Of a stretch of DNA of 64,000 nt, positions 1 to 64,000 are shown piece by piece; position 1 is the first letter of the stretch; every line of letters starts with the position of its first letter. The position numbers were made by a program, and so were the translations under genes. The notes beneath the pieces were generated by a model. It saw only the letters and a list, made by a program, of their open reading frames with translations, was not told the DNA's origin and did not search any database. The stretch spans positions 20,211,761-20,275,760 of the forward strand of contig JAJEKV010000002.1 of assembly GCA_021234155.1 (NCBI GenBank). Direction: 5' to 3'. Source of the DNA: Isoetes taiwanensis (Eukaryota; Streptophyta; Lycopodiopsida; Isoetales; Isoetaceae).

Positions 1-2077
1 ACTTGATCGGGAACAGGTGATAGTGTGTTATCTTGAAAATTCATAGCAAAGCAAAGACTACTGAAGTTGATATCTGGTGCGCATTAGCCTTGGTAACATT
101 TATTGTGTTATGTATAATCCTTTCTTTGCAGTACCGTCATGTTGTAATGGACACATATGAGTTGTGAAAACTTTGATTAGAAATACAAAGAGATAATGCT
201 AAATTATGGCAAATGATTGTTGGTCAGACAAGAAGTTGTTTGCAGCTATTGTTGTAAATATTCCAAATGCACGATGGTTACTCGATAGAATTTGTGGCAG
301 TGCATTAATAGACTCTATGAAATTCTACTGAATTTAGATCCTCTGTTTTCTATCAGTTTATTGTTTATCTCTGAGACTGATTGAGTTGCCAACATCTATC
401 ATGGCTTCTAGTTATAGTTGGTTATTTTGCAGTTGTAATATCTCCTTTCTTTCAAATACCATGTCCTTGCAGAGGCATCAAGCCAAAACATGTCTAGATA
501 GCTATATATCTTATCTCATAGCTAACTATTGTAAATTCAAGATAATACTTTGCTTTGGAATTTGATCCTCTGTATTATAACATCTCAAGGTTTTATAAGG
601 CTTAACTGCGTCTAACAGTTTGGAGGTCTTGACCAGTTCATAGGGTGAGCAGTGGTGCCAGGATCCAGCTCAACAAGGGTGACAAAAAAAAAGAAAAAGA
701 AAAAGAAGGGGACACTTATTGCAATGCACCACATTCTCTGATACAGTTCCAATGCAAGAGTAGAACGGACAACCAAGAGGGAAGCAACTAATTAAAAGCC
801 AGTGTTAATGATTCGAGTCTGAGAGCGGATGCTTCTAAATGCCATCTGTCATCTGCAAGGAGGGATGACATGGCCACAAAAGAAGGAGACAGAATCTGAA
901 TCTTATCGCATGTAATCTCTAGAAACTCTTCCCTCCTGGGGCAGCTGAAAACATGATCAGCCAGGGTTTCAATCTTTGGCCATTGCTAGCGTTAGGAAGG
1001 TTTTATAGTTCCAATCTAATGTATAATTCCAATCTAATGTAAAACAAACATGTTCACCATGTAAGGACTCCATTTGGAAAGACAATGCAAGACATGTCCA
1101 CCGCATTGAAACAGATATATTGCTTAGAACATGGTGGAAATTGAGATGGGCATACAGCTTAAACTCATCACTGGAATGGATCACGTAAATATATCACTGA
1201 GCATCGTGACCAACAGTGAAAATACAGTTGCAATTATGACCCCTAACAACAAAGGCCATCTTTCTTACAGACATTAAAATTCTCCTATAGATATTAGAAT
1301 GCTTCATTGGCTTTCTTATAATAGCGGTTTATGAAGGCAATCTATGTTAAAAAGCTAAGCCAGTCAGTGGAGACAAAGATGTCAAAGAGAACATTGATCT
1401 GACTATTACCTTGAATTCTAATATCCAGAGTATCAGGGGTAGAAACAGGATAGAACCTATAGAAAGATGTTCTCATATGCAGCCGTGGTATTCTCATCCA
1501 TTTCTTCAACAGACGTTTTTCTGGCTGCCTTGGCCTAAATAGAAAACTTCCTAACATGAAATGAAGCTTGCTGGACAATGATAAAGAAAAGGTAATTCCT
1601 CCTTTGCCTCCTCTTCTCTAGTTTCACATTATCCTTTACAAACACCAGCTCAATCCAACAAGATCATTTAGAGTCATGAGACCGTTTAGAAATTCAATGC
1701 TTAAGCAAATGAAACAAACCTCAAATTTTCGTCTTTCCTCCAAAGGCAACAATCCATCGTCTTGGTATATTCCTTCATGTGCAGATACATAATTAACAGT
1801 CGCTATTGCCTTCTATGCAGAACTTATCACAACTGCTTTCAAAAGCCAAGAGATGATACCTCAATTTCATCAAGTTCCCAATCAAATTCTATCATGGCCT
1901 ACATTGTTGTTTATATAAAGTTGTCAGAGAGTTTCACCATCATAAAGTCAACACTGACTGCACTTGAAAACCAAGCATCATACAGGATGTTCACCATGTG
2001 TAGTGTAGATGGCATGAAGGACAGTATCATCTTCCAAAACCATAGAGAATAAATTCGCATGAGATAATAGAACAAAC
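1..2077. other. AT-rich spacer without a recognisable gene
   Basis: No open frame here shows a family motif that I recognise. Short frames near 0.97-1.18, 1.34-1.58 and 1.76-2.05 kb have no domain features. An A-rich stretch with AAAAAG repeats lies near 685-710. A short direct repeat (TTCCAATCTAATGTA) occurs twice near 1,010-1,040. The decayed SLY1 fragment follows on the minus strand. Confidence 0.6.
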
Positions 2078-2590
2078 TTATATTACAGACTTTGTTGGTT
2101 GCCTTTGAGCTAATTCTTGGAGAATTCCTTGTTCATGATAGTTTCCACCACAAATCACGAACACTATAGCTTCCTTAAACGGGCCTTTGTTCTGACTCCG
2201 ACTCCTAAGTGAGTCCTTTGGTGTCCTAGGATCAAAAGTAAGGTAAAACTCTACTTCTGGGATTGCTTTAGCTTCCACCAATGCTTCTATAACACAAGTT
2301 ACCGCAAGCTTCCTTCCTCCTGATAGCAAGTTTTTCTGTCACTGCAATAAAGAACTGTGCATAAAGCTTTTCTGCCCAGTCTATAATGTTGCTTCTGCTG
2401 GCTGCATTTACTGATACGTCGAGCAGTTTAATGACCTAGTAGCCTTTTTTAACACACAAGAAAGATGAAATGTCCACTTCCAGCTCTTGGAGAGATGTTT
2501 GCACAGCATCTATATCTGCAACAAAACTCGGGTCCATTGCAAAAATTGTTGTAAGGGGGGTTAGGCAAGCCTGCTAAAGAGAAGAAAAAC
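2078..2590 (-). pseudogene. SLY1: Broken SLY1-like (Sec1/Munc18 family) C-terminal fragment
   Basis: Read on the minus strand, about 2,580-2,450 encodes a segment with D-I-D-A-V-Q-T-S-L-Q-E-L-E-V-D-I-S-S-F. It is followed by A-A-S-R-S-N-I-I-D-W-A-E-K-L-Y and then, in another frame, G-R-K-L-A-V-T-C-V-I-E-A-L, F-D-P-R-T-P-K and K-G-P-F-K-E-A-I-V-F-V-I-C-G-G-N-Y. These motifs are in the order seen near the C terminus of SLY1, the SM protein that controls SNARE pairing in ER-Golgi traffic. The segments lie together without introns. A TAG stop sits near 2,436-2,438, and a one-base frameshift at an A run near 2,328 separates the last two segments. The N-terminal domains are absent. It is a non-functional fragment, possibly a retrocopy. 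Family assignment is from memory of the motif order. Confidence 0.75.
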
Positions 2591-2599
2591 AGACAGAGA

Positions 2600-5500
2600 C
2601 ACCACAGATCACAATTTATGACTTCCAAGTTACTGAGATGCTTTAGATGGCGAAGAAAGCCATCGCGTTTTAAATCAAAGAGACCAATAATGCACAAGCA
2701 ACTATATGTGAAGCAAATGTTTAGCCTGATTTATCCAGGAATATAGCTTGTCGATATACATATACGGCCTTTATTATGTCATCAACCTTGCATTTAGAAC
2801 ATGTCAGCTTAGCATCTCCTCACTTTACTATATGGAACATTTGAATCGTTCAAACATGATTCTAGTTTCAATTTGAAGCATCCCAAGACGAAGCAGCTCA
2901 AGCGGATGTCAACAGTGTTTGTTCTGGATATTGAAATAAGCACAAGATGGGAAGATGGATGGCAACCCCAACTAAGCTAAAAGCAGCTGCATTGTACTCA
3001 AGTCTCTAGGTAATTACTCCTAGCAATTTGTGCCCATCACAGCGATTAGAGAAACTAAAGGCCATACTATGCGGTTATCATTGCAATTAGACCATACGTT
3101 GGGCTGCATCGAGCAATAGCTCCTCGGTTTGGTTGGTTCTCATGAGCTTACATTCATCTTGTGTAGTTAATTCACATTTATTTGACATTTAGCTAAGTCT
3201 TGTATCGTATGCACCTAGTAATGATGTTTTCATCTGGCAGGTCTGATACAAAACGTCTTAAACCTCTCAACACTGAAGGTGAGCTCTGTTTATTCTTTCC
3301 TTAATATTCCCTTGGTATAAGCTGCTTCAGAAGTTCTCTTCATATTTCAGTACGCAGCGGCAGGTGAGAAAATATTAATCGTGTTGCAACTAATTTCAGC
3401 TAAAGTCCCAATATATCTATCCGAAATATATTTGCAGACCAAAACCAGTAACGACAAACAACAAGCAGCTTATACCAAGGGATCAGCTAACAAACAAGCT
3501 AAAGGCAGAAGATCATACCACATCTTTCTGCACAGATAAAATAACAGAGGTAAAGCCTGCAAGCACATATAACCGGTTAGTATAGTATAAATTCAACATG
3601 CTACTCGAAATTCTTTTGTTGGGCCTTCTCCAAAGAGAAGGCATTCCAAAAAATGGCATATGCCGCTGCTTGTGACGAGCACACGGTATTCTTTAGTAAA
3701 AGGCGAAAGAATAGTTCGCTCTGTGCTCATCAGACGGCTTGCTGAGTTTACCGTTTGCTGCACAGCCTTATATAAGAAAGGTTGCTCCCTGTTTCTAGCG
3801 TTTGGCATGTGGGATATTTGGCGTCAACCAAGCCATCGGCACTGTTTCGTCGTTTGTCACTATCGATGTTTTTGCTTCGGAGATGTTTTTGTTTGGAGGA
3901 ACTGCTTGGATCCGGCCCAATTCTGGTCTGGTCTGGTCTAGAAGCGTATCTGGAGGAGGATCATCGGAAGATTGAAGAGCTCTCTCGAAGAAACCCTACA
4001 AACAGCAGAAAATAGAAATGCCAACACTATTCGGGTCCAAATATTAATATAGCCAGCTATGGCTAGAAGATAAAAGAATGCATTGTGCATAGAATTTATG
4101 CTACACCCACAAGAAATTATTATGGCGGCCTCCTGCGTGTTTTAGTTGCTTTGGCACTCCCCTTTGTTTTAGTTCATTTTTGGCATTGCAATCAGTGTTG
4201 GGCAAAGTCCGGGGAACACTATAAACCAATTGTTGAAATTGCAAATTTTCCGATTCGATTAGTGTATCGTAGGAATTTTCCGGCAAGTTTTCTTAAGGTT
4301 TTCTATTAATACAATAGAAATTTCTGGCTCTAAACATAAGATATCCGAATGGTCAAAATAACCATAGGCAATTTTCCGATGGGACCTAAAACGTTTCCCC
4401 AACACTGATTGCAATATGCTCGTCTTCAAAACATTTATCATTTGAAGTGTGCCTGCCATTGCAATGCCCTCTTTCCTTTGGTACCTTTTATTGGCAATCA
4501 CATAACCAAAATGGCACTACCCTAGTGTTATTTATGTGGTGACGACCCAATTAAGTGAGACCACTAAGATTATGAAGCAAGTCTTACCTAATAAGAATCA
4601 TGGTCCTCATGGGAAACCAAGGGAGTCCTTTATTTCCAAAGCTATAGAAACATGACGACGTCAGCAAGAATCCTACATTGTTGGGAGCCCAGGTCAAACC
4701 TCAATAAGCTTTACTTAATACCAAAGATAATGCCAAACCTCAATAAAGTTTACTTAATACCAAAGATTGGAGGATGCGAGGACCGTATCAAATGAATAGC
4801 TTGAACCAATGTGTTCCAGTAGGAAAACAATGTTACAAGATATGTGATCAATAACCATGGAATGCGTAAGGTTTCAGAGCGACCATGTGAGTGTAAGGGA
4901 GGGGGTTTTTTTGGCCCAAACCGTACCGTATAAGTATGGAAGGAGATTTTTTTTGCTTGAATTCCATATAAAATATGGTAGGGGTATATGAATTATGAGG
5001 GATGTTTTTGAGAAAAAATGCGTATAAGAGGTAATTTCTCTATGCACGCACACATCCTATGTGTCTTACATTAGCTGCACCCATATAGATGACATGAACA
5101 ATACCATATTTTTTTCTAAAAGATCCAGAATTAGCAAATCATGTTAAAGGAATTTCAATCCTCAAAAATTTAGGTGCTAATGTAATGGCCTCATCTTAGA
5201 CGGAGCCAACTATAGTCGCAAGGGTTTGAGCAAATTTTATAAGTTTGAAATTGTATTAACACAAAACTTGCCAGATTTAAAAAATTTCTGATGCAAACCT
5301 TGGTGTATGTTGAGGTTAGGGCAGTGTATGGCAAAGTATTTGAAATGAGTAGGAAAATTTCCTTCTAACCTTAGGCTAAACAGACACCTGCGGATTTGGA
5401 CGGGACTTATCCTAGTAATAATTTTAGTTCGATAATTCCTTAAATCTCAGAAATAGAAGGATACTAAGACAAATTTGCAAAGAAAAGTTGGTTTTCATCA

Positions 5501-5950
5501 ACATTATATTAAGTTCCAGCAAAAATAACATAAACAAGTCATGTTCCTGTAATGAACAGCATTATGCCAATGAGTAGCTCCTGTAGCAAAGTTAAAAGCC
5601 TTCCATTTTAGGTCCATTATACAATGAGATGCAAGTAAGTGCATCAAGAAGTTGTGTACTGAGTTTTGTAGCAGAATATTTAGAGGTATGTTATGTAATA
5701 GAATTGTCTGGTGTGTACATGTGCATACATTGGAGCACATTTTATGTACATTAAATGTACATTCCGTCTAGATAAATGGCTGTTTACATGTATATGTACT
5801 CAAAGTACTTCAATATAGATCAATTCTAGTAATATGTACTGCTATTTTTCAACAGAATAGTTAGAGACTGATATCTGGCTGTTATGTGCCGATTTATTTT
5901 CAGAGCTTCAAAGTGCCAAAAAAACAACTGAGCAAAAATTACACCACATA
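2600..5950. other. Spacer without a recognisable gene
   Basis: I see no domain in either strand. Two near-copies of a roughly 35-bp sequence (CCTCAATAA..TTTACTTAATACCAAAGAT) lie near 4,697-4,765. GTACAT-rich sequence near 5,745-5,810 (TGTACATTAAATGTACATT) lies just upstream of the Ulp1-like gene. Similar GTACA-rich sequence occurs near 31.67-32.05 kb, beside exon 2 of the minus-strand gene. Confidence 0.5.
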
Positions 5951-5959
5951 TCAGGTGCG

Positions 5960-7830
5960 CTTGTTTTGAAATTGTTTTGCATTGTGTCGGAAGAAGCAAT
6001 TTCTTATTCTTGGTTCGGTTTTCACAGTTTTGGAGGTTCCAAAAAAAATTGAGGTGCAAGAAGATGTAGCCGAGGGAAAGAAAGCAGTGATTGAAGGAAA
6101 AAGCAAACTCACTATTCCTACGGTGATACAGGTTGAGGAAGCTGGCACTTCAAGTGTGCATGGTGACATTCCAGATTATGATGAGGAACTCGAGAGATTG
6201 AGAGAGCAGGCTAAGGCCACATCTGGAAAAGTAAAGGCAGCAGCAGAAAATGTGCTAAAAAGGCATAGAAGAAGAAAATAAAACCAGTAGAAACAGGTAA
6301 GAAAGCATTTTATTTCAAGGTACAACATTTGAGAAGTCCATGACATCCATGTTTACAGGTCCTAATCAAGAGGAATCTTCCGAGCGTGAAGATATAGAGC
6401 AGGATACTCTTGACTTTGTGGCAAATCTTGCTTCTAACATAGTAAAGGAGTTTGAAGTTCATGACAATGAGAAATCTGGAGAGGTTGAAGACGAGGATTC
6501 AGGATCTAAGAAGAATCTGGAAAGTGAGGAAACCGAAAAAGAAGGGAAGGAAATGGATACTGACTCCGAGAAAATAGTATCAGAACAGCATAAGAATGAT
6601 CTCTACAGGTAACTTGATCTACATATCTTACTTTTTATTTTACATTTAGTATCTAAGTTAAAGACTTTAAAATACTATGGATAGTAGTAGACGAATGTAG
6701 ATGAATTTGTGTAAATATACTGGTCTTTGAACCCAGACTGCAGCTCTGAATACAGGCCATATGATGCTTTGCTCAACCGAATGATGAAGCTGAAGAAGGC
6801 AAGGATCTTTCCTGGATCTTTGCCTGAAATGGAGTGTTATTTATTTGAACAAGATGTGCTGGACATGGATGTTGGAAAATTTTCCAACCGGCATGTGGAT
6901 ATATATATATCAGGTACTGCTCTTTGAACTTATTCATTTGTAAGTCAAGTTAGTAATTTCATCTTTTTCAACTTGTTATAGGTACCTGCAGCTCTATGTT
7001 CCTGCAAATAAGAAGGCCGACGTCTGGTTCTTCCCACTGGACAGCTTCATGGAATTTGCAGCATACTGCAAGGCAAGCGAAAAAGATAAATCTATGGCAG
7101 CCTCTGAGCGTAGAAGAGATATTGTAAAGGGAGGTCTTACAGGGATAAATTGGCTCAAGTGCAGATGGATTATGATTCCAATGCTATGTGCTGTTACTGA
7201 ACATCACACTTTGGCCATCTTCAACATGACCCTTACTAAGAGTAAGAACACCATAAATATTCAGATCTTCAATTCTGCCGAGGACATTGACGTTGACATG
7301 GTTACTTAAGAGGTATTTTGTATTTCACATCTCCTTTTATTAAAGTATATTGAGTAGATTGGATACCATGTAGCAGCTTTTTTCATTCATTTGCTACAGA
7401 GTTGATCTGGTCTTTTGCAGGGTCCATATCCTCACTATGGCACGTAGTTGTGTCGAGTGTCCCACTTTTCTTGAAGCATGGACAAAACCCTTCACCAGTT
7501 GTGAAGATTCATAGGTGTCCACAGCAGAAAGATGGGGATTCATGTGGCCTCTATGTTACAACTTATATGCAGAAGTTTGTAGACACAATCGTGTGTGGTA
7601 AAACTACCAATGTGAGTGTCTCATGCCTTTTGTCTTGCAAACAAATGGTTTCCAATACTTAGTATCTAAGTATGGTTGTCACATTTGCAGATTACCCGAA
7701 ACTGGTTCTTGCCAAAGTATGCGGAGGATCGTCGTGATGTTCTCATCCGAGCACTACTTCAGGAGTTAGACCACATTCACATCGCACCCGAAACCATTAG
7801 ACCACCTGGTACTAGTAGATGTGGCTGAGA
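5960..7830 (+). pseudogene. Ulp1-type SUMO-protease-like gene (peptidase family C48), several exons, probably damaged
   Basis: Five or six blocks with plausible splice sites can be followed: about 5,982-6,296 (charged, Lys/Glu-rich), 6,359-6,608 (acidic), 6,731-6,911, 6,983-7,312, 7,422-7,610 and 7,691-7,828. The fourth block contains W-I-M-I-P-M-L-C-A-V-T-E-H-H-T-L, where the histidine before T-L fits the catalytic His of C48 proteases. The fifth contains Q-Q-K-D-G-D-S-C-G-L-Y-V, the oxyanion Gln and catalytic Cys motif. The last block ends I-R-P-P-G-T-S-R-C-G then a stop. Between His and Cys the usual D-S is N-S (I-F-N-S-A-E-D). In-frame stops lie before two of the proposed donors (near 6,280 and 7,307), so the gene may be decayed or my boundaries may be wrong. 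Ulp1 domains often travel in plant DNA transposons. The FCP1-like phosphatase lies directly downstream on the same strand. Confidence 0.7.
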
Positions 7831-7966
7831 AAGCCTATCCCCATTGTCACTGCTAAGCATTATTTGATTATAAAATATACATTTTTTCATTGAATTTTAA
7901 TGAATAAAATTTCTTCTTATTCAACTCCACCATACTTTATTGATAAATTGCATGTTCTTTCATAGC

Positions 7967-8378
7967 AGGTGTACAGAAAAGGTTGAAGTATTTGATATCA
8001 ATAATGTTTTGGCAAAACATATACATAGGACTTTGGTAGCAGATGATCAGCTAGTTGGAAACTATGACATAATAGGCAAGAAAGTGTTGTTTTCAAGGCC
8101 CCACCTAGAAGAATTCCTCGAATTTATATTTGAACACTTTGAAATATGGTCACAACAGCTCCATGGAACCTATCAAGAGTAGTGGATAAAATCTTCGCAA
8201 TGACGCAGATAAGGGACTTAAGATTCACCTTTGATGGAAGCCACTGTTTGGAGCTGCCTTTCCGGATTGCAGCTTTTGAAGAGAAACCTTTGTATCTGAA
8301 GCCAATTGAGTTTATATACGAGAAGTATCCAGACAGAAATGAGAGCAACACACTAATAGTAGATGACTCCGAGTACAA
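7967..8378 (+). pseudogene. FCP1/SCP-like (HAD) phosphatase domain, 5' part, cut by the CACTA element
   Basis: After an acceptor (CATAGCAG) near 7,966 the frame reads V-E-V-F-D-I-N-N-V-L, then G-K-K-V-L-F-S-R-P-H-L-E-E-F-L-E-F and F-E-I-W. One frame later come T-T-A-P-W-N-L-S-R-V-V-D-K-I-F, K-P-L-Y-L-K-P-I-E-F and N-E-S-N-T-L-I-V-D-D-S-E-Y. This matches the order of the FCP1 homology domain of CTD-type phosphatases: first acidic motif, R-P-H-L-x-E-F-L, K-P-L-x-L-K, and the L-I-V-D-D-S metal-binding motif. The first acidic motif D-I-N-N lacks the usual second Asp, so catalysis is doubtful. A one-base frameshift lies near 8,145. The exon is interrupted after E-Y-(AA) by the transposon and continues at 20,827. 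It follows the Ulp1-like gene by about 140 bp and may belong to the same transcript. Confidence 0.75.
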
Positions 8379-8408
8379 CACAACAAGAGAATGGACATTT
8401 AGCGACGT
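8379..8408 (+). repeat. CACTA left terminal inverted repeat
   Basis: Thirty bases from CACAACAAGAGAATGG to ATTTAGCGACGT. They match the reverse complement of 20,797-20,826 at 27 of 30 positions; the differences are at positions 8, 14 and 17. The trinucleotide CAA immediately before is one copy of the target-site duplication. Confidence 0.92.
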
Positions 8409-8862
8409 GGGCTTGCGACGTCTAAGTCACGTGACGTCGCAAACCACGTGACCATGCGACGTCAATGCGACATCACGTCGCGGACACGTCGCATCGCGGC
8501 GTGTCTTCGCGGCGTCGACATCGTGACACGGCAAATCATCACGCCCGGTGGGCGTCGGCGTGGAGTGGGCGGCAGTGTGTCACACCGGTGGATGTCTGCG
8601 GCGTGGCGTCGCGTGCGCATCGCGTCGCACGGCGTGTGATTTAACAAATCATCACGCCCGGTGGACTTAGGCGCCAGTGGACGGCAAGTGTCACGCCGGA
8701 TGGATGTGCGGCGCGTGATGTCGCATGACGCCCGCGTGACATTACGTAGCGGATGACACGCCGATGCGTTTTTGCCACGTGTACTGCCAACGAGCATGTG
8801 ACCTGGCATGTGACGTCGCTATAACAAAATACGTCGCAAGCGACGTATACGCAACGTCAAAA
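8409..8862. repeat. Left subterminal repeat region of the CACTA element
   Basis: Dense short motifs built on GACGTC, GCGACGT, CACGTG and CATCGCG in both orientations, plus two near-copies of AAATCATCACGCCCGGTGG near 8,534 and 8,647. The block ends with CGTCGCTATAACAAAATACG, which recurs near 17,600. Such subterminal motif clusters are the expected transposase-binding regions of CACTA elements. Open frames here are by-products of the CG-rich composition. Confidence 0.75.
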
Positions 8863-8889
8863 ACTCATTTCTTAATTGGGTGAACAGGA

Positions 8890-9480
8890 GTGGTCTTCTG
8901 GCCACGGAACTTGGTCCCCAGGGCAATGTCGATGTTCTAAGTCCATTGGCAGAGCCATATCGCGGTTCCAGAGAGGGGGGATTGCCCGTCCGTCCCCGGG
9001 GCCTGGGGGAGGGAACGTGGGGCAGCGGCTTCGGGGATTTTAGGGTCCGTGCTCTGGCATCAACACCCCCACTCCACGACAAGACATGGCGCAAGATCCC
9101 GGCCGAATCTGACAAGGAGAGGGCCTCCGAAACGTAAACCCCGGGTGGAGTTGCCCGGTGTTCTAGAAGGGTTTGCGTTTTGGGGGCCGAAGCTTTCGCC
9201 TCTCGCCACGGAACTTGGTCTCGGGGGCAATGTCGACGTTTCGAGTCCATTGGCAGCCAAGCCAAATCGGTGATTCAGGAGAGGGGAGATCGCCCCTCCG
9301 GCCCCCGAGGCCGTGGGGAGAGGGGCAGCGGGCAGCGGGGGATTCCGGGGGGATTTAGGGTCCGTGCTCCGGCGTCAATACCCCCACTCCACGACAAAAC
9401 ACGGCGCAAGGTCCCGGCCATATCTGACAAGGAGAGGGCATCCGAAACAAAAACCCTGTGGGTTGCCAGGTTCTAGAAGG
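8890..9480. repeat. Two tandem 300-bp subunits at the left edge of the array
   Basis: The CAACACCCCCACTCC (or AATACCCCC) landmark occurs near 9,061 and 9,379, about 318 bp apart. The TCTAGAAGGGTTTGCGTTTT landmark occurs near 9,162 and 9,473. Only part of the 1.1-kb unit is repeated here, so the array grew at two scales. Confidence 0.75.
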
Positions 9481-12400
9481 GTTTGCGTTTTGGAGGCCGG
9501 GTCTTGGTCTGTTGCAGTTGGGACCTGACCGAGAAGCTGCCGCCGAGAATTCGGAGCAAGGGAAACTAACGGAACGGAGTTTGGACCTGTCCTCCTCTCG
9601 ATGTGGCAATTAGAAGTCGGGGGGCGCTTTTGCAGTGGCAAGACATTCATAAATTCGTAATTAATGCATTGTACGAAAATAAATTCTGATTTTTGCCATT
9701 TGGATTCCTAATTCATCTCCAGCACACAGCCCAATTTTGAAATTTTGAGGAGAAGGTCTAGGTCAAAGGGTTAGCATTAGAATGGTGGGCAGCCCGTTGC
9801 GGGGCAACCAAGCCGGCACCCTTCCCCAAGTCAAACGAGGCGGGACCTTGCGGGGATCCCTCACAAGAGGGGGAGAGTCAGGACCCGGGAGGCGGGATCC
9901 AAAAAGTTCCCGAGGCAGCCCTTCCTAGCGGTGCTCCCAGGGGGCCGTGACGCTAATGACCACCCTCCAGAACCCGGTTCCCCTATCCGTCGTTGGATCC
10001 TCCGTTCGGGGCCCCTCTTGGGGAAGGCCAAAAAGATTCGAGATCGGTCGGGGAGAACTTGTCAAATGGGGCGCCCTGAGTGGAAGCCTTTGTAGAAACC
10101 GAAGTGTTTTGTCGTTCGCACCGGGGAATCTCGGAATGGCAAATCGACCACCTGCCAAGTCGTCAGGAATGGCGAAATTACCCTAGGGAGCAAGTTACAA
10201 GGTCGGTTTTACAAAAGAAAGAAACACTCCGCCCTCCACACCCGGTATCCCGCATCCACATCCTAGGCCAATTGACTACGAGTATGATGGAAGTGAGCTA
10301 CTTGGCGCTTCTTGGAGGTCGGGTGGTCTTCAACCCACGGAACTTGCTCCCCGAGGGCAATGTCGATGTTACGAGTCCATTGCCGAGCCAAATCGTGAAT
10401 CCGGAGAGGGGAGGTTGCGTCTGTCCCGTCCCCGGGGCCTTGGGGGGAAGTCAGGCAAGCGGCTTCGAGGGGATTTTTAGGGTCCGTGCTCTGGCCAACA
10501 CCCCCACTCCACGTTAAGTCACGCGCGCAAGGTCCCTACCGAATCCGGGACAAGGAGAGGGCCTCCAAAACATAAACCCCGTGGGTTGCGAGGTTCTAGA
10601 AGGGTTTACGTTTTGGGGGCGAGACCCGCCCATTACACTTGGGACACGGCCAGAAGCCGCAGCCGAGAATCACGGAGCAAGGGAACCGGCGGAGTGAGGA
10701 GTTTGGGCCCCATCCTCCTCCCGATGTGGCAAGTAGAAGCTCGGGGGCTTTTGATTGGCAAGACATTCATAAATTCACAATTAATGCATTGTATGCGAAA
10801 ATAAATTCTGATTTTTGCCATTTGGATTCCTAATTCATCTCCATTTACTAATGCCCAATTTTGAAATTTTTAGGAGAAGGTCTAGGTCAAAGGGTTAGCA
10901 TTAGAGCGGTCTGGGGCAGCCCGTTCTTGGGGCGGCGCAGGCGGCACCCTTCCCCAAGTCAAGCGAGGCGGGGACCTTGCGGGGATCCCTCACAAGAGGG
11001 AGAGTCCAGGACCCCAAGAGGGATCCAATCCAAAAGGGAGGCTGACCCTTCTGGCGGCGCTCCCTGGGCCTGACGCTAATGACCACCCTCCCGGAGCCCG
11101 GTTCCCCTATCCGAGCCGTTGGATGCTCCGATTCGGGGGCCCCGCCGGGAAGGGCCAAAAGATTCCAGACGTCCGGGAGAACTTGTCAAACCGTCAGGGC
11201 CCCGAGGTCGGCCTTGTAGAAACCGTTGATGTTTTGTCGTTGGCACGCAGGAGGCTCGAATGGCAAATCGACCACGCCAAATCTAATGGGAATGGCGAAA
11301 TTACCCTAGGGAGCAAGTTACAAGGTCAGTTTTGCAAAAGAAAGAAACACTCACGCCATCCCACGGCCGGTATCGCATCCACATCTTAGGCCAATTGACT
11401 ACGAAAGCGATGGAAGTGAGCTACTTTGGCGCTTCTTGGAGGTCGGGTGGTCGCCGACCCGCGGAACTTGCTCCCAAAGGCAATGTCGGCGTTCCGAGTC
11501 CATTGGCGCAGCCAAATCGCTGAATCAGGAGAGGGGAGGTCGCCCTGCCCCGCCCCCGGGGGCCTTGGGAGAGGAAATTCGGGCAAGCGTACAGGGGGAT
11601 TTTAGGGTCCGTGCTCGGGCCTCAACACCCCCACTCCCGTCAAGTCACGGCAAGGTCCCGGCCGAACCGACAGGAGAGGGCCTCCAAACGTAAACCCCGT
11701 GGGTTGCGAGGTTCTAGAAGCGTTTCGTTTTGGGGCCGAGACTTGGTGCATTTGCACTTGGGACTGGCCCAGCCGCTTCGGTGAATACGGAACAAGGGGG
11801 AACTGGCGGAGCGGAGTTTGGGCTGTCCTCCTCCCGATGTGGCAAGTAGAAGTCTGGTAAGCTTTTGCATGTGGCAAGACATTCATAAATTCACAATTAA
11901 TGCATTGTATGAAAATAAATTACCGATTTTTTTGCCAAATTTTGGATTCCTAATTCATCTCCCGCACACTGACCCAATTTTCAAATTTTCAAGAGGGGGA
12001 GAAGGTCTAGGTCAAAGGGTTAGCATTAGAAGCGGCCGGGCAGCCCGATTCTGCGAGGGCAACCGAAATGGGCACCTTTCCCCCAAGTCAAACGAGGCGG
12101 GGACCTTGCAAGGATCCCTCACAAGAGGGGAGAGTCAGGACCCCAAGAGGCGGGATGGAAAAAAGTTCCCGAGGCAGCCCTTCCTCGGCAACGCTGCTCC
12201 CGGCCGCAGACGCTAATGACCACCCTCCACGAGCCCGGTTCCCCTATCGGGGATTTTAGGGTCCTACCGTTGGATGCTCGTTCGGGGTCCCCCCTTCAGG
12301 GAAGGCCCAAAAGATTCCGATCGGTCCGGGAGAACTTTGTCAAACGTGGGCGCCCCGAGGTCGGGCCTTGTAGAAACGCGCGTTGTTTTGTCGTTCGCAC

Positions 12401-14319
12401 TTTGGCAGGGAGGCTCTAATGGCAAACCACGACCGCGAAAATCGTTGACCGGGATTTAACGAGAAATTACCCTAGGGGAGCAAGTTACAAGGTCGGTTTT
12501 GCAAAAGAAAGAAAACACTCCACCCTCCACCCCAAGATATCCCGTGATCCACATCCCGCCCCGGGCCAATTGACTATGAGTGTGATGGAAGTGAGCTACT
12601 TTGGGCTGAGCTTCTTGGAGGTCGGGTGGTCTTTGTCGCCACGGGGGAACTTGCTCCCGTGGCAATCGCTGAATCCGGGAGGGGAAGTCGCCTGGCCCCG
12701 GCCCCCGTGGCCTTGGGGAGAGGAAATTCGGCAAGCGGCCTTCCCGGGGATTTTAGGGTCCGCGGCTCGCCTCAACACCCCCACTCCCACGCCAAGTCAC
12801 GGCGCAAGGTCCCGGGCCGAACCGACAAGGAGAGGGCCTCCAAAACGTAAACCCCGTGGGTTGCCGGTTCCAGAAGCGCCACGTTTTGGGGCCGAGACTT
12901 GGTCTGTTGCACTTGGGACCCGGCCGAGAAGCCGCGCAGAGAATACGGAACAAGGGGAACCGACCGGCGGAGTTTGGGCCCTGTCCTCCTCCGATGTGGC
13001 AAGTAGAAGTTGGGGGGGCTTTGCGGTGGCAAGACATTCATAAATTCTAATTAATGCATTGTACTACGAAAATAAATTCTGATTTTTTTGCCATTTGGAT
13101 TCCTAATTCATCTCCAAAGACACAGCCCAATTTTCGAAATTTTAGGAGAAGGTCTAAGTCAAAAGGTTAGCATTAGAAGCGGTTGGGGCAGCCCGCTGCG
13201 GTGGCAACCGAAGTTGGCACCCTTCCCCAAGTCAAACGAGGCGGGGGGGCCTTGCGAGGATCCCTCACAAGAGGGAGAGTCCCGGACCCCAAGAGGCGGG
13301 GATCCAAAAAGTCCCGAGGCACCCTTCCTCGGCGGCGTTCCTGGGGCAAGACGCTAATGACCACCCTCCCGGAGCCCGGTTCCCCTATCCGACCGTTGGA
13401 TGCTCCATTGTGGGCCCCTCTTGGGAAGGCCCAAAAGATTCCAGATCGGTCAGGGAGAACTTGTCAAAACAGCGGGGGCGCCCCGAGAATTCTGGGCCTT
13501 GTAGAAACTAGCAGTTGTTTTGTCGCTCGCACGGGAGGCCGGAATGGCAAATCGACCGCCAAATCGTCAGGAATGGCGTAAATTACCCTAGGGAGCAAGT
13601 TACAAGGTCGGTTTTGCAAAAGAAAGAAACACTCCACGCCCTCCACGACAAGATCCCGCGATCCACATCCTAGGCCAATTGACTACGCAGTGTGATGGAA
13701 GTGAGCTACTTTGGCGCTTCTTGGAGGTCAGGTGGTCTTCGGCCCACTCGAACTTGCTCCCCAAGGCAATGTCGACGTTTCGAGTCCATTGGCGAGAGCC
13801 AAATCGCTAATCCGGAGAGGGAAGGTTGCCCCGCCCGGATCCCCGTGGCCTTGGGGAGAGGAAAGAAGGGGGCAGCTTAGGGGGATTTTAGAGTCCGCGG
13901 CTCTCGGGCCAACACCCCCACTCCACGCCAAGTCACGGGCGCAAGGTCCCTACCGAACCGACAAGGGAGAGGGCCTCCAAAACATAAACCCCGGGTTGCT
14001 GTGTTCTAGAAGGGTTTACGCTTTGGGGCCGAGACTTGGTCTCGCTGCACTTGGGACCTGGCCAAAAAGCCGCAGCCGGCCAGAATATGGAGCAAGGGGA
14101 ACCGACGAGCGGAGTTTGGGTTTGCCCCTCCTCCCGATGTGGCAAGTAGAAGCTCTGGGGGCTTTTGCTGGCAAGACATTCATAAATTGTAATTAATGCA
14201 TTGTACACGAAAATAAATTCTGATTTTTGCCAACTGGATTCCTAATTCATCTCCAGCACACAACCCAATTTTCGGAATTTTTAGGAGAAGGTCTAGGTCA
14301 AAGGGTTAGCTAAGGTCAA

Positions 14320-14650
14320 AGGAATGGAGTTTGTGGGATCTTGTACTTGGGGTTGACCTTTTCACGGGGGACGTTATACTTGGTCTAAGATTGCATTGAG
14401 AATATAAGCATCATAACTATTAGAATGAAGATAAATGATTACGTAAAAGCATCATAACTACTAGAATGAAGATAAATGATTGAGAAAAGCAAAAAGACTC
14501 TGCGGGTTGGGGGTTTAGATTTGGTTGCTTGTGATGATGGTTGTGTTTCAAAGATCAAGGCATATGGATAGAGAGAATGCCCTTGTTCAACGGATTTGCC
14601 CCTAAAGCTATTTGACATGGATGGCATAATTAACTTGTAATGAATCAATT
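14320..14650. other. Non-repeat interruption within the tandem array
   Basis: About 330 bp that does not resemble the array unit. It contains a direct duplication of a roughly 40-bp AT-rich sequence (GCATCATAACTA.TAGAATGA) near 14,409 and 14,448. It separates the regular 1.1-kb units on the left from the run of 300-bp subunits on the right. Confidence 0.6.
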
Positions 14651-15705
14651 CGGGGCGTCAACACCCCACTCCATGTCACGACACCCCCACTCCATAAATC
14701 AATTGGGTCCCCGCTCAAGGCAACAACACCCCCACTCCACGCCAAGACCGCAAGGTCCGGCCAAAATCGACAAGGAGAGGGCCCAAACGTAAACCCCGCG
14801 GAGTTGCCGTGTTCTAGAAGGGTTTTCGTTTTGGGGCCGTTTTGGTCTTCGGCCGCCAGGTAACTTGGTCTCAGAGGGCAATGTCGACGTTTCGAGTCCA
14901 TTGGCAGAGCCAAATCCGCTGTTCGAGAGGGAGGTCGCCCGGCCCATCCCTCGTGGCCTTAGGGGAGGAAATTGGGGCAAGCAGCTTAGGGGATTTTAGG
15001 GTCCGTGCTCAAGCGTCAACACCCCCACTCCCACGCCAAGTCATGGTGCAAGGTCCTCACCAAATCGGACAAGAGAGGGCCTCCAAACGTAAACCCCGCG
15101 GAGTTGTCGTTCTAGAAGGGTTTGCGTTTTGGGGGCCGAAGTTTTGGTCTTCCGCCACTTAATTTTTGGTCCCTAAGGCAATGTCGACGTTTCGAGTCCA
15201 TTGGCGAGCCAAATCGCTGTTCCAGAGGGAGGTCGCCTCGTCCGGCCCCGGGGCCTTAGGGAGAGGAAATTCGGGGCAAGCAACTTCGGGGGATTTTAGG
15301 GTCCGCGGTTTCTAGCATCAACACCCCACTCCACGCCAAGTCACGGCGCCAAGGTCCCGGCCAAATCGACAAGGAGAGGGCCTACTAAACGTAAACCCCG
15401 TGAGTTGTAGAGGGGTTCTAGAAGGGTTTGCGTTTTGGGGCCGAAGTTTGTCTTCTGGCCACGTAACTTGGTCCCTAGGGCAATGTCGACGTTTCGAGTC
15501 CATTGGCAGAGCCAAATTACATTGGGGAGAGGGGAGGTCGCCCGTCCGGCCCCCTCGGGGCCTTGGGGAGAGGAAATTCGGGGCAAGCGGCCTAGGGGAT
15601 TTTAGGGTCTCTGCCTCAAGGCCAACACCCCCACTCCACGACAAGACACTGGCTAAAGGTCCCTACTGAATCTAACAAGGAGAGGGTCTCCGAAATGTAA
15701 ACCCC
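14650..15705. repeat. Run of tandem 300-bp subunits
   Basis: CAACACCCCCACTCC landmarks lie near 14,725, 15,019, 15,319 and 15,625, about 300 bp apart, with a truncated pair near 14,665-14,695. Each subunit runs through GTTCTAGAAGGGTTT, GCAATGTCGACGTTTCGAGT and GGGATTTTAGGGTCC. This explains the one long spacing (1.7 kb) between 1.1-kb unit landmarks. Confidence 0.8.
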
Positions 15706-17597
15706 GTGGTTTGTCGTTCTAGAAGGGTTTGCGCTTTGGGGACCGAAGTCTTGGTCTCAAGGCGCTTGGGACCGACTGGTAAGCCGGGCCGAGAACGCGA
15801 GCAAGGGGAACCGACGGAACGGAGTTTGGGCCTGTCCTCCTCCGATGTGGCAATTAGAAGCCTGGGGAGCTTTTGCTGGGCAAGACATTCATAAATTGTA
15901 ATTAATGCATTGTGCTAAAATAAATTCTGATTTATTGCCATTTGGATTCCTAATTCATCTCCAAAGCACACGGCCAATTTTTCGGAATTTTGGAGAAGGT
16001 CTAGGTCAAAGGGTTAGCATTAGAACGGTCGGGGCAGCGGAATCGCTAATGGGCAACCGAGCCGCACCCTTCCCCAAGTCAAACGAGGCGAGGACCTTGC
16101 GGGGATCCTCACAAGAGGGAGAGTCCCGGGATCCCGGGAGGCGGGATCCAAAGTTCCCGAGGCAGCCCTTCCTAGCGGCCCCCTTAAGGGGGGCCGCGAC
16201 GCTAATGACCACCCTCCCCGTGAGCCCGGTTCCGGTATCCCGTCGTTGGATCCTCTGCTCGGGGCCCCTCTTGGGAAGGCCCAAAAGATTCCAGATCGGT
16301 GCGGGAGAACTTGTCAAAATCATGGCCCCGAGGTCGGCCTTGTAGAAACCGGGCAGTGTTTTGTCGCGGGCACCGGGAGTCTCCGAATGGCAAATCGACC
16401 TCAAGTCGTCGGAATGGCTAAATTACCCTAGGGAGCAAGTTACAAGATCGGTTTTGCAAAGAAAGAAACACTCACGCCTCACGACAAAGATCCAAAGATC
16501 CACATCCTAGGCCAATTGACTACGAAAGTGTGATGGACATTAGCTACTTTAGCTTCTTGGAGGTCGGGTGGTATTCTGGCCACGGAACTTGGTCTCCAGG
16601 GCAATGTCACTGAGTCCATTGGCAGAGCCAAATCGTGGGTTCCGAGAGGGAGGTCGCCTGGCCCATCCCCGGTGGCCTTGGGGAGAGGAAATTAGGGGCA
16701 AGTAGCTTAGGGGATTTTAGGGTCCGTTCTCTCAAGGCCAACACCCCCACTCCACGACAAGACACGCGCCAAGGTCCCTACGAATCGACAAGGAGAGGGC
16801 CTCCGAAACATAAACCCTGTGGGTTGCCAGGATCTAGAAGGGTTTGTGTTTTGGGGGCGGAGTCTTGGTCTATTGCAGTTGGGACCGACCAGAAGTACTT
16901 GGCCGAGAACGCTGAGCAAGGGGAACTGACGGACGGAGTTTAAATTTGGTCCTCCTCCCTCGATGTGGCAATTAGAAGTGGGGGGCACTTCATAAATTAG
17001 TAGTTAATGCATTGTGCTAAAATAAATTCTGATTTTTTTCCACTGGATTCCTAATTCATCTCAAAGACACAACCCAATTTTCGAATTTTCGGAGAAGGTC
17101 TAGGTCAAAGGGTTAGCATTAGAATCCGGTGGGGGCAGCCCGCTGCGGAACAACCGAGCTCGCACCCTTCCCCAAGTCAAACGAGGTCAGGACCTTGCAG
17201 GGATCCCTCACAAGAGGGGAGAGTCCGGATCCCAGGACAAAATAAAAGCATTCTAAAATCTGCCCTTAAAAAAAATAGTTGGCCTAGCCCTTGTAAGTTG
17301 ATCACTGGTCGGGGCAGCCCGTTGCGAGGCAACCGAGGTCAAACGCGCCACCCAGAAAATTTGAAACATGGTCAAACATGGCATGTGGCTCAAACATGCT
17401 ACCCCAGGCTAAAAAATGACAAGTGGCTCAAGCATGCCACCCCAGGCCCGTTAACATTTGTAAGTAGTAGCAATAGAAGATTGGATGAATCCAGAATGTG
17501 AATTTGACTGCATACATGGCTTCGACATGTCAAAATTAGCTTAGGGACAAATTTTCATGACTATCATATAAAAGGCACCCAAAAAATTAAAAAATGT

Positions 17598-17715
17598 CAG
17601 ACGTCGCTATAACAAAATACGTCGCAGACACGTCGCGTGCGACGTAAAACCGTATAATACGTTTTTGAATTAACGTCGCATGCGACTTCGCGTCGCGAGA
17701 TGCGACGTCTACAAA
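17598..17715. repeat. Internal copy of a CACTA subterminal block
   Basis: CGTCGCTATAACAAAATACG, followed by several GACGTC/GCGACG motifs, closely resembles the inner edge of the left subterminal region at about 8,815-8,850. Together the two copies flank the tandem array. It may mark an older element end or a duplicated subterminal segment, and hints that the array lies between two subterminal blocks. Confidence 0.65.
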
Positions 17716-17894
17716 TTTAATAACAGACCACTGGCCAGCTTTTTCCGCCCGTTCCTAGGCTTCGGCGTGGGCGACTTTTTAGGCGATTTAAAGCTAAGCG
17801 AGCGCCCACTTGCAAGAACTATTTTTAAGGTTAGTATATCATGATTTTTAGATTGAATAGGTCTTTGGATTGAATAGGTCTTTGGATCGAATAG

Positions 17895-18660
17895 GTCTTT
17901 TAGTCTTTCTTCCTCATTCTTTCTTCCTTATTTTTCTTCCTCATTCTTTCTTCCATGTTTCATTTCTTCCTCATTCTACCTCATTCTTTTCTCATTCTTC
18001 CTCATTCTTCCCATTCTTTTCTCCCATTCTTCCCATTCTTTCCTCCCATTCTTCCCATTCTTTCCTCCCATTCTTTCTTCCCATGCCTCATTCTTTCTCA
18101 TTCTTCCTATATTTCTTTCCTCATTCTTCCTCCCTAATTTTTTTCCTCATTTCTTTCTCATTCTTTCTCATTTCTTTTCTAATTCCCATGTTTTCTCATT
18201 TCCATTCTTTCTCATGCTTTCTCATTCCTCATTCTTTCCCCTCCCATTTCTCATTCCTCATTCTTCATTTCTCATTCCTCATTTCTTTCTTCTCTTCCCT
18301 TCCTTATTCTTCATTTTTTTCATTTCTTATTCTTCATTCTTTTTTAATTTCATTTCTTCATTCTTCATTTGTTTCTTATTCTTCATTCTTTTTCATTTCT
18401 TCCTCACTTTCCATTCGATCCTTTTACTTCCCTTCCCTTATTTCTTCCTTCCATTCTATTCCCTTCCCTTCTCTTATTTCCTCTTATTTTTCTTCATTCT
18501 TTCTTCTTTCTTCTCTTATTTTCTTCTCTATTCTATCCTTATTTCTTTCTTTCTATTCTTTTATTTCTTCTCTTATTTCTTTCTCTTATTTTATTTCTAT
18601 CTCTTGTTTTCTATTCTCTCTTCTTCGATCTTTTTCTTCTTTGTTCTTATTCTTCTAATG
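17895..18660 (+). repeat. Near-pure pyrimidine tract (CTTCATTC-type), about 770 nt
   Basis: The plus strand is almost only T and C, with scattered CATTC and TTATT motifs such as CTCATTCTTTCTTCC. It ends at TTACTTCTGTTGCAG (about 18,666-18,680), a strong splice-acceptor context. The open frames across it translate to Ser/Phe/Leu-rich low-complexity protein and are not genes. The sequence is an expanded microsatellite. In an RNA from the plus strand it would be an extraordinarily long polypyrimidine tract just before a 3' splice site. Confidence 0.8.
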
Positions 18661-18804
18661 CTTTGTTACTTCTGTTGCAGCTTTCTATTACGATTTGGAC
18701 CCGACAGGATCTTGTACACGCGTCCTTCTTTTGGTAAGTAGTTGATTGCACGTAGTTGATCGCACTTGCATTTTATTTTTATAGTTTTAAGTAGGTTAAA
18801 AAAA

Positions 18805-19340
18805 TTGATGGAGTGGCTTGTTCAAGGGCACGGGTCGGCTCCACCTAGAGTGGGGAGGACCATGTACCCAGGTTCGAAGTCCACTTTCACTACAATCATA
18901 AATTTTTCCTAGATTAAGGAGTGGCTTGTTCAATGGCACGGTCGGCTCCACCTAGAGTGGAGAGGACCACGTACCCGGGTTCAAGTCCACTTCCAGTTCC
19001 ACTTGTTATTTTTTAGGTTTAAAATAAAATTGTAGTGGCTTGTTCAAGGGTACGGTCGGCTCCACCTCGAGCGGAGAGAACCAGGTGTCCGGGTCCAAGT
19101 CCACTTTTCTTCTCATTCTTAGGTAGAGGTGGCTACGGCAAGGACATGGTCGGCTCCACCACGAGTGGGGAGGACCAGGTGTTCGGGCCTTAGTTCACGT
19201 TTATTGTCAGTTTTAGCTAGAGGTAGCTAGAGCAAAGACATGGTCGGCTCCACCATGAGTGGAGGGGACCAGATGTTCGGGCCCTAGTCCCACATTTCTT
19301 ATTATTTTTTTTAGGTAGAGGTGGCTAGGGAGGTACATGA
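18805..19340 (+). repeat. Tandem array of 75-110-bp units with tRNA-like B-box motif
   Basis: Five clear units and one partial unit start near 18,811, 18,921, 19,030, 19,125, 19,211 and 19,315. Each reads through a GTGGCTTGTTCAAGG-like start, GGTCGGCTCCACC, a GAGTGG.GAGGACCA segment and an end such as CCGGGTTCAAGTCCACTT. The end of the second unit (GGTTCAAGTCC) is close to the pol III B-box consensus GGTTCRANTCC, and the first has GGTTCGAAGTCC. The later units lose this motif. No full cloverleaf can be folded by eye, so these are not tRNA genes, but they may derive from a tRNA-like or SINE-like sequence. Confidence 0.7.
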
Positions 19341-19394
19341 CCTAGTCATAGTCTTTTTATTTTAATATTGTGTTGATCTATCGATTTATATCAA

Positions 19395-20128
19395 AGGCAA
19401 AGAGTGGTCAAGGAACTGAAGCAGACTTGCGAAAAAGTTGGAGGCGATTGGTCAAAAGGGGGTCAAAAGTCCCTAAACCACTTAATCTCCACAAGGAAGA
19501 TATCAAGGTATTTCTTATTTTTTTTGCCATTCGTTCACTTTAACTTGTGATAATGTTGTGTGCCTTGCAATCAGATTGCATTCGAACGTGCAAAGGATCC
19601 GAAGCGTAAACATAGAGCTCGGATCGAAACAAAGCAACTAAAAGTGAACGAAAGCCGTCTCATTTGGGCTCCAGCGATCGGAAAGGGTTTCACCATAGAT
19701 TCGTAAGAGCTATATTAGTTCACATTAATTTTAATAAGAACTTTAAATGTCATTAGCTAATACTCGTTATATTGTCATAGACTGGCTATACGGGTTTCCC
19801 CTAGAAGCAATCGAAAAAAATAGCCCACGGCGCGTGGGAGTCGCTTTTATCTGTATCAACAGATTATATGAAGAGGGAACTGCCCCACATCACCGGAATC
19901 TTGCGGGTGGTCGTTATAGAAAATTATTATAATTCTATGAACTACATTAATGCCATATTCTTTTTGGTTTTTATAGGAAGCAAGTATGAGATGAATCAAG
20001 CCCTAGGACGAGGACATGGGGCGGGTCGGGCGAGGGATCCGCGAAACTATGGTGGAGGGCCATCCAATCGCAACCCCGAATCGATGACTACTCCACCGAA
20101 TCGAACAGAGATTAGCTCTCTAGGCTAA
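19395..20128 (+). CDS. Unrecognised small multi-exon reading region inside the CACTA element
   Basis: Possible exons with good splice contexts: about 19,398-19,508 (A-D-L-R-K-S-W-R-R-L-V-K-R-G then a GTATTT donor), 19,575-19,701 (A-F-E-R-A-K-D-P-K-R-K-H then a GTAAGA donor), about 19,757-19,862 (R-Y-I-V-I-D-W-L-Y-G-F) and about 19,979-20,125 (M-N-Q-A-L-G-R-G-H-G). Basic and Gly/Arg-rich segments alternate. I do not recognise a family. The position near the right end and the exon structure fit an accessory or degenerate transposase-associated gene of a CACTA element. Boundaries and even coding status are uncertain. Confidence 0.4.
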
Positions 20129-20344
20129 AAGGGTGGATACTCCCTTAACGAAGTCTTTTGTGATTATTTAAAATATAAATACAATTCACTTTTGTGATTA
20201 TTTAAAAATATAAATATAAAAATACTTTTGTGATTATTTAAAATATAAATATAAAAATATAAATGCCCTTTTGCTCCTTTGTACATCATATTGTAATAAT
20301 TATCTAAGCCAAACATTTTTTATTTTTTTATTTTTTTTTTTTTT

Positions 20345-20796
20345 TCCCCGCAAGACGTCGCGACGCGACGATCCACGTGGTTTTTTTTATTGCCACGTGG
20401 CTTTTCTAATTACACGTGGATTTTCATAATTTTTTTGCGTGACGTCGCATACACGTGGCTTTTACGGCACATGTGGATTTTTTTTTATATTCCACGTGTA
20501 TATTCCACGTGTATATTCCACGTGTCACGTCGCATGCGATGTATACACGTGGCTTTTACGACACACGTGGGTTTTTTTGATATTCCTTGTGTATATTCCA
20601 CGGTCACGCCAAAGATGCAACGTATGTGTCACGCTCGTCACGTCTGGCGCCACGCCTGGCGCCACGTCAGGTCACGTCTGCCGACGTGAAGATGCGACGC
20701 GACGCCGCATGCGATGCGGTTCCGGCCGACGTCGCGGTCACGCCCCAGGTCACGCCGCCGACGTCGTCGATAGACGTGACCTAGACGTCGCTATAG
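20345..20796. repeat. Right subterminal repeat region of the CACTA element
   Basis: Repeated ACACGTGG(C/A)TTTT and TATTCCACGTG motifs near 20,374-20,580 and GACGTC/GTCACG motifs near 20,600-20,795, preceded by an AT-rich stretch with a T-run near 20,320-20,346. The motif family resembles that of the left subterminal region. Confidence 0.75.
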
Positions 20797-20826
20797 ACGT
20801 CGCTAAATGACCTTTCTCCTGTTGTG
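20797..20826 (-). repeat. CACTA right terminal inverted repeat
   Basis: Ends ..CCTTTCTCCTGTTGTG, the inverse of the left terminus with three mismatches in 30 bases. It is followed directly by CAA (20,827-20,829), the second copy of the target-site duplication. Confidence 0.92.
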
Positions 20827-21163
20827 CAAGATGCTTTTCAATCCCAACGAAAATTGCATATGCCCACCTTCATGGCAAGAAAAAGATGTGGAAGACACAG
20901 GTCTCTTGACACTTTTGAAACCATGGCTAGAGGGTGTGTTGATAGCACCAGACTTGCAACAGTATGTGAAGCAGAACCCTTTACGCAATCCAACCGATGT
21001 ACTAACAATAGTTGTCTGGAGGCAAATGCTTTCAAAGGGCTACAAAGACAGAGATGGCATGTCCAGGCTATGGACAAGCTGCAAGAAAGTAACATACTGA
21101 AACAACAGAAAAGTATATACTGGCTTCACATTGGTTGTGACCAGATTTTGAATTTAATTTAAT
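20827..21163 (+). pseudogene. FCP1/SCP-like phosphatase domain, 3' part beyond the CACTA insertion
   Basis: Directly after the transposon the frame gives M-L-F-N-P-N-E-N-C-I-C-P-P-S-W, then L-L-T-L-L-K-P-W-L-E-G-V and A-P-D-L-Q-Q-Y-V-K-Q-N-P. This is the expected end of an FCP1 homology domain (N-P x n P-P, L-x-x-W-L-x-G-L, V-Q-x-Y-V-x-x-H-P). It continues exactly the codon split at 8,378, so the two pieces formed one exon before the insertion. The frame closes near 21,100 (V-T-Y stop). A related pair of about 35-bp sequences (GTATAT..TGGCTTCA..TGTGACCAG) lies just downstream near 21,111 and 21,193. Confidence 0.8.
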
Positions 21164-21470
21164 GTTAATATAAAACATGAACAACATACTTGTATATATT
21201 GGCTTCATATCTCATGTGACCAGGTTGTATATCTTGTGATATCTAATACAAGGGTTTTTGTCTCCATACATCGATCTACATGTTGCACTTTCTGCTTTGT
21301 TTCATGAATCAAAAGAAAAGCTATTGATATCCTTTATAACAGAACAAGTTCACAGAATAGTTTAACTTCTTGATGCAACAATTGATGAACATTTTGTACT
21401 TTCTGATTTACATTGTGCTTGGAAACAGAAGATATTGTGTGATACTGAAATTGAAGTATCAAAATGCACT

Positions 21471-22703
21471 TCAGACTAAAAAATAAGTAAATAAGAAAAA
21501 AACTTGCAGCAATCGACTAGTTTTCTCAACATAACAGAAGATGATGGCAAATATGAAAGTTCCTTTTGTACACTTAACAATCTCAGGTAGGCTTGATATA
21601 AGCATGTCATGCACCTCTCGTGTGATCATATATGTTGTACGTGCCCCCTTCAACTTATGCTTGACCTGCTGCATGGTGAACTTCGCTCCAATTACAGATT
21701 CAGCTGGTACCAATACTATTTTGTCATCCAACAACTTATACTTGTGGTTTGTGCCTTGTAGCAGTTGATAGTAATGACCAGCTATAACTCTGTCACCAGC
21801 ACGCATTCTATTTCCATAGTCGTCAATCACATCTTCCTGAAGAATATGCATCTCCTTTACGCATAGGAGGACGAAGTATAGAACATTTTCATGATTCCCT
21901 GGTGCAGCAAAAGATGCAAATATGTCTCCAATTTTGAGTACTTCGGATAGTTCTTGCTCATCAGCTGCATAAAAACCAACTAGCTCTTCTTGTTCGTCAA
22001 CCTGGGCCGAACTAGACTCCAGTTTGTGCAGCTTCCACGCACCACAATGCGGGAGATTCTCACATTCTCCCTATTTGAAATTTAAGCAACCATTGCAAAA
22101 ACATGACAGGGATCTATGCATGACAAGTGTTGGATCAGCTAGATTAATAGCAGACACACAATGTATAGCTAGAGTACCAGGCAATGTCTCACAAGCTGAA
22201 CGAGGGTCCTGTTAATGTCTTCTGCCATGACCTGGTCCTTTGCTCGTCTGCAAGGAACCTTTTCTCCAAAGCAGCCTGCCCATCATGTTCTCGTTTTCCA
22301 TGGCCTGATCCAAAATAATTCCACTGCATCCTAATTCTATACCTGTTATAATACTGGGCCACATTCAAATAAAAGGCTCCAGAACACTTAAACTGAGCAG
22401 CACACCCATCAGACCACATGACATGGTATTTGATGTGGCGAAACCTTTTTGTATCATCCAAGTATGGTGTTTCTTGAGTGCAGCCTGAACAAAGAAAGCA
22501 TCATGCTTCATAACATCGGAAACATACAAATGAACAGTCTTTTTCAGCTCGCCATTGACTTTCATCATGGTTATATGCACCAAAATAGTTATCCCACAAG
22601 GCCCCCAAACTTGAATCAATATGACTTTTTCATATTGATTTATTAGTGAAAACCAAATCTTAAAATCAATACGCGTTTGTGGGCCAAAAAGTTTACAAAC
22701 CAT
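21471..22703 (-). pseudogene. Transposase-like gene, C-terminal block (SDG / HGK-DG motifs)
   Basis: On the minus strand the block reads H-L-Y-V-S-D-V-M-K-H-D-A-F-F, then after a one-base shift near 22,450 Y-H-V-M-W-S-D-G-C-A-A-Q-F-K, W-N-Y-F-G-S-G-H-G-K-R-E-H-D-G, a Cys-rich part (S-C-F-C-N-G-C ... C-E-N-L-P-H-C-G-A-W), and a tail with R-M-R-A-G-D-R-V-I-A-G-H-Y-Y-Q. An in-frame TAG lies near 22,070 (F-K-stop-G-E-C). The paired SDG and HGK..DG motifs, together with M-D-F-A-E-N-Y in the middle block, look like the spaced acidic residues of an RNase H-fold transposase. That is inference; I cannot name the family. Its 3' end faces the phosphatase 3' end about 300 bp away. Confidence 0.6.
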
Positions 22704-22989
22704 GTCTATTTATATAATATGGTTCGTCAATACAATTCCATGACGTGATAAACAAGCATTATTTTTTGACATAGTACTAGAACATGATAGTTATAGTTGG
22801 TCTTTATAGCAGCTTAAAATATATGATATGTACTAATGCTTAATCTATCAAGTTTTGTGGAATGATATTTGATCACATCTATTTTTATCAGTATGTGAAG
22901 ATGGTAATTCGAAGTGCCTATATTAATAGTTTTTACTATATGATATGTACTAATAGTTACTATATCAATTTGTTATATGTATATTAGTA

Positions 22990-23480
22990 CATATGATATG
23001 TACTAATAGTTACTACTATCATAAAGGCAGGTGTGAAAACTACTATCATAAAGGCAGGTGTGAAGCTGCTGCAGGTGTCCTATTGGATATTATACAGGTT
23101 CCTCTTGATGAATTATTGTTGCTTACCCCATCCTGGGCTGAGATCAACTGGATGGCCCCGCCCTCTTTTGCTATGCCCCTTACTGCCACCCATTCCTTCC
23201 CTGATCTCCCTGCTATCCCGGCCTCTCTGTTAAACTTGTCTTCTATGCCGATTCCATCTCCCCTTCCCAGACAGATTTCTCCCAATGCAAGTGGTATCTG
23301 GCTGTGATTTGAGGTTCTACTTGGAGAATTCTATTCAGTATGCCAGTAATGGTTTTTGATCTTGGTTTTGTTGACAGTCTGCTACCTTCTATTTGGGCTC
23401 TAAGCCTTTTTGTTATATGTATATTTTTGATTTATGATTAATATCAAATCCTTCCTTTTCCTCAAAAAAAAAAAAAAAAA
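22990..23480 (+). mobile_element. 3' end of a plant L1-type LINE (probable)
   Basis: A CT-rich stretch leads to TTGGGCTCTAAGCC, TTTTTGTTATATGTAT, ATTAATATCAAATCC and a 17-A run at about 23,464-23,480. This layout is typical of plant L1 3' untranslated ends. A direct tandem repeat of about 27 bp (ACTATCATAAAGGCAGGTGT) occurs near 23,013 and 23,040. No coding part remains. Its target duplication could not be identified. Confidence 0.5.
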
Positions 23481-23489
23481 CCTTTTTAC

Positions 23490-25040
23490 CTGATCCGGAA
23501 AACCAGACCAGATACCATTACTGTCTAAAAATCTTTGCAAGAGATTTAGACAGCACCAATTAGCAGCCCAAGACATAAACAGATACTTTTATGCCCTGGC
23601 CTTGGCCTGGTACTATTTAAACATAATGCAAAATATCCAAAGATGACAACTTCTTTATTAAGCATAAGAGTAATAAAATTCCAACTTCATAAAATTGACA
23701 TATTTAACCATTGGTGTATATCATGGAGTAAGAGTACTTGCCCTTAAAAAACAGGGTAAAAAAATTACCTTTGTTTTCATGAAATATGTAAATGGGATAA
23801 AATACAAGTTACTAGAAAGGTATTAACTTCCATCATCTTCCAGTTATCAGACTTTGCAAGAAATACTTGACGAACACATAGCAAAGAGCAAGTTGAGCCT
23901 GTTACCTGCACCCACAAACAAGCACAAGCATTAGAATGGTTGATTTTGAATGGGATAGCAGGCGTCTTAAGCTCACTTGGGGTTATCCCCCTTCACCCTG
24001 CTAGCATTCTATCTAAGAATGCAAGGTTAGAGATTATCCATCTACATCTTAAAACCAACATCACATATGTCCTATTTGGTGCTGTCCAGCTGGTTCTAAG
24101 ATGCTCATGCATAATAAACAGCAATAACAGTGGTCATATTCCCAATAGATACGCTTTAGAGTGCTTCCTGTAAACCAAGTTCACAATAAAGTAGCCAAGG
24201 TCTTTATACTTGCTTAATCTGGTCACATAGTCCAGATTTCCAATTCTCAGAAATTTCTTTAACAACCATTACTAAGCACTCTAACTTTATTGTTCCCATG
24301 ACTATATGCCTGGCTTATGCAAAACACAACAGTAAATTACCAGCATATATACTTATAACAATTTAAAATGGTCATGCAATATAAACAGCTATTAAAGTGA
24401 CATAAACTTTAGAGTCTTTCTAGCTATCCAAGATACCACTTAACTTAGCTAGATCGGCCATGATATTTACATTTATGTTATCTGGTCCCATACTCCCAGA
24501 CTACTTATTCTCATAAGTTTCCTAAACCACCTTTTCTATGCATTCTACCATTAATGTTCCCAGGATAACAATCTACATGCCTGGCTTATGCTAAACATGG
24601 CAGTAATATTATCAGCATAAATATGTAGTTAAGCCAGCACATATTATGCCTACAGCATTTGCTCTGGACATGCATGCTTATCAGAGATACCAAGATACAT
24701 GGTTAAAATTATATAGCTCTCTAACTGTATTTTATGCATCTTTATTCATCTCATGCAGCTTATTGTAAGATGCAGCAAACTTCCAACAGTATCATTGATT
24801 TAACATACTGCAAACTTCATAAATCTAGGCCAATGCCTAATGCTTTTTAACAATCTTTTCTATGTTCATTAGAAACTCAAGAAAAGCTAGATCTGAGTAA
24901 GGAGAGGTAATAAACCATAAAACAGAATCTAAATAGGAAGATATAGCAATTTACTGCCCTGGGTAATCACCTACATCATGCATTCTTAGTTAAAAACAAA
25001 TGGTACCCAAATGGAATACAATTATCAAATCTATATTAGA
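23490..25040. other. AT-rich spacer, probable intron or inserted DNA of the transposase-like gene
   Basis: No recognisable coding signal on either strand. Near-repeats such as CTGGCTTATGC..AACA and CAGCATA.ATA near 24,310-24,350 and 24,580-24,625 suggest an old local duplication. Confidence 0.45.
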
Positions 25041-25048
25041 TCTATCAC

Positions 25049-25441
25049 TCAAACCTTTTTGGAGCTTGCAAGATCACCATCAGCATCCACCATGTTGCTT
25101 TTAGCATTGCCATGATCTTCAGTATTTGCAGCAGATAGGATCTCCTCTTGTGTTCTGCCAAATTCAGAGCATATGTTGATGGGATTTCCCCCAATACTTT
25201 CAGCAGCAATAGCCTTGAGATCCACTGATTTCCCAGCATCACAAGCAGATTGATCCTTAAGCTGGCCTAGAATATTTTCGTGTGCTTTGCCAGGCTGCAC
25301 ACAGGGAGCATTGGCAGCTTTCCTATATTGGTAAATTTTTTTGCTACTTCCTTCCTTGGATTTTTCCTCAGCAATCCTCTTACGGGTAGACATGTTGAGG
25401 TCTCCCTTCTTCCTCGGCATCTTGTATCCGGGTGGCAGCAC
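25049..25441 (-). CDS. Hypothetical basic protein fragment
   Basis: An open frame of 130 codons starts M-L-P-P-G-Y-K-M-P-R-K-K-G-D and is rich in Lys, Ser and Glu early (R-K-R-I-A-E-E-K-S-K-E-G-S-S-K-K), then mildly acidic. No known domain is visible. The sequence D-L-A-S-S-K-K-V at the end may run into a splice site. It lies on the same strand as, and between blocks of, the transposase-like gene. It could be an independent gene fragment, an exon, or chance; the composition (nuclear-localisation-like basic patches) is the only argument for coding. Confidence 0.3.
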   Translation of the reverse strand: MLPPGYKMPRKKGDLNMSTRKRIAEEKSKEGSSKKIYQYRKAANAPCVQPGKAHENILGQLKDQSACDAGKSVDLKAIAAESIGGNPINICSEFGRTQEEILSAANTEDHGNAKSNMVDADGDLASSKKV

Positions 25442-25499
25442 CCGGTCTGACCCTGCCTAGCTACTGATTTACAAGCGCAAATGCAAATGGGAAACATCA

Positions 25500-27830
25500 A
25501 ATAAATATTCCAAAAGAAACTGCCTGTTCTTAGAACCGACAGTACTGTCCATACCTTGCATTTGCGGAAGTGTTCCTAAATGGTTGTACTGCCAGTGCAT
25601 CAATCGATTATCTCCTTCTTTCTCCAACTGTCAACAATGCCACGCTTGCTTTGCCCTAATCGTGGGTTCACAAGGTGTTTTTGTTTTTTCGTATTTACTG
25701 TTCATACAATGAGCGAAAATGAAAACAATACCATAGACCATTACAATATAGCAAATTTTGATGGCATACAGTTCCCATCCCATGTAGTGCATATGTCCTA
25801 GCCACAAAAACGCTAGGTGTTAACTTTCAAAGGCTGCGATACCCCCAGAACAACTGAGATAGCCATGTTTGCCAGAAACTCTCATGATAATTAGCATCGG
25901 AAACAAGAGCAGTGTTAATGTTAATGTAACAATTTCTCCAAGATCCACATTTTCATTGCTATTGCCAGCACTTCAAAACAACTTAACCATGTTGGTCATT
26001 TAATAAAAAAAAAAAAAAAAAACCTAAGCTTGAAAATGACACATTCTGAAAATGCAAGAAATACTGCCATACAATAGTTTTTCTGGACATGAAAGATAAA
26101 TATCGTTCTAGGATTACCAAGGTATCCAAGCTTCATTCTTCAGCATCTGCGATTCAGAACCAGGCTACAATACCACAAAAAGTAATTAAAAACAAGGGAT
26201 AATTGCATAAGAAAGATCAGAGCAAGACTACCCTTGCCGTTTTCGCTGCCATGAGCCACCAATCTAGAAAGAAGAAAAAAATGCATTATATTGTGCAAAA
26301 TAGATCTGTAAAATGACAATAACGCCGCAAGAACAAACCTGCCAGAGGTAAGCAAATTCAATAGAATATTAAAGAAAACGCAGAAGAGCAACATCTTGAA
26401 ACAAACGCATTTAGAAAAAAACTTTCAAGCGCGGAAAGACAGAATCGAATGGCCGATTCGAGGAAGCAACTGGTCGTGTATCTACAGTTCCGCTCTGCAG
26501 CACGCAAGCGTCTTCGCCTTCTTGTGCTGCATCATATTAGCAGAAGAAAAGAAGGCAATCAAATACGACTTTCTGGAAAAATTGAATCTTCCAAAAGACT
26601 AGACCAATTTCGGTCTCGCCGTTGAAGCGCCCACAGATGCGTCGAAACCCCTGAAATCCGTCTCGCATTCTTCATCGAATCTACATTTTTCTGTGCAGAG
26701 CAGGCCGCCATCTAAGAAACCCTGTTGGCAGAATTTCGGATCTACATTCTTCTGTGCAGAGCAGGCCAGGGGGATATTAGGGTTAGGGTTGTGCTCCAGA
26801 ATTTTGTTTTTCTTTATGATTTTAAATTCGTCTATACCACAAATTTGTATACCCGTATTTAAATTTATATCATCCTTCTCCATGGCGTGAAAAATGATGC
26901 TTCTTTGGCGTTTTCACTATTTCTAAGTCAAATTTCATTTGTTGCTTGGTCACCCAATACCTATAATATTTTGAAATGCCGAAAATAACAAGAGAGAGAT
27001 TTTTGTTAACAACAAATTAGGCCACACTCGTTAAGGCTTTCGCCATGAAATGTTCTCTAAGCACAAATCACTTAATTCAAAGTGGAATATAAAATCTTGT
27101 ATACAACTCAAACAATTAAAATCTTGTATATACGCCAGAGTAGACGATGCTTTTTGAAGCAAGGAGATGCAAGGAGTAGCGCTGGGTAATGCATTGGGAC
27201 CTTAGCGGCATCAATCGGCATCAGGCGCCATTGATCGCTCCTGAGAAAACTTCTGCCGGAATGCTCTGCTTTTGCAAAGCTCTGAATATTCTTTTGTTGC
27301 TGACGTGGAACAAAATTACATGCATCCAGAAACCATTGGACACACGTAGCTTACGTTATATAACATTCCATCAATCGGTGGTTTCTAGCTGGGAACCGTC
27401 TCTCGGTGGAACGTTTCTTATTACATAGACACCACGCTCCCTTTTTTTCTCCTTAGGATTATATTTGTATTACGTAAGCCAAGATTACATTTTATATATG
27501 CCAAGATTGGCTAACACACATCCCTCTCCTCCTCCTCCCCTTCCCCCCTCCCCCCCAAAAGGTAGTACTACATGTTATTGCATTTTTACAAAGCTGTGGG
27601 CAAGGTTGCCTAAACATTCATTCCGCAAGTTTTAACCAATTAATGCACATCTACAATATCTTTGCTCACATGCATACACATGCACGTTTAGTCCCATGCC
27701 CTCCTCGTTTCCAATGATGCCTCTGCAAATTAGGGCTTATGGAGTGGGATAGACTTATGTCAAACCAGATTTGATCTGGGTTCAAAGACATGAAGGCTAT
27801 AACTTTTGCTTGTCTCATTACCATTTACAT
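25500..27830. other. Spacer with A-runs and no assignable gene
   Basis: An 18-A run lies near 26,005-26,022. A minus-strand frame at 26,599-26,883 and frames on the plus strand show no domain. A direct repeat TCTACATT.TTCTGTGCAGAGCAGGCC occurs near 26,682 and 26,741. A C-rich stretch (CCTCCTCCTCCCCTTCCCCC) lies near 27,528-27,557. Confidence 0.45.
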
Positions 27831-27839
27831 AGTACCATT

Positions 27840-28605
27840 TACCTATCGATGCCCCCTAGTTCTTATAATGTCGACCAATCTAGCAACTCTAGAATGGGGA
27901 TACAATGTAGGCCCGACTTCCCTTGTTCGACCGTCTAAGCTTCCATTCAAACACCTTGCTACTTCCAGGATAGAGATCGGCTAGACAAAAGTTGTCAACA
28001 CAACGGGTAGCTAGAGTCAAATTGGAGTTCTAAAGTCGTTATATGGTTGCCTTTCCTAACTCCCCTTCTCAAGAAGCGGCTTCAACTTAGGGTGCTTTCC
28101 CATGGACAGACGGACCTGGATGAGGTCAGACCTTGGTCCAAAAGTAATCGTCGGGATTGCTTTCCAAATGAGGTTTTTAACCTCAGCCACTCAGGTTCTT
28201 AGCTCATGGGAACATCGGAAAAGTAGATCAGACCTTCAAAAAACCTGGAGGTTTTCTGCCCATGGAAAAGCACTCTTAGGCCTGACTTCATGGGTCTAGT
28301 TCCCTACACTTGAATCTTTGATTCAAGTACCATGCCACTTGTTCTAACGATTTAACCACTCTGACAACTCTAGAACAGGTCTACAACATAGGTCCACTTC
28401 CTCCCTTGTTTGACCGTCTATTCTTCCATTCAAGTACCACCACTTCTAGGATTAAATAAACCTTAAATAAACCCCGAGATTGGCTAGGCAAAAGTTGTCA
28501 ACACCTATGTGGCTATATAGGCAATGTCAGATTAAAGTTACTGAGCCATTATGGTTGCCTTTTCAAACTCTCCTCCTTGGAAAAAGGCTACAACTTAGGC
28601 CCCCC
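27840..28605 (+). repeat. Diverged direct duplication of about 270 bp
   Basis: About 27,855-28,110 and 28,335-28,600 share an ordered set of motifs: CAACTCTAGAA, CCCTTGTT.GACCGTCTA, CTTCCATTCAA, AAAAGTTGTCAACAC, TATGGTTGCCTTT, AACTTAGG. The copies have diverged substantially. No coding function is visible. It may be an old tandem duplication or two copies of a small repeat. Confidence 0.65.
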
Positions 28606-28609
28606 TTTA

Positions 28610-30750
28610 AGGTCTAGTCCCTTGTCCGACCCTTGAATCTTCAATTCAAGTACCATGCCCATTTGACACCATAACGACAGTTTGACTCTGTCATTATGTT
28701 GAAAAAGTAAAAAACTACCCCCTTTGCCTTGTTCCAAAAGTAGAGATGATAGAACCGACACCAAACAATAAAATTGGTAGTTCTCGTAAATGTCTTGCAA
28801 GTTAAACTTTTCTCGCAATATGCGGGCGAGGGATTGTCGATAGCTCATAGAACTTGATCCCCAGAGTAGCAGGTTCAAATCCTACAGAGCGTGATTTTGA
28901 TAATAAAATTGAATTTGATGTGTTTTTTCCTTTTCCATAATCAAATTTTGAACTCAATTAGATTCATTGATAAAAACAGCAAAATTTATTGATCAATTTG
29001 ACCTCCCTAAGAAGGGAGGCAGCATGAATAGGGGCTGAAATAGGAGTGGGTCCTTTCATAGCATCAGGCAACCATACATGAAGTGGAGATTGCACGGATT
29101 TAGCTACTGAACTTGGGAATGGGGAGAGAGCACAGAAGGTAGCAAAAAATAAACAGCCTCGTTATGAACTAGTTGATTTCAAGAGTCTTAAAGTTTCATA
29201 TAAAGCCGTTATTTTTCAAAGTAATGCAAGCAATTATTGTTGCATGGTAGTTTTGCTTTAAATCAAGCTTATACTTATTTAAAAACATTTAAATTGTGGT
29301 TTTTATGTTTTCTTTTTGTACAGCATGCCGAGCAGCATGCACCTTACAGCTGCATTGTTATCTCCGTGGAGATGAACTGGCACAACTCACAGAACACATT
29401 TCACTAGAAGCCTACAAGGCAAAGTAGATTAGAAGAGAATGAGCTTAATCCCTTTGCAAGGGAGCAAGAATGTGATGATTGGAGTGGTTTAGAATATTTT
29501 CATGGATGAGGTAGATCATGTTATAGTAGCACCATGTTGTTTAGAAATTAAAGGCTTGATTATTGAGTACAGAAGATGCAAGTTCCACTTCCGGTGCCAA
29601 AAACTATTTGCAAATATAGCATCTATATTACATAGTATGTTTATCTCAAATTCGGCTTTAGAGGCAAAATAGAGCTATGGAGGAGAGGCTAGCATTTGAG
29701 AACTGTTCAAAAGCTTGGTAACCACATCAAACAACAGAGCATTCAACCAATAATTTATTCATTCCCCGCTTATAGCTTTTGTTGACTGCCCTCTTAACTC
29801 TCTCCATTTTGAGTTTTGTTTTATAGGCATGCACCCGTGGTCATATCTATATTGCCTTCACATAGCAAGTTATGTTAAAAGCATAGTATTATTTTGTTGC
29901 AATCACAAATTATTTCTTAAGGTTTGTGTAATCACATGCCCTTACACTTGGGAAAAATAATGGAGGCTAAATGTTGCATTGTTTTATTTTGTTGTAATCA
30001 CAAATTATTTCTTAAGGTTCGTGCAATCACATGCCCTTACACTTGGCAAAAATAATGGATGCTAAATGTTGTGTTGAGACTCTTACATAGCCGATATTCA
30101 CTATCTGATGACCAATTATGGCTTCAATTATATTGCATTGGCATCTACTTACTATCGCACACTATAGACAATAATCATATTATATCACTACCTAAGTGTT
30201 GTGGAGAATGAACCAATAAACGTAGAGGCCAGCAACGCTGGGCACCGTAACTAGTTACAATTTAGAATCATGTTCTAAAAGTAGTGTGAAACTAGATTGT
30301 GTAGTTGGAATCATTAGTTAATACAAAAAACTATGCTCAAAGTCAGTAGTGACTTCAAGGATTCAAACAAGTGTATAAAAAAAGCAACAAGATAAACTAG
30401 CATATTAGACTACTTAAAAGCATAGTAAAACAGCATGAGCCAAAAACCATATCACACTTGCAAAATCGAACATGGTTTTTGAACTAACCTTAAAAGCTTG
30501 GAAGCACTAAAACTATGCTAAAAAAATATATATGATAATGATAACTACTATGTAAAATCATCTTAAATTATAATATTGAAAATGTACGCTCAAAAACCAC
30601 TGCCTAAATCAGTAATAATTCTAAGTAACTAGTATAAGATATAAAATTAGTATAAGAGTTATGATCAAACTAGCATTGATTTCATCAAACCATGGTTGAC
30701 ATGTAGTTTTTATTGAGATTACGAATTGCATGTAATAAAAACCACTCTTA
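28610..30750. other. Spacer without a recognisable gene
   Basis: Contains a tRNA T-arm-like motif (AGCAGGTTCAAATCCTAC near 28,867) without a cloverleaf, and a tandem duplication described separately. Nothing else stands out. Confidence 0.5.
29889..30072. repeat. Tandem duplication, unit about 96 bp
   Basis: ATTTTGTTGCAATCACAAAT through CACATGCCCTTACACTTGG and GCTAAATGTTG occurs at 29,889-29,977 and again at 29,984-30,072 with only a few differences. Confidence 0.85.
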
Positions 30751-30752
30751 TG

Positions 30753-31504
30753 CTAGTTTCCATCCTGATTATGAATATAAGTTAATTTTTGGGGGCCTTG
30801 TGTCTGGTCATTGTTCCAATGCTCGGACTGAACCTCCCTGAGTGGTTGCAAAGTATAGTTCTCTGCAAAGTCCATTACTGACAAAAAAGAATCATCCCTC
30901 AAATTTTGCATTGATTTCTTGAATTGTTTTCTCTGCCAACTTGCTGAAAAGTTGTGAATAGTGAACTTTGTAAGGTGATGAAACATCTTGTCAAGCAATG
31001 TACCTGGACTCCCGCTTTCAGTAACAAGCTTCAGCCTCCTTGAAGTGCCAGCTTTGGAAGGTTCGTTCACGTACCTGTAAACTTGCCATTCAATGTTCTC
31101 ATTCTGCGACTCTTTCTCCTTAAGACAGATTTGAATATATTCAGTGCCACAGCTCTGGCACTCTCCCTTGACACAGTCCAAACTATGCCACTCTTCGCCT
31201 TCATTGTCACATACCGTAGCTCTCCACATAGCGCTGACGTTTGAAATGTTTTAGAAGGAGCTTGGCAGATGCCATTGTTCTCATCTGCTGTATAAACACC
31301 ACAAGAACATGTATAATTGGCACGAAATTTGCTCCTTAGAATGCTAAATGCTTTTTTGTATAGCTCAACTTGTTCATGCTTCACGCAACAGCATGTGTTC
31401 CTCTATTTCAACCTTCTCACACACGTAGGCTTAAGCAGCTCGAACATTCTGACACTAATCTTCACTTCAGGATGTTCATCTTTGAACATCTCATACAATT
31501 CACT
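30753..31504 (-). pseudogene. Transposase-like gene, middle exon (MDFAENY / EVQSEHW motifs)
   Basis: An acceptor (CCTTGCAG) at about 31,505 opens the frame S-E-L-Y-E-M-F-K-D-E-H-P. It reads on to L-L-K-P-T-C-V-R-R-L-K, a TAG stop near 31,409, and R-N-T-C-C-C-V-K-H-E-Q. After a frame change near 31,240 come C-D-N-E-G, C-V-K-G-E-C-Q-S-C-G, a basic region with W-Q-R-K-Q-F-K-K, and V-M-D-F-A-E-N-Y-T-L-Q-P followed by R-E-V-Q-S-E-H-W. Cys pairs suggest zinc binding. The D in M-D-F-A-E-N-Y is a candidate first catalytic acidic residue. It joins exon 1 in phase zero across the gypsy-bearing intron. One nonsense codon and one frameshift show that it is dead. Confidence 0.65.
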
Positions 31505-31509
31505 CTGCA

Positions 31510-32114
31510 AGGAAAAAAATGGCATGTATAAGTAAAACATAAATTAAAACTATTTACGAATTCAAAGATGTTGCAGACATTGCATTAGTTCTATGGCAGT
31601 CAGGCCATGATTTGATATACATTCAACTACTATAACACAATATCGTACATATTATTTACATGATATGTATAAATATGTAGAAAATGTACTCCAACACATT
31701 CCAGATGTACATACAAAACTCAATATGTAATCAGGTCACACACAGTGTCACTGTGTTACAGATGTATGTATTCAATACTTTTCTTATGGAGGGAAGTACA
31801 TTTAAATACTTTTATGTATTACCTTATCTTTCAACAGTATCATGAGTTCAGCAAAGTTCAGAGTGCATGTACTTGGGAACTACAAAAACCGAGACTATAA
31901 AAACACAGCCTGACTTTCAACACATTTTCTGCCTTCTGCCACATTGGATATAATTGGAAGTACATTTTTCCTGTTAAACAAAGCTCATTCAGTGCCTCTA
32001 AATGTAAAAATATAATTATTGTAGTTGGATGTACTTAAATGTATATCAGATACATCCCTTGCATGGAATGCAAATAGGATTACTAAACTTATCCAGGGTG
32101 CACAGAGCTTCTAT
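31510..32114. other. Left remainder of intron 1 of the transposase-like gene
   Basis: AT-rich, with several GTACAT-containing short motifs, no coding signal. It ends at the target-site duplication TGAGC (32,115-32,119) of the gypsy element. Confidence 0.6.
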
Positions 32115-32119
32115 TGAGC

Positions 32120-32469
32120 TGTTAGAGCCTGAACTCTAACCTTGCAAGAAGGATGAAAAACCCACAATCCAAGCTCAATCTATCAGATCAAGGCAATGCA
32201 CAAGACAAAGAATCATCATCTCCATAGCTAGATCAAGCAAAAATGCTCTCTCCATACATCGTCCCTCTCTGTTCTTCTCTCTCTGCTCAGATAATACAAT
32301 GCTCATGATGGCTCCACAATGCATACGTGCAAATATCCTGCACGCGTGCATGCGCCTATATCACTCTATATACGGTATATGATGAGTGTGGTGAGTGGTG
32401 ACTGGTGTGGTGAGAGGTGACGAGTGTGGTGAGTGGTGAATGGTGTGGTGAGTGGTGACGACCCCAACA
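32120..32469 (-). repeat. 3' LTR of the gypsy element
   Basis: 350 bp, TG..CA ends, direct copy of 38,792-39,141. A TGGTGA/GTGAGTGGTGAC microsatellite lies at about 32,385-32,460. Immediately inside is GTGGCGACCACAGTGGG rather than an obvious polypurine tract. Confidence 0.9.
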
Positions 32470-32862
32470 GTGGCGACCACAGTGGGAAAATGTGCCACTC
32501 CGTGGCGGAGAACCCACAACAAAACAAACTCATATGGTCCTTGGGACATGTCCCCAAATGACACATTTACACCCTCCTCAAATCCAAATGACTAATACAA
32601 ACAAACTGGTCCAAAATGACAGTGACGAAACAGAGTCTTTGTAACTGTGGCAAACTTTGAAAGCTGATATCTTGAGTTCCAGAACTCCGTTTGACCTGCA
32701 CCAAAGCTCGTTGGATTCGTATCGCCGAAACGCATCTTTTGATGTAGGATAGATGAAGTATTATGGAACTGTCACCACCTGGTTTTACAGAAAAACGACC
32801 AGCTGTAACCCAAAAATTCTCCACAATTCTCTGTAATTGGAGCTATACCAAATCTGAATCCC

Positions 32863-34472
32863 TTAGAAAAGTACTTCTCTTTCAAAATAAGGCCTGAGAT
32901 CCTTGCCATTTCTGGGATTAGGCAACAATTCCCCTTCTGGAGTCATCAAATAGAAAGCCCCACCTGGTACCTCTTTATCAATCAGAAATGGGCCTTCCCA
33001 TGGGCTTTGAAATTTGGATAGATGCTTCTTAGTGGTCCTGCACAATACCAATTGCACTTCCTCAAATGGATTGACAACCTGTAACTTATCTTTGATAAGC
33101 TTTACTTTCTGTTTATGCCTCATATTGAAGTCTGCCGCTTCTTGTCTCATCTCTTGCAATTGCAGCAAATCATCCATCCTATTATGCACTTGATTTGCAG
33201 TTGGAACTTCTCCTAAATTCTCATAATAAGGTAACTCCACAAATGAACACAAAGGAATGTCCAAATGAATAGGCATCACAGCTTGCACTCCATAAACCAA
33301 TTCAAATGGTGTAAATCATGTAGCCAACTTGTAAGTACACCTGAAACTCCATAAGGCACCTGTCAAGGCTTCATGCCAATTTCTTTGATTATCCTTCATT
33401 GTTTTGGCCAAGATAGCTTTCAGAATTTTGCTAGTAGACTCAGCTTGCCCATTACCCTGTGGATAATAAGCAGAAGCTTGCACATGTTGAACACCAATCT
33501 TTTCTGTTAACTGAGCTACTACTTTCCCCATAAAATGAGTTCCCCAATCAGACAAAAGAATGGTTGGAACACCAAACCGAGAAATCAAATTGTGATAAAG
33601 AAAGCTTACTGTGGTATTTTACAGTAGCATGCTTTCTTTGGAATTGCTTCTACCCACTTCGTAAACATACATGTGGCTGCCAGGATATACTTATGACCTT
33701 TGGAAGATGGAGGATTGATAGGCCCAATGTAATCCAATCCCCACATATGAAACGGACCAACACTCAAAATAGGATGGAATGGCATATTATTGTGGCCTGT
33801 CAATTGTTTATGCCTTTGACACTTCTCACATTTGCTAACAAAGTCTCTAGTATCCTTGTAAAGAGTTGGCCAATAATATCCCCAATGAAGGATCTTCCTA
33901 GCTGTGGTTCTGGCTGCAAAATGCCCCTGACAATCATGTGCTTGCTGCAACAAATCATGAGTTTGTTGACCAGCAACACACCTTAATAAGAGACCTTCCA
34001 TAGTCCTCTTATAAAGAATAGCTTCATGCACCACATAACCAGCTGCTTGTACTCTAAGAGCATGCTTTTGTTGCTTTGAAAATGATGAAGGATAAGTCTG
34101 ATCTTGTAAATACCTGTATATATTGGCATACCAAAGATCCACGGTCTCAATGAACTCCTGTAGTACTCCATTATCCTGAAATGCTACTTGCTGGTCTGTT
34201 TCCTCTTCTATTTCAGCAACACTACTCAAATAGGAACTTGGATTATGAGCTCCTTGAGCCATCTTAACATACTTCAACTCAAATTCTTGTATGATAAGAG
34301 CCCATCTTGTAAACTTAGGATCTTGGACAGTCTTGTTGTAAATGCATGGCAATGGGTTCACATCCATATGAATGTAAACATACTGTACATTTGCTGAATT
34401 CCATTGTGAAGGAAGAAGATAATGTCTAAATTTATTCAAGGCCCATTTCAATGCCAATCCAAGATGCTCCAC
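32863..34472 (-). pseudogene. Gypsy integrase and end of RNase H region
   Basis: From 34,472 downward the frame gives an RNase H-like segment, then the integrase zinc finger (H-D-C-Q-G-H-F ... C-E-K-C-Q-R-H-K). The core follows with G-L-D-Y-I-G-P-I, L-L-S-D-W-G-T-H-F, and Y-Y-P-Q-G-N-G-Q-A-E-S-T. The C-terminal part contains S-P-W-E-G-P-F-L-I, a GPY/F-like module. The core is split over frames ending near 33,606, 33,588-33,316 and 33,300-32,863. Thus at least two frame breaks interrupt it. Catalytic D, D and E positions remain visible. Confidence 0.85.
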
Positions 34473-34478
34473 GTGAGT

Positions 34479-35637
34479 CTATTTCTGCTCTTGTGGAGTT
34501 AACAACCTGCTAGCATAGTAATTGACATCATAATGCTTTTGCTGATTTTTTTGACATAGTGTGACAGCCAAAGCTTGCTCCCAAACTGTAAAGAATAAAT
34601 GAAATGGCTCACTCATTCTTGGAGGAATCAGCAAAGTTCTCTCTTTCAATTGTCCAAGGCACCATTCAAATGCTTCTTGAGCATCCTTCTTCCATCTAAA
34701 ATCCTGCCCTTGCTTCATACAATCCACAATGGGTTACTTTAGCAAAATTGTGCAAATACCTCCTACTAAAACTGAGTTGGCCATATAAGCTTCTCACTTG
34801 TGATACATTTGTAGGTGGTTTGACCTTCTCCAAGGCTGCAATCTTACCATAATCCACTTGTAATCCCTTTTCTGAAACATAATTGCCCAATAGTTTTCCT
34901 CCTCTAGTACACTTAGCAGGATTCAAACTTATACCATACAATCGGCATCTTTCAAGAACCTTTCTGAGATGATCCAAGTGATCCCGTCTTAGATTAGAAA
35001 ATACTGTTAAGTCATCTATAAAGAATCTCAAGAAGTCTAAAATATCATGAAAAGCATATGTCATAGCTCGCTGAAATGTGGCTGGAGCATTTGTGAGGCC
35101 AAAAGGTAATACTTTATAAGCATAGATGCCAAAAGGTGTTCGAAAAGCCGTTATTGCTTGATGTGGTGGATAGATTTGGATCTGATTATATCCTGAGTAA
35201 CCATCCAAGAAAGAATAGGCTTGATTTCCTGCAACAATATCCAACAAAGTGTCTATGAACGGTGTAGGAAAATGATCTCTTTTGGTAGCTTTGTTGAGAT
35301 CCCTGTAATCAATGCATACTCGGATTGAGTTATTTGGCTTTCTCACTGGTACAATAGAACTGATCCAATCTGAATTTGGCACTGGTACAATAAATCCCGC
35401 CTCTAAAAGCTTCATGACTTCAACCTTTACTTGCTCCTCTATGGCTGGACTCATTCTCCTTTGAGCTTGTTGGACTGGTTTTGATTCTTGTTTCAAATCA
35501 ATGGTATGAACCACAACCTCTGGTGGAATGCCTTTCAATTCTTTGTAATTTCTTGCCAAAACATCCCTGAATTCTCTTAACAAAGATATCAAATCACGTT
35601 CCTCCTCTTGAGTAAGATTGCCTCCAATAGTAACCAA
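34479..35637 (-). pseudogene. Gypsy reverse transcriptase and RNase H
   Basis: The frame from 35,637 contains V-C-I-D-Y-R-D-L-N-K-A-T, P-F-G-L-T-N-A-P-A-T-F-Q and F-F-I-D-D-L-T-V-F, the Y/F-x-D-D catalytic box with Phe in the first position. The RNase H continuation (W-K-K-D-A-Q-E-A-F-E ... Y-Y-A-S-R-L-L-T-P-Q-E) is in another frame at 34,479-34,727. It is separated by a frame break near 34,700-34,727. Order and motifs are those of plant Ty3/gypsy pol. Confidence 0.88.
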
Positions 35638-35689
35638 TTCTTCTTGATTGCCTTGAGAAATATTAATGTTCTTGACTGAATGTGGTGAC

Positions 35690-35875
35690 TGTAATGAAGG
35701 TGGTGAGTGTGGTGACGAATGTGGTGAATGTGGTGATTGTGGTGAATGTGGTGACAGTGATGAATGTGGTGCGTGTGATGGTGTGGTATTTGTAATGGAT
35801 GTGGTGGATGTGATGATTGTGATGAATTTGGTGCATGTGGTGGACGTGTGATGATTGTGGTGAATATGGACTGAT
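35690..35875. repeat. GTGGTGAAT-type microsatellite inside the gypsy element
   Basis: Imperfect repeats of TGTGGTGA(A/C)TG, about 185 bp, lying between the protease-side region and the start of the reverse transcriptase frame. The LTRs contain a related GTGGTGAGTGGTGA microsatellite, so the motif appears both in the LTRs and internally. Confidence 0.8.
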
Positions 35876-36414
35876 CTGATTTACCTCATCCTCCGGAAAT
35901 GCGATGCCACCAAGCTGCTTTTTCCTTGTATAGTGGGCTGATTTCTGTTTACCCCATCCATGCTTGATGTCAAAATCAGCATCTCTACTTGATCTTGATC
36001 AATACCTTGCTGAAATAAAGTCTCAGCAATGGGTCTTTGAATGGACTCCTCCTGCATGTTTACAAGAGTCTCTTGTAACTCACCTTCACCAATACTTTCA
36101 AGTCTTTGGATATACTTGTCTCGCAACTTGCTGTTGTAAGTGACATATTTCTGAAATTTGGGTACCTCTGAACCACTTGTACAAAGTCTTATCTTCCCTG
36201 TCACCCACTTCCAAGACATGAAAACAACTAAGACCTTGCTGCCACGACACCATAGCATTTTTCTTTCTTTGATTTCTAAGCTGCGGGCTGCTCAAAGAAG
36301 GATTGCAAAGAAAGGTACCTTTTCTCGATTTGAGGATGATCTATAGTAACCTTGTGTTCTCCTTGAAAGATGTTCATTTCACGCTTCCTCCATGAAGTCT
36401 CAAACTTGCGGCAT

Positions 36415-37370
36415 CTAACCATATGCGACTCGGCAACAAAGTATAAGTTTCAGCATGCACGCTCTCTGCGGAAATTTCAAAACCATGAAATCCAAGATTG
36501 CTTCCACCTCATAGACCTTGCATAAAACATTTCTTATGACTCCCATAGGCTGCACCTTCATTTGATTGAATGCTTTGAGCATCATAGTTGTCGGTTCCAT
36601 CATTTTCAATCCAACTTGAAGCATTATGTGGTAAGGCATTACATTCACTCCTTCGCGGTATCTATGTTGGCCTCTTTGATTAGATATCCATTAATACTCA
36701 CATCACAAAGAAATGGCCCAGGATCCTTGGATTGCCGGGCTGGTGGCTCCATTCTCCTCTTGTCAGTATCATTTGATATGATTTGTTGGACTGAAATTTT
36801 TGATTTTGTTCTTCCCCCTAACTCTTGCAACAAATTTGGAGAATAATGCATCAATTGCTCAAGAGTAAGTGTAACTTTAGTGGCCAAAACTTGGCTGATC
36901 ACATCATCTTCATTTTGAATTTCCTCATCCACCATAGGAGGCATCACTATGGGCTGATTTTCTTCTATAGACCTAAACTGTTCTAGGCAAAGCACATTGA
37001 ATTGCACCTTCTTAGGTGCTGACACCTTCAAAGCTTGTTCCTTCAAAGCCTTTGGACAAGAGGTCTTAGTCTTCTCCGCAATTGGCACTACTCTTGGTTC
37101 TTGAACCATCTTTTGTGATCTTGTAACTGCATTTACTTCTCCAATCTCTTCTTCTTGCTGAAATGGATCATGCTCCACCTCAACAAATCCACAATTTACT
37201 ACTGATTTTGCCTTCTCTTGCTTCTTAAGCTCCTCAATAAGAGCCTTAACTTGAGGATTATCAATGTACTTTGCATCTTGAATGCGAACATCATTATTAG
37301 GAAGAGGTACTGATTCAAACACTTGCTGCTGTTGGTTGCTCATTCTGGTTTCCCATGGATTTTCCAACAA
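36415..37370 (-). pseudogene. Gypsy linker and retropepsin-like protease, active site broken
   Basis: A charged linker (from 37,370) leads to D-V-S-I-N-G-Y-L-I-K and I-D-T-A-K-E then a stop at about 36,645. In the next frame N-V-M-P-Y continues (36,648-36,415). Retropepsins normally have D-T/S-G-A followed by x-N-x-M-P. Here the bases encoding the Gly-Ala part are disturbed and the frame shifts within the active site, so this copy lacks a functional protease. Confidence 0.7.
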
Positions 37371-37495
37371 GTAGTCTCATCATGCTTGAATTTATCACAT
37401 AACTTGCAATATAAATGAGCCTTACTTGGATACCATCCCTGTTTTGGCTGCACCATTGGTGTGGAACCCATTGGAACTTGTTGGGCAATTGGAGC

Positions 37496-38601
37496 TTATG
37501 GCATCATTGGAACTTGTGGTATGATAGGTGCTGCTTGTATTGGTTGAATAGGAATAGATGGTGCTTGTTGCATAACAGCAAATACCGGATTGGCCCTCTC
37601 AAAGAATCTCTTCTCCCTACATTCTTGATCATTATGGCCCTTGATTTGGCATCTTGAGCAGAATTTCAGCAATCTACATGTAGTATCAGAATGCCCAATA
37701 GACCCACAATACTCACAAGTAATAAACTGCACCTCCCTTGGCTTCTCACCAATTGTAAGCTTAGAAATCTTGGCTGCAATATCCTCTATTTTATGCTCTG
37801 GAGCAGCAACTTCATGAATGTATCCCAGCTTATCTTCAGCCTTGAGAGCATACTTTTGTGCCTCTAGCAATGTTGTAGGCTGTTTCGCCTTCACCTTATG
37901 AGCAATAGCTCGTTTCAGCCCCTTCACATACCATTGGATATCCATTTCATCATTCCTTGCCATCTTCCAATGAACCACGGCTTTGAGAACCGCAATATAC
38001 CTCTGATTATACTCTCTAATTGATTCATCTTCCTTTTGTGTGAAATTGGTCCACCTTTCCATAGTCTTATCCTTACCATGAACTTCTTGATAATTAGCAA
38101 TGAAAGCTTCCTTTAATTCCTGATATGTCATGGTATCTGGCTGAGTTTGGCCCATTCCTCCACCGAATCTTGCAAAGAACTATGAAACCAAAGCAAGTAA
38201 TCAGCAGCCGGTAACTTACACTGCTGGCGATACCTCTCAAACTTCACAATATGCTTCAAAGGATCCCGATCCACCAGATCATCAAACTTTGGAATCCCTA
38301 TTGTCTGAAAACCCCATACCATAGGTGGTAATACAGCCATCTCTGCCTCTTCTTGGGTTTCTTGAAATTGGAAAAATGAAATTGAATCTCCCTTCAATTT
38401 GAAAAACGAAATTGGATTACCTTCTAGATCGGTAAATGGAATCAAAACCTCCTGGATCTGAGAACTAGACCCTAGATCTGCTCCCAAATCTGAAAACGAA
38501 ATTGAATCTTGATGCAATTTTGAGCCCAAAGATTGACTCACCGGTCCCCTTCTTGTTACGATAGAGCTTGGTGGGATATCCTTCTTACTTCCCTTGGGCA
38601 T
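37496..38601 (-). pseudogene. Gypsy gag with two zinc knuckles
   Basis: The frame from 38,601 starts M-P-K-G-S-K-K-D and includes I-P-K-F-D-D-L and F-E-R-Y-R-Q-Q-C. After a frame change near 38,140 it continues T-Y-Q-E-L-K-E-A-F-I, R-E-Y-N-Q-R-Y and two C-x2-C-x4-H-x4-C knuckles (C-E-Y-C-G-S-I-G-H-S-D-T-T-C and C-S-R-C-Q-I-K-G-H-N-D-Q-E-C). Gag forms the particle and binds element RNA. One frameshift separates the capsid-like part from its beginning. Confidence 0.85.
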
Positions 38602-38771
38602 AAAACTATGCTCCCCTTGTCAAATTTTACTCCACAAATCAATTACGGCAAAATCCCCTTCACACAAGAAATTGCTCCTTTCACAATGGTGTCGTTCTTT
38701 ACCGACGATCACCAATACCAATGGTAACAACTCTTTTTTCAATGGAAATTCTTGCCGATCAATGGTCTGTC

Positions 38772-38791
38772 GAGCACCGTGGTCGCCAAAT
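38772..38791 (-). other. Probable primer-binding site of the gypsy element
   Basis: Read on the minus strand, directly inside the 5' LTR, the sequence is ATTTGGCGACCACGGTGC. T-T-G-G-C-G-A-C-C-A-C starts two bases inside the LTR edge, the usual place for the tRNA primer site. The tRNA is not assigned. An inverted near-copy (GTGGCGACCACAGTGGG, plus strand) lies inside the other LTR. Confidence 0.55.
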
Positions 38792-39141
38792 TGTTAGAGC
38801 CTGAACTCTAACCTTGCAAGAAGGATGAAAAACCCACAATCCAAGCTCAATCTATCAGATCAAGGCAATGCACAAGACAAAGAATCATCATCTCCATAGC
38901 TAGATCAAGCAAAAATGCTCTCTCCATACACCGTCCCTCTCTGTTCTTCTCTCTCTGCTCAGATAATACAATGCTCATGATGGCTCCACAATGCATACGT
39001 GCAAATATCCTGCACGCGTGTATGCGCCTATATCACTCTATATACGGTATATGATGAGTGTGGTGAGTGGTGACTGGTATGGTGAGAGGTGACGAGTGTG
39101 GTGAGTGGTGAATGGTGTGGTGAGTGGTGACGACCCCAACA
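38792..39141 (-). repeat. 5' LTR of the gypsy element
   Basis: 350 bp, direct copy of 32,120-32,469 with about three base differences seen by eye; bordered outside by the TGAGC target duplication. Confidence 0.9.
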
Positions 39142-39181
39142 TGAGCTTGCAACAAAGAGGATTAAAAGACTTAAAACTGAC

Positions 39182-39829
39182 CTGGGGCATGTCCAAAAAC
39201 TGGATTCGAAGTGTCCTTTTCTTCCTGACATCCCTGTACTTTGAAGAAGTTTTGGTGTGGGTTAACCAAAAATCATTTACCAAGTGTTTGGTTGATTCCG
39301 GGAGCATGTCTGCCCTGGGTTGCCTTCCTGCCAGTGCCCACATGTTAGCACCTGATAATGACATGCGCTTTCTTCTAATTGCAACTTTTGTAAGGTTTCT
39401 TGCTTGCAATTGAAGAATTCTGGAGGCTACTCCTTTTTGCTTGAGTCCCATTTCACCAACAATCGTTGATAACAGGGAATGCTTAACTGCTAATTTATCA
39501 TTGTTATTTGCTTGTTTCACTTCCTGCAGACCTTCACAGATATTTTGTAGCATAGTATCCTTCATAATTGCTTGCGCTGGATTTCCAATGGCAGATTCAA
39601 AAAAGAAGTGCAGCCTTTCATCCCGAACAGTTTTCACTGCTAAAGCTCTCTTTTGCACAAGACGTAAATCTTGAACCTGATCATATATAAATTTAACAAT
39701 TTCATCAATCTTACGCTTCATTTTCTTTGTCATATTCCCGATATTGCAATCTTCTTGCGCCATTTCCGTTCCTTCGTTGTTGATCATGGTTCTTGCGTAG
39801 TTTAAGGTTAGCTGGAGGAATTCTGGCAA
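39182..39829 (-). pseudogene. Transposase-like gene, first exon
   Basis: The frame starts M-P-E-F-L-Q-L (39,829) or M-A-Q-E-D-C (39,762). It contains a coiled-coil-like charged part, then A-V-K-H-S-L-L-S-T-I-V-G-E-M-G-L, I-R-R-K-R-M-S-L-S and V-N-D-F-W-L-T-H-T-K-T-S-S-K-Y-R-D-V, and ends F-L-D-M-P-Q at a CAG|GTCAGT donor at about 39,182. Splicing in phase zero to 31,504 continues S-E-L-Y-E-M-F-K. The exon itself is open over its whole length. It is probably the N-terminal, possibly DNA-binding, part of the same protein whose motifs lie at 30.8-31.5 and 21.5-22.7 kb. Confidence 0.6.
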
Positions 39830-40139
39830 GAAGGAGGGAAATCCTGGAGCTGGGCGAAGTTTTAGCCAGAAAGTGGGAAATTCTCCTAACGTTCAGGGGT
39901 TTCTTGGAGTGGTTAGAGCGGTGGGAATGAAATCTGCTTCATGATTGCGTTTTAGTTGACGTGGCAATTAATTCCGAAAAAAAGCTTCCTTAATATGGCT
40001 ATTATGTACATACTGAAAAAAACAATTATGTATTTGAAATGTGATACATCTCTTACTCTACATTTGGCTAAATGTAGGACACCCTAGCTTTCTTTTACCC
40101 TACATCCCTGCGTAACCGTTGGAAATGGAGCAGTCTGTC

Positions 40140-40940
40140 AATCACAAGCTAAAGGCATTATTCATATTGAACAAGCACATGGAATTTGCCCAATTATAGA
40201 GGTATTTCATGTAAGCAAGGTAAGCATGTTATATTTGGTAATGGAGAGATGTATCTAACAGATATTAGTTCACGAACGCTAATAAAGCCTGAGCAACTTG
40301 GAGTAAGAATTACAGGTCACATGAATGCGGGTGATCTATACATGGTCGATGGCGGACCACAAGTCTATTCTTCAACCTATTTGGCTACTGATTCCACCTT
40401 GGAAACGTTATGACATGCACACTTCGGACATGTTGGAGGCAGGGCCATTGGTGAATTATCTCGTTTGGGAATGGTAAATGGCTTACCAAGAGTACATCCT
40501 TAGCATGTCATGCATGTCATTTAGGTAATCAAACTCAGAAACCATATCCTCCAGAAATTGATTTTAGAGCTACAAAAGTTTTAGAATTACTTCATATGGA
40601 TCTTTGTTACATGCCCACTCTTTCTATGGGAGGAGCTCACGAGTTCTTCGCTATTGTGGATGACTATAGAAGATTAATTTGGGCTCTTTGTTTTTAAAAG
40701 TGATTTCCTCAATGGTGACTTGCAGGAAACTATTTTTATGGAGTAGCCACAAGGCTTTATCAAAACAGGTGAGCAAACACTTGTTTGTAAACTCCGCAAG
40801 AGTTTATATGGGTTAAACAAGCACCACAGTGTTGGCATAAGAAAATCAATGGATTTTTATTGAAATTAGGCTTTGAAAGATCTAGGGCAGATCCTAGTCT
40901 CTATTATAAGCAAGCTCATAACAAGATATGCATTCTTGTT
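40140..40940 (+). pseudogene. Ty1/copia fragment: gag-pre-integrase and reverse transcriptase pieces
   Basis: About 40,186-40,500 encodes a gag-pre-integrase-like part (G-D-L-Y-M-V-D-G, then H-F-G-H-V-G-G-R-A-I-G-E-L-S with stops and shifts). A few integrase residues follow to about 40,690. Then the sequence jumps to reverse transcriptase: D-F-L-N-G-D-L-Q-E-T-I-F-M, then a P-Q-G-F-I-K segment, C-K-L-R-K-S-L-Y-G-L and A-D-P-S-L-Y-Y-K-Q. Most of the integrase is deleted. The piece stops at I-C-I-L-V-L, just before the expected Y-V-D-D box, where LINE sequence begins. Confidence 0.8.
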
Positions 40941-42545
40941 TTAAATAATGGAAGATTGGTAGACCTGCGAGGAAGAGATCATGAAATTGGCAATAATAGC
41001 TCTGCCATTTTTGGAGAGATATTTAGAATTCAGGGTGTCAACCTTTTTATAAACTTTATCAGTTATATCATTCCACAAATCAGAGGCATTACTTCTGATG
41101 GCAAAAGGGATATCCAGAATTTTAGCTTTAGTACATGGAGAGTTATACTTACAGCCAAAAAGGCCAGCTGCATGGGTGCCTTTGTCAATGTCCCGGGCTT
41201 GAATAGCTGATTTAAAGGGGTTAATTCTGCAACCTGAAGTTTGACCAAAATCTTGAAGGATTTGCTGAGTGTTGATAATTGATCTTTGATCCATGGATGT
41301 CAATATAAAGGTGTCATCAGCAAAGTGCCCGTTGAGAATTTGATCCACCTGAGAATTATCTGGGAGTTGAAGACCTTTGATAGATTTGTCATTCTTGGCA
41401 GCTTCCAATCTGCTGTGCAAGGCTTCCATGACTATTAAAAACAGGAAGGCCAAAGGGCATCCTTGTTTGACTCCTCTTCTTAGAGCAAAGAAGGGGCTAC
41501 ATTCCCCATTAACAAGCACTGCTGATCTAGAATTACCCAAAATGGCTTTAAACATATCTATACTCTCCTCGTTGAAACCCAGAGCCCTGCAACATTTAAA
41601 CAAAAAATTCCAACTGACCGTATCGAAGGCTTTCATGATATCCAGTTTGAGAAGAGCAATGTCTTGGTTAGATTCCTTGGCTCAGTGCAATCCTAAGATT
41701 GCAGTGACCACATTGTCCAGGATGAACCGGTCCTTAAGGTATGCTGATTGGGTGCTGCTAATTGCAGTGTTTAAAATCTTCTTGAGCCTTGCTGCCAGCG
41801 CACCTGCAATTATCTTGTAGATAACATTAGTAAGCGAGATTGGTCTGTAATCAGCAAAGGAGGTTGGAGAATCAGTCTTAGGGATGAGAGTAATAAGACT
41901 CGTGTTGATTCTGGCGTCCAGACATTTGCTAATCCTGAATTCATTGGCCAAATTGGTAACTCCAACACTTAAAATAGGCCACGCCTTTTTAAAAAATTCT
42001 GCAAGGAGACCATCTGGTCCCGAAGTTTTCCCATTTTCCATACCTGAGATTACTTCCTTGAGCTCATGATCAGTGAAAGGGAAATTGATCAGGTGGTTCT
42101 GGTTCTCATTGACTTTACCCCTAATATTAATGAATAAGTCCATCATCTCCTCAGAACAGTCAGTATTAGTGGCCATAATCTTGATAAAGTGGTCCACAGC
42201 AGCATTTTTGAGATTAAGATCACCAGAGATAATAGTATCCCTAACCTTGACTTCTTCAATTTGATTTCTCTTGAGTTTCGTTTTGGCTTTGATGAAGAAG
42301 TACTTAGAGTTACATCTCTCATCCTCCTTAAGCTCTTTGATTTTAGCCTTTACTTTCCAACCCTTTGCAATGCTAATTTCTTCCTTCTCAATCTGAATTT
42401 TGATATCATCTTGCATGTCAGCTGGGGCATTGCTGAGCCTTTGTCTTAATTGGGAGAGATTAGCATGCTTCTGGTAATGAATCTCTTTTCCCCAACATTT
42501 TAACCAGCTCTTGATGTGTTTGGCCAAGTTTATCCACCACCACAT
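40941..42545 (-). pseudogene. LINE reverse transcriptase
   Basis: Frame 42,545-41,682 carries K-T-S-G-P-D-G-L-L-A-E-F-F-K-K, L-I-P-K-T, D-Y-R-P-I-S-L-T-N-V-I-Y-K and Q-S-A-Y-L-K-D-R-F-I. After a frame break near 41,640-41,690 the second frame has A-F-D-T-V-S-W, G-V-K-Q-G-C-P-L-A and F-A-D-D-T, the catalytic box. The order matches non-LTR reverse transcriptases of plant L1. The protein stops at S-S-S-Q-V-Y-Q-S-S-I-I without the usual C-terminal zinc-finger part. Confidence 0.88.
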
Positions 42546-42689
42546 CCAACCCCGCGGTCCCCAACCGTTTGGGATGACAGCTAATAATATTCCGAGTTTA
42601 TCAAGAAAATCCTCATGATCAAGAAGGTTAACATTAAGCTTGAAAAAGGATTTTCACTGCTGTGGTTGTTCTTGCGGTCAGACTAATTT

Positions 42690-43401
42690 GCTGAGGATAA
42701 TGGTCGGAAAGAGTATAACCAGTTAAATTATCCACCCTGCTACCAATGGTCCACAGGTTCTCACTAAGGTAGAAACGGTCATGAAGTCAACAAATAGGGT
42801 CAGCCCTGTGATCAGACCAGCTAAAGGAATTGGGTTTGGTTCTGGCCATTCTAAGATTATGATTAGTGAGAAGCTTGGTCCAAGCACACATTTCATGAGG
42901 CAAGAGAGCCTTAAAGTTCTTATTTTTCATATAGCTATCTGTAACCATATTAAAGTCCCCTGCAAGGATGAGATCGTCGACATCTATATTGGCCAGGCTA
43001 TGGTTGATTTTATTCCATACCATAATCCTCTCAGAGGAATTATGGTAAGAATAAACGTTAGTGATGGCAATAGTATCAGAGCCTAGATTACCTACCAGAA
43101 CCTGCCACCTACCATTACTGTCATTAATCATATGATTTACCTCCAGATTGATTCTCAGATTCCACACAATAGCTATACCTGCAGACGAGTCATTAGCACT
43201 GATAGACCAAACTTTGAAATTGGGAGGAAGAGATCTAGAAATAATTTCATTGTGGTTAGGATCATGGATCTTGTGTTCCTGGATAAGCAAAATATCAGGG
43301 TTAAGGGTAGAGATACAGACCTTTAGACGCTCCCTTTTGATAAGGTTGTTTATACCCTGGATGTTCCAGGTAATAATCTTTAAGGAATCAGACATTAGCA
43401 T
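42690..43401 (-). pseudogene. LINE apurinic-type endonuclease
   Basis: The frame starts L-K-I-I-T-W-N-I-Q-G and contains I-L-L-I-Q-E-H-K, T-N-V-Y-S-Y, L-I-L-A-G-D-F-N-M-V and F-S-W-S-D-H-R. After a TGA stop near 42,787 it continues in the same frame to Y-T-L-S-D-H-Y-P. These are the Asn, Glu, Tyr, Asp-x-Asn and Ser-Asp-His positions of the endonuclease/exonuclease/phosphatase fold that nicks target DNA. One nonsense codon breaks it. Confidence 0.88.
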
Positions 43402-44247
43402 TTGTACCTATCTTTGGCCATCCTGGATTGGATGGCTGAATTCCTGGGGCTGACTCTAAGAGGTCCAAGATAAGTTTTCTTCTGTCCCCTGCCCCTCCTT
43501 CTTGAAGTAATTTGCTTCCATCCTTCCTCATTGCAAGAATGAATGAATTCATTTTCCGAGTTGTAGCTCTCAGACTCCACCTCAGAATTTTCTTCCTTGA
43601 GAGGGAAGGAGAGGGTCACAATACCTGTTTTAAATTTAACCTCCATATTGACGTTTCTGAGTAAGAAATTCCAGTTGTTGTCCATAAAGAGAGAATCATT
43701 CTTGAGAGTGAATTCCGTTTGATTCTCGTTAGGGTCCATCTGAGTTATGACTTTACAACCGATTTGAGCCTGAGCACCAGCAACCGTCTTTTTGGGGCGC
43801 CATTCCTGCCTAATGATGAGAGGGGGCTTCACAGAGGTGCCTTTATCACAGATAGGAGTGGCTTCTTCGAGCACCTTATGGGTGGGGAGTTTGGAGTACA
43901 CAACCTCCAAATTAAGGGTTCTACCTTCTGAGATCTTTATTTTAACATTTTTTAGCCATCTGGAGTCAATTTCTTTAGAAATACAGATAGAAGGGAAATT
44001 TGTTTGGAGGGATGTTTATGCAAATAATATCCCCCAAGTTGCTCGAGATGGCCTTCAGATGGGTAAGAGTCCATAGGGCAGGAGGTAGATTTGGAAATGT
44101 TATCCAGGTGGAGGTAGAAATGTGATTAGAGTTACCTGGGGTAAACATTGGGCTCCATCTCATGATGTAGAACTCGTTGTTGCTAATTTTGCCCAATTTC
44201 TTTTTTAGCAGGTAGGTAACACTAAAATTATCCATGGATGATTCCAT
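43395..44247 (-). pseudogene. LINE ORF1-like region
   Basis: The upstream part has F-Y-I-M-R-W-S-P-M-F and T-W-I-T-F-P-N-L-P-P-A-L-W (44,247-43,975), the pattern of the DUF4283-type N-terminal domain common in plant L1 ORF1 proteins. A second frame (43,910-43,395) is charged and ends with basic residues. ORF1 proteins bind element RNA. Frame breaks separate the parts. Confidence 0.65.
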
Positions 44248-44282
44248 TATAACAAAGGATGCAACTCATCTTATATTTTTTA

Positions 44283-45100
44283 TTATTCAACAAGTCATTT
44301 GAGATCACAGACCTAGGATTTTTGCACTACTACCTAGGAGTTGAGGTCTGGCAAAAAGATACATCTATCATGCTCAGTCAAACCAATTAAAGAAGTCTTG
44401 AATAGATTTCGTATGGAAGACTCCAAGCTAGTTCCTGCTCCATATGAACCAGGCATCAAAACTTACTTTAAATATTGATGGAGAACCGTGTGACCCCACT
44501 TTATTTCGCCAATTTGTTGGTTGTCTCATTTACTCCACTATTACAAGGGCTGACATTGTATTTGCAGTTGGGCAGGTTAGCAAATACATGCAACATCCAA
44601 AGAAGACTCATTGGATGGCAGCCAAGAGGATTTTGGCATACTTGAAAGGTACAATGTTTGAGAGGATTTCTTATTTTCGAAACCAATCTCCTGTGTTGTC
44701 CTTTTACGCAGATGTAGACTTTGCATCTCATGATCGTGAGGCTAGAAAGTCTACTACATGGTTCGTTTCGTTTTTTGGAAATAGTCCAATGATGCGGTCA
44801 TCGAAAAAGCAAACCACTGTTAGCCTCAGCACCATAGAAGCAGAATTGAAAGCCATGTGTACTGGATTTCAAGAAATTTTATGGATGCTCAATCTCTTTC
44901 AAGACTTGGAAGTGTCAATAAAGGCGGCCACAATATTAGAGGATAATTCTGGCGCTATGACATTTAAAAAAGGCCAGAAGTATCATCCCTTAACAAAGCA
45001 TTTGGACACTCAACTATGTCTCAACTATGTTTCATGAGAGAGAAGGTACTACCATGATCAATCTTCAATATTGTGCTACACGAAAACAATTGGCTGATGG
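44283..45100 (+). pseudogene. Ty1/copia fragment: end of reverse transcriptase and RNase H
   Basis: Resumes with F-E-I-T-D-L-G-F-L-H-Y-Y-L-G-V-E-V and, after a frame change, F-R-Q-F-V-G-C-L-I-Y, A-A-K-R-I-L-A-Y-L-K-G-T, F-Y-A-D-V-D-F-A-S and S-L-S-T-I-E-A-E-L-K-A, the copia RNase H motifs (the usual A-D-A-D-W is A-D-V-D-F). It continues the element cut at 40,940 and lacks an identifiable LTR. Confidence 0.85.
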
Positions 45101-45185
45101 GATAAGCCTTTGGTTGGAGTCAAACTCAAGCAGATGAAGCAGGCTTTAAGGCTGCAGCTGTCACCTTACTACTATATATCTAGGC

Positions 45186-45629
45186 TTGTTCTCCGTTTTA
45201 AATTCAATAGAGCATCTTCTCCTCTTCTTATTTTACTTCCACACATCTCCATCAATTCAAATAAATCAAGGATCTGCTAGTCACTTCCCTGGCTTCCATT
45301 TGTTACCTGATGATGAACCTGTCACCTCCATCGACGAGGCCATTTGGATCCAATGTCTGGCTATGGAACTCCATATTCTTCCTGCTCCTAGTATTCCACT
45401 TTATATTGATAATCAGGGAGCTATCGCAATTTCTCATAATCTTGTTCTGCACAAGCGTATGAAGCATGTTGACATTAACTTTCACTTCATTCAAGACATT
45501 GTTCAGCAAGGCCTCATCATTTCCTCTTACTGTCCTACATCAAACATAGTTGCCGACATGCTGACAAGAGCTCTACTTCGACCAAAGTTGGCTCAGTTTC
45601 TTGATTTCATTGGTTTAACTCTGATTTGA
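45186..45629 (+). pseudogene. Second, distinct Ty1/copia RNase H end
   Basis: The frame includes E-A-I-W-I-Q-C-L-A-M-E-L, L-Y-I-D-N-Q-G-A-I-A-I-S-H-N, K-H-V-D-I-N-F-H-F-I and A-D-M-L-T-R-A-L-L-R-P-K, ending I-G-L-T-L-I then a stop. This repeats the C-terminal RNase H motifs just seen upstream, in a different sequence version, so it comes from another copia element abutting the first. Confidence 0.82.
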
Positions 45630-45639
45630 TCCATCCTTA

Positions 45640-47055
45640 TCTTGAGTGGAGGTATTGGACGTGGACCTATCAAGGTAATGATGCTAACTTCCCAGGATAA
45701 AATTTTATTTCTACTGTTTAGGTATTCTATTATTTAGTTGCTATCTCTAGAAGGTTCTATTGGAAGACTATAAAGTAGGATCAATATACACTGATTCAAG
45801 TGCATTTTTCCCTTGTTATATCGTCTCGTACGATAGAAACTTGGCTTCTTGTTAATGTTATGATTCACTTGCTTCAACAAAAACAATTGAATCAAAGGCA
45901 GAGGCCTTAGAAAAGGAGAAGAGGTCGGTAGGGCACATCATCAACTTGCACCTGGGCTTGAAAAAATAATAAAGTGCTTGGGATAAAAGAAAATCTTGGC
46001 CGAATAGAATAGATTTGAATTGAATTTTATCGAGCTGTGCACAAATTGTAATCAGTATGATGTGGGTTAATCTTATATTCAACATACGTTATTTTTTGTA
46101 TATATTACACGCTTGGATTGTCTATAGATTCCTTTGCTAGCTTGCTTGTCTACAAAATTCAAAGTGGAGCTGGATGGGGAATGTGCTGATAGCTACCTAC
46201 CGAGACATATTTTTCAATTTTCATGCTCAATGGAAGTACTCAGGTTCGAATCCTGAGGAGCAGCTGATTTACTGGTTTTTCCGATACAAGAGTCTTTAAT
46301 CTTGGATTTCTAGACCTTTGGGTATTTAGTGCAATGGAATTTAGGTGTTTAGTGTATTTCGTATGCTCCTTTATTTTTAGGGTTTCTATCTCGAGGGTTG
46401 AGAGAGTCATCTCATAAGGAATATTCTAGGTTGATCTTGACCCAGTGACAAAGCAAGGATTAGAGATGGCTTGAATAACATGCTCATATTATCCAAAAAG
46501 TGGCAGACGTTTATCTATGGATCCTAAGGAGTTGTAACATGTAGCCTTCATCTTTCAACTAGACCTCATTTCCCTTGAGATGAAGAGAGAACTCTGATCT
46601 GAATTATCCAGATGTGTCTTAAGGGCCGGACATGCTCATCGCATAAATCATCACACCTTCGGGTGCACACATAACTGCTCCCTTTCTCCTACATTAGCTA
46701 CCTTACAGACAAAAACAAACTCAAATGAGGGCCGCAACCCTGCTTTCTGGTTCTTCATTCATTCCTTCCTCTGATCATCTTTGGCCTTGGTAGCAAAAAG
46801 TTGTTTGCTTTACCAGTCTAGCCTCATTGGACTTCCAAAAGGGTTGCAAGAAACAATTTTCTTATCAACGACCTTTGATTGAGGCCAACTTCATTGCATT
46901 TCATGGTTCCTGACCCCTTGGACTGTGAGGTTAAGAGTTGATCATGCCTCCTCCTTCTGCCAACCCTATCCTCTTTGCTCCACCATGCAGCCCAATGGAT
47001 ATTGGTAGAAAATACATACTTACTTTCAATATATTCAGGCGACTCAATGAAAAGG
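45640..47055. other. Spacer with an isolated tRNA-like T arm
   Basis: At 46,240-46,256 TCAGG-TTCGAAT-CCTGA forms a perfect T stem and loop like a pol III B box. No acceptor stem or anticodon arm can be built around it by eye, so it is at best a SINE or tRNA relic. Otherwise no gene is visible between the copia fragment and the FKBP gene. Confidence 0.45.
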
Positions 47056-47060
47056 ACAAT

Positions 47061-49292
47061 TTAATTAGCTGATAGATACTCCAAACTGAGGTCAACTGTC
47101 ACTGTACCATTTGAAGGTATTCTTGACCTCCACAACGAAGCATTAACCTTCTTTGGAAGCGCAAGCTGCAAAAGGGAGCCTTGTTTTATCACACACATAG
47201 GATAATTGGTTCTAAGACTACTAGAGTCAATGTCTATAATTACATAGATTCAGCACCATCTCTAGATTTACTGACACAATTAAAGGCATCATTTATCCAT
47301 TTTAATTCATTTTGCAAAGCCAAAGGCTCATTAAAAACCTCCAGGCTAAACCAAAGGCTGACTAAAAGTTTCAGTTTTCAACAGTCTCACTCTTCTCTTG
47401 AGAATGGACTTGACAAAAATAAGTCAGAACAATGTGCTACTATTTCTGAGACTTTACCTCTCCTGGAATATACAGGCGCCGCCTCCCACCAACCTTGACA
47501 TCCAGTATTCCTTCATCGATGCCCTCTGCCACCTGATACAAAGGGAACCATTCAAGCAAGCTGTATAATTTGAAACTATAAACCAAATATTTCATTTCCC
47601 TTGCCTGGCCAGCACCAACAAGAAATACGTATGGTTGACCTCTCACTAACGAGCTGGAAACAAAAATTCATTAAATGCTTAGATATCACATGGGCAATTT
47701 CTAGTTCATATATTCCATTGTTGAGCTGGTCATATACAGATTATGAGCTTCCCAAAAGATCACCAGTTCTCAGCATCATTGGCAGGGAAGAAAGAACAAG
47801 AGTATCCACAGGTACAATTTTTCTCCAACAAGAAGAACGTAATTCTACAGTGTAAAGCTTCTTAATGATGATTTTTTCATTTGAAAAGCCTTGTCGACAT
47901 TGAGCTTGGAATCAGTATAGGAAAACAAGTGCACCTGTCAAAGATCTCTCCAGATGGAACCCTTGCAACATAGTTCACAGCTACCTGAAGATAAATACCA
48001 GGCAAACCTGTTAACACATTGCATGCAGGTCTCTAGACAAATTCCCGAACATAATACGTTTTAAGTCAAACAGGCACAAATATCTGCATATACGGAAGAA
48101 AAGTCTGTTGCCACCCGAATTTGAACATTCAAAAAATATGTAAAACGATTCTTACCCAATCACCCTTTGAAGGACTTAGGCCTGTTCCAATAGAGACATC
48201 TTTGTATCGTAATCCAGACTCCGTGGTTACAGTTGGTAACTGGTACATAAAAGAGTAATCAATGCATGCCTCACCAATGTACTAAACATGTATAACAAAG
48301 TTTGTTATAGATAACTGATATAACCTAAATGCACAAACTCATACATGCAAAACCTGCAGGCAGTATGCTCTGTTTGATATGGTTTCGAATACAAACACTG
48401 CTTTCGTTTTTCTGATTTCTTACATCAATCTTTTGCTTTGATGTACAGCAACAGATTGGCTAGCATGTCATGTACTTTGCTATCTATTAATGATATATGA
48501 TACAACCTATTCACAGCATGCCCAAATGTCAATCTTTTGCTTTGATGTATAGCAACAGATTGGCTAGCATGTCACGTACTTTGATATCTATTAATGAAAT
48601 ATGATACAACCTATTCACAGCGGGCCCAAATGTGCAGTTTAGTGGCCAGGTCCCATGTAAGCTCTTTTCTGGAGGATGCATAAAGAATGCAATATTGCAC
48701 AGAGTATAAACCTCACATTTTCAATCTCCTTTTCACATAGTTCATCACAAAGTGTTCTGTTTTCAATAGACAGCAACTGGGCTCCGTTAGCAATTTGAGT
48801 AGCTCGTAGCAACGGCAGCATGCCACCAACAACAGAAAGGCAAAGCGCTTTTCTTCGATTTAGAAGGATGGAGTTATTCTTCAAGTGACCTTCTGAATTT
48901 TGTACCAAATCACAATGTTGGCACAGGATTAAACACGAGGCTCTAGTTCTTCTCAGCTTAATATCTGGAAAGATTCCAGAAATATATAATTAGGGATATT
49001 TCTATACCAAGCTCTTAAACAACACTGTAAAAATGTACTTATACACACAATTGCATCTATGTAAGTGAACTGACAATGCCGTAATGATACCATAGAAAGT
49101 AAGGATTTAACGGCAAACAATACGTAAAGAAGAAAACATGCCATTTACACAAAATTGGGAAAGAAGGAAAGCAGCATAGAATGCACGTAATATTGATAAT
49201 TTCACTGCACGGATTAAAGAATATTTACTTAAAGACAAGGGCGTGCTGCTATGGAAGCTCGAGACAGGAATTGTGGACGCCGTAGTTGCCAT
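47061..49292 (-). CDS. FKBP-type peptidyl-prolyl isomerase, probably thylakoid lumen, seven exons
   Basis: Exons by splice sites and frame: 49,292-49,229, 48,964-48,717, 48,239-48,157, 47,984-47,935, 47,653-47,605, 47,532-47,458 and 47,165-47,061. Start M-A-T-T-A-S-T-I-P; stop TAA after S-A-N; about 224 codons. The N terminus is Ser/Thr-rich like a chloroplast transit peptide. Then N-R-R-K-A-L-C-L-S-V-V-G-G-M-L and A-N-G-A-Q resemble a twin-arginine lumen signal with its cleavage site. The mature part has E-S-G-L-R-Y-K-D, V-N-Y-V-A-R-V-P-S-G, G-I-D-E-G-I-L, K-V-G-G-R-R-R-L-Y-I-P and D-L-S-L-E-Y, the order of plant lumenal FKBPs, which catalyse prolyl cis-trans isomerisation. Two oddities: exon 3 is one base short (83 nt, shift near 48,180), and intron 5 uses a GC donor. 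The shift could be a true mutation or a base error. Confidence 0.85.
48425..48632. repeat. Tandem duplication of about 104 bp in FKBP intron 2
   Basis: TCAATCTTTTGCTTTGATGT through TACAACCTATTCACAGC and CCCAAATG occurs at about 48,425-48,528 and 48,529-48,632 with a handful of differences. It lies between exons 2 and 3 and leaves the splice sites intact. Confidence 0.88.
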
Positions 49293-49739
49293 CTCTATCT
49301 TCTGATGTAAAAAATGATAATGTTGTGAAATAGGAAATCTGGATATTCGTTATTTCCAAGTATTTTATGGCAACCTTATTATTTTTGGGTTGCCCCTAGG
49401 GGGGCAAACCCTTGTATGTGGGCTTTTGGCATATCCTAGAATATCCCTAGGATATGCTGGTGACTCAAACCTCCTATTTCCTGTAAACTCGCGGTCACCT
49501 GGTAAAGAACTCGACATCTCATTTGTGCTCAAGGTCGCTCTGTGGAAACAAGCATGTAAACATAGTATTCAGCTCATGATATCACTGTGCAGCCAGGATT
49601 TATACTTCTGGGTAAGTTCTTAATTGGTTGGAGTTCTGTAAATGTGAGCTCAGGCACCTCCATTTTTCCTCGCAGCATCTCCATGATTTCCGGCATTGCG
49701 CACTTTGATCCGCATCTTCATGAATGCACGGAAGGAAAT

Positions 49740-50530
49740 CGGTAAAGGGGACAAGCTACGATTTTTCAAAGGTCTGCCGGAGTAAATGGGGCGAAAAAAC
49801 CGCGCATGTAAAACCATTTTCAAAGGGGCAAATTCTATCGACCGTTTTGAAAGACTTGCGAGCTTAGAACGGAGTTGGAAATCATGCGTAAAACTAGCCC
49901 GGTAGGCCCGAGTTGTGACTTTAAAGGAGGTAATCATCGATGATGGTTTTTCGCACTTGATTATGGAACTTTGTGAATGTAGCTTGTATAGTAGAATCGA
50001 GAAAGAGGGTAGGCTCGTGAAAGGGAAGCAGCTCTTCTTATTCAAAACCTCGCTAGGGTTGTGCAGGATTTTCATTCTCTTGGTGTTGTCCATTGGGATC
50101 TCAAGCCCTGTGAATGCCCCTCGATTACTCTAGGTGGAAAACCTTATGATGTCAAGGTTGCAGACTTTGGCCTCTCTATTTCTTTCTTTGGTTCGATGTT
50201 CCTTGTTTCAATGATGAAGTAGGAACTCCAAGATATTATGCACCAGAGGTTTTTTGCAGGAAGTTATTCAAAGGAGGTCGATATTTGGGGCTTGGGAGTG
50301 ATATTATATGAAGCCCTTATCGGTATGGCTATCTTTTCTAGGTTAAATGATGATGATATTGAGGACAGACTTCAGAATGGAGAGGATTTGACTATTACAC
50401 ATTTAGATTGGCCTCGTTGTTGTTATATCATGAGGAAGCAAAGCATCTTATTTTGGCAATGATGCATCCGAACCCGTGCAGTATAGAATATCGTTAGAAC
50501 AGATTTTATCCCATCCCCGGTGATCAAGCA
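49740..50530 (+). pseudogene. Processed protein-kinase pseudogene (plant Ser/Thr kinase, PEPKR2/CDPK-like)
   Basis: In the plus strand and without introns, kinase subdomains appear in order in shifting frames: S-H-L-I-M-E-L-C (hinge region), H-S-L-G-V-V-H-W-D-L-K-P (catalytic loop, the usual H-R-D being H-W-D), V-K-V-A-D-F-G-L-S (DFG), G-T-P-R-Y-Y-A-P-E-V-F (activation end), K-E-V-D-I-W-G-L-G-V-I-L-Y-E-A-L and H-L-I-L-A-M-M-H-P-N-P. Several frameshifts and stops interrupt it. The lack of introns across the whole catalytic domain suggests a retrocopy. The closest family I can recall is the PEPKR2/CDPK group, but that is uncertain. It lies some 450 bp from the FKBP start, on the opposite strand. 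Confidence 0.75.
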
Positions 50531-50539
50531 CTCGAAGTT

Positions 50540-53200
50540 GTAGATTTAAGTAAAGGTGCATGTCAATAAATTAGGTAGCGGGGAGAAATGCATGTGCATA
50601 CATAAACAAGGTGAAACCGGACGCGCTTAAGGGAGAATATCAAGGCAACGAATAACTTACGTGGACATGGTCATCTTGATGATCCAACAAAATAGGGAAG
50701 GCCTAAGAGGGAGAAAAGCAATGATGATACGAAAAGCCGAAAGCACAAGGACACTAAATAGGGGAAAGTGGAAGGGGGACGTTGTTCAAACGCATTAAAC
50801 TCCAAATGTTAAATGGAACATGGCATGTTGTCAAGCCGTGTGCATTGGTCCGCTAATCAGCTCCTCGGTGCACCAATGAAGATAAACATTCACTATCAAG
50901 GGAAGGATTCTTCCGCTTTACATCTAGATTGTATGACGTAGATAAGAGAAGTCATTGCGTAATCCAGCGGATAAAAGAAGAGAAAGATGGGATGGAGATT
51001 CTTTTGCTTCACAATTGGATCATGTGATGGAGACAAGACTTGTTATTACGTAAGGGGCTGAAGTGTATCTCATCGATTATGCAATGGAAATAAAGAAATA
51101 TTTGCAGGATTGAGTGGGTGAGAGAAGCAAGAGTGAACTCGAAATTGTTTTGCTTCATATCCCCGATGATGCGATGGGGGACGAGAGAAGAGACGTAAAC
51201 GTGTCTAAATTAGTGATGGTCCACGAGAGAGGATGTTGCGCCGCTTTTTTTCCCAACATATGCTTGGGAAGATGAAAGAAAATTATGACCGAAGTCATGT
51301 ATGGAGGGAATTCTAATCGATGAGGTTTAATCGACCGCATGTTGTCCTACACATTGCTTGCTTACGCAAGTGCGGGTACCGTAATGAGTATCCGTAAATC
51401 GAATGTATTGATGCAGACATGAAAGAAGGAACAATGAGCTTTGGCGGATATCCAAGGTGGGTTTCAATGGAACTTCAATGTATTTATTGTGCATAATATA
51501 CATACCTATCGCACAAATTACCCGGTATGAAAAGGCTAGTTGTGATATAAATTATATACCGCATTTTTGCCATTATATTGCTTTTGTGTATGTAACGCTC
51601 TGAGTTATGCAATTTTAGTGATTGTTCTTGGAGCTAATTCCAATATACTTTGTGTCCAGTGATGAATGGATGGGAATGCACAGCGAGATGGTTGTCATGC
51701 TGTGACGAGGACAAAATAGATTATATTTTGTGTTTCTTATCAGCGAGATGGTTGTCATGCTGTGACAAGGACAAAATAGATTATATTTTGTATTTCTTAT
51801 CTGCTTTGTAGGGATGGAGGAGCTCGACTTTAAGGACCTGGCATTAAGAAAACGACACCCTATGTTCATAGTATTTACATGGCTTCACACAATCCAAGAA
51901 ACACCTAGCACGAAACAATAAAACAGAAACCATGAAAATATAATTCTCTGGACATTGAAGGGCAACCCCTCGTGCGCAGCACCTTGTTTATTGTGCACCG
52001 TGGATTTGTGGAATATTCTGTGGATTGTTCCAGATCGGTGGCTCAATCAGTATGGTCGAAAACATTTATATCATTATTTACATACAAATTACATAACCCA
52101 AAGATTTCTAACCACAAGCTAACTTAGACAACCAACAGTATTTACAAACTCTTCTCCACTAATCGCTCGGTTGCTCTCCTCTTGCCAGGACCAGCGAATT
52201 GTGTAGTTGGGTTCCAGCGTTGAACCCAAGTATGCTTCTTGTGCTGCCGGAATAAATCATCTTTGTAGCTGTGCTAGCGGATCAAAAAGTATCCCGGATG
52301 CATGTTGTAGCTTAGCTATGGAAACAATGCATGTAGCTTTACTAATGTATGCCAAGAACAATAAATAAGAAATAAGTTGTCTATGGCATATTTTTTTTAT
52401 GTGTATTTCATATTTCTTGCATATGATCATGCACATGCACTGCCTAAATGATTCATAGAGCTATACATCATCATAGCATGTTGTGGCAAGAACACAATCC
52501 ATCATTGGAATGATGGATGCAATAGGTGTCAGCCAGTAACAATTTTAGGCCTTTCGGTCTTGGAAACAATTTCTCTCGCATTGTGCAGTTATTGCACATC
52601 CTAGATTCATTGCCATTTTTCCACCATATCCACATAAAGCACTTTATTTCTCTTCATTTGAAATGGGTCTCAACAAAAGATCTAAATCTAGCACATGCCC
52701 TTCCAACTTCAATCTACAACTCAAGGTTTCTATCATTTCTAGCAGTTCATCATCTTAAGGTGTTGCTAAATGCTTGTGACACTTCCACTCAAATTTGAAG
52801 TTCCAAAATTCTTCCCCCGAATCAAGACGGCACAAGCTAAATATATTGAACTAAGCGGATTAAGATTAAATTAGTTAATTATTTCTGGCAAATGCTTCAT
52901 TTTGCAAAGCTAAAAAAATGCATAAAAATTAACCGCCTCTTACTTACATGCCATAAATTTGGATTACTTTAATGAGGAAATTATTTTTCTTGTGATCTTT
53001 TACTGATCTGTATATGCATAAACCCATCAAGAGCTTCAGATTCAAGGAAAAAATATCTGATTCAAGGTCTATGGTTCTGCTACCTTCCCTAGACATCAAC
53101 GTATAGTTAGAGCACGAAGAACACACAAGCATGCGACTGTAATAGACTTCGCCATATTTCACATTCTAAAAAAGAAACAGATAACCTTCAAAAATATAGA
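50540..53200. other. Spacer with a local duplication
   Basis: No domain seen. A 62-bp tandem duplication is listed separately. Frames at 52.5-52.8 and 51.2-51.3 kb have no recognisable motif. Confidence 0.5.
51680..51804. repeat. Tandem duplication, unit 62 bp
   Basis: CAGCGAGATGGTTGTCATGC through ACAAAATAGATTATATTTTG and TTTCTTATC occurs twice in a row (about 51,681-51,742 and 51,743-51,804) with two base differences. Confidence 0.9.
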
Positions 53201-53219
53201 AGTTTTAATATGAAATTAA

Positions 53220-53600
53220 ACAATAAGATCTAGTAAACCCATCACTTGAGCAGGTAAAAATCCAAAGAATTCCAAAAAATTCCGGGTTGATTATGGAGGA
53301 TACTGCAGTAACCCATATAAAAGGGTATTTGGTTGCCTCTAATCCCTTTGCAATTGCAAAAAATTGTGCATCCACTAGTGTCTCCCAGCTTCCAAAATAC
53401 AGAAACAGAACTGTGTGCTCTGCTCTTTTTTCTAACCAATCTAAACACTGTATATCTCCTTTTTCGCTGTCCTTAAACATGGCAGAATTTCTAGTGATTT
53501 CTCAAGATCCAAAAATAGGGGATGAACTAAAGGCTCTACAGGAAAAATGTGTACGCCTTTTGCTTCCGGACCTACTAATCTATGCATGCTAAAATGAGAA
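53220..53600 (-). pseudogene. UDP-glycosyltransferase (family 1) fragment
   Basis: On the minus strand, H-I-F-P-V-E-P-L-V-H-P precedes, after a frame change near 53,470, C-L-D-W-L-E-K-R-A-E-H-T-V-L-F-L-Y-F-G-S-W, then F-A-I-A-K-G-L-E-A-T and P-F-I-W-V. These are the linker and first strand of the C-terminal domain of plant UGTs (Y-P-V-G-P-L, C-L-x-W-L, V-S-F-G-S, G-L-E-x-S, F-L-W-V). The PSPG nucleotide-sugar motif that should follow is absent, so only about 110 residues remain. It cannot be functional. Confidence 0.82.
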
Positions 53601-55150
53601 TGTAAACAGTGGTTTGGAATGTTTAACCCGTGTAAGCCTAACTGACAACATAGCCGTTTTATTTGCCTTGTCCAACAACCTGAGCATAATAGCCTTGCCT
53701 ACCCTTTCAAAGACGATTCAGGGTCAACAGCTACCAGATTAAATCCTATACAGTTCTGCCTTCCTGTTTTGAAAGCAGAGCTTATAATCTTAGATTGAAG
53801 ATGCAGATACAAGGAAAAGGAAAATTACCAAAGGCCAAGGGCTATGGGGCGACCACATTCGTTAACAGCAACCACCTTGAATAAGGGTTTTCAAGTTTTT
53901 CCTTGACATCTGAGAATGCAACATTCACGCTTCCAAAATCAAGATCTAAGGGCAATTCCACAGACTCGTTGTGTGTCCTGAAGGCCTGGAAGACTATGTG
54001 GGCAAGAATTTGCAGTTCGAAAGCTAGGCATTGCAGATGGAGAACAAAGAAATGGACTCCTCGGAAGCCATGCCAGGACAGAAACAGAGGTGGGTTTGAT
54101 TTTATAGGTTCATATGTTGTAAAGCATGTAAAACCTTTCAATCTAGCTCGTTGAAAGTATTGAGCAAAATGCCATCTGAGTTTAGCATTTACAAGCAGTT
54201 GAAAAATGGCTAATCCTTCTCCTTCACATAATTAGGCACCTGGGGCCAAGGAATAACAGGCAAATTCTTCTCAATTTCTAGACTTGTGTGAGAAGCTGGA
54301 TCAATGCCTTCCGAGATCAAGCAGCAGGGTAGAAAATGAAGCGTTTGAGATTCAGCTTATGTGCTGGAGACGCAGACCAGCCAACAATCATGTCAGAAAT
54401 TAAGACAATTGGGGGTGTTTGCATAGCATGTATTAGATCCCAAAGACGGCTCCTCTGCAGATCGATTGTGCCCGGAAGCGCTTCCGATTTCCCCTGCCGC
54501 TGCCCTTATCCCTGCCCCTGCCCCTGTCATGGCCTGAAACGACAGACGCCCCTGCCACTGCCGCTGCTGTCGCTGTCGCCCATGCCACTATGCCATTGCC
54601 ATCGCCGGAGGGGATTGCATAGCCATAGCTCCACTATCTTCCAAAGAAAACCCAAACCATCTTGCCGTCAAAGGCATCCCACACAATCTCTGTCGTCTAA
54701 GTATCACAAAGTGTCACAAAAACCCTAATTAATCCAAGACAATCACAACAACGTATTTAGAATATTTTATGAGATACTAGAAAATCGGCCGCCCTAACGG
54801 GCGGCCTCTTTTCTATCTATGAGATGTTCAAACGGATTTGCCACTTCAAAATAAGAGTTCAGAACGAAAAAAATGAAGCACAATATATGCAGTAAAAAAA
54901 TTTCGCAAAGAGAAGAAAAGCAAAGACTTGGAGGAGCATTAGTATTTAGGTTATGTCAATTGCTTAATTACGTACTTGATGTTCCTCTTCCTAGGGAAAG
55001 AAGAAAAAATTCTTCGCATGCAAAATCATGTTCAAGATTTTATCATGTAGGCTTTGTGCAGTTTGGGCAATCAGTTCTGTCCGTGACCAATGGCCTAAAT
55101 TCATATGCCAGCTTAATGCCATAGTTTGGGTTTGCTGTATTTTCTGGGTT
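53600..55150. other. Spacer, no assignable gene
   Basis: Open frames at 53,842-54,141 (minus) and 54,336-54,728 (plus) have no family motif. A C-rich stretch of CCCCTGCC/CTGCCGCTG repeats lies near 54,490-54,600. Some of this may be decayed UGT sequence, but I cannot show it. Confidence 0.45.
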
Positions 55151-55159
55151 CCTACAAAT

Positions 55160-55620
55160 CTATCCTTTCTGCATTACCAGATCTACTTGAAGCATATATA
55201 TTTGCTTCTTCATATGTTTTCCAAATTCTTTTAGAATGGTACAAACTCTATTATTTTTGTAATTTGCAACTCCAGTTATGAAATTTCGCGATGTTACTAA
55301 TGACCTTGAGCCATACTTTTCCATGTCTTTTCCATATGCCTGCATATTTTTCTACAGTCTCAAATCCATAAATGTTTCTGCCAACTTGGGAATAAGCATA
55401 GATGTTTGACATGAGCACATAGCCTGCCGCACATTGAGAATCTAACTGGAGAAGTTCATAGAAACATCGTCTACCTAATTCCAAATCTCCATAGGTTCTT
55501 GAGGCACTAAGCAAAGCCAACCACCCAATAACATCAGGATCAGGATTGTCTTTTAGTAGATTTTCTGCCTCTAGCAGCGTGTTTTTCTGCTATACCATAC
55601 TACCTTGACTGAACAGAGGA
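55160..55620 (-). pseudogene. Pentatricopeptide repeat (PLS-class, E-motif) fragment
   Basis: The minus strand encodes P-D-P-D-V-I-G-W, then A-L-L-S-A-S-R-T-Y-G-D-L-E-L-G and Y-V-L-M-S-N-I-Y-A-Y. This is the E-motif region of plant PPR proteins (W-x-x-L-L-S-A-C-x-x-H-G-x-x-E-L-G ... Y-V-L-L-S-N-I-Y-A), which act in organelle RNA editing and processing. A one-base frame change lies near 55,520. After E-K-Y-A-G-I-W-K-R-H-G-K the frame drifts and ends. No upstream PPR motifs are visible, so this is a short decayed 3' fragment. Confidence 0.72.
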
Positions 55621-55639
55621 GCAAGTTTAATGAGGGCAC

Positions 55640-57630
55640 AGAGATTACCTACAGAATTGGGAATAGTTCCTCAGTATGTTCTGTTTGCTATAGAAATCTC
55701 TGCAACACTGCTGCCATCCACGGTTTTCTACAGTTTCTCTACTTTTTTTGATCGACGGAATGCAAGAATCTCTTTCTTTGCTCTGCTTTTCTTTCTCAAA
55801 TCCCTGTTCTAATCCATGTTTTACTTTTCCATGCCTTTGCCTTCCTTTCAATTCAGATGCTTGCTTCCTGATCACATTCGGGAAAAGAACTACTGGAATG
55901 ACAAAAGGGCCCGCCAAAATATTGCTAGGTTATCTCATGAGAAGTAGCGGTGCACATATGACTGATCTGTCATATCTTCAATAAAGAAGAGCTTCAATTT
56001 AAACGACCAAGCTCAACAGGGTATCTTCAATCCTAGATCAAGAGCCGCTTTAATAAATCTATATATCAAAATCAGAAACAATGCTGCTAGCATAAGCAAC
56101 AGAAATAATCGAACATATAGCTTAAGCACCCTGAAGCTTAGACCGATTTTTCTCCTCCAAGATCGTTCGTTCGCGGCAGAAAGAGAGACAAAAAATAAGC
56201 CTTTCAAATGAGCATCGAAAATTTATACCCCAATTCCGGAATCGGCCATCTGAAACAAATTTATTAAACTCACCCTGCACCTTTTTATAGGAAGTCGAAG
56301 AAGCTTCCAGAACGTCAAAGAAGTTTCCAGAACTTGCAAGATCAAACGAATAGAAGCTTCTGGATGCTTCCTACAAATTCTAAAGCTTACACGTTTTTCA
56401 CATCGGAGGGTGCAGGACATGCCACGTGGCATTTTCTTCTCCATCGATAAAGCGTGACAGACATGCTATTTTTTTATTATATAGGATTATATTCAAATCA
56501 TCAAAGCCTTTTATATGTCAGTCCACCCTCCAACAAGAGAGTTGCCCCGGGCAACCCAAAAACAAGAAAATTCCGCTTTGTGCACGTTTACGTTTGCACA
56601 ATTCGTTTTGTCTTGAGAGAGGTATTCTTTTTTACGAAAACCCTAACCCCTATTTTCCGCCAAACCATTAACAAGATCATAGTAAGAGATAATTTGCCAA
56701 CCTTATTGCAAAAATGATATTTTTATGCATGATTGAGCCGCTTATTTGGTGTGGGGCAAATTTCTATCTTGGCGTTGTATTAACAACAATACATATCTTT
56801 ATGGCGTTACGTTCAAGTTTTATTCCCTGCCATTGATCTAGCGGATATTCCCAGTATTGTGCCAGATCAATGGCCATTAAGATTTTGACCACAAATTAAA
56901 AAGCCACTTCCCATGGTGCAAATCGAACATATGGTCCCAACCTTTATTTCAATATACACATCACATATTTATAAAACCATGGTTCGGAACTACATAGATT
57001 TATAGCCAAGGGAGCATTATTCATATAACTGCATAGACGCAACACAATACAAAGAAAAGGCCATGGCACAAGCGTGGAGTGCACTACCTAGCTCCTCTTA
57101 AGTATGTCAAAGTGCGCAAAATTCAACTCCTCTTCAACTCTCTGAAGGAATTCAGGAGGCAAAATATGGGACTCTATTCCGAATTAGATTACCTCTGCTG
57201 TAACCCTGTTGCAGTAGCAAAATGAGGGGTTCGAATTGAACCCAGGGATTCCCACTCCCCTAAACTACAGAATCGGTCTGCAGACCATGAAACCGATCTG
57301 CCATCTCTCTGCGGGAAACCTCTAGGCTCCTCTACCTGTGTAAATTATCGACCTTTGAACACGCTCAAGGCTAATAACACCTGAGCTTTATGAATCCGTT
57401 GCCTTTCAATCAAGACTCAATGTTCGACTCACAATCAAGCTACCATTGAGGAATCTACCATCCACGTACATGTACAGTTTACCCTCTTTCCTTCTTCCCT
57501 CCATGGCTCCGTCTACAATTGCCAAAAGTAGTGGTCTATTGCTCTCTTTGCAGCCGCTCTGATTTATCATAATGAAGATATCTGCTCCGACCCTTTAGAA
57601 ACGGCCACAAACGCCGCGCTAGAGGATGGA
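55640..57630. other. Spacer, no assignable gene
   Basis: Frames near 55.6-55.9, 56.2-56.7 kb show no motif. Sequence AAGAAGCTTCCAGAACGTCA has a near-copy AAGAAGTTTCCAGAACTTGC 20 bp later near 56,299. Confidence 0.45.
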
Positions 57631-57638
57631 ACCTCCAG

Positions 57639-58160
57639 GTGAAGGCCGGAACCATTTGGCCGAAATCATTTGGGCTGCAATTATTTGCTGCATTTCATCT
57701 GGCCGCTGCCCAGCCGCCTTCACATGCTTTCCAAATACGAACCTTTGACACACAGGCACAAATTCTCAAACGAACCCAACCAAAATTAGAAAATCCTCCC
57801 TTAAGCCAATTAAGCTCCTCAAACTTGCCTAAATATACCCTTTTCTATACAATACCATACCAGAATCTTAGTCCTCCACCATTGCCAAAATACCCTCCCC
57901 CAACGCTAAACGAATTGGGCAAACATAATTGTGGCATGTTTCTTAATGGTGTGAAAAAGAAAACCTATGAGGACGTTTTGGAAAGCTCTGGCGTGACTAT
58001 ATTGTCAGCCTCAGCTCTTCTTGCAAGCCCTGGATTTCGCGAGCATATCACCATGTCGGACCAGCCTTGTGCCAGATTCACATGTAGCATTTCGCATGTA
58101 GATTCGGCCATCACTGCGACCCTGGCTGCAAGTGCTATTCAGATTGAATCATGGAGCTAG
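57639..58160 (+). CDS. Hypothetical protein, Pro-rich middle
   Basis: An uninterrupted frame of 173 codons. The N terminus has a short hydrophobic part (L-Q-L-F-A-A-F-H-L-A-A-A), then Gln/Pro/Tyr-rich sequence (S-P-P-P-L-P-K-Y-P-P-P), and a tail with V-T-I-L-S-A-S-A-L-L-A. I recognise no family. Length, mild low complexity and the close upstream position of a copia insertion (18 bp beyond the stop) are all that can be said. It may be a short real gene, part of one, or chance. Confidence 0.3.
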   Translation: MKAGTIWPKSFGLQLFAAFHLAAAQPPSHAFQIRTFDTQAQILKRTQPKLENPPLSQLSSSNLPKYTLFYTIPYQNLSPPPLPKYPPPTLNELGKHNCGMFLNGVKKKTYEDVLESSGVTILSASALLASPGFREHITMSDQPCARFTCSISHVDSAITATLAASAIQIESWS

Positions 58161-58177
58161 ATTAGGCACGGCTAAGT

Positions 58178-58376
58178 TGTTAGAAATATGAGACACACAA
58201 AACTTTTCCCACAAAGACAAGATCAAATTTTATTCATATGAGATACATATTTATACATCAATATGAGCCACTATTGGACTAGTGCCACAATAGGCAAGAG
58301 TGCTATATGTGACATATGTGCCATACATGGCAAAAGGTAAAGGTGCACGTCTCCTATAGAAAGGAGATTCCAAACA
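58178..58376 (-). repeat. 3' LTR of the copia element
   Basis: 199 bp, TG..CA ends; direct copy of 62,394-62,592 with one substitution and two one-base indels seen. The TAAGT duplication lies just outside. Confidence 0.92.
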
Positions 58377-58639
58377 CCCTCCCTGCAACTTTAGCCTTTG
58401 AACAAAATAATTGTATCTCATATTTAAAGATGCCTCCAACCATCCCTCCCTGCATCTTTAATCTAGTGCTTAGATAAAAAACCTTTTGTGGGTTAAAAGG
58501 AAAAAACCCAAGCACTGTCAAAATAAATTCAAGTAACAACAGAAGATTGAACAATCCCAAGAACGGCTTTGTATAGCTCTTGTTTCTGAAGTCCTCCAAC
58601 TAAGTTTGATGTAACCAATTCATCAACCACTGCAACCAA

Positions 58640-58960
58640 ACCAATTCTCTACTTGCAACAAATGCAGCACACTCTGCCTCGTTAGATCTATCTCATTGCA
58701 TATGAATACCTAGGCATGAGTGAATTTCACCCAAGTCTACCATCTCAAAAGCTGCAGATAATAGAACTTTCACGTGATGTAAGTATGGTAAGTCATTGCA
58801 AACTAAAAATGTATCATCGACATATAAGGCAATAAAAACGTAATAAGACCCTTCTTTTTTGAAGTAAATGTTCAAATCATTCACACTAGAAAGGAATCCA
58901 GAAACCAAGTGCTCTTATCCAAGTGTTCTAATGTTAGAGCATCCTCCACAAAAATTGGAT
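58640..58960 (-). pseudogene. Copia reverse transcriptase remnant
   Basis: The minus-strand frame has Y-Y-V-F-I-A-L-Y-V-D-D-T-F-L-V, the Y-V-D-D catalytic box, then A-F-E-M-V-D-L-G-E-I and C-L-G-I-H-M-Q. Only this part of the polymerase is readable; the upstream half is lost or scrambled. The gap between this and the integrase (58.96-59.3 kb) holds low-complexity Met/Leu-rich frames only. Confidence 0.82.
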
Positions 58961-59500
58961 CATCAGTAAGATCTTCTAACATCCATTGCGTCGGCTTTCA
59001 TGCTCGACGTGCAACAACATCATCATGAGCAACCTCATGAACAATCTCATTAAGACCAACATGATCTTCCTCATCAATATTAGCAAAATCATCATTAGCA
59101 AAATTATGAACAAAGTCAAGGACATCAAGAGAAAGGTAGATTCAGTAATAGAGTAGGGGCAATGACAGGAGCATGATTTTATCAATAGAATAAAGCATCA
59201 GTAAATGGAAAGCTCATCAAAAATAGCAATATCCTCAAAGTGATATATTTTGGCATTATAGGCGTATCTAAGGAAAATAAAATAGCTTTCTTAGCAAAAT
59301 CATCGTTTTTTTTCTCTATTCAGTAGGAATATGAACATAAGCAGTACAACTGACCAAAATCGTACAAATTAGCAACATTGGGTTTATCGTACAAATTAGC
59401 AACATTGGGTTTAATAGTAGACCAAGCTTCTAGTGAAGTTTTGCCTCTCAAAAAATAAGTGAGCAAGCAAATTTGCATGTACACAGCAGCACCAACAACT

Positions 59501-60138
59501 TCAGCATAGAAACACATCCAAATTACTATGAATAAGCATGCAATGCACCACATTCATGATGGTGTAATTGTTCCTCTCAGCAGTACCATCCTGTTCATGA
59601 GAATAAGGCGCAATGTATTCAAGAACAATGCCTGAATTTGCACAAACTTTGTCAAATGCCAAGGACTTAAACTTGCCACCATTATCAGTTCGCAATCTCT
59701 GAATCATTGTTCTAGTTTGAACTCCTACCATCTTTTTGGAAGTATAAAAGACTGATAATACTTCAAGTTTTCTAGTAACAAAGTACATAAATGTATAGCC
59801 AAAGAGAATCACAGAATCATAGAATGGCCCACAAAGTTCATAATGCACCAGTTCTAAGACTCGCGTAGCATGATGTCTTTCTCCAGAGAATGAGTGGCAA
59901 TGTGACTTATCAATAGCACATGCCTCACAAGCATTCAATACTCCACAAGGTTAGCACAGCTCATGTCCAAAAAAGCTTGAAAGCTAGCATGACCAAAACA
60001 TCGATGCCACAAAATACTGATATCATCACCATGAAATATCACAACATTAGCAAACCCATCATTCATCTTGAGTTTATAAAGATTGCCTTTGATGAAAAGC
60101 TGTGGCAAAAAACAAAACCATTTTGTTTTGCAAAGCAT
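59501..60138 (-). pseudogene. Copia gag-pre-integrase and integrase remnant
   Basis: From 60,138: L-W-H-R-C-F-G-H-A-S and, in the next frame from 59,938, C-E-A-C-A-I-D-K-S-H, the HHCC zinc part. Then E-L-V-H-Y-E-L-C-G-P-F, R-L-R-T-D-N-G-G-K-F and Y-S-H-E-Q-D-G-T-A-E-R-N-N of the integrase core, where D and E are the catalytic positions. Frame changes separate the parts. Confidence 0.85.
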
Positions 60139-60234
60139 CAGACACGCCTATCAAACTGAATAAGGAAGCCTCCAATGGGACTCTAAGTAGCATACTAGCC
60201 CATTTCTAGTAAACAATCTTCAGTGAGATTCTCA

Positions 60235-60430
60235 AAAAGAGACCATCCATGAGCCTAAGCGACCATCCAAGGTCCTCATATTTAGAGACCATCCAAAGGT
60301 CTTCTTATTTAGGAACCATCCAAGGGTCTTCATCTTTAGAGACCATCCAAAGGTCTTCATATTTAGGGACCATCCAAGGGTCTTCATCTTTAGAGACCAT
60401 CCAAATGTCTTTATATTTAGTGACCATATT
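60235..60430. repeat. Tandem repeats of about 20-40 bp inside the copia element
   Basis: GACCATCCAAAGGTCTTCAT and ATTTAGGGACCATCCAAGGG alternate about six times. Frames are open in both strands because the unit is close to a multiple of three. Confidence 0.88.
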
Positions 60431-60879
60431 TTAAAAGAGGTTTCCATGTATTTTCAAAGAGCCATAAAGAACTAGCATATTGTTAGACCAAATTTTGCAC
60501 AAGATCATAAAAAGGCAAACTTATCTAGATGCCAAACAACAACATGGCAAGCTTTGACACAAAAACTTTATTTGTTAAATTCAATAAGAAAACCTATAGC
60601 ATTGAGGCAAGAAGTAGAATGGGGCAAGTGCATTGAAATTCAACACTAAAACCAATATCTAATACATGCGAAATTCCATGCCTCCTCAACAAACATCCTT
60701 AATCAACATTCATGAAAATGTTAGTTTCAAGCACATTATACAGATCTCTTACCAAGTGGACCTCATTATGAATTCCAAGGAAAGTTGTATGCTTTGTAGC
60801 AAACTTCTTGTAATAACATTCATCTTCCAAAGTCAATCTTCAAGAATTTTTTCCAATTAGAGATATTCAATCAGTTAAT

Positions 60880-61160
60880 CTCCAATAAGACTAGCAATTT
60901 CAGTAAGGCAATCTCCAATGAGATTTTGCAATTCCAATAAGCCAATCTCTAACGAGATTTTCCAATTTCCAGTAAGTCAGTTTCCAATGAGATTTTGCAA
61001 ATTCCAGTATGCCAATCTCCAATGAGATACTGGCCAATATTCATTCAATCTCCAAGGAGATTGTGAAGAACATACTTGCCAAATTTCTAGTTGGCAATTA
61101 TATATTTGTTAATTTTCAACGACATATCTTCTAGTTTGCATCTCCAATGAGATTTTCATT
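60880..61160. repeat. Degenerate tandem repeats (CAATCTCCAATGAGATTTT type)
   Basis: Six or more copies of a roughly 45-55-bp unit containing CCAATGAGATTTT.CAATT..AGTA with growing divergence, in the non-coding leader side of the copia element. Confidence 0.75.
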
Positions 61161-61569
61161 ACACACTAGCAAATCGTAAATCCGTCTACAATGAGATAGT
61201 AGAACGACAAGACATATGCCAAAATATGATATTCGTCATCGCTATATGCAATTAGAGCATGTACGAATACATCATTCAATTTCAACCCATACGTATAGAT
61301 ATACTGCAGTGCCAAAAGACACATCCATTGTAAAGAAATCAATCGACACCTCAGATTATTGAATACAAAACCAATAAACATAATACCGTCGTTCTTTACC
61401 ATAACTTGTTCATGCACATAACCAAAAATTAATCCACAATTCAAGAATAATACAGACATGCATCATCAAATGCGATTTCAACAGTGTAGCTAGCAGATAA
61501 ATCCAACTGCTAAAATTCCTAAGCACATGGTCACTGTAATAATCAAAATTTGCACACCTTCATGCTATC

Positions 61570-61740
61570 ATACTTAACTTTCATACGTAAGTTCCATCAA
61601 TTAGAACTTCCATGCTTAACTTACATGATTCAAGACTTCCATGCTTAACTTCCATGATTCAAGACTTTCATGCTTAAACTTTTATGATTCAAGACTTCCA
61701 TGCTTAACTTTCATGATTCAAGACTTTCATGCTTAATTTA
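61570..61740. repeat. Tandem repeats of about 30 bp (CATGATTCAAGACTTCCATG type)
   Basis: Four to five copies of ATGATTCAAGACTT(C/T)CATGC TTAA..TT in the copia leader region, near its primer-binding site side. Confidence 0.82.
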
Positions 61741-62380
61741 ATATGTACTTAACATCCCTGGGATATGGCTAAAGGCAATGCATATCCAACTAGTTAAGAG
61801 CAAATTCTTAGGCAAGGAATTTAATGGTAGGCAGGATTTCAACACCTTCCCTCTTCAACGAGCAAGAGATGACAAAGTCTTCAGTTTCAAATCAAAGGTT
61901 TTAGACTATTACAGCATGCTACCAATAGCTATTAGGAATCAAGAGGCAGCTGTTAAAAAGCTAGTTAGGCATATATCTTCAGGATCCATACAATGATGGT
62001 TTAGAAGATTCACAGATGTATTAAAAGGATATAGTTAATCATCAACAAGTAATACTACTTTTTATCTTCAACAAATAACAAAGAATTAACTATCCAAGAT
62101 GAATACCACTCTCCATCCTTTCTTTTTCTCCTGCAGTCTCAAAACAGGGTTAATCACTAAAATTTCGATAACTCAAAAAATATTTATCCTTTTTAGCTGA
62201 TTTTTGTTCCTACTTAAACTAGACTTTAAGTTCTTTCCAGCAAGCTTTAGATCGCATGAATCTGATCTATATTAGAAAAGTTATGGCCTTTCAAAGCAAG
62301 GCTATCTTTTTACTCCATAGCTGCGACTTTCTACTTTTGCTTTTGCATCAAACATAAGTTATAGACTGTACAACGAATCT

Positions 62381-62393
62381 GGCTCTGATACCA
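62381..62393 (-). other. Primer-binding site, initiator Met-tRNA type
   Basis: GGCTCTGATACCA on the plus strand is TGGTATCAGAGCC on the coding strand, the standard primer site complementary to the 3' end of plant initiator Met-tRNA, and touches the LTR. Confidence 0.92.
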
Positions 62394-62592
62394 TGTTAGA
62401 AATATGAGACACACAAAACTTTTCCCACAAGACAAGATCAAATTTTATTCATATGAGATACATATTTATAAATCAATATGAGCCACTATTGGACTAGTGC
62501 CACAAATAGGCAAGAGTGCTATATGTGACATATGTGCCATACATGGCAAAAGGTAAAGGTGCACGTCTCCTATAGAAAGGAGATTCCAAACA
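62394..62592 (-). repeat. 5' LTR of the copia element
   Basis: 199 bp, direct copy of 58,178-58,376; followed by TAAGT at 62,593-62,597. Confidence 0.92.
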
Positions 62593-62599
62593 TAAGTTT

Positions 62600-64000
62600 C
62601 CTGGGAGAAGGCAACGGTTCCGGCCTTTGGCTTTGGCAGAGGTTCAATTTCACAGGGCTTCCTTTTAGAATATCAGTGTTCTGTTTTTTTATTACTTCCT
62701 TGCCGGACTGGGATTTGGCGGTCCTGGCAGATCCCAGATTCATTTTTTTCTTTCCTGTCTTTGGAGGTCGTTGAAGCATTTTTGGCCAGTTTGGTCTCCA
62801 CAGAAGCAGGTCTTTTGAACTCTTCAGGTGCCATTAAGTAGATCGATTCAGATGCCTTGCTATGACTTAGGGGCAAGACATAAGCCCTCTTGTTCCTTTG
62901 GATTCTAATGAGGCCGACTTGGCCAGAATGTTCGAATCCTCGAAGCCTTGTTTTGTTTTCTCTGTTTAAGTTTGAGAGTTTAGAAATTTCTGTATTTTCT
63001 GAAGATGGGTCCGCTTCATAGGGACAGACTTCATTCTGGATCAGCTTGTTGCTCAGTACTAGCGGCACTATTAGCACAGGATCCATTCCACTAGTCCATG
63101 GTATTGCCTAGCTTTGCTATCCGTAAAAAAATTCGGTGCTCATTGACAGCCAGTGTGAATTTCTCCTGCTGCCTTTGCTATCTTCTGGAAAAGCTTTGGA
63201 TTGTGGATATTTTGTGACAGACTAATGGTTTTTGTTAATTTCAGGTGCAACATTGGAGCTTCCATGAGGTTCACGTACAAAAAATTAGAGTCCGTTGATG
63301 GACAACACATTCGTCACATTGTTCCAAATCCATGGATATTAACTTTTTGCCAAAAAAAAACAAGGTGCTACACCGTTGCCCTTTATATCCCGAGGGTGAA
63401 GTGGCTTAAATCATACTTTTGCCAAAAAAAACAAGGTGCTACGCACGAAGGGTTGCCCTCCATATCCCGAGGGTGAAGTGGCTTAAATCATACTTCAAAG
63501 TCATGTTTTAACAATCAAAATTGCTACTTCAGAATATACAATACTTGATACCATGACTTTATGAAGATTGGCTTGAAGAAATCTCTGGTCCTTGTCATCA
63601 CAACAACCCCCAATTTTTTTTATTTTTTTTTAAGAACTGTGTCATCAATATATTAAAAGAATGGTAATGTTACAAAGCAAGTGAGGAGGAAGGAGAGCTG
63701 CCCCAAAGAGACAGCGATACCTCGACACTCCATAACAAACTCACAGAAAAACTGCAACTCTACTGCTGTACAAACCGACCATCACCATCTACAACATCCA
63801 AGAAGTCCCGCCAAATGGCAAACTTCCGCTCTACTAATCCCGGGAACACCAGAAAGCTTTGAAATAGCTTGTATCTAAGTCGAGGAATGTGGAGAGGTCA
63901 GCAGGCTGGTGAAATCGAAGATCCCAACCGTCGCCCGCTTCCAAATCAGCCACACCAACCAAGCCACACCACGGATGCAAGGCTTGCTTTAAGAGCCTGC
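62600..64000. other. Right-hand spacer with a short duplication
   Basis: A minus-strand frame at 62,673-63,086 (137 codons, charged, starting M-D-P-V-L-I-V-P) has no recognised domain. A T-run near 63,613-63,632 could be the poly(A) of a minus-strand LINE end, but no coding support is visible to its right. Confidence 0.4.
63340..63495. repeat. Tandem duplication of about 70-77 bp
   Basis: TTTTGCCAAAAAAA..CAAGGTGCTAC through GTTGCCCT..ATATCCCGAGGG and TGGCTTAAATCATACTT occurs near 63,343-63,417 and 63,416-63,497, with a small insertion in the second copy. Confidence 0.85.

Follow-up and report, generated by a model that had tools for sequence, protein, structure and literature searches.

A probable decayed quillwort DNA transposon with a Ulp1- and NIF-domain module tail to tail with a transposase-like gene

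Described transposons with comparable parts

Sola DNA transposons have 4-bp target duplications, inverted repeats, a length of mostly 2-9 kb and a DDD triad (PMC10741241); they are known from Physcomitrella (Sola1) and have been reported from a fern. In the Vandal MULEs, VANC relieves the silencing of related copies (PMC13317346). Ginger1 elements also have 4-bp duplications, with Ulp1 domains in some families (PMC2836005), and the Kolobok lineages have taken on differing accessory enzymes, which in KolobokP lie on the complementary strand (PMC9587614). These sources are cited, here and below, for the parts of them that were available.

The element described here was found in a stretch of 64,000 nucleotides from Isoetes taiwanensis (the window). 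It resembles Sola in its 4-bp duplications, inverted repeats and length of about 9 kb, a likeness by description alone, and differs in possessing a module of RING, Ulp1 and NIF domains, none of which is mentioned in the available text of PMC10741241. As in Vandal MULEs with VANC or KIU, the transposase has a further gene with Ulp1 homology as its neighbour (PMC13317346); unlike VANC/KIU, for which the available text of that source mentions no NIF domain, the module here includes one, and the element's duplications are of 4 bp compared with 7-12 bp in MULEs (PMC10741241). Membership of the MULEs was rejected on the 4-bp duplications and the lack of a Pfam MULE-type match. Ginger1 shares the 4-bp duplications and Ulp1, which in that group is fused to the transposase (PMC2836005). 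The other Ginger1 traits given in the available text, namely duplications that read CCGG or CCGT, termini of the form TGTNR and an integrase like that of gypsy elements, were not found: none of 16 duplications was CCGG or CCGT/ACGG, the ends are GGGTAAAAG (GGG ends), and three transposases scanned gave no match to rve, the gypsy-like integrase. Ginger1 was rejected on these grounds. The combination of a transposase lineage with accessory enzymes on the opposite strand recalls Kolobok and KolobokP (PMC9587614). In one open-access library, no title or abstract was found to describe such an element; term searches found no mention of Sola in the I. sinensis or I. taiwanensis papers, and none of Ulp1 or Sola in PMC12730594.

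A repeated unit with inverted-repeat ends and 4-bp target duplications

When blocks of the window were used as queries against the genome, Ulp1, NIF and the minus-strand protein each gave at least 150 scored matches. A NIF match lay within 3 kb of Ulp1 at 95 of 150 places among the Ulp1 matches listed, always downstream and on the same strand, and the minus-strand protein lay within 3 kb of NIF at 30 of 150 places among the NIF matches listed, all tail to tail; the chance expectation for such co-occurrence is about 0.08 pairs (150 versus 150 places). The layout is fixed genome-wide, with Ulp1 followed by NIF on one strand and the minus-strand gene facing both.

The unit is about 9 kb long and carries at both ends the inverted repeat GGGTAAAAGAAAGCTAGGGTGTC, which has 316 exact matches in the genome and none for the reversed control; the terminal inverted repeat common to the copies is 23 bp. 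Among the 100 of these 316 places that were listed, 27 convergent neighbour pairs lay less than 35 kb apart, 15 of them with a spacing of 8.5-9.5 kb. A 4-bp target duplication was present in 16 of the 19 copies read, compared with 2/342 in a mismatched-pair control, and was absent from the other three, which counts against the transposon reading. In one copy (L005), joining the flanks gives an uninterrupted 250-aa frame, itself piggyBac-like (DDE_Tnp_1_7 at 9.6e-25). An earlier note on this DNA had proposed one old transposon, a Ulp1 and FCP1-like unit facing a transposase-like gene, and had asked whether the three blocks recur together and whether such loci share ends and target duplications; the fixed-order recurrence, the common terminal repeats, the duplications and the joined L005 flanks bear this out. 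The feature is probably a decayed copy of a two-strand quillwort DNA transposon in which the module lies tail to tail with the transposase-like gene.

The remains of the window copy occupy positions 5647-40100; the earlier limits of 5960-39829 identified the right locus and were slightly off. Segments 5647-8378, ~20824-22593, 30803-32109 and 39144-40102 match intact copies at 87-96% identity (blastn). The right terminal inverted repeat (40078-40100, minus strand) is an exact match, with 0 expected in shuffles. The left ~1.8 kb is missing, and the copies L003, L004 and L011 have no match in the 10 kb preceding the window. Three inserts interrupt the copy. Insert 1 (8379-20826) is CACTA-like, with ends CACAACA...TGTTGTG and a duplicated CAA, and L003 is uninterrupted at the corresponding place. 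CACTA elements have CAC ends and 2-3 bp duplications; CACTA membership of the interrupted element itself was rejected, given its GGG ends and 4-bp duplications. Insert 2 (22595-30802) has the ends CACAAGG...CCTTGTG and shows no clear-cut duplication. Insert 3 (32120-39141, minus strand) is a gypsy-type LTR element with a duplicated TGAGC, an RVT_1 match at 1.1e-29 and LTR copies (32120-32419 and 38792-39091) that are 99% alike. The setting aside of CACTA and gypsy insertions in the earlier note was right in substance.

The plus-strand module and its constraint

The plus strand of the element encodes a coiled coil/RING-like part, Ulp1 and NIF; the RING-like finger is below Pfam cut-offs. Ulp1 proteases use a catalytic His, Asp/Asn, Gln and Cys. 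In the window, the first Ulp1 exon block (6944-7306, plus strand), which recurs at at least 150 scored places, contains the catalytic His region EHHTLAIF and matched no Pfam family; its in-frame dN/dS is 0.37 over all pairs and 0.23 against L009 (10 copies). The second exon block (7354-7659, plus strand) contains the Gln and Cys motif CPQQKDGDSCGLY and matches Pfam Peptidase_C48 at 19.6 bits (E 8.6e-4), just below the cut-off of 20.7. The Gln and Cys motif is present in all four Ulp1 sequences aligned, from four lineages, of which only the two longer cover the His and Asn regions. Among ten family-1 copies, the exact Gln/Cys pattern was found in eight and the His pattern in seven.

The NIF/FCP1-like domain is split in the window into a first part (7904-8378, plus strand) with the motif FDINNVL, which also recurs at at least 150 scored places, and a second part (20827-21097, plus strand), mapped onto L003 and with an approximate end. 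The window piece 8143-8448 alone matched no Pfam family, and the homologous domain in L003, a fuller copy, matches NIF (PF03031) at 5.3e-18. The signature of NIF/FCP1-type phosphatases is DxDx(T/V). The second catalytic Asp is replaced in all seven NIF domains aligned from element loci, while a host-like NIF locus (L062) retains DLD.

Both Ulp1 and CTD-type phosphatase genes occur in plants, and the high-scoring NIF places, several of them clustered on C1018, resemble host genes; L062, with its DLD, is one of these places. Chance proximity of such ordinary host genes to an unrelated transposon would nevertheless be an extremely unlikely explanation of the locus: order and orientation are fixed at many places, common ends and duplications enclose the whole unit, and none of the 49 high-scoring NIF places lies within 3 kb of a transposase of the lineage represented by L064-L066. 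Among the 101 lower-scoring NIF places, 14 do, all tail to tail.

In-frame dN/dS is 0.12-0.41 for the RING, Ulp1, NIF and transposase segments, and 0.58-1.62 in shifted frames; the module and the transposase-like gene have both evolved under protein-level constraint. A linker (L003:2371-2799) first read as a coding exon was rejected, as dN/dS gave no coding signal, and a single continuous plus-strand gene is thus not established.

Parts of the module are also found in lineages that have diverged to 55-58% identity in the transposase core, and were present at three of three selected NIF loci. L016 gave no cargo match and L018 no NIF match. In the L064-L066 lineage NIF is present and Ulp1 was undetectable; tblastn matches span or touch the region of the first acid (D1) motif in all three loci, and a pattern search for that motif found none. 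Gene capture is common among plant transposons (PMC13317346, available text). The module might consist of pieces of host sequence that were acquired a single time and have since been functionless passengers. This is very unlikely, as dN/dS of the RING-like, Ulp1 and NIF parts is well under that of the shifted frames and cargo parts are common to such divergent lineages.

The transposase-like gene, its placement and the role of the module

The minus-strand gene is spread over four regions of the window: an N-terminal region (~39142-39892) recognised by its match to intact copies; a Cys-rich region with the first acid motif, MDFAENY...EVQSEHW (30803-32119); the second and third acid motifs, WSDGCAAQFK and HGKREHDG (22192-22593), where the frame is broken; and a C-terminal domain with relatives within the family (21474-22070). 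An insert and a frameshift interrupt the core. The spaced acidic motifs noticed earlier proved to have the arrangement D-83-D-40-D, with D11, D95 and D136 invariant in the five cores aligned. E149 is also invariant, so the triad could be DDD or DDE. A crude prediction gives an RNase H-like order of strands and helices. No Pfam family scored over cut-off (weak sub-cut-off names were set aside), and comparison with PDB gave no convincing match. The protein is probably a transposase of the RNase H type.

Kolobok differs in its TTAA duplications and C/DxxH motif (PMC9587614, available text), neither of which was seen here, and was rejected: TTAA occurs in 0/16 duplications, and C/DxxH is absent between D95 and D136 in 5/5 cores. 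This marker of Kolobok, hAT, P, MuDR and Dada was looked for in that stretch, between the second and third acids.

The element probably belongs to Sola, because its 4-bp duplications and DDD-like core fit that superfamily. That the element stands outside all named superfamilies, its transposase being a new RNase H lineage, is unlikely, though by no means negligible. The lack of a Pfam family over cut-off is in keeping with such a lineage, Sola has no monopoly on 4-bp duplications, and no relatives outside this genome were confirmed in viral_contigs or genome_contigs. These collections, however, contain no plants, the length of the duplications, the element's size and inverted repeats, and its DDD-like core all match the Sola description (PMC10741241, available text), and Sola is already on record from a moss, Physcomitrella, and a fern.

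The transposase would bind the terminal repeats and palindromes, and would cut and paste with a 4-bp stagger. For the module protein, our tentative proposal, held at somewhat less than an even chance, is an accessory factor that would counter host silencing or condition chromatin, by analogy with VANC/KIU, the genes with a Ulp1 domain that are believed to do this for Vandal elements. Ulp1 would then strip SUMO-type tags, and the altered NIF would bind a phospho-protein, for example the RNA polymerase II tail, rather than dephosphorylate efficiently. The module could instead act in transposition itself, in transposase processing or stabilisation or in target choice, a serious possibility that we consider somewhat improbable. 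It shares its constraint and tail-to-tail linkage with the transposase gene, and such a role has been suggested for transposon Ulp1 domains (PMC2836005, available text), whereas Ulp1 is undetectable in one lineage. Nothing in the data separates the transposition role from the anti-silencing proposal.

More speculatively, and with rather low probability, a long-lived plant transposon group, possibly outside the named superfamilies, may encode a post-translational toolkit of RING-like finger, SUMO-type protease and a NIF domain turned phospho-protein reader, directed against silencing or linking transposition to RNA polymerase II. Transposons with Ulp1 domains are already known; a constrained phosphatase-like domain in a second unit seems not to have been reported, judging from one open-access library. 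With this element it can be tested whether transposons act on host SUMO-type and phospho-signalling outside MULE/VANC, and some Isoetes gene models annotated as 'CTD phosphatase-like' or 'Ulp1' may be transposon genes.

Recurrence and ends of the element

An earlier note had proposed that the Ulp1 and FCP1-like (NIF) blocks and the minus-strand gene belong to one old transposon and had suggested asking whether they recur together; genome-wide searches bear out the recurrence. Three exons served as queries in protein searches of the same assembly (1,658,258,908 bases in 1110 contigs; the window is C1018:20211761-20275760): one of the minus-strand gene (30756-31250), one of NIF (7904-8179) and the first of Ulp1 (6944-7306). 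Each returned at least about 150 scored matches. Among the 150 best-scoring places listed per block, so that all counts are lower bounds, NIF lay within 3 kb of Ulp1 in 95 of 150 Ulp1 places, always downstream of Ulp1 and sharing its strand (median 881 bases), and the minus-strand protein lay within 3 kb of NIF in 30 of 150 NIF places, in every case downstream and on the other strand; for 150 against 150 places, chance would give about 0.08 pairs at distances up to 3 kb. Both partners were found within 15 kb in 24 of 150 minus-strand places, and a few other orientations of paired blocks appeared when the distance was widened to 20 kb.

Ten copies, taken as 10-kb pieces, shared long matching stretches when aligned to each other. 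Four (L003, L004, L005 and L011) contain both ends, 8.6-8.9 kb apart, which start with GGGTAAAAGAAAGCTAGGGTGTC or a close variant, have palindromes directly inside that differ between left and right, and are flanked by 4-bp duplications read by eye (TAGA, TCAA, TAAA and CCAC, respectively); L004 has an altered right end. The 23-mer terminal repeat has 316 exact occurrences in the genome, and its reversed control has none. Among 100 of the 316 places listed there were 27 convergent neighbouring pairs less than 35 kb apart, 15 of them separated by 8.5-9.5 kb. Flanks were read for 19 of these 27 pairs; 16 of the 19 had a 4-bp target duplication and three had none, compared with 2/342 mismatched pairs. 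Common inverted-repeat ends and target duplications, which the note had suggested looking for, are thus present across copies. The duplicated words vary, with TTAA, CCGG and CCGT absent among the 16. L005 interrupts a piggyBac-like gene, and joining its flanks with one TAAA gives a 250-residue open frame over the junction, the left part of which matches DDE_Tnp_1_7 (9.6e-25). The genome therefore contains piggyBac-like elements too, the transposase gene around this copy occupying L005 1-444 and beyond 9044.

The window copy corresponds to the fuller copies in four pieces (5647-8378, approximately 20824-22593, 30803-32109 and 39144-40102; 87-96% identity) and has an exact terminal repeat at 40078-40100. 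It is without approximately 1.8 kb at the left end, and no match to L003, L004 or L011 turned up in the 10 kb that precede the window. Three inserts split it. The first (8379-20826) is CACTA-like, with ends CACAACA...TGTTGTG and a CAA duplication, the second (approximately 22595-30802) has ends CACAAGG...CCTTGTG, and the third (32120-39141) is a gypsy-type LTR element with 99% identical terminal repeats and a TGAGC duplication; the ends and duplications of the first and third justify setting CACTA and gypsy insertions aside, as was done initially. The CACTA-like insert has GC-rich, degenerate repeats at 8800-17500, spaced approximately 0.3 and 1.1 kb, and 17861-18741 is a low-complexity stretch with several frames open, which would encode Phe/Ser-rich sequence. 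Reverse transcriptase frames adjoin the right end of the element (40941-43407, minus strand; 44432-45629, plus strand; one RVT_1 match below cut-off), which we take to be LINE-like, with fragments farther out that are presumably copia-like. A short tandem array of period 29-30 bases lies at 61560-61764.

The minus-strand protein and classification

Open frames of 590 (L015) and 629 (L016) residues combine a Cys-rich region with a core and an extended C-terminal part; the N-terminal region is separately encoded. In five aligned cores, two from family 1, the family of the window copy (L007, L011), and three more distant (L015, L016, L018), D11, D95 and D136 are invariant, at spacings of 83 and 40-41 residues, as is E149. 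A crude Chou-Fasman average predicted the RNase H order: strand (first Asp), two strands, helix, strand (second Asp), strand, helix (third Asp). Pfam gave nothing above cut-off and PDB no convincing match for this protein. Its place in the element, abundance and motifs point to a transposase.

In its size, inverted repeats and 4-bp duplications the element agrees with Sola as described in PMC10741241. The three invariant Asp residues would fit the DDD core of that superfamily, and the equally invariant E149 a DDE core. Sola1 of Physcomitrella is listed in PMC9033089, and PMC6890710 mentions Sola repeats for a fern, Ceratopteris. Membership of Ginger1, Kolobok, MULE and CACTA was rejected, the element failing the features tested. 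On these grounds we report a DNA transposon that behaves as a cut-and-paste type, is probably related to Sola and carries an accessory module; text searches of one open-access library found no description of such a module.

Constraint and variation in the accessory module

In fuller copies the parts of the plus-strand module come in the order coiled coil, RING-like finger, Ulp1, NIF. The finger stays under the Pfam cut-off (top E 2.2e-5), and NIF matches PF03031 at 5.3e-18. In-frame dN/dS (Nei-Gojobori; all pairs, non-independent because the copies are related, then against the diverged copy L009) was 0.28 and 0.17 for coil/RING, 0.37 and 0.23 for the first Ulp1 block, 0.34 and 0.30 for the second, and 0.41 and 0.36 for NIF; transposase values were 0.34 and 0.24 (N-terminal), 0.23 and 0.12 (core) and 0.40 and 0.23 (C-terminal). 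Shifted frames of these segments gave 0.58-1.62, and the linker (L003:2371-2799) 0.64-0.95 in every one of three frames. The module segments outside the linker are therefore coding and under constraint.

The NIF domain of host protein L062 has the motif DLD; among the NIF domains of element loci, seven were aligned and all have lost the second catalytic Asp (DIN in L003, L015 and L066, DLN in L064 and L065, DLQ in L013, EIQ in L017), and L013 and L017 have also lost the DDS motif. These substitutions suggest a different or purely binding role for the element NIF. The Gln and Cys motif of Ulp1 is retained in 4/4 aligned sequences, suggesting an active protease.

Transposase cores of L013-L018 are 55-58% identical to family 1, and tblastn of their facing strands detected RING-like relatives in L013 and L014, Ulp1 in L013, L014, L017 and L018, and NIF in L014 and L017, with no NIF match in L018 and none of the three in L016. 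A NIF 31% identical to family 1 lies at L015 8540-9178 (reverse-complemented coordinates) on the strand opposite to usual, and is perhaps a neighbouring element's. Compared with the family-1 terminal repeat, those of L014, L016 and L017 have 2-3 of the 23 bases changed. Two convergent terminal-repeat-like sequences approximately 320 bases apart, inside or beside a family-2 element (L014 8134-8455, as fetched), are perhaps a small non-autonomous derivative.

We picked three loci (L064-L066) among the lower-scoring NIF matches; in each of them NIF is faced by transposase relatives, and Ulp1 gave no match. The ends of L064 are GGGCAAAAGTATGCTGGTGGGTA and GGGTAAAAGTATGTTGGTGGGTA, flanked by an ATCA duplication, and its RING-like finger scores below cut-off. 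Transposases of this lineage lay within 3 kb of 14/101 lower-scoring NIF places, all tail to tail (0.05 expected), and of 0/49 high-scoring ones. Many high-scoring NIF genes cluster on C1018 at 22.9-23.0 and 26.0-26.8 Mb and may represent CTD-phosphatase-like genes that have expanded in the host.

Possible function of the module

The module may take a direct part in transposition, a reading we consider possible and almost as likely as a role in anti-silencing. According to PMC13317346, the VANC genes of Arabidopsis Vandal MULEs make related copies hypomethylated, and some of these genes, termed KIU, have a Ulp1 domain whose precise role is left unexplained there; they are the closest anatomical parallel found. 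Because of this parallel we tentatively favour an anti-silencing role.
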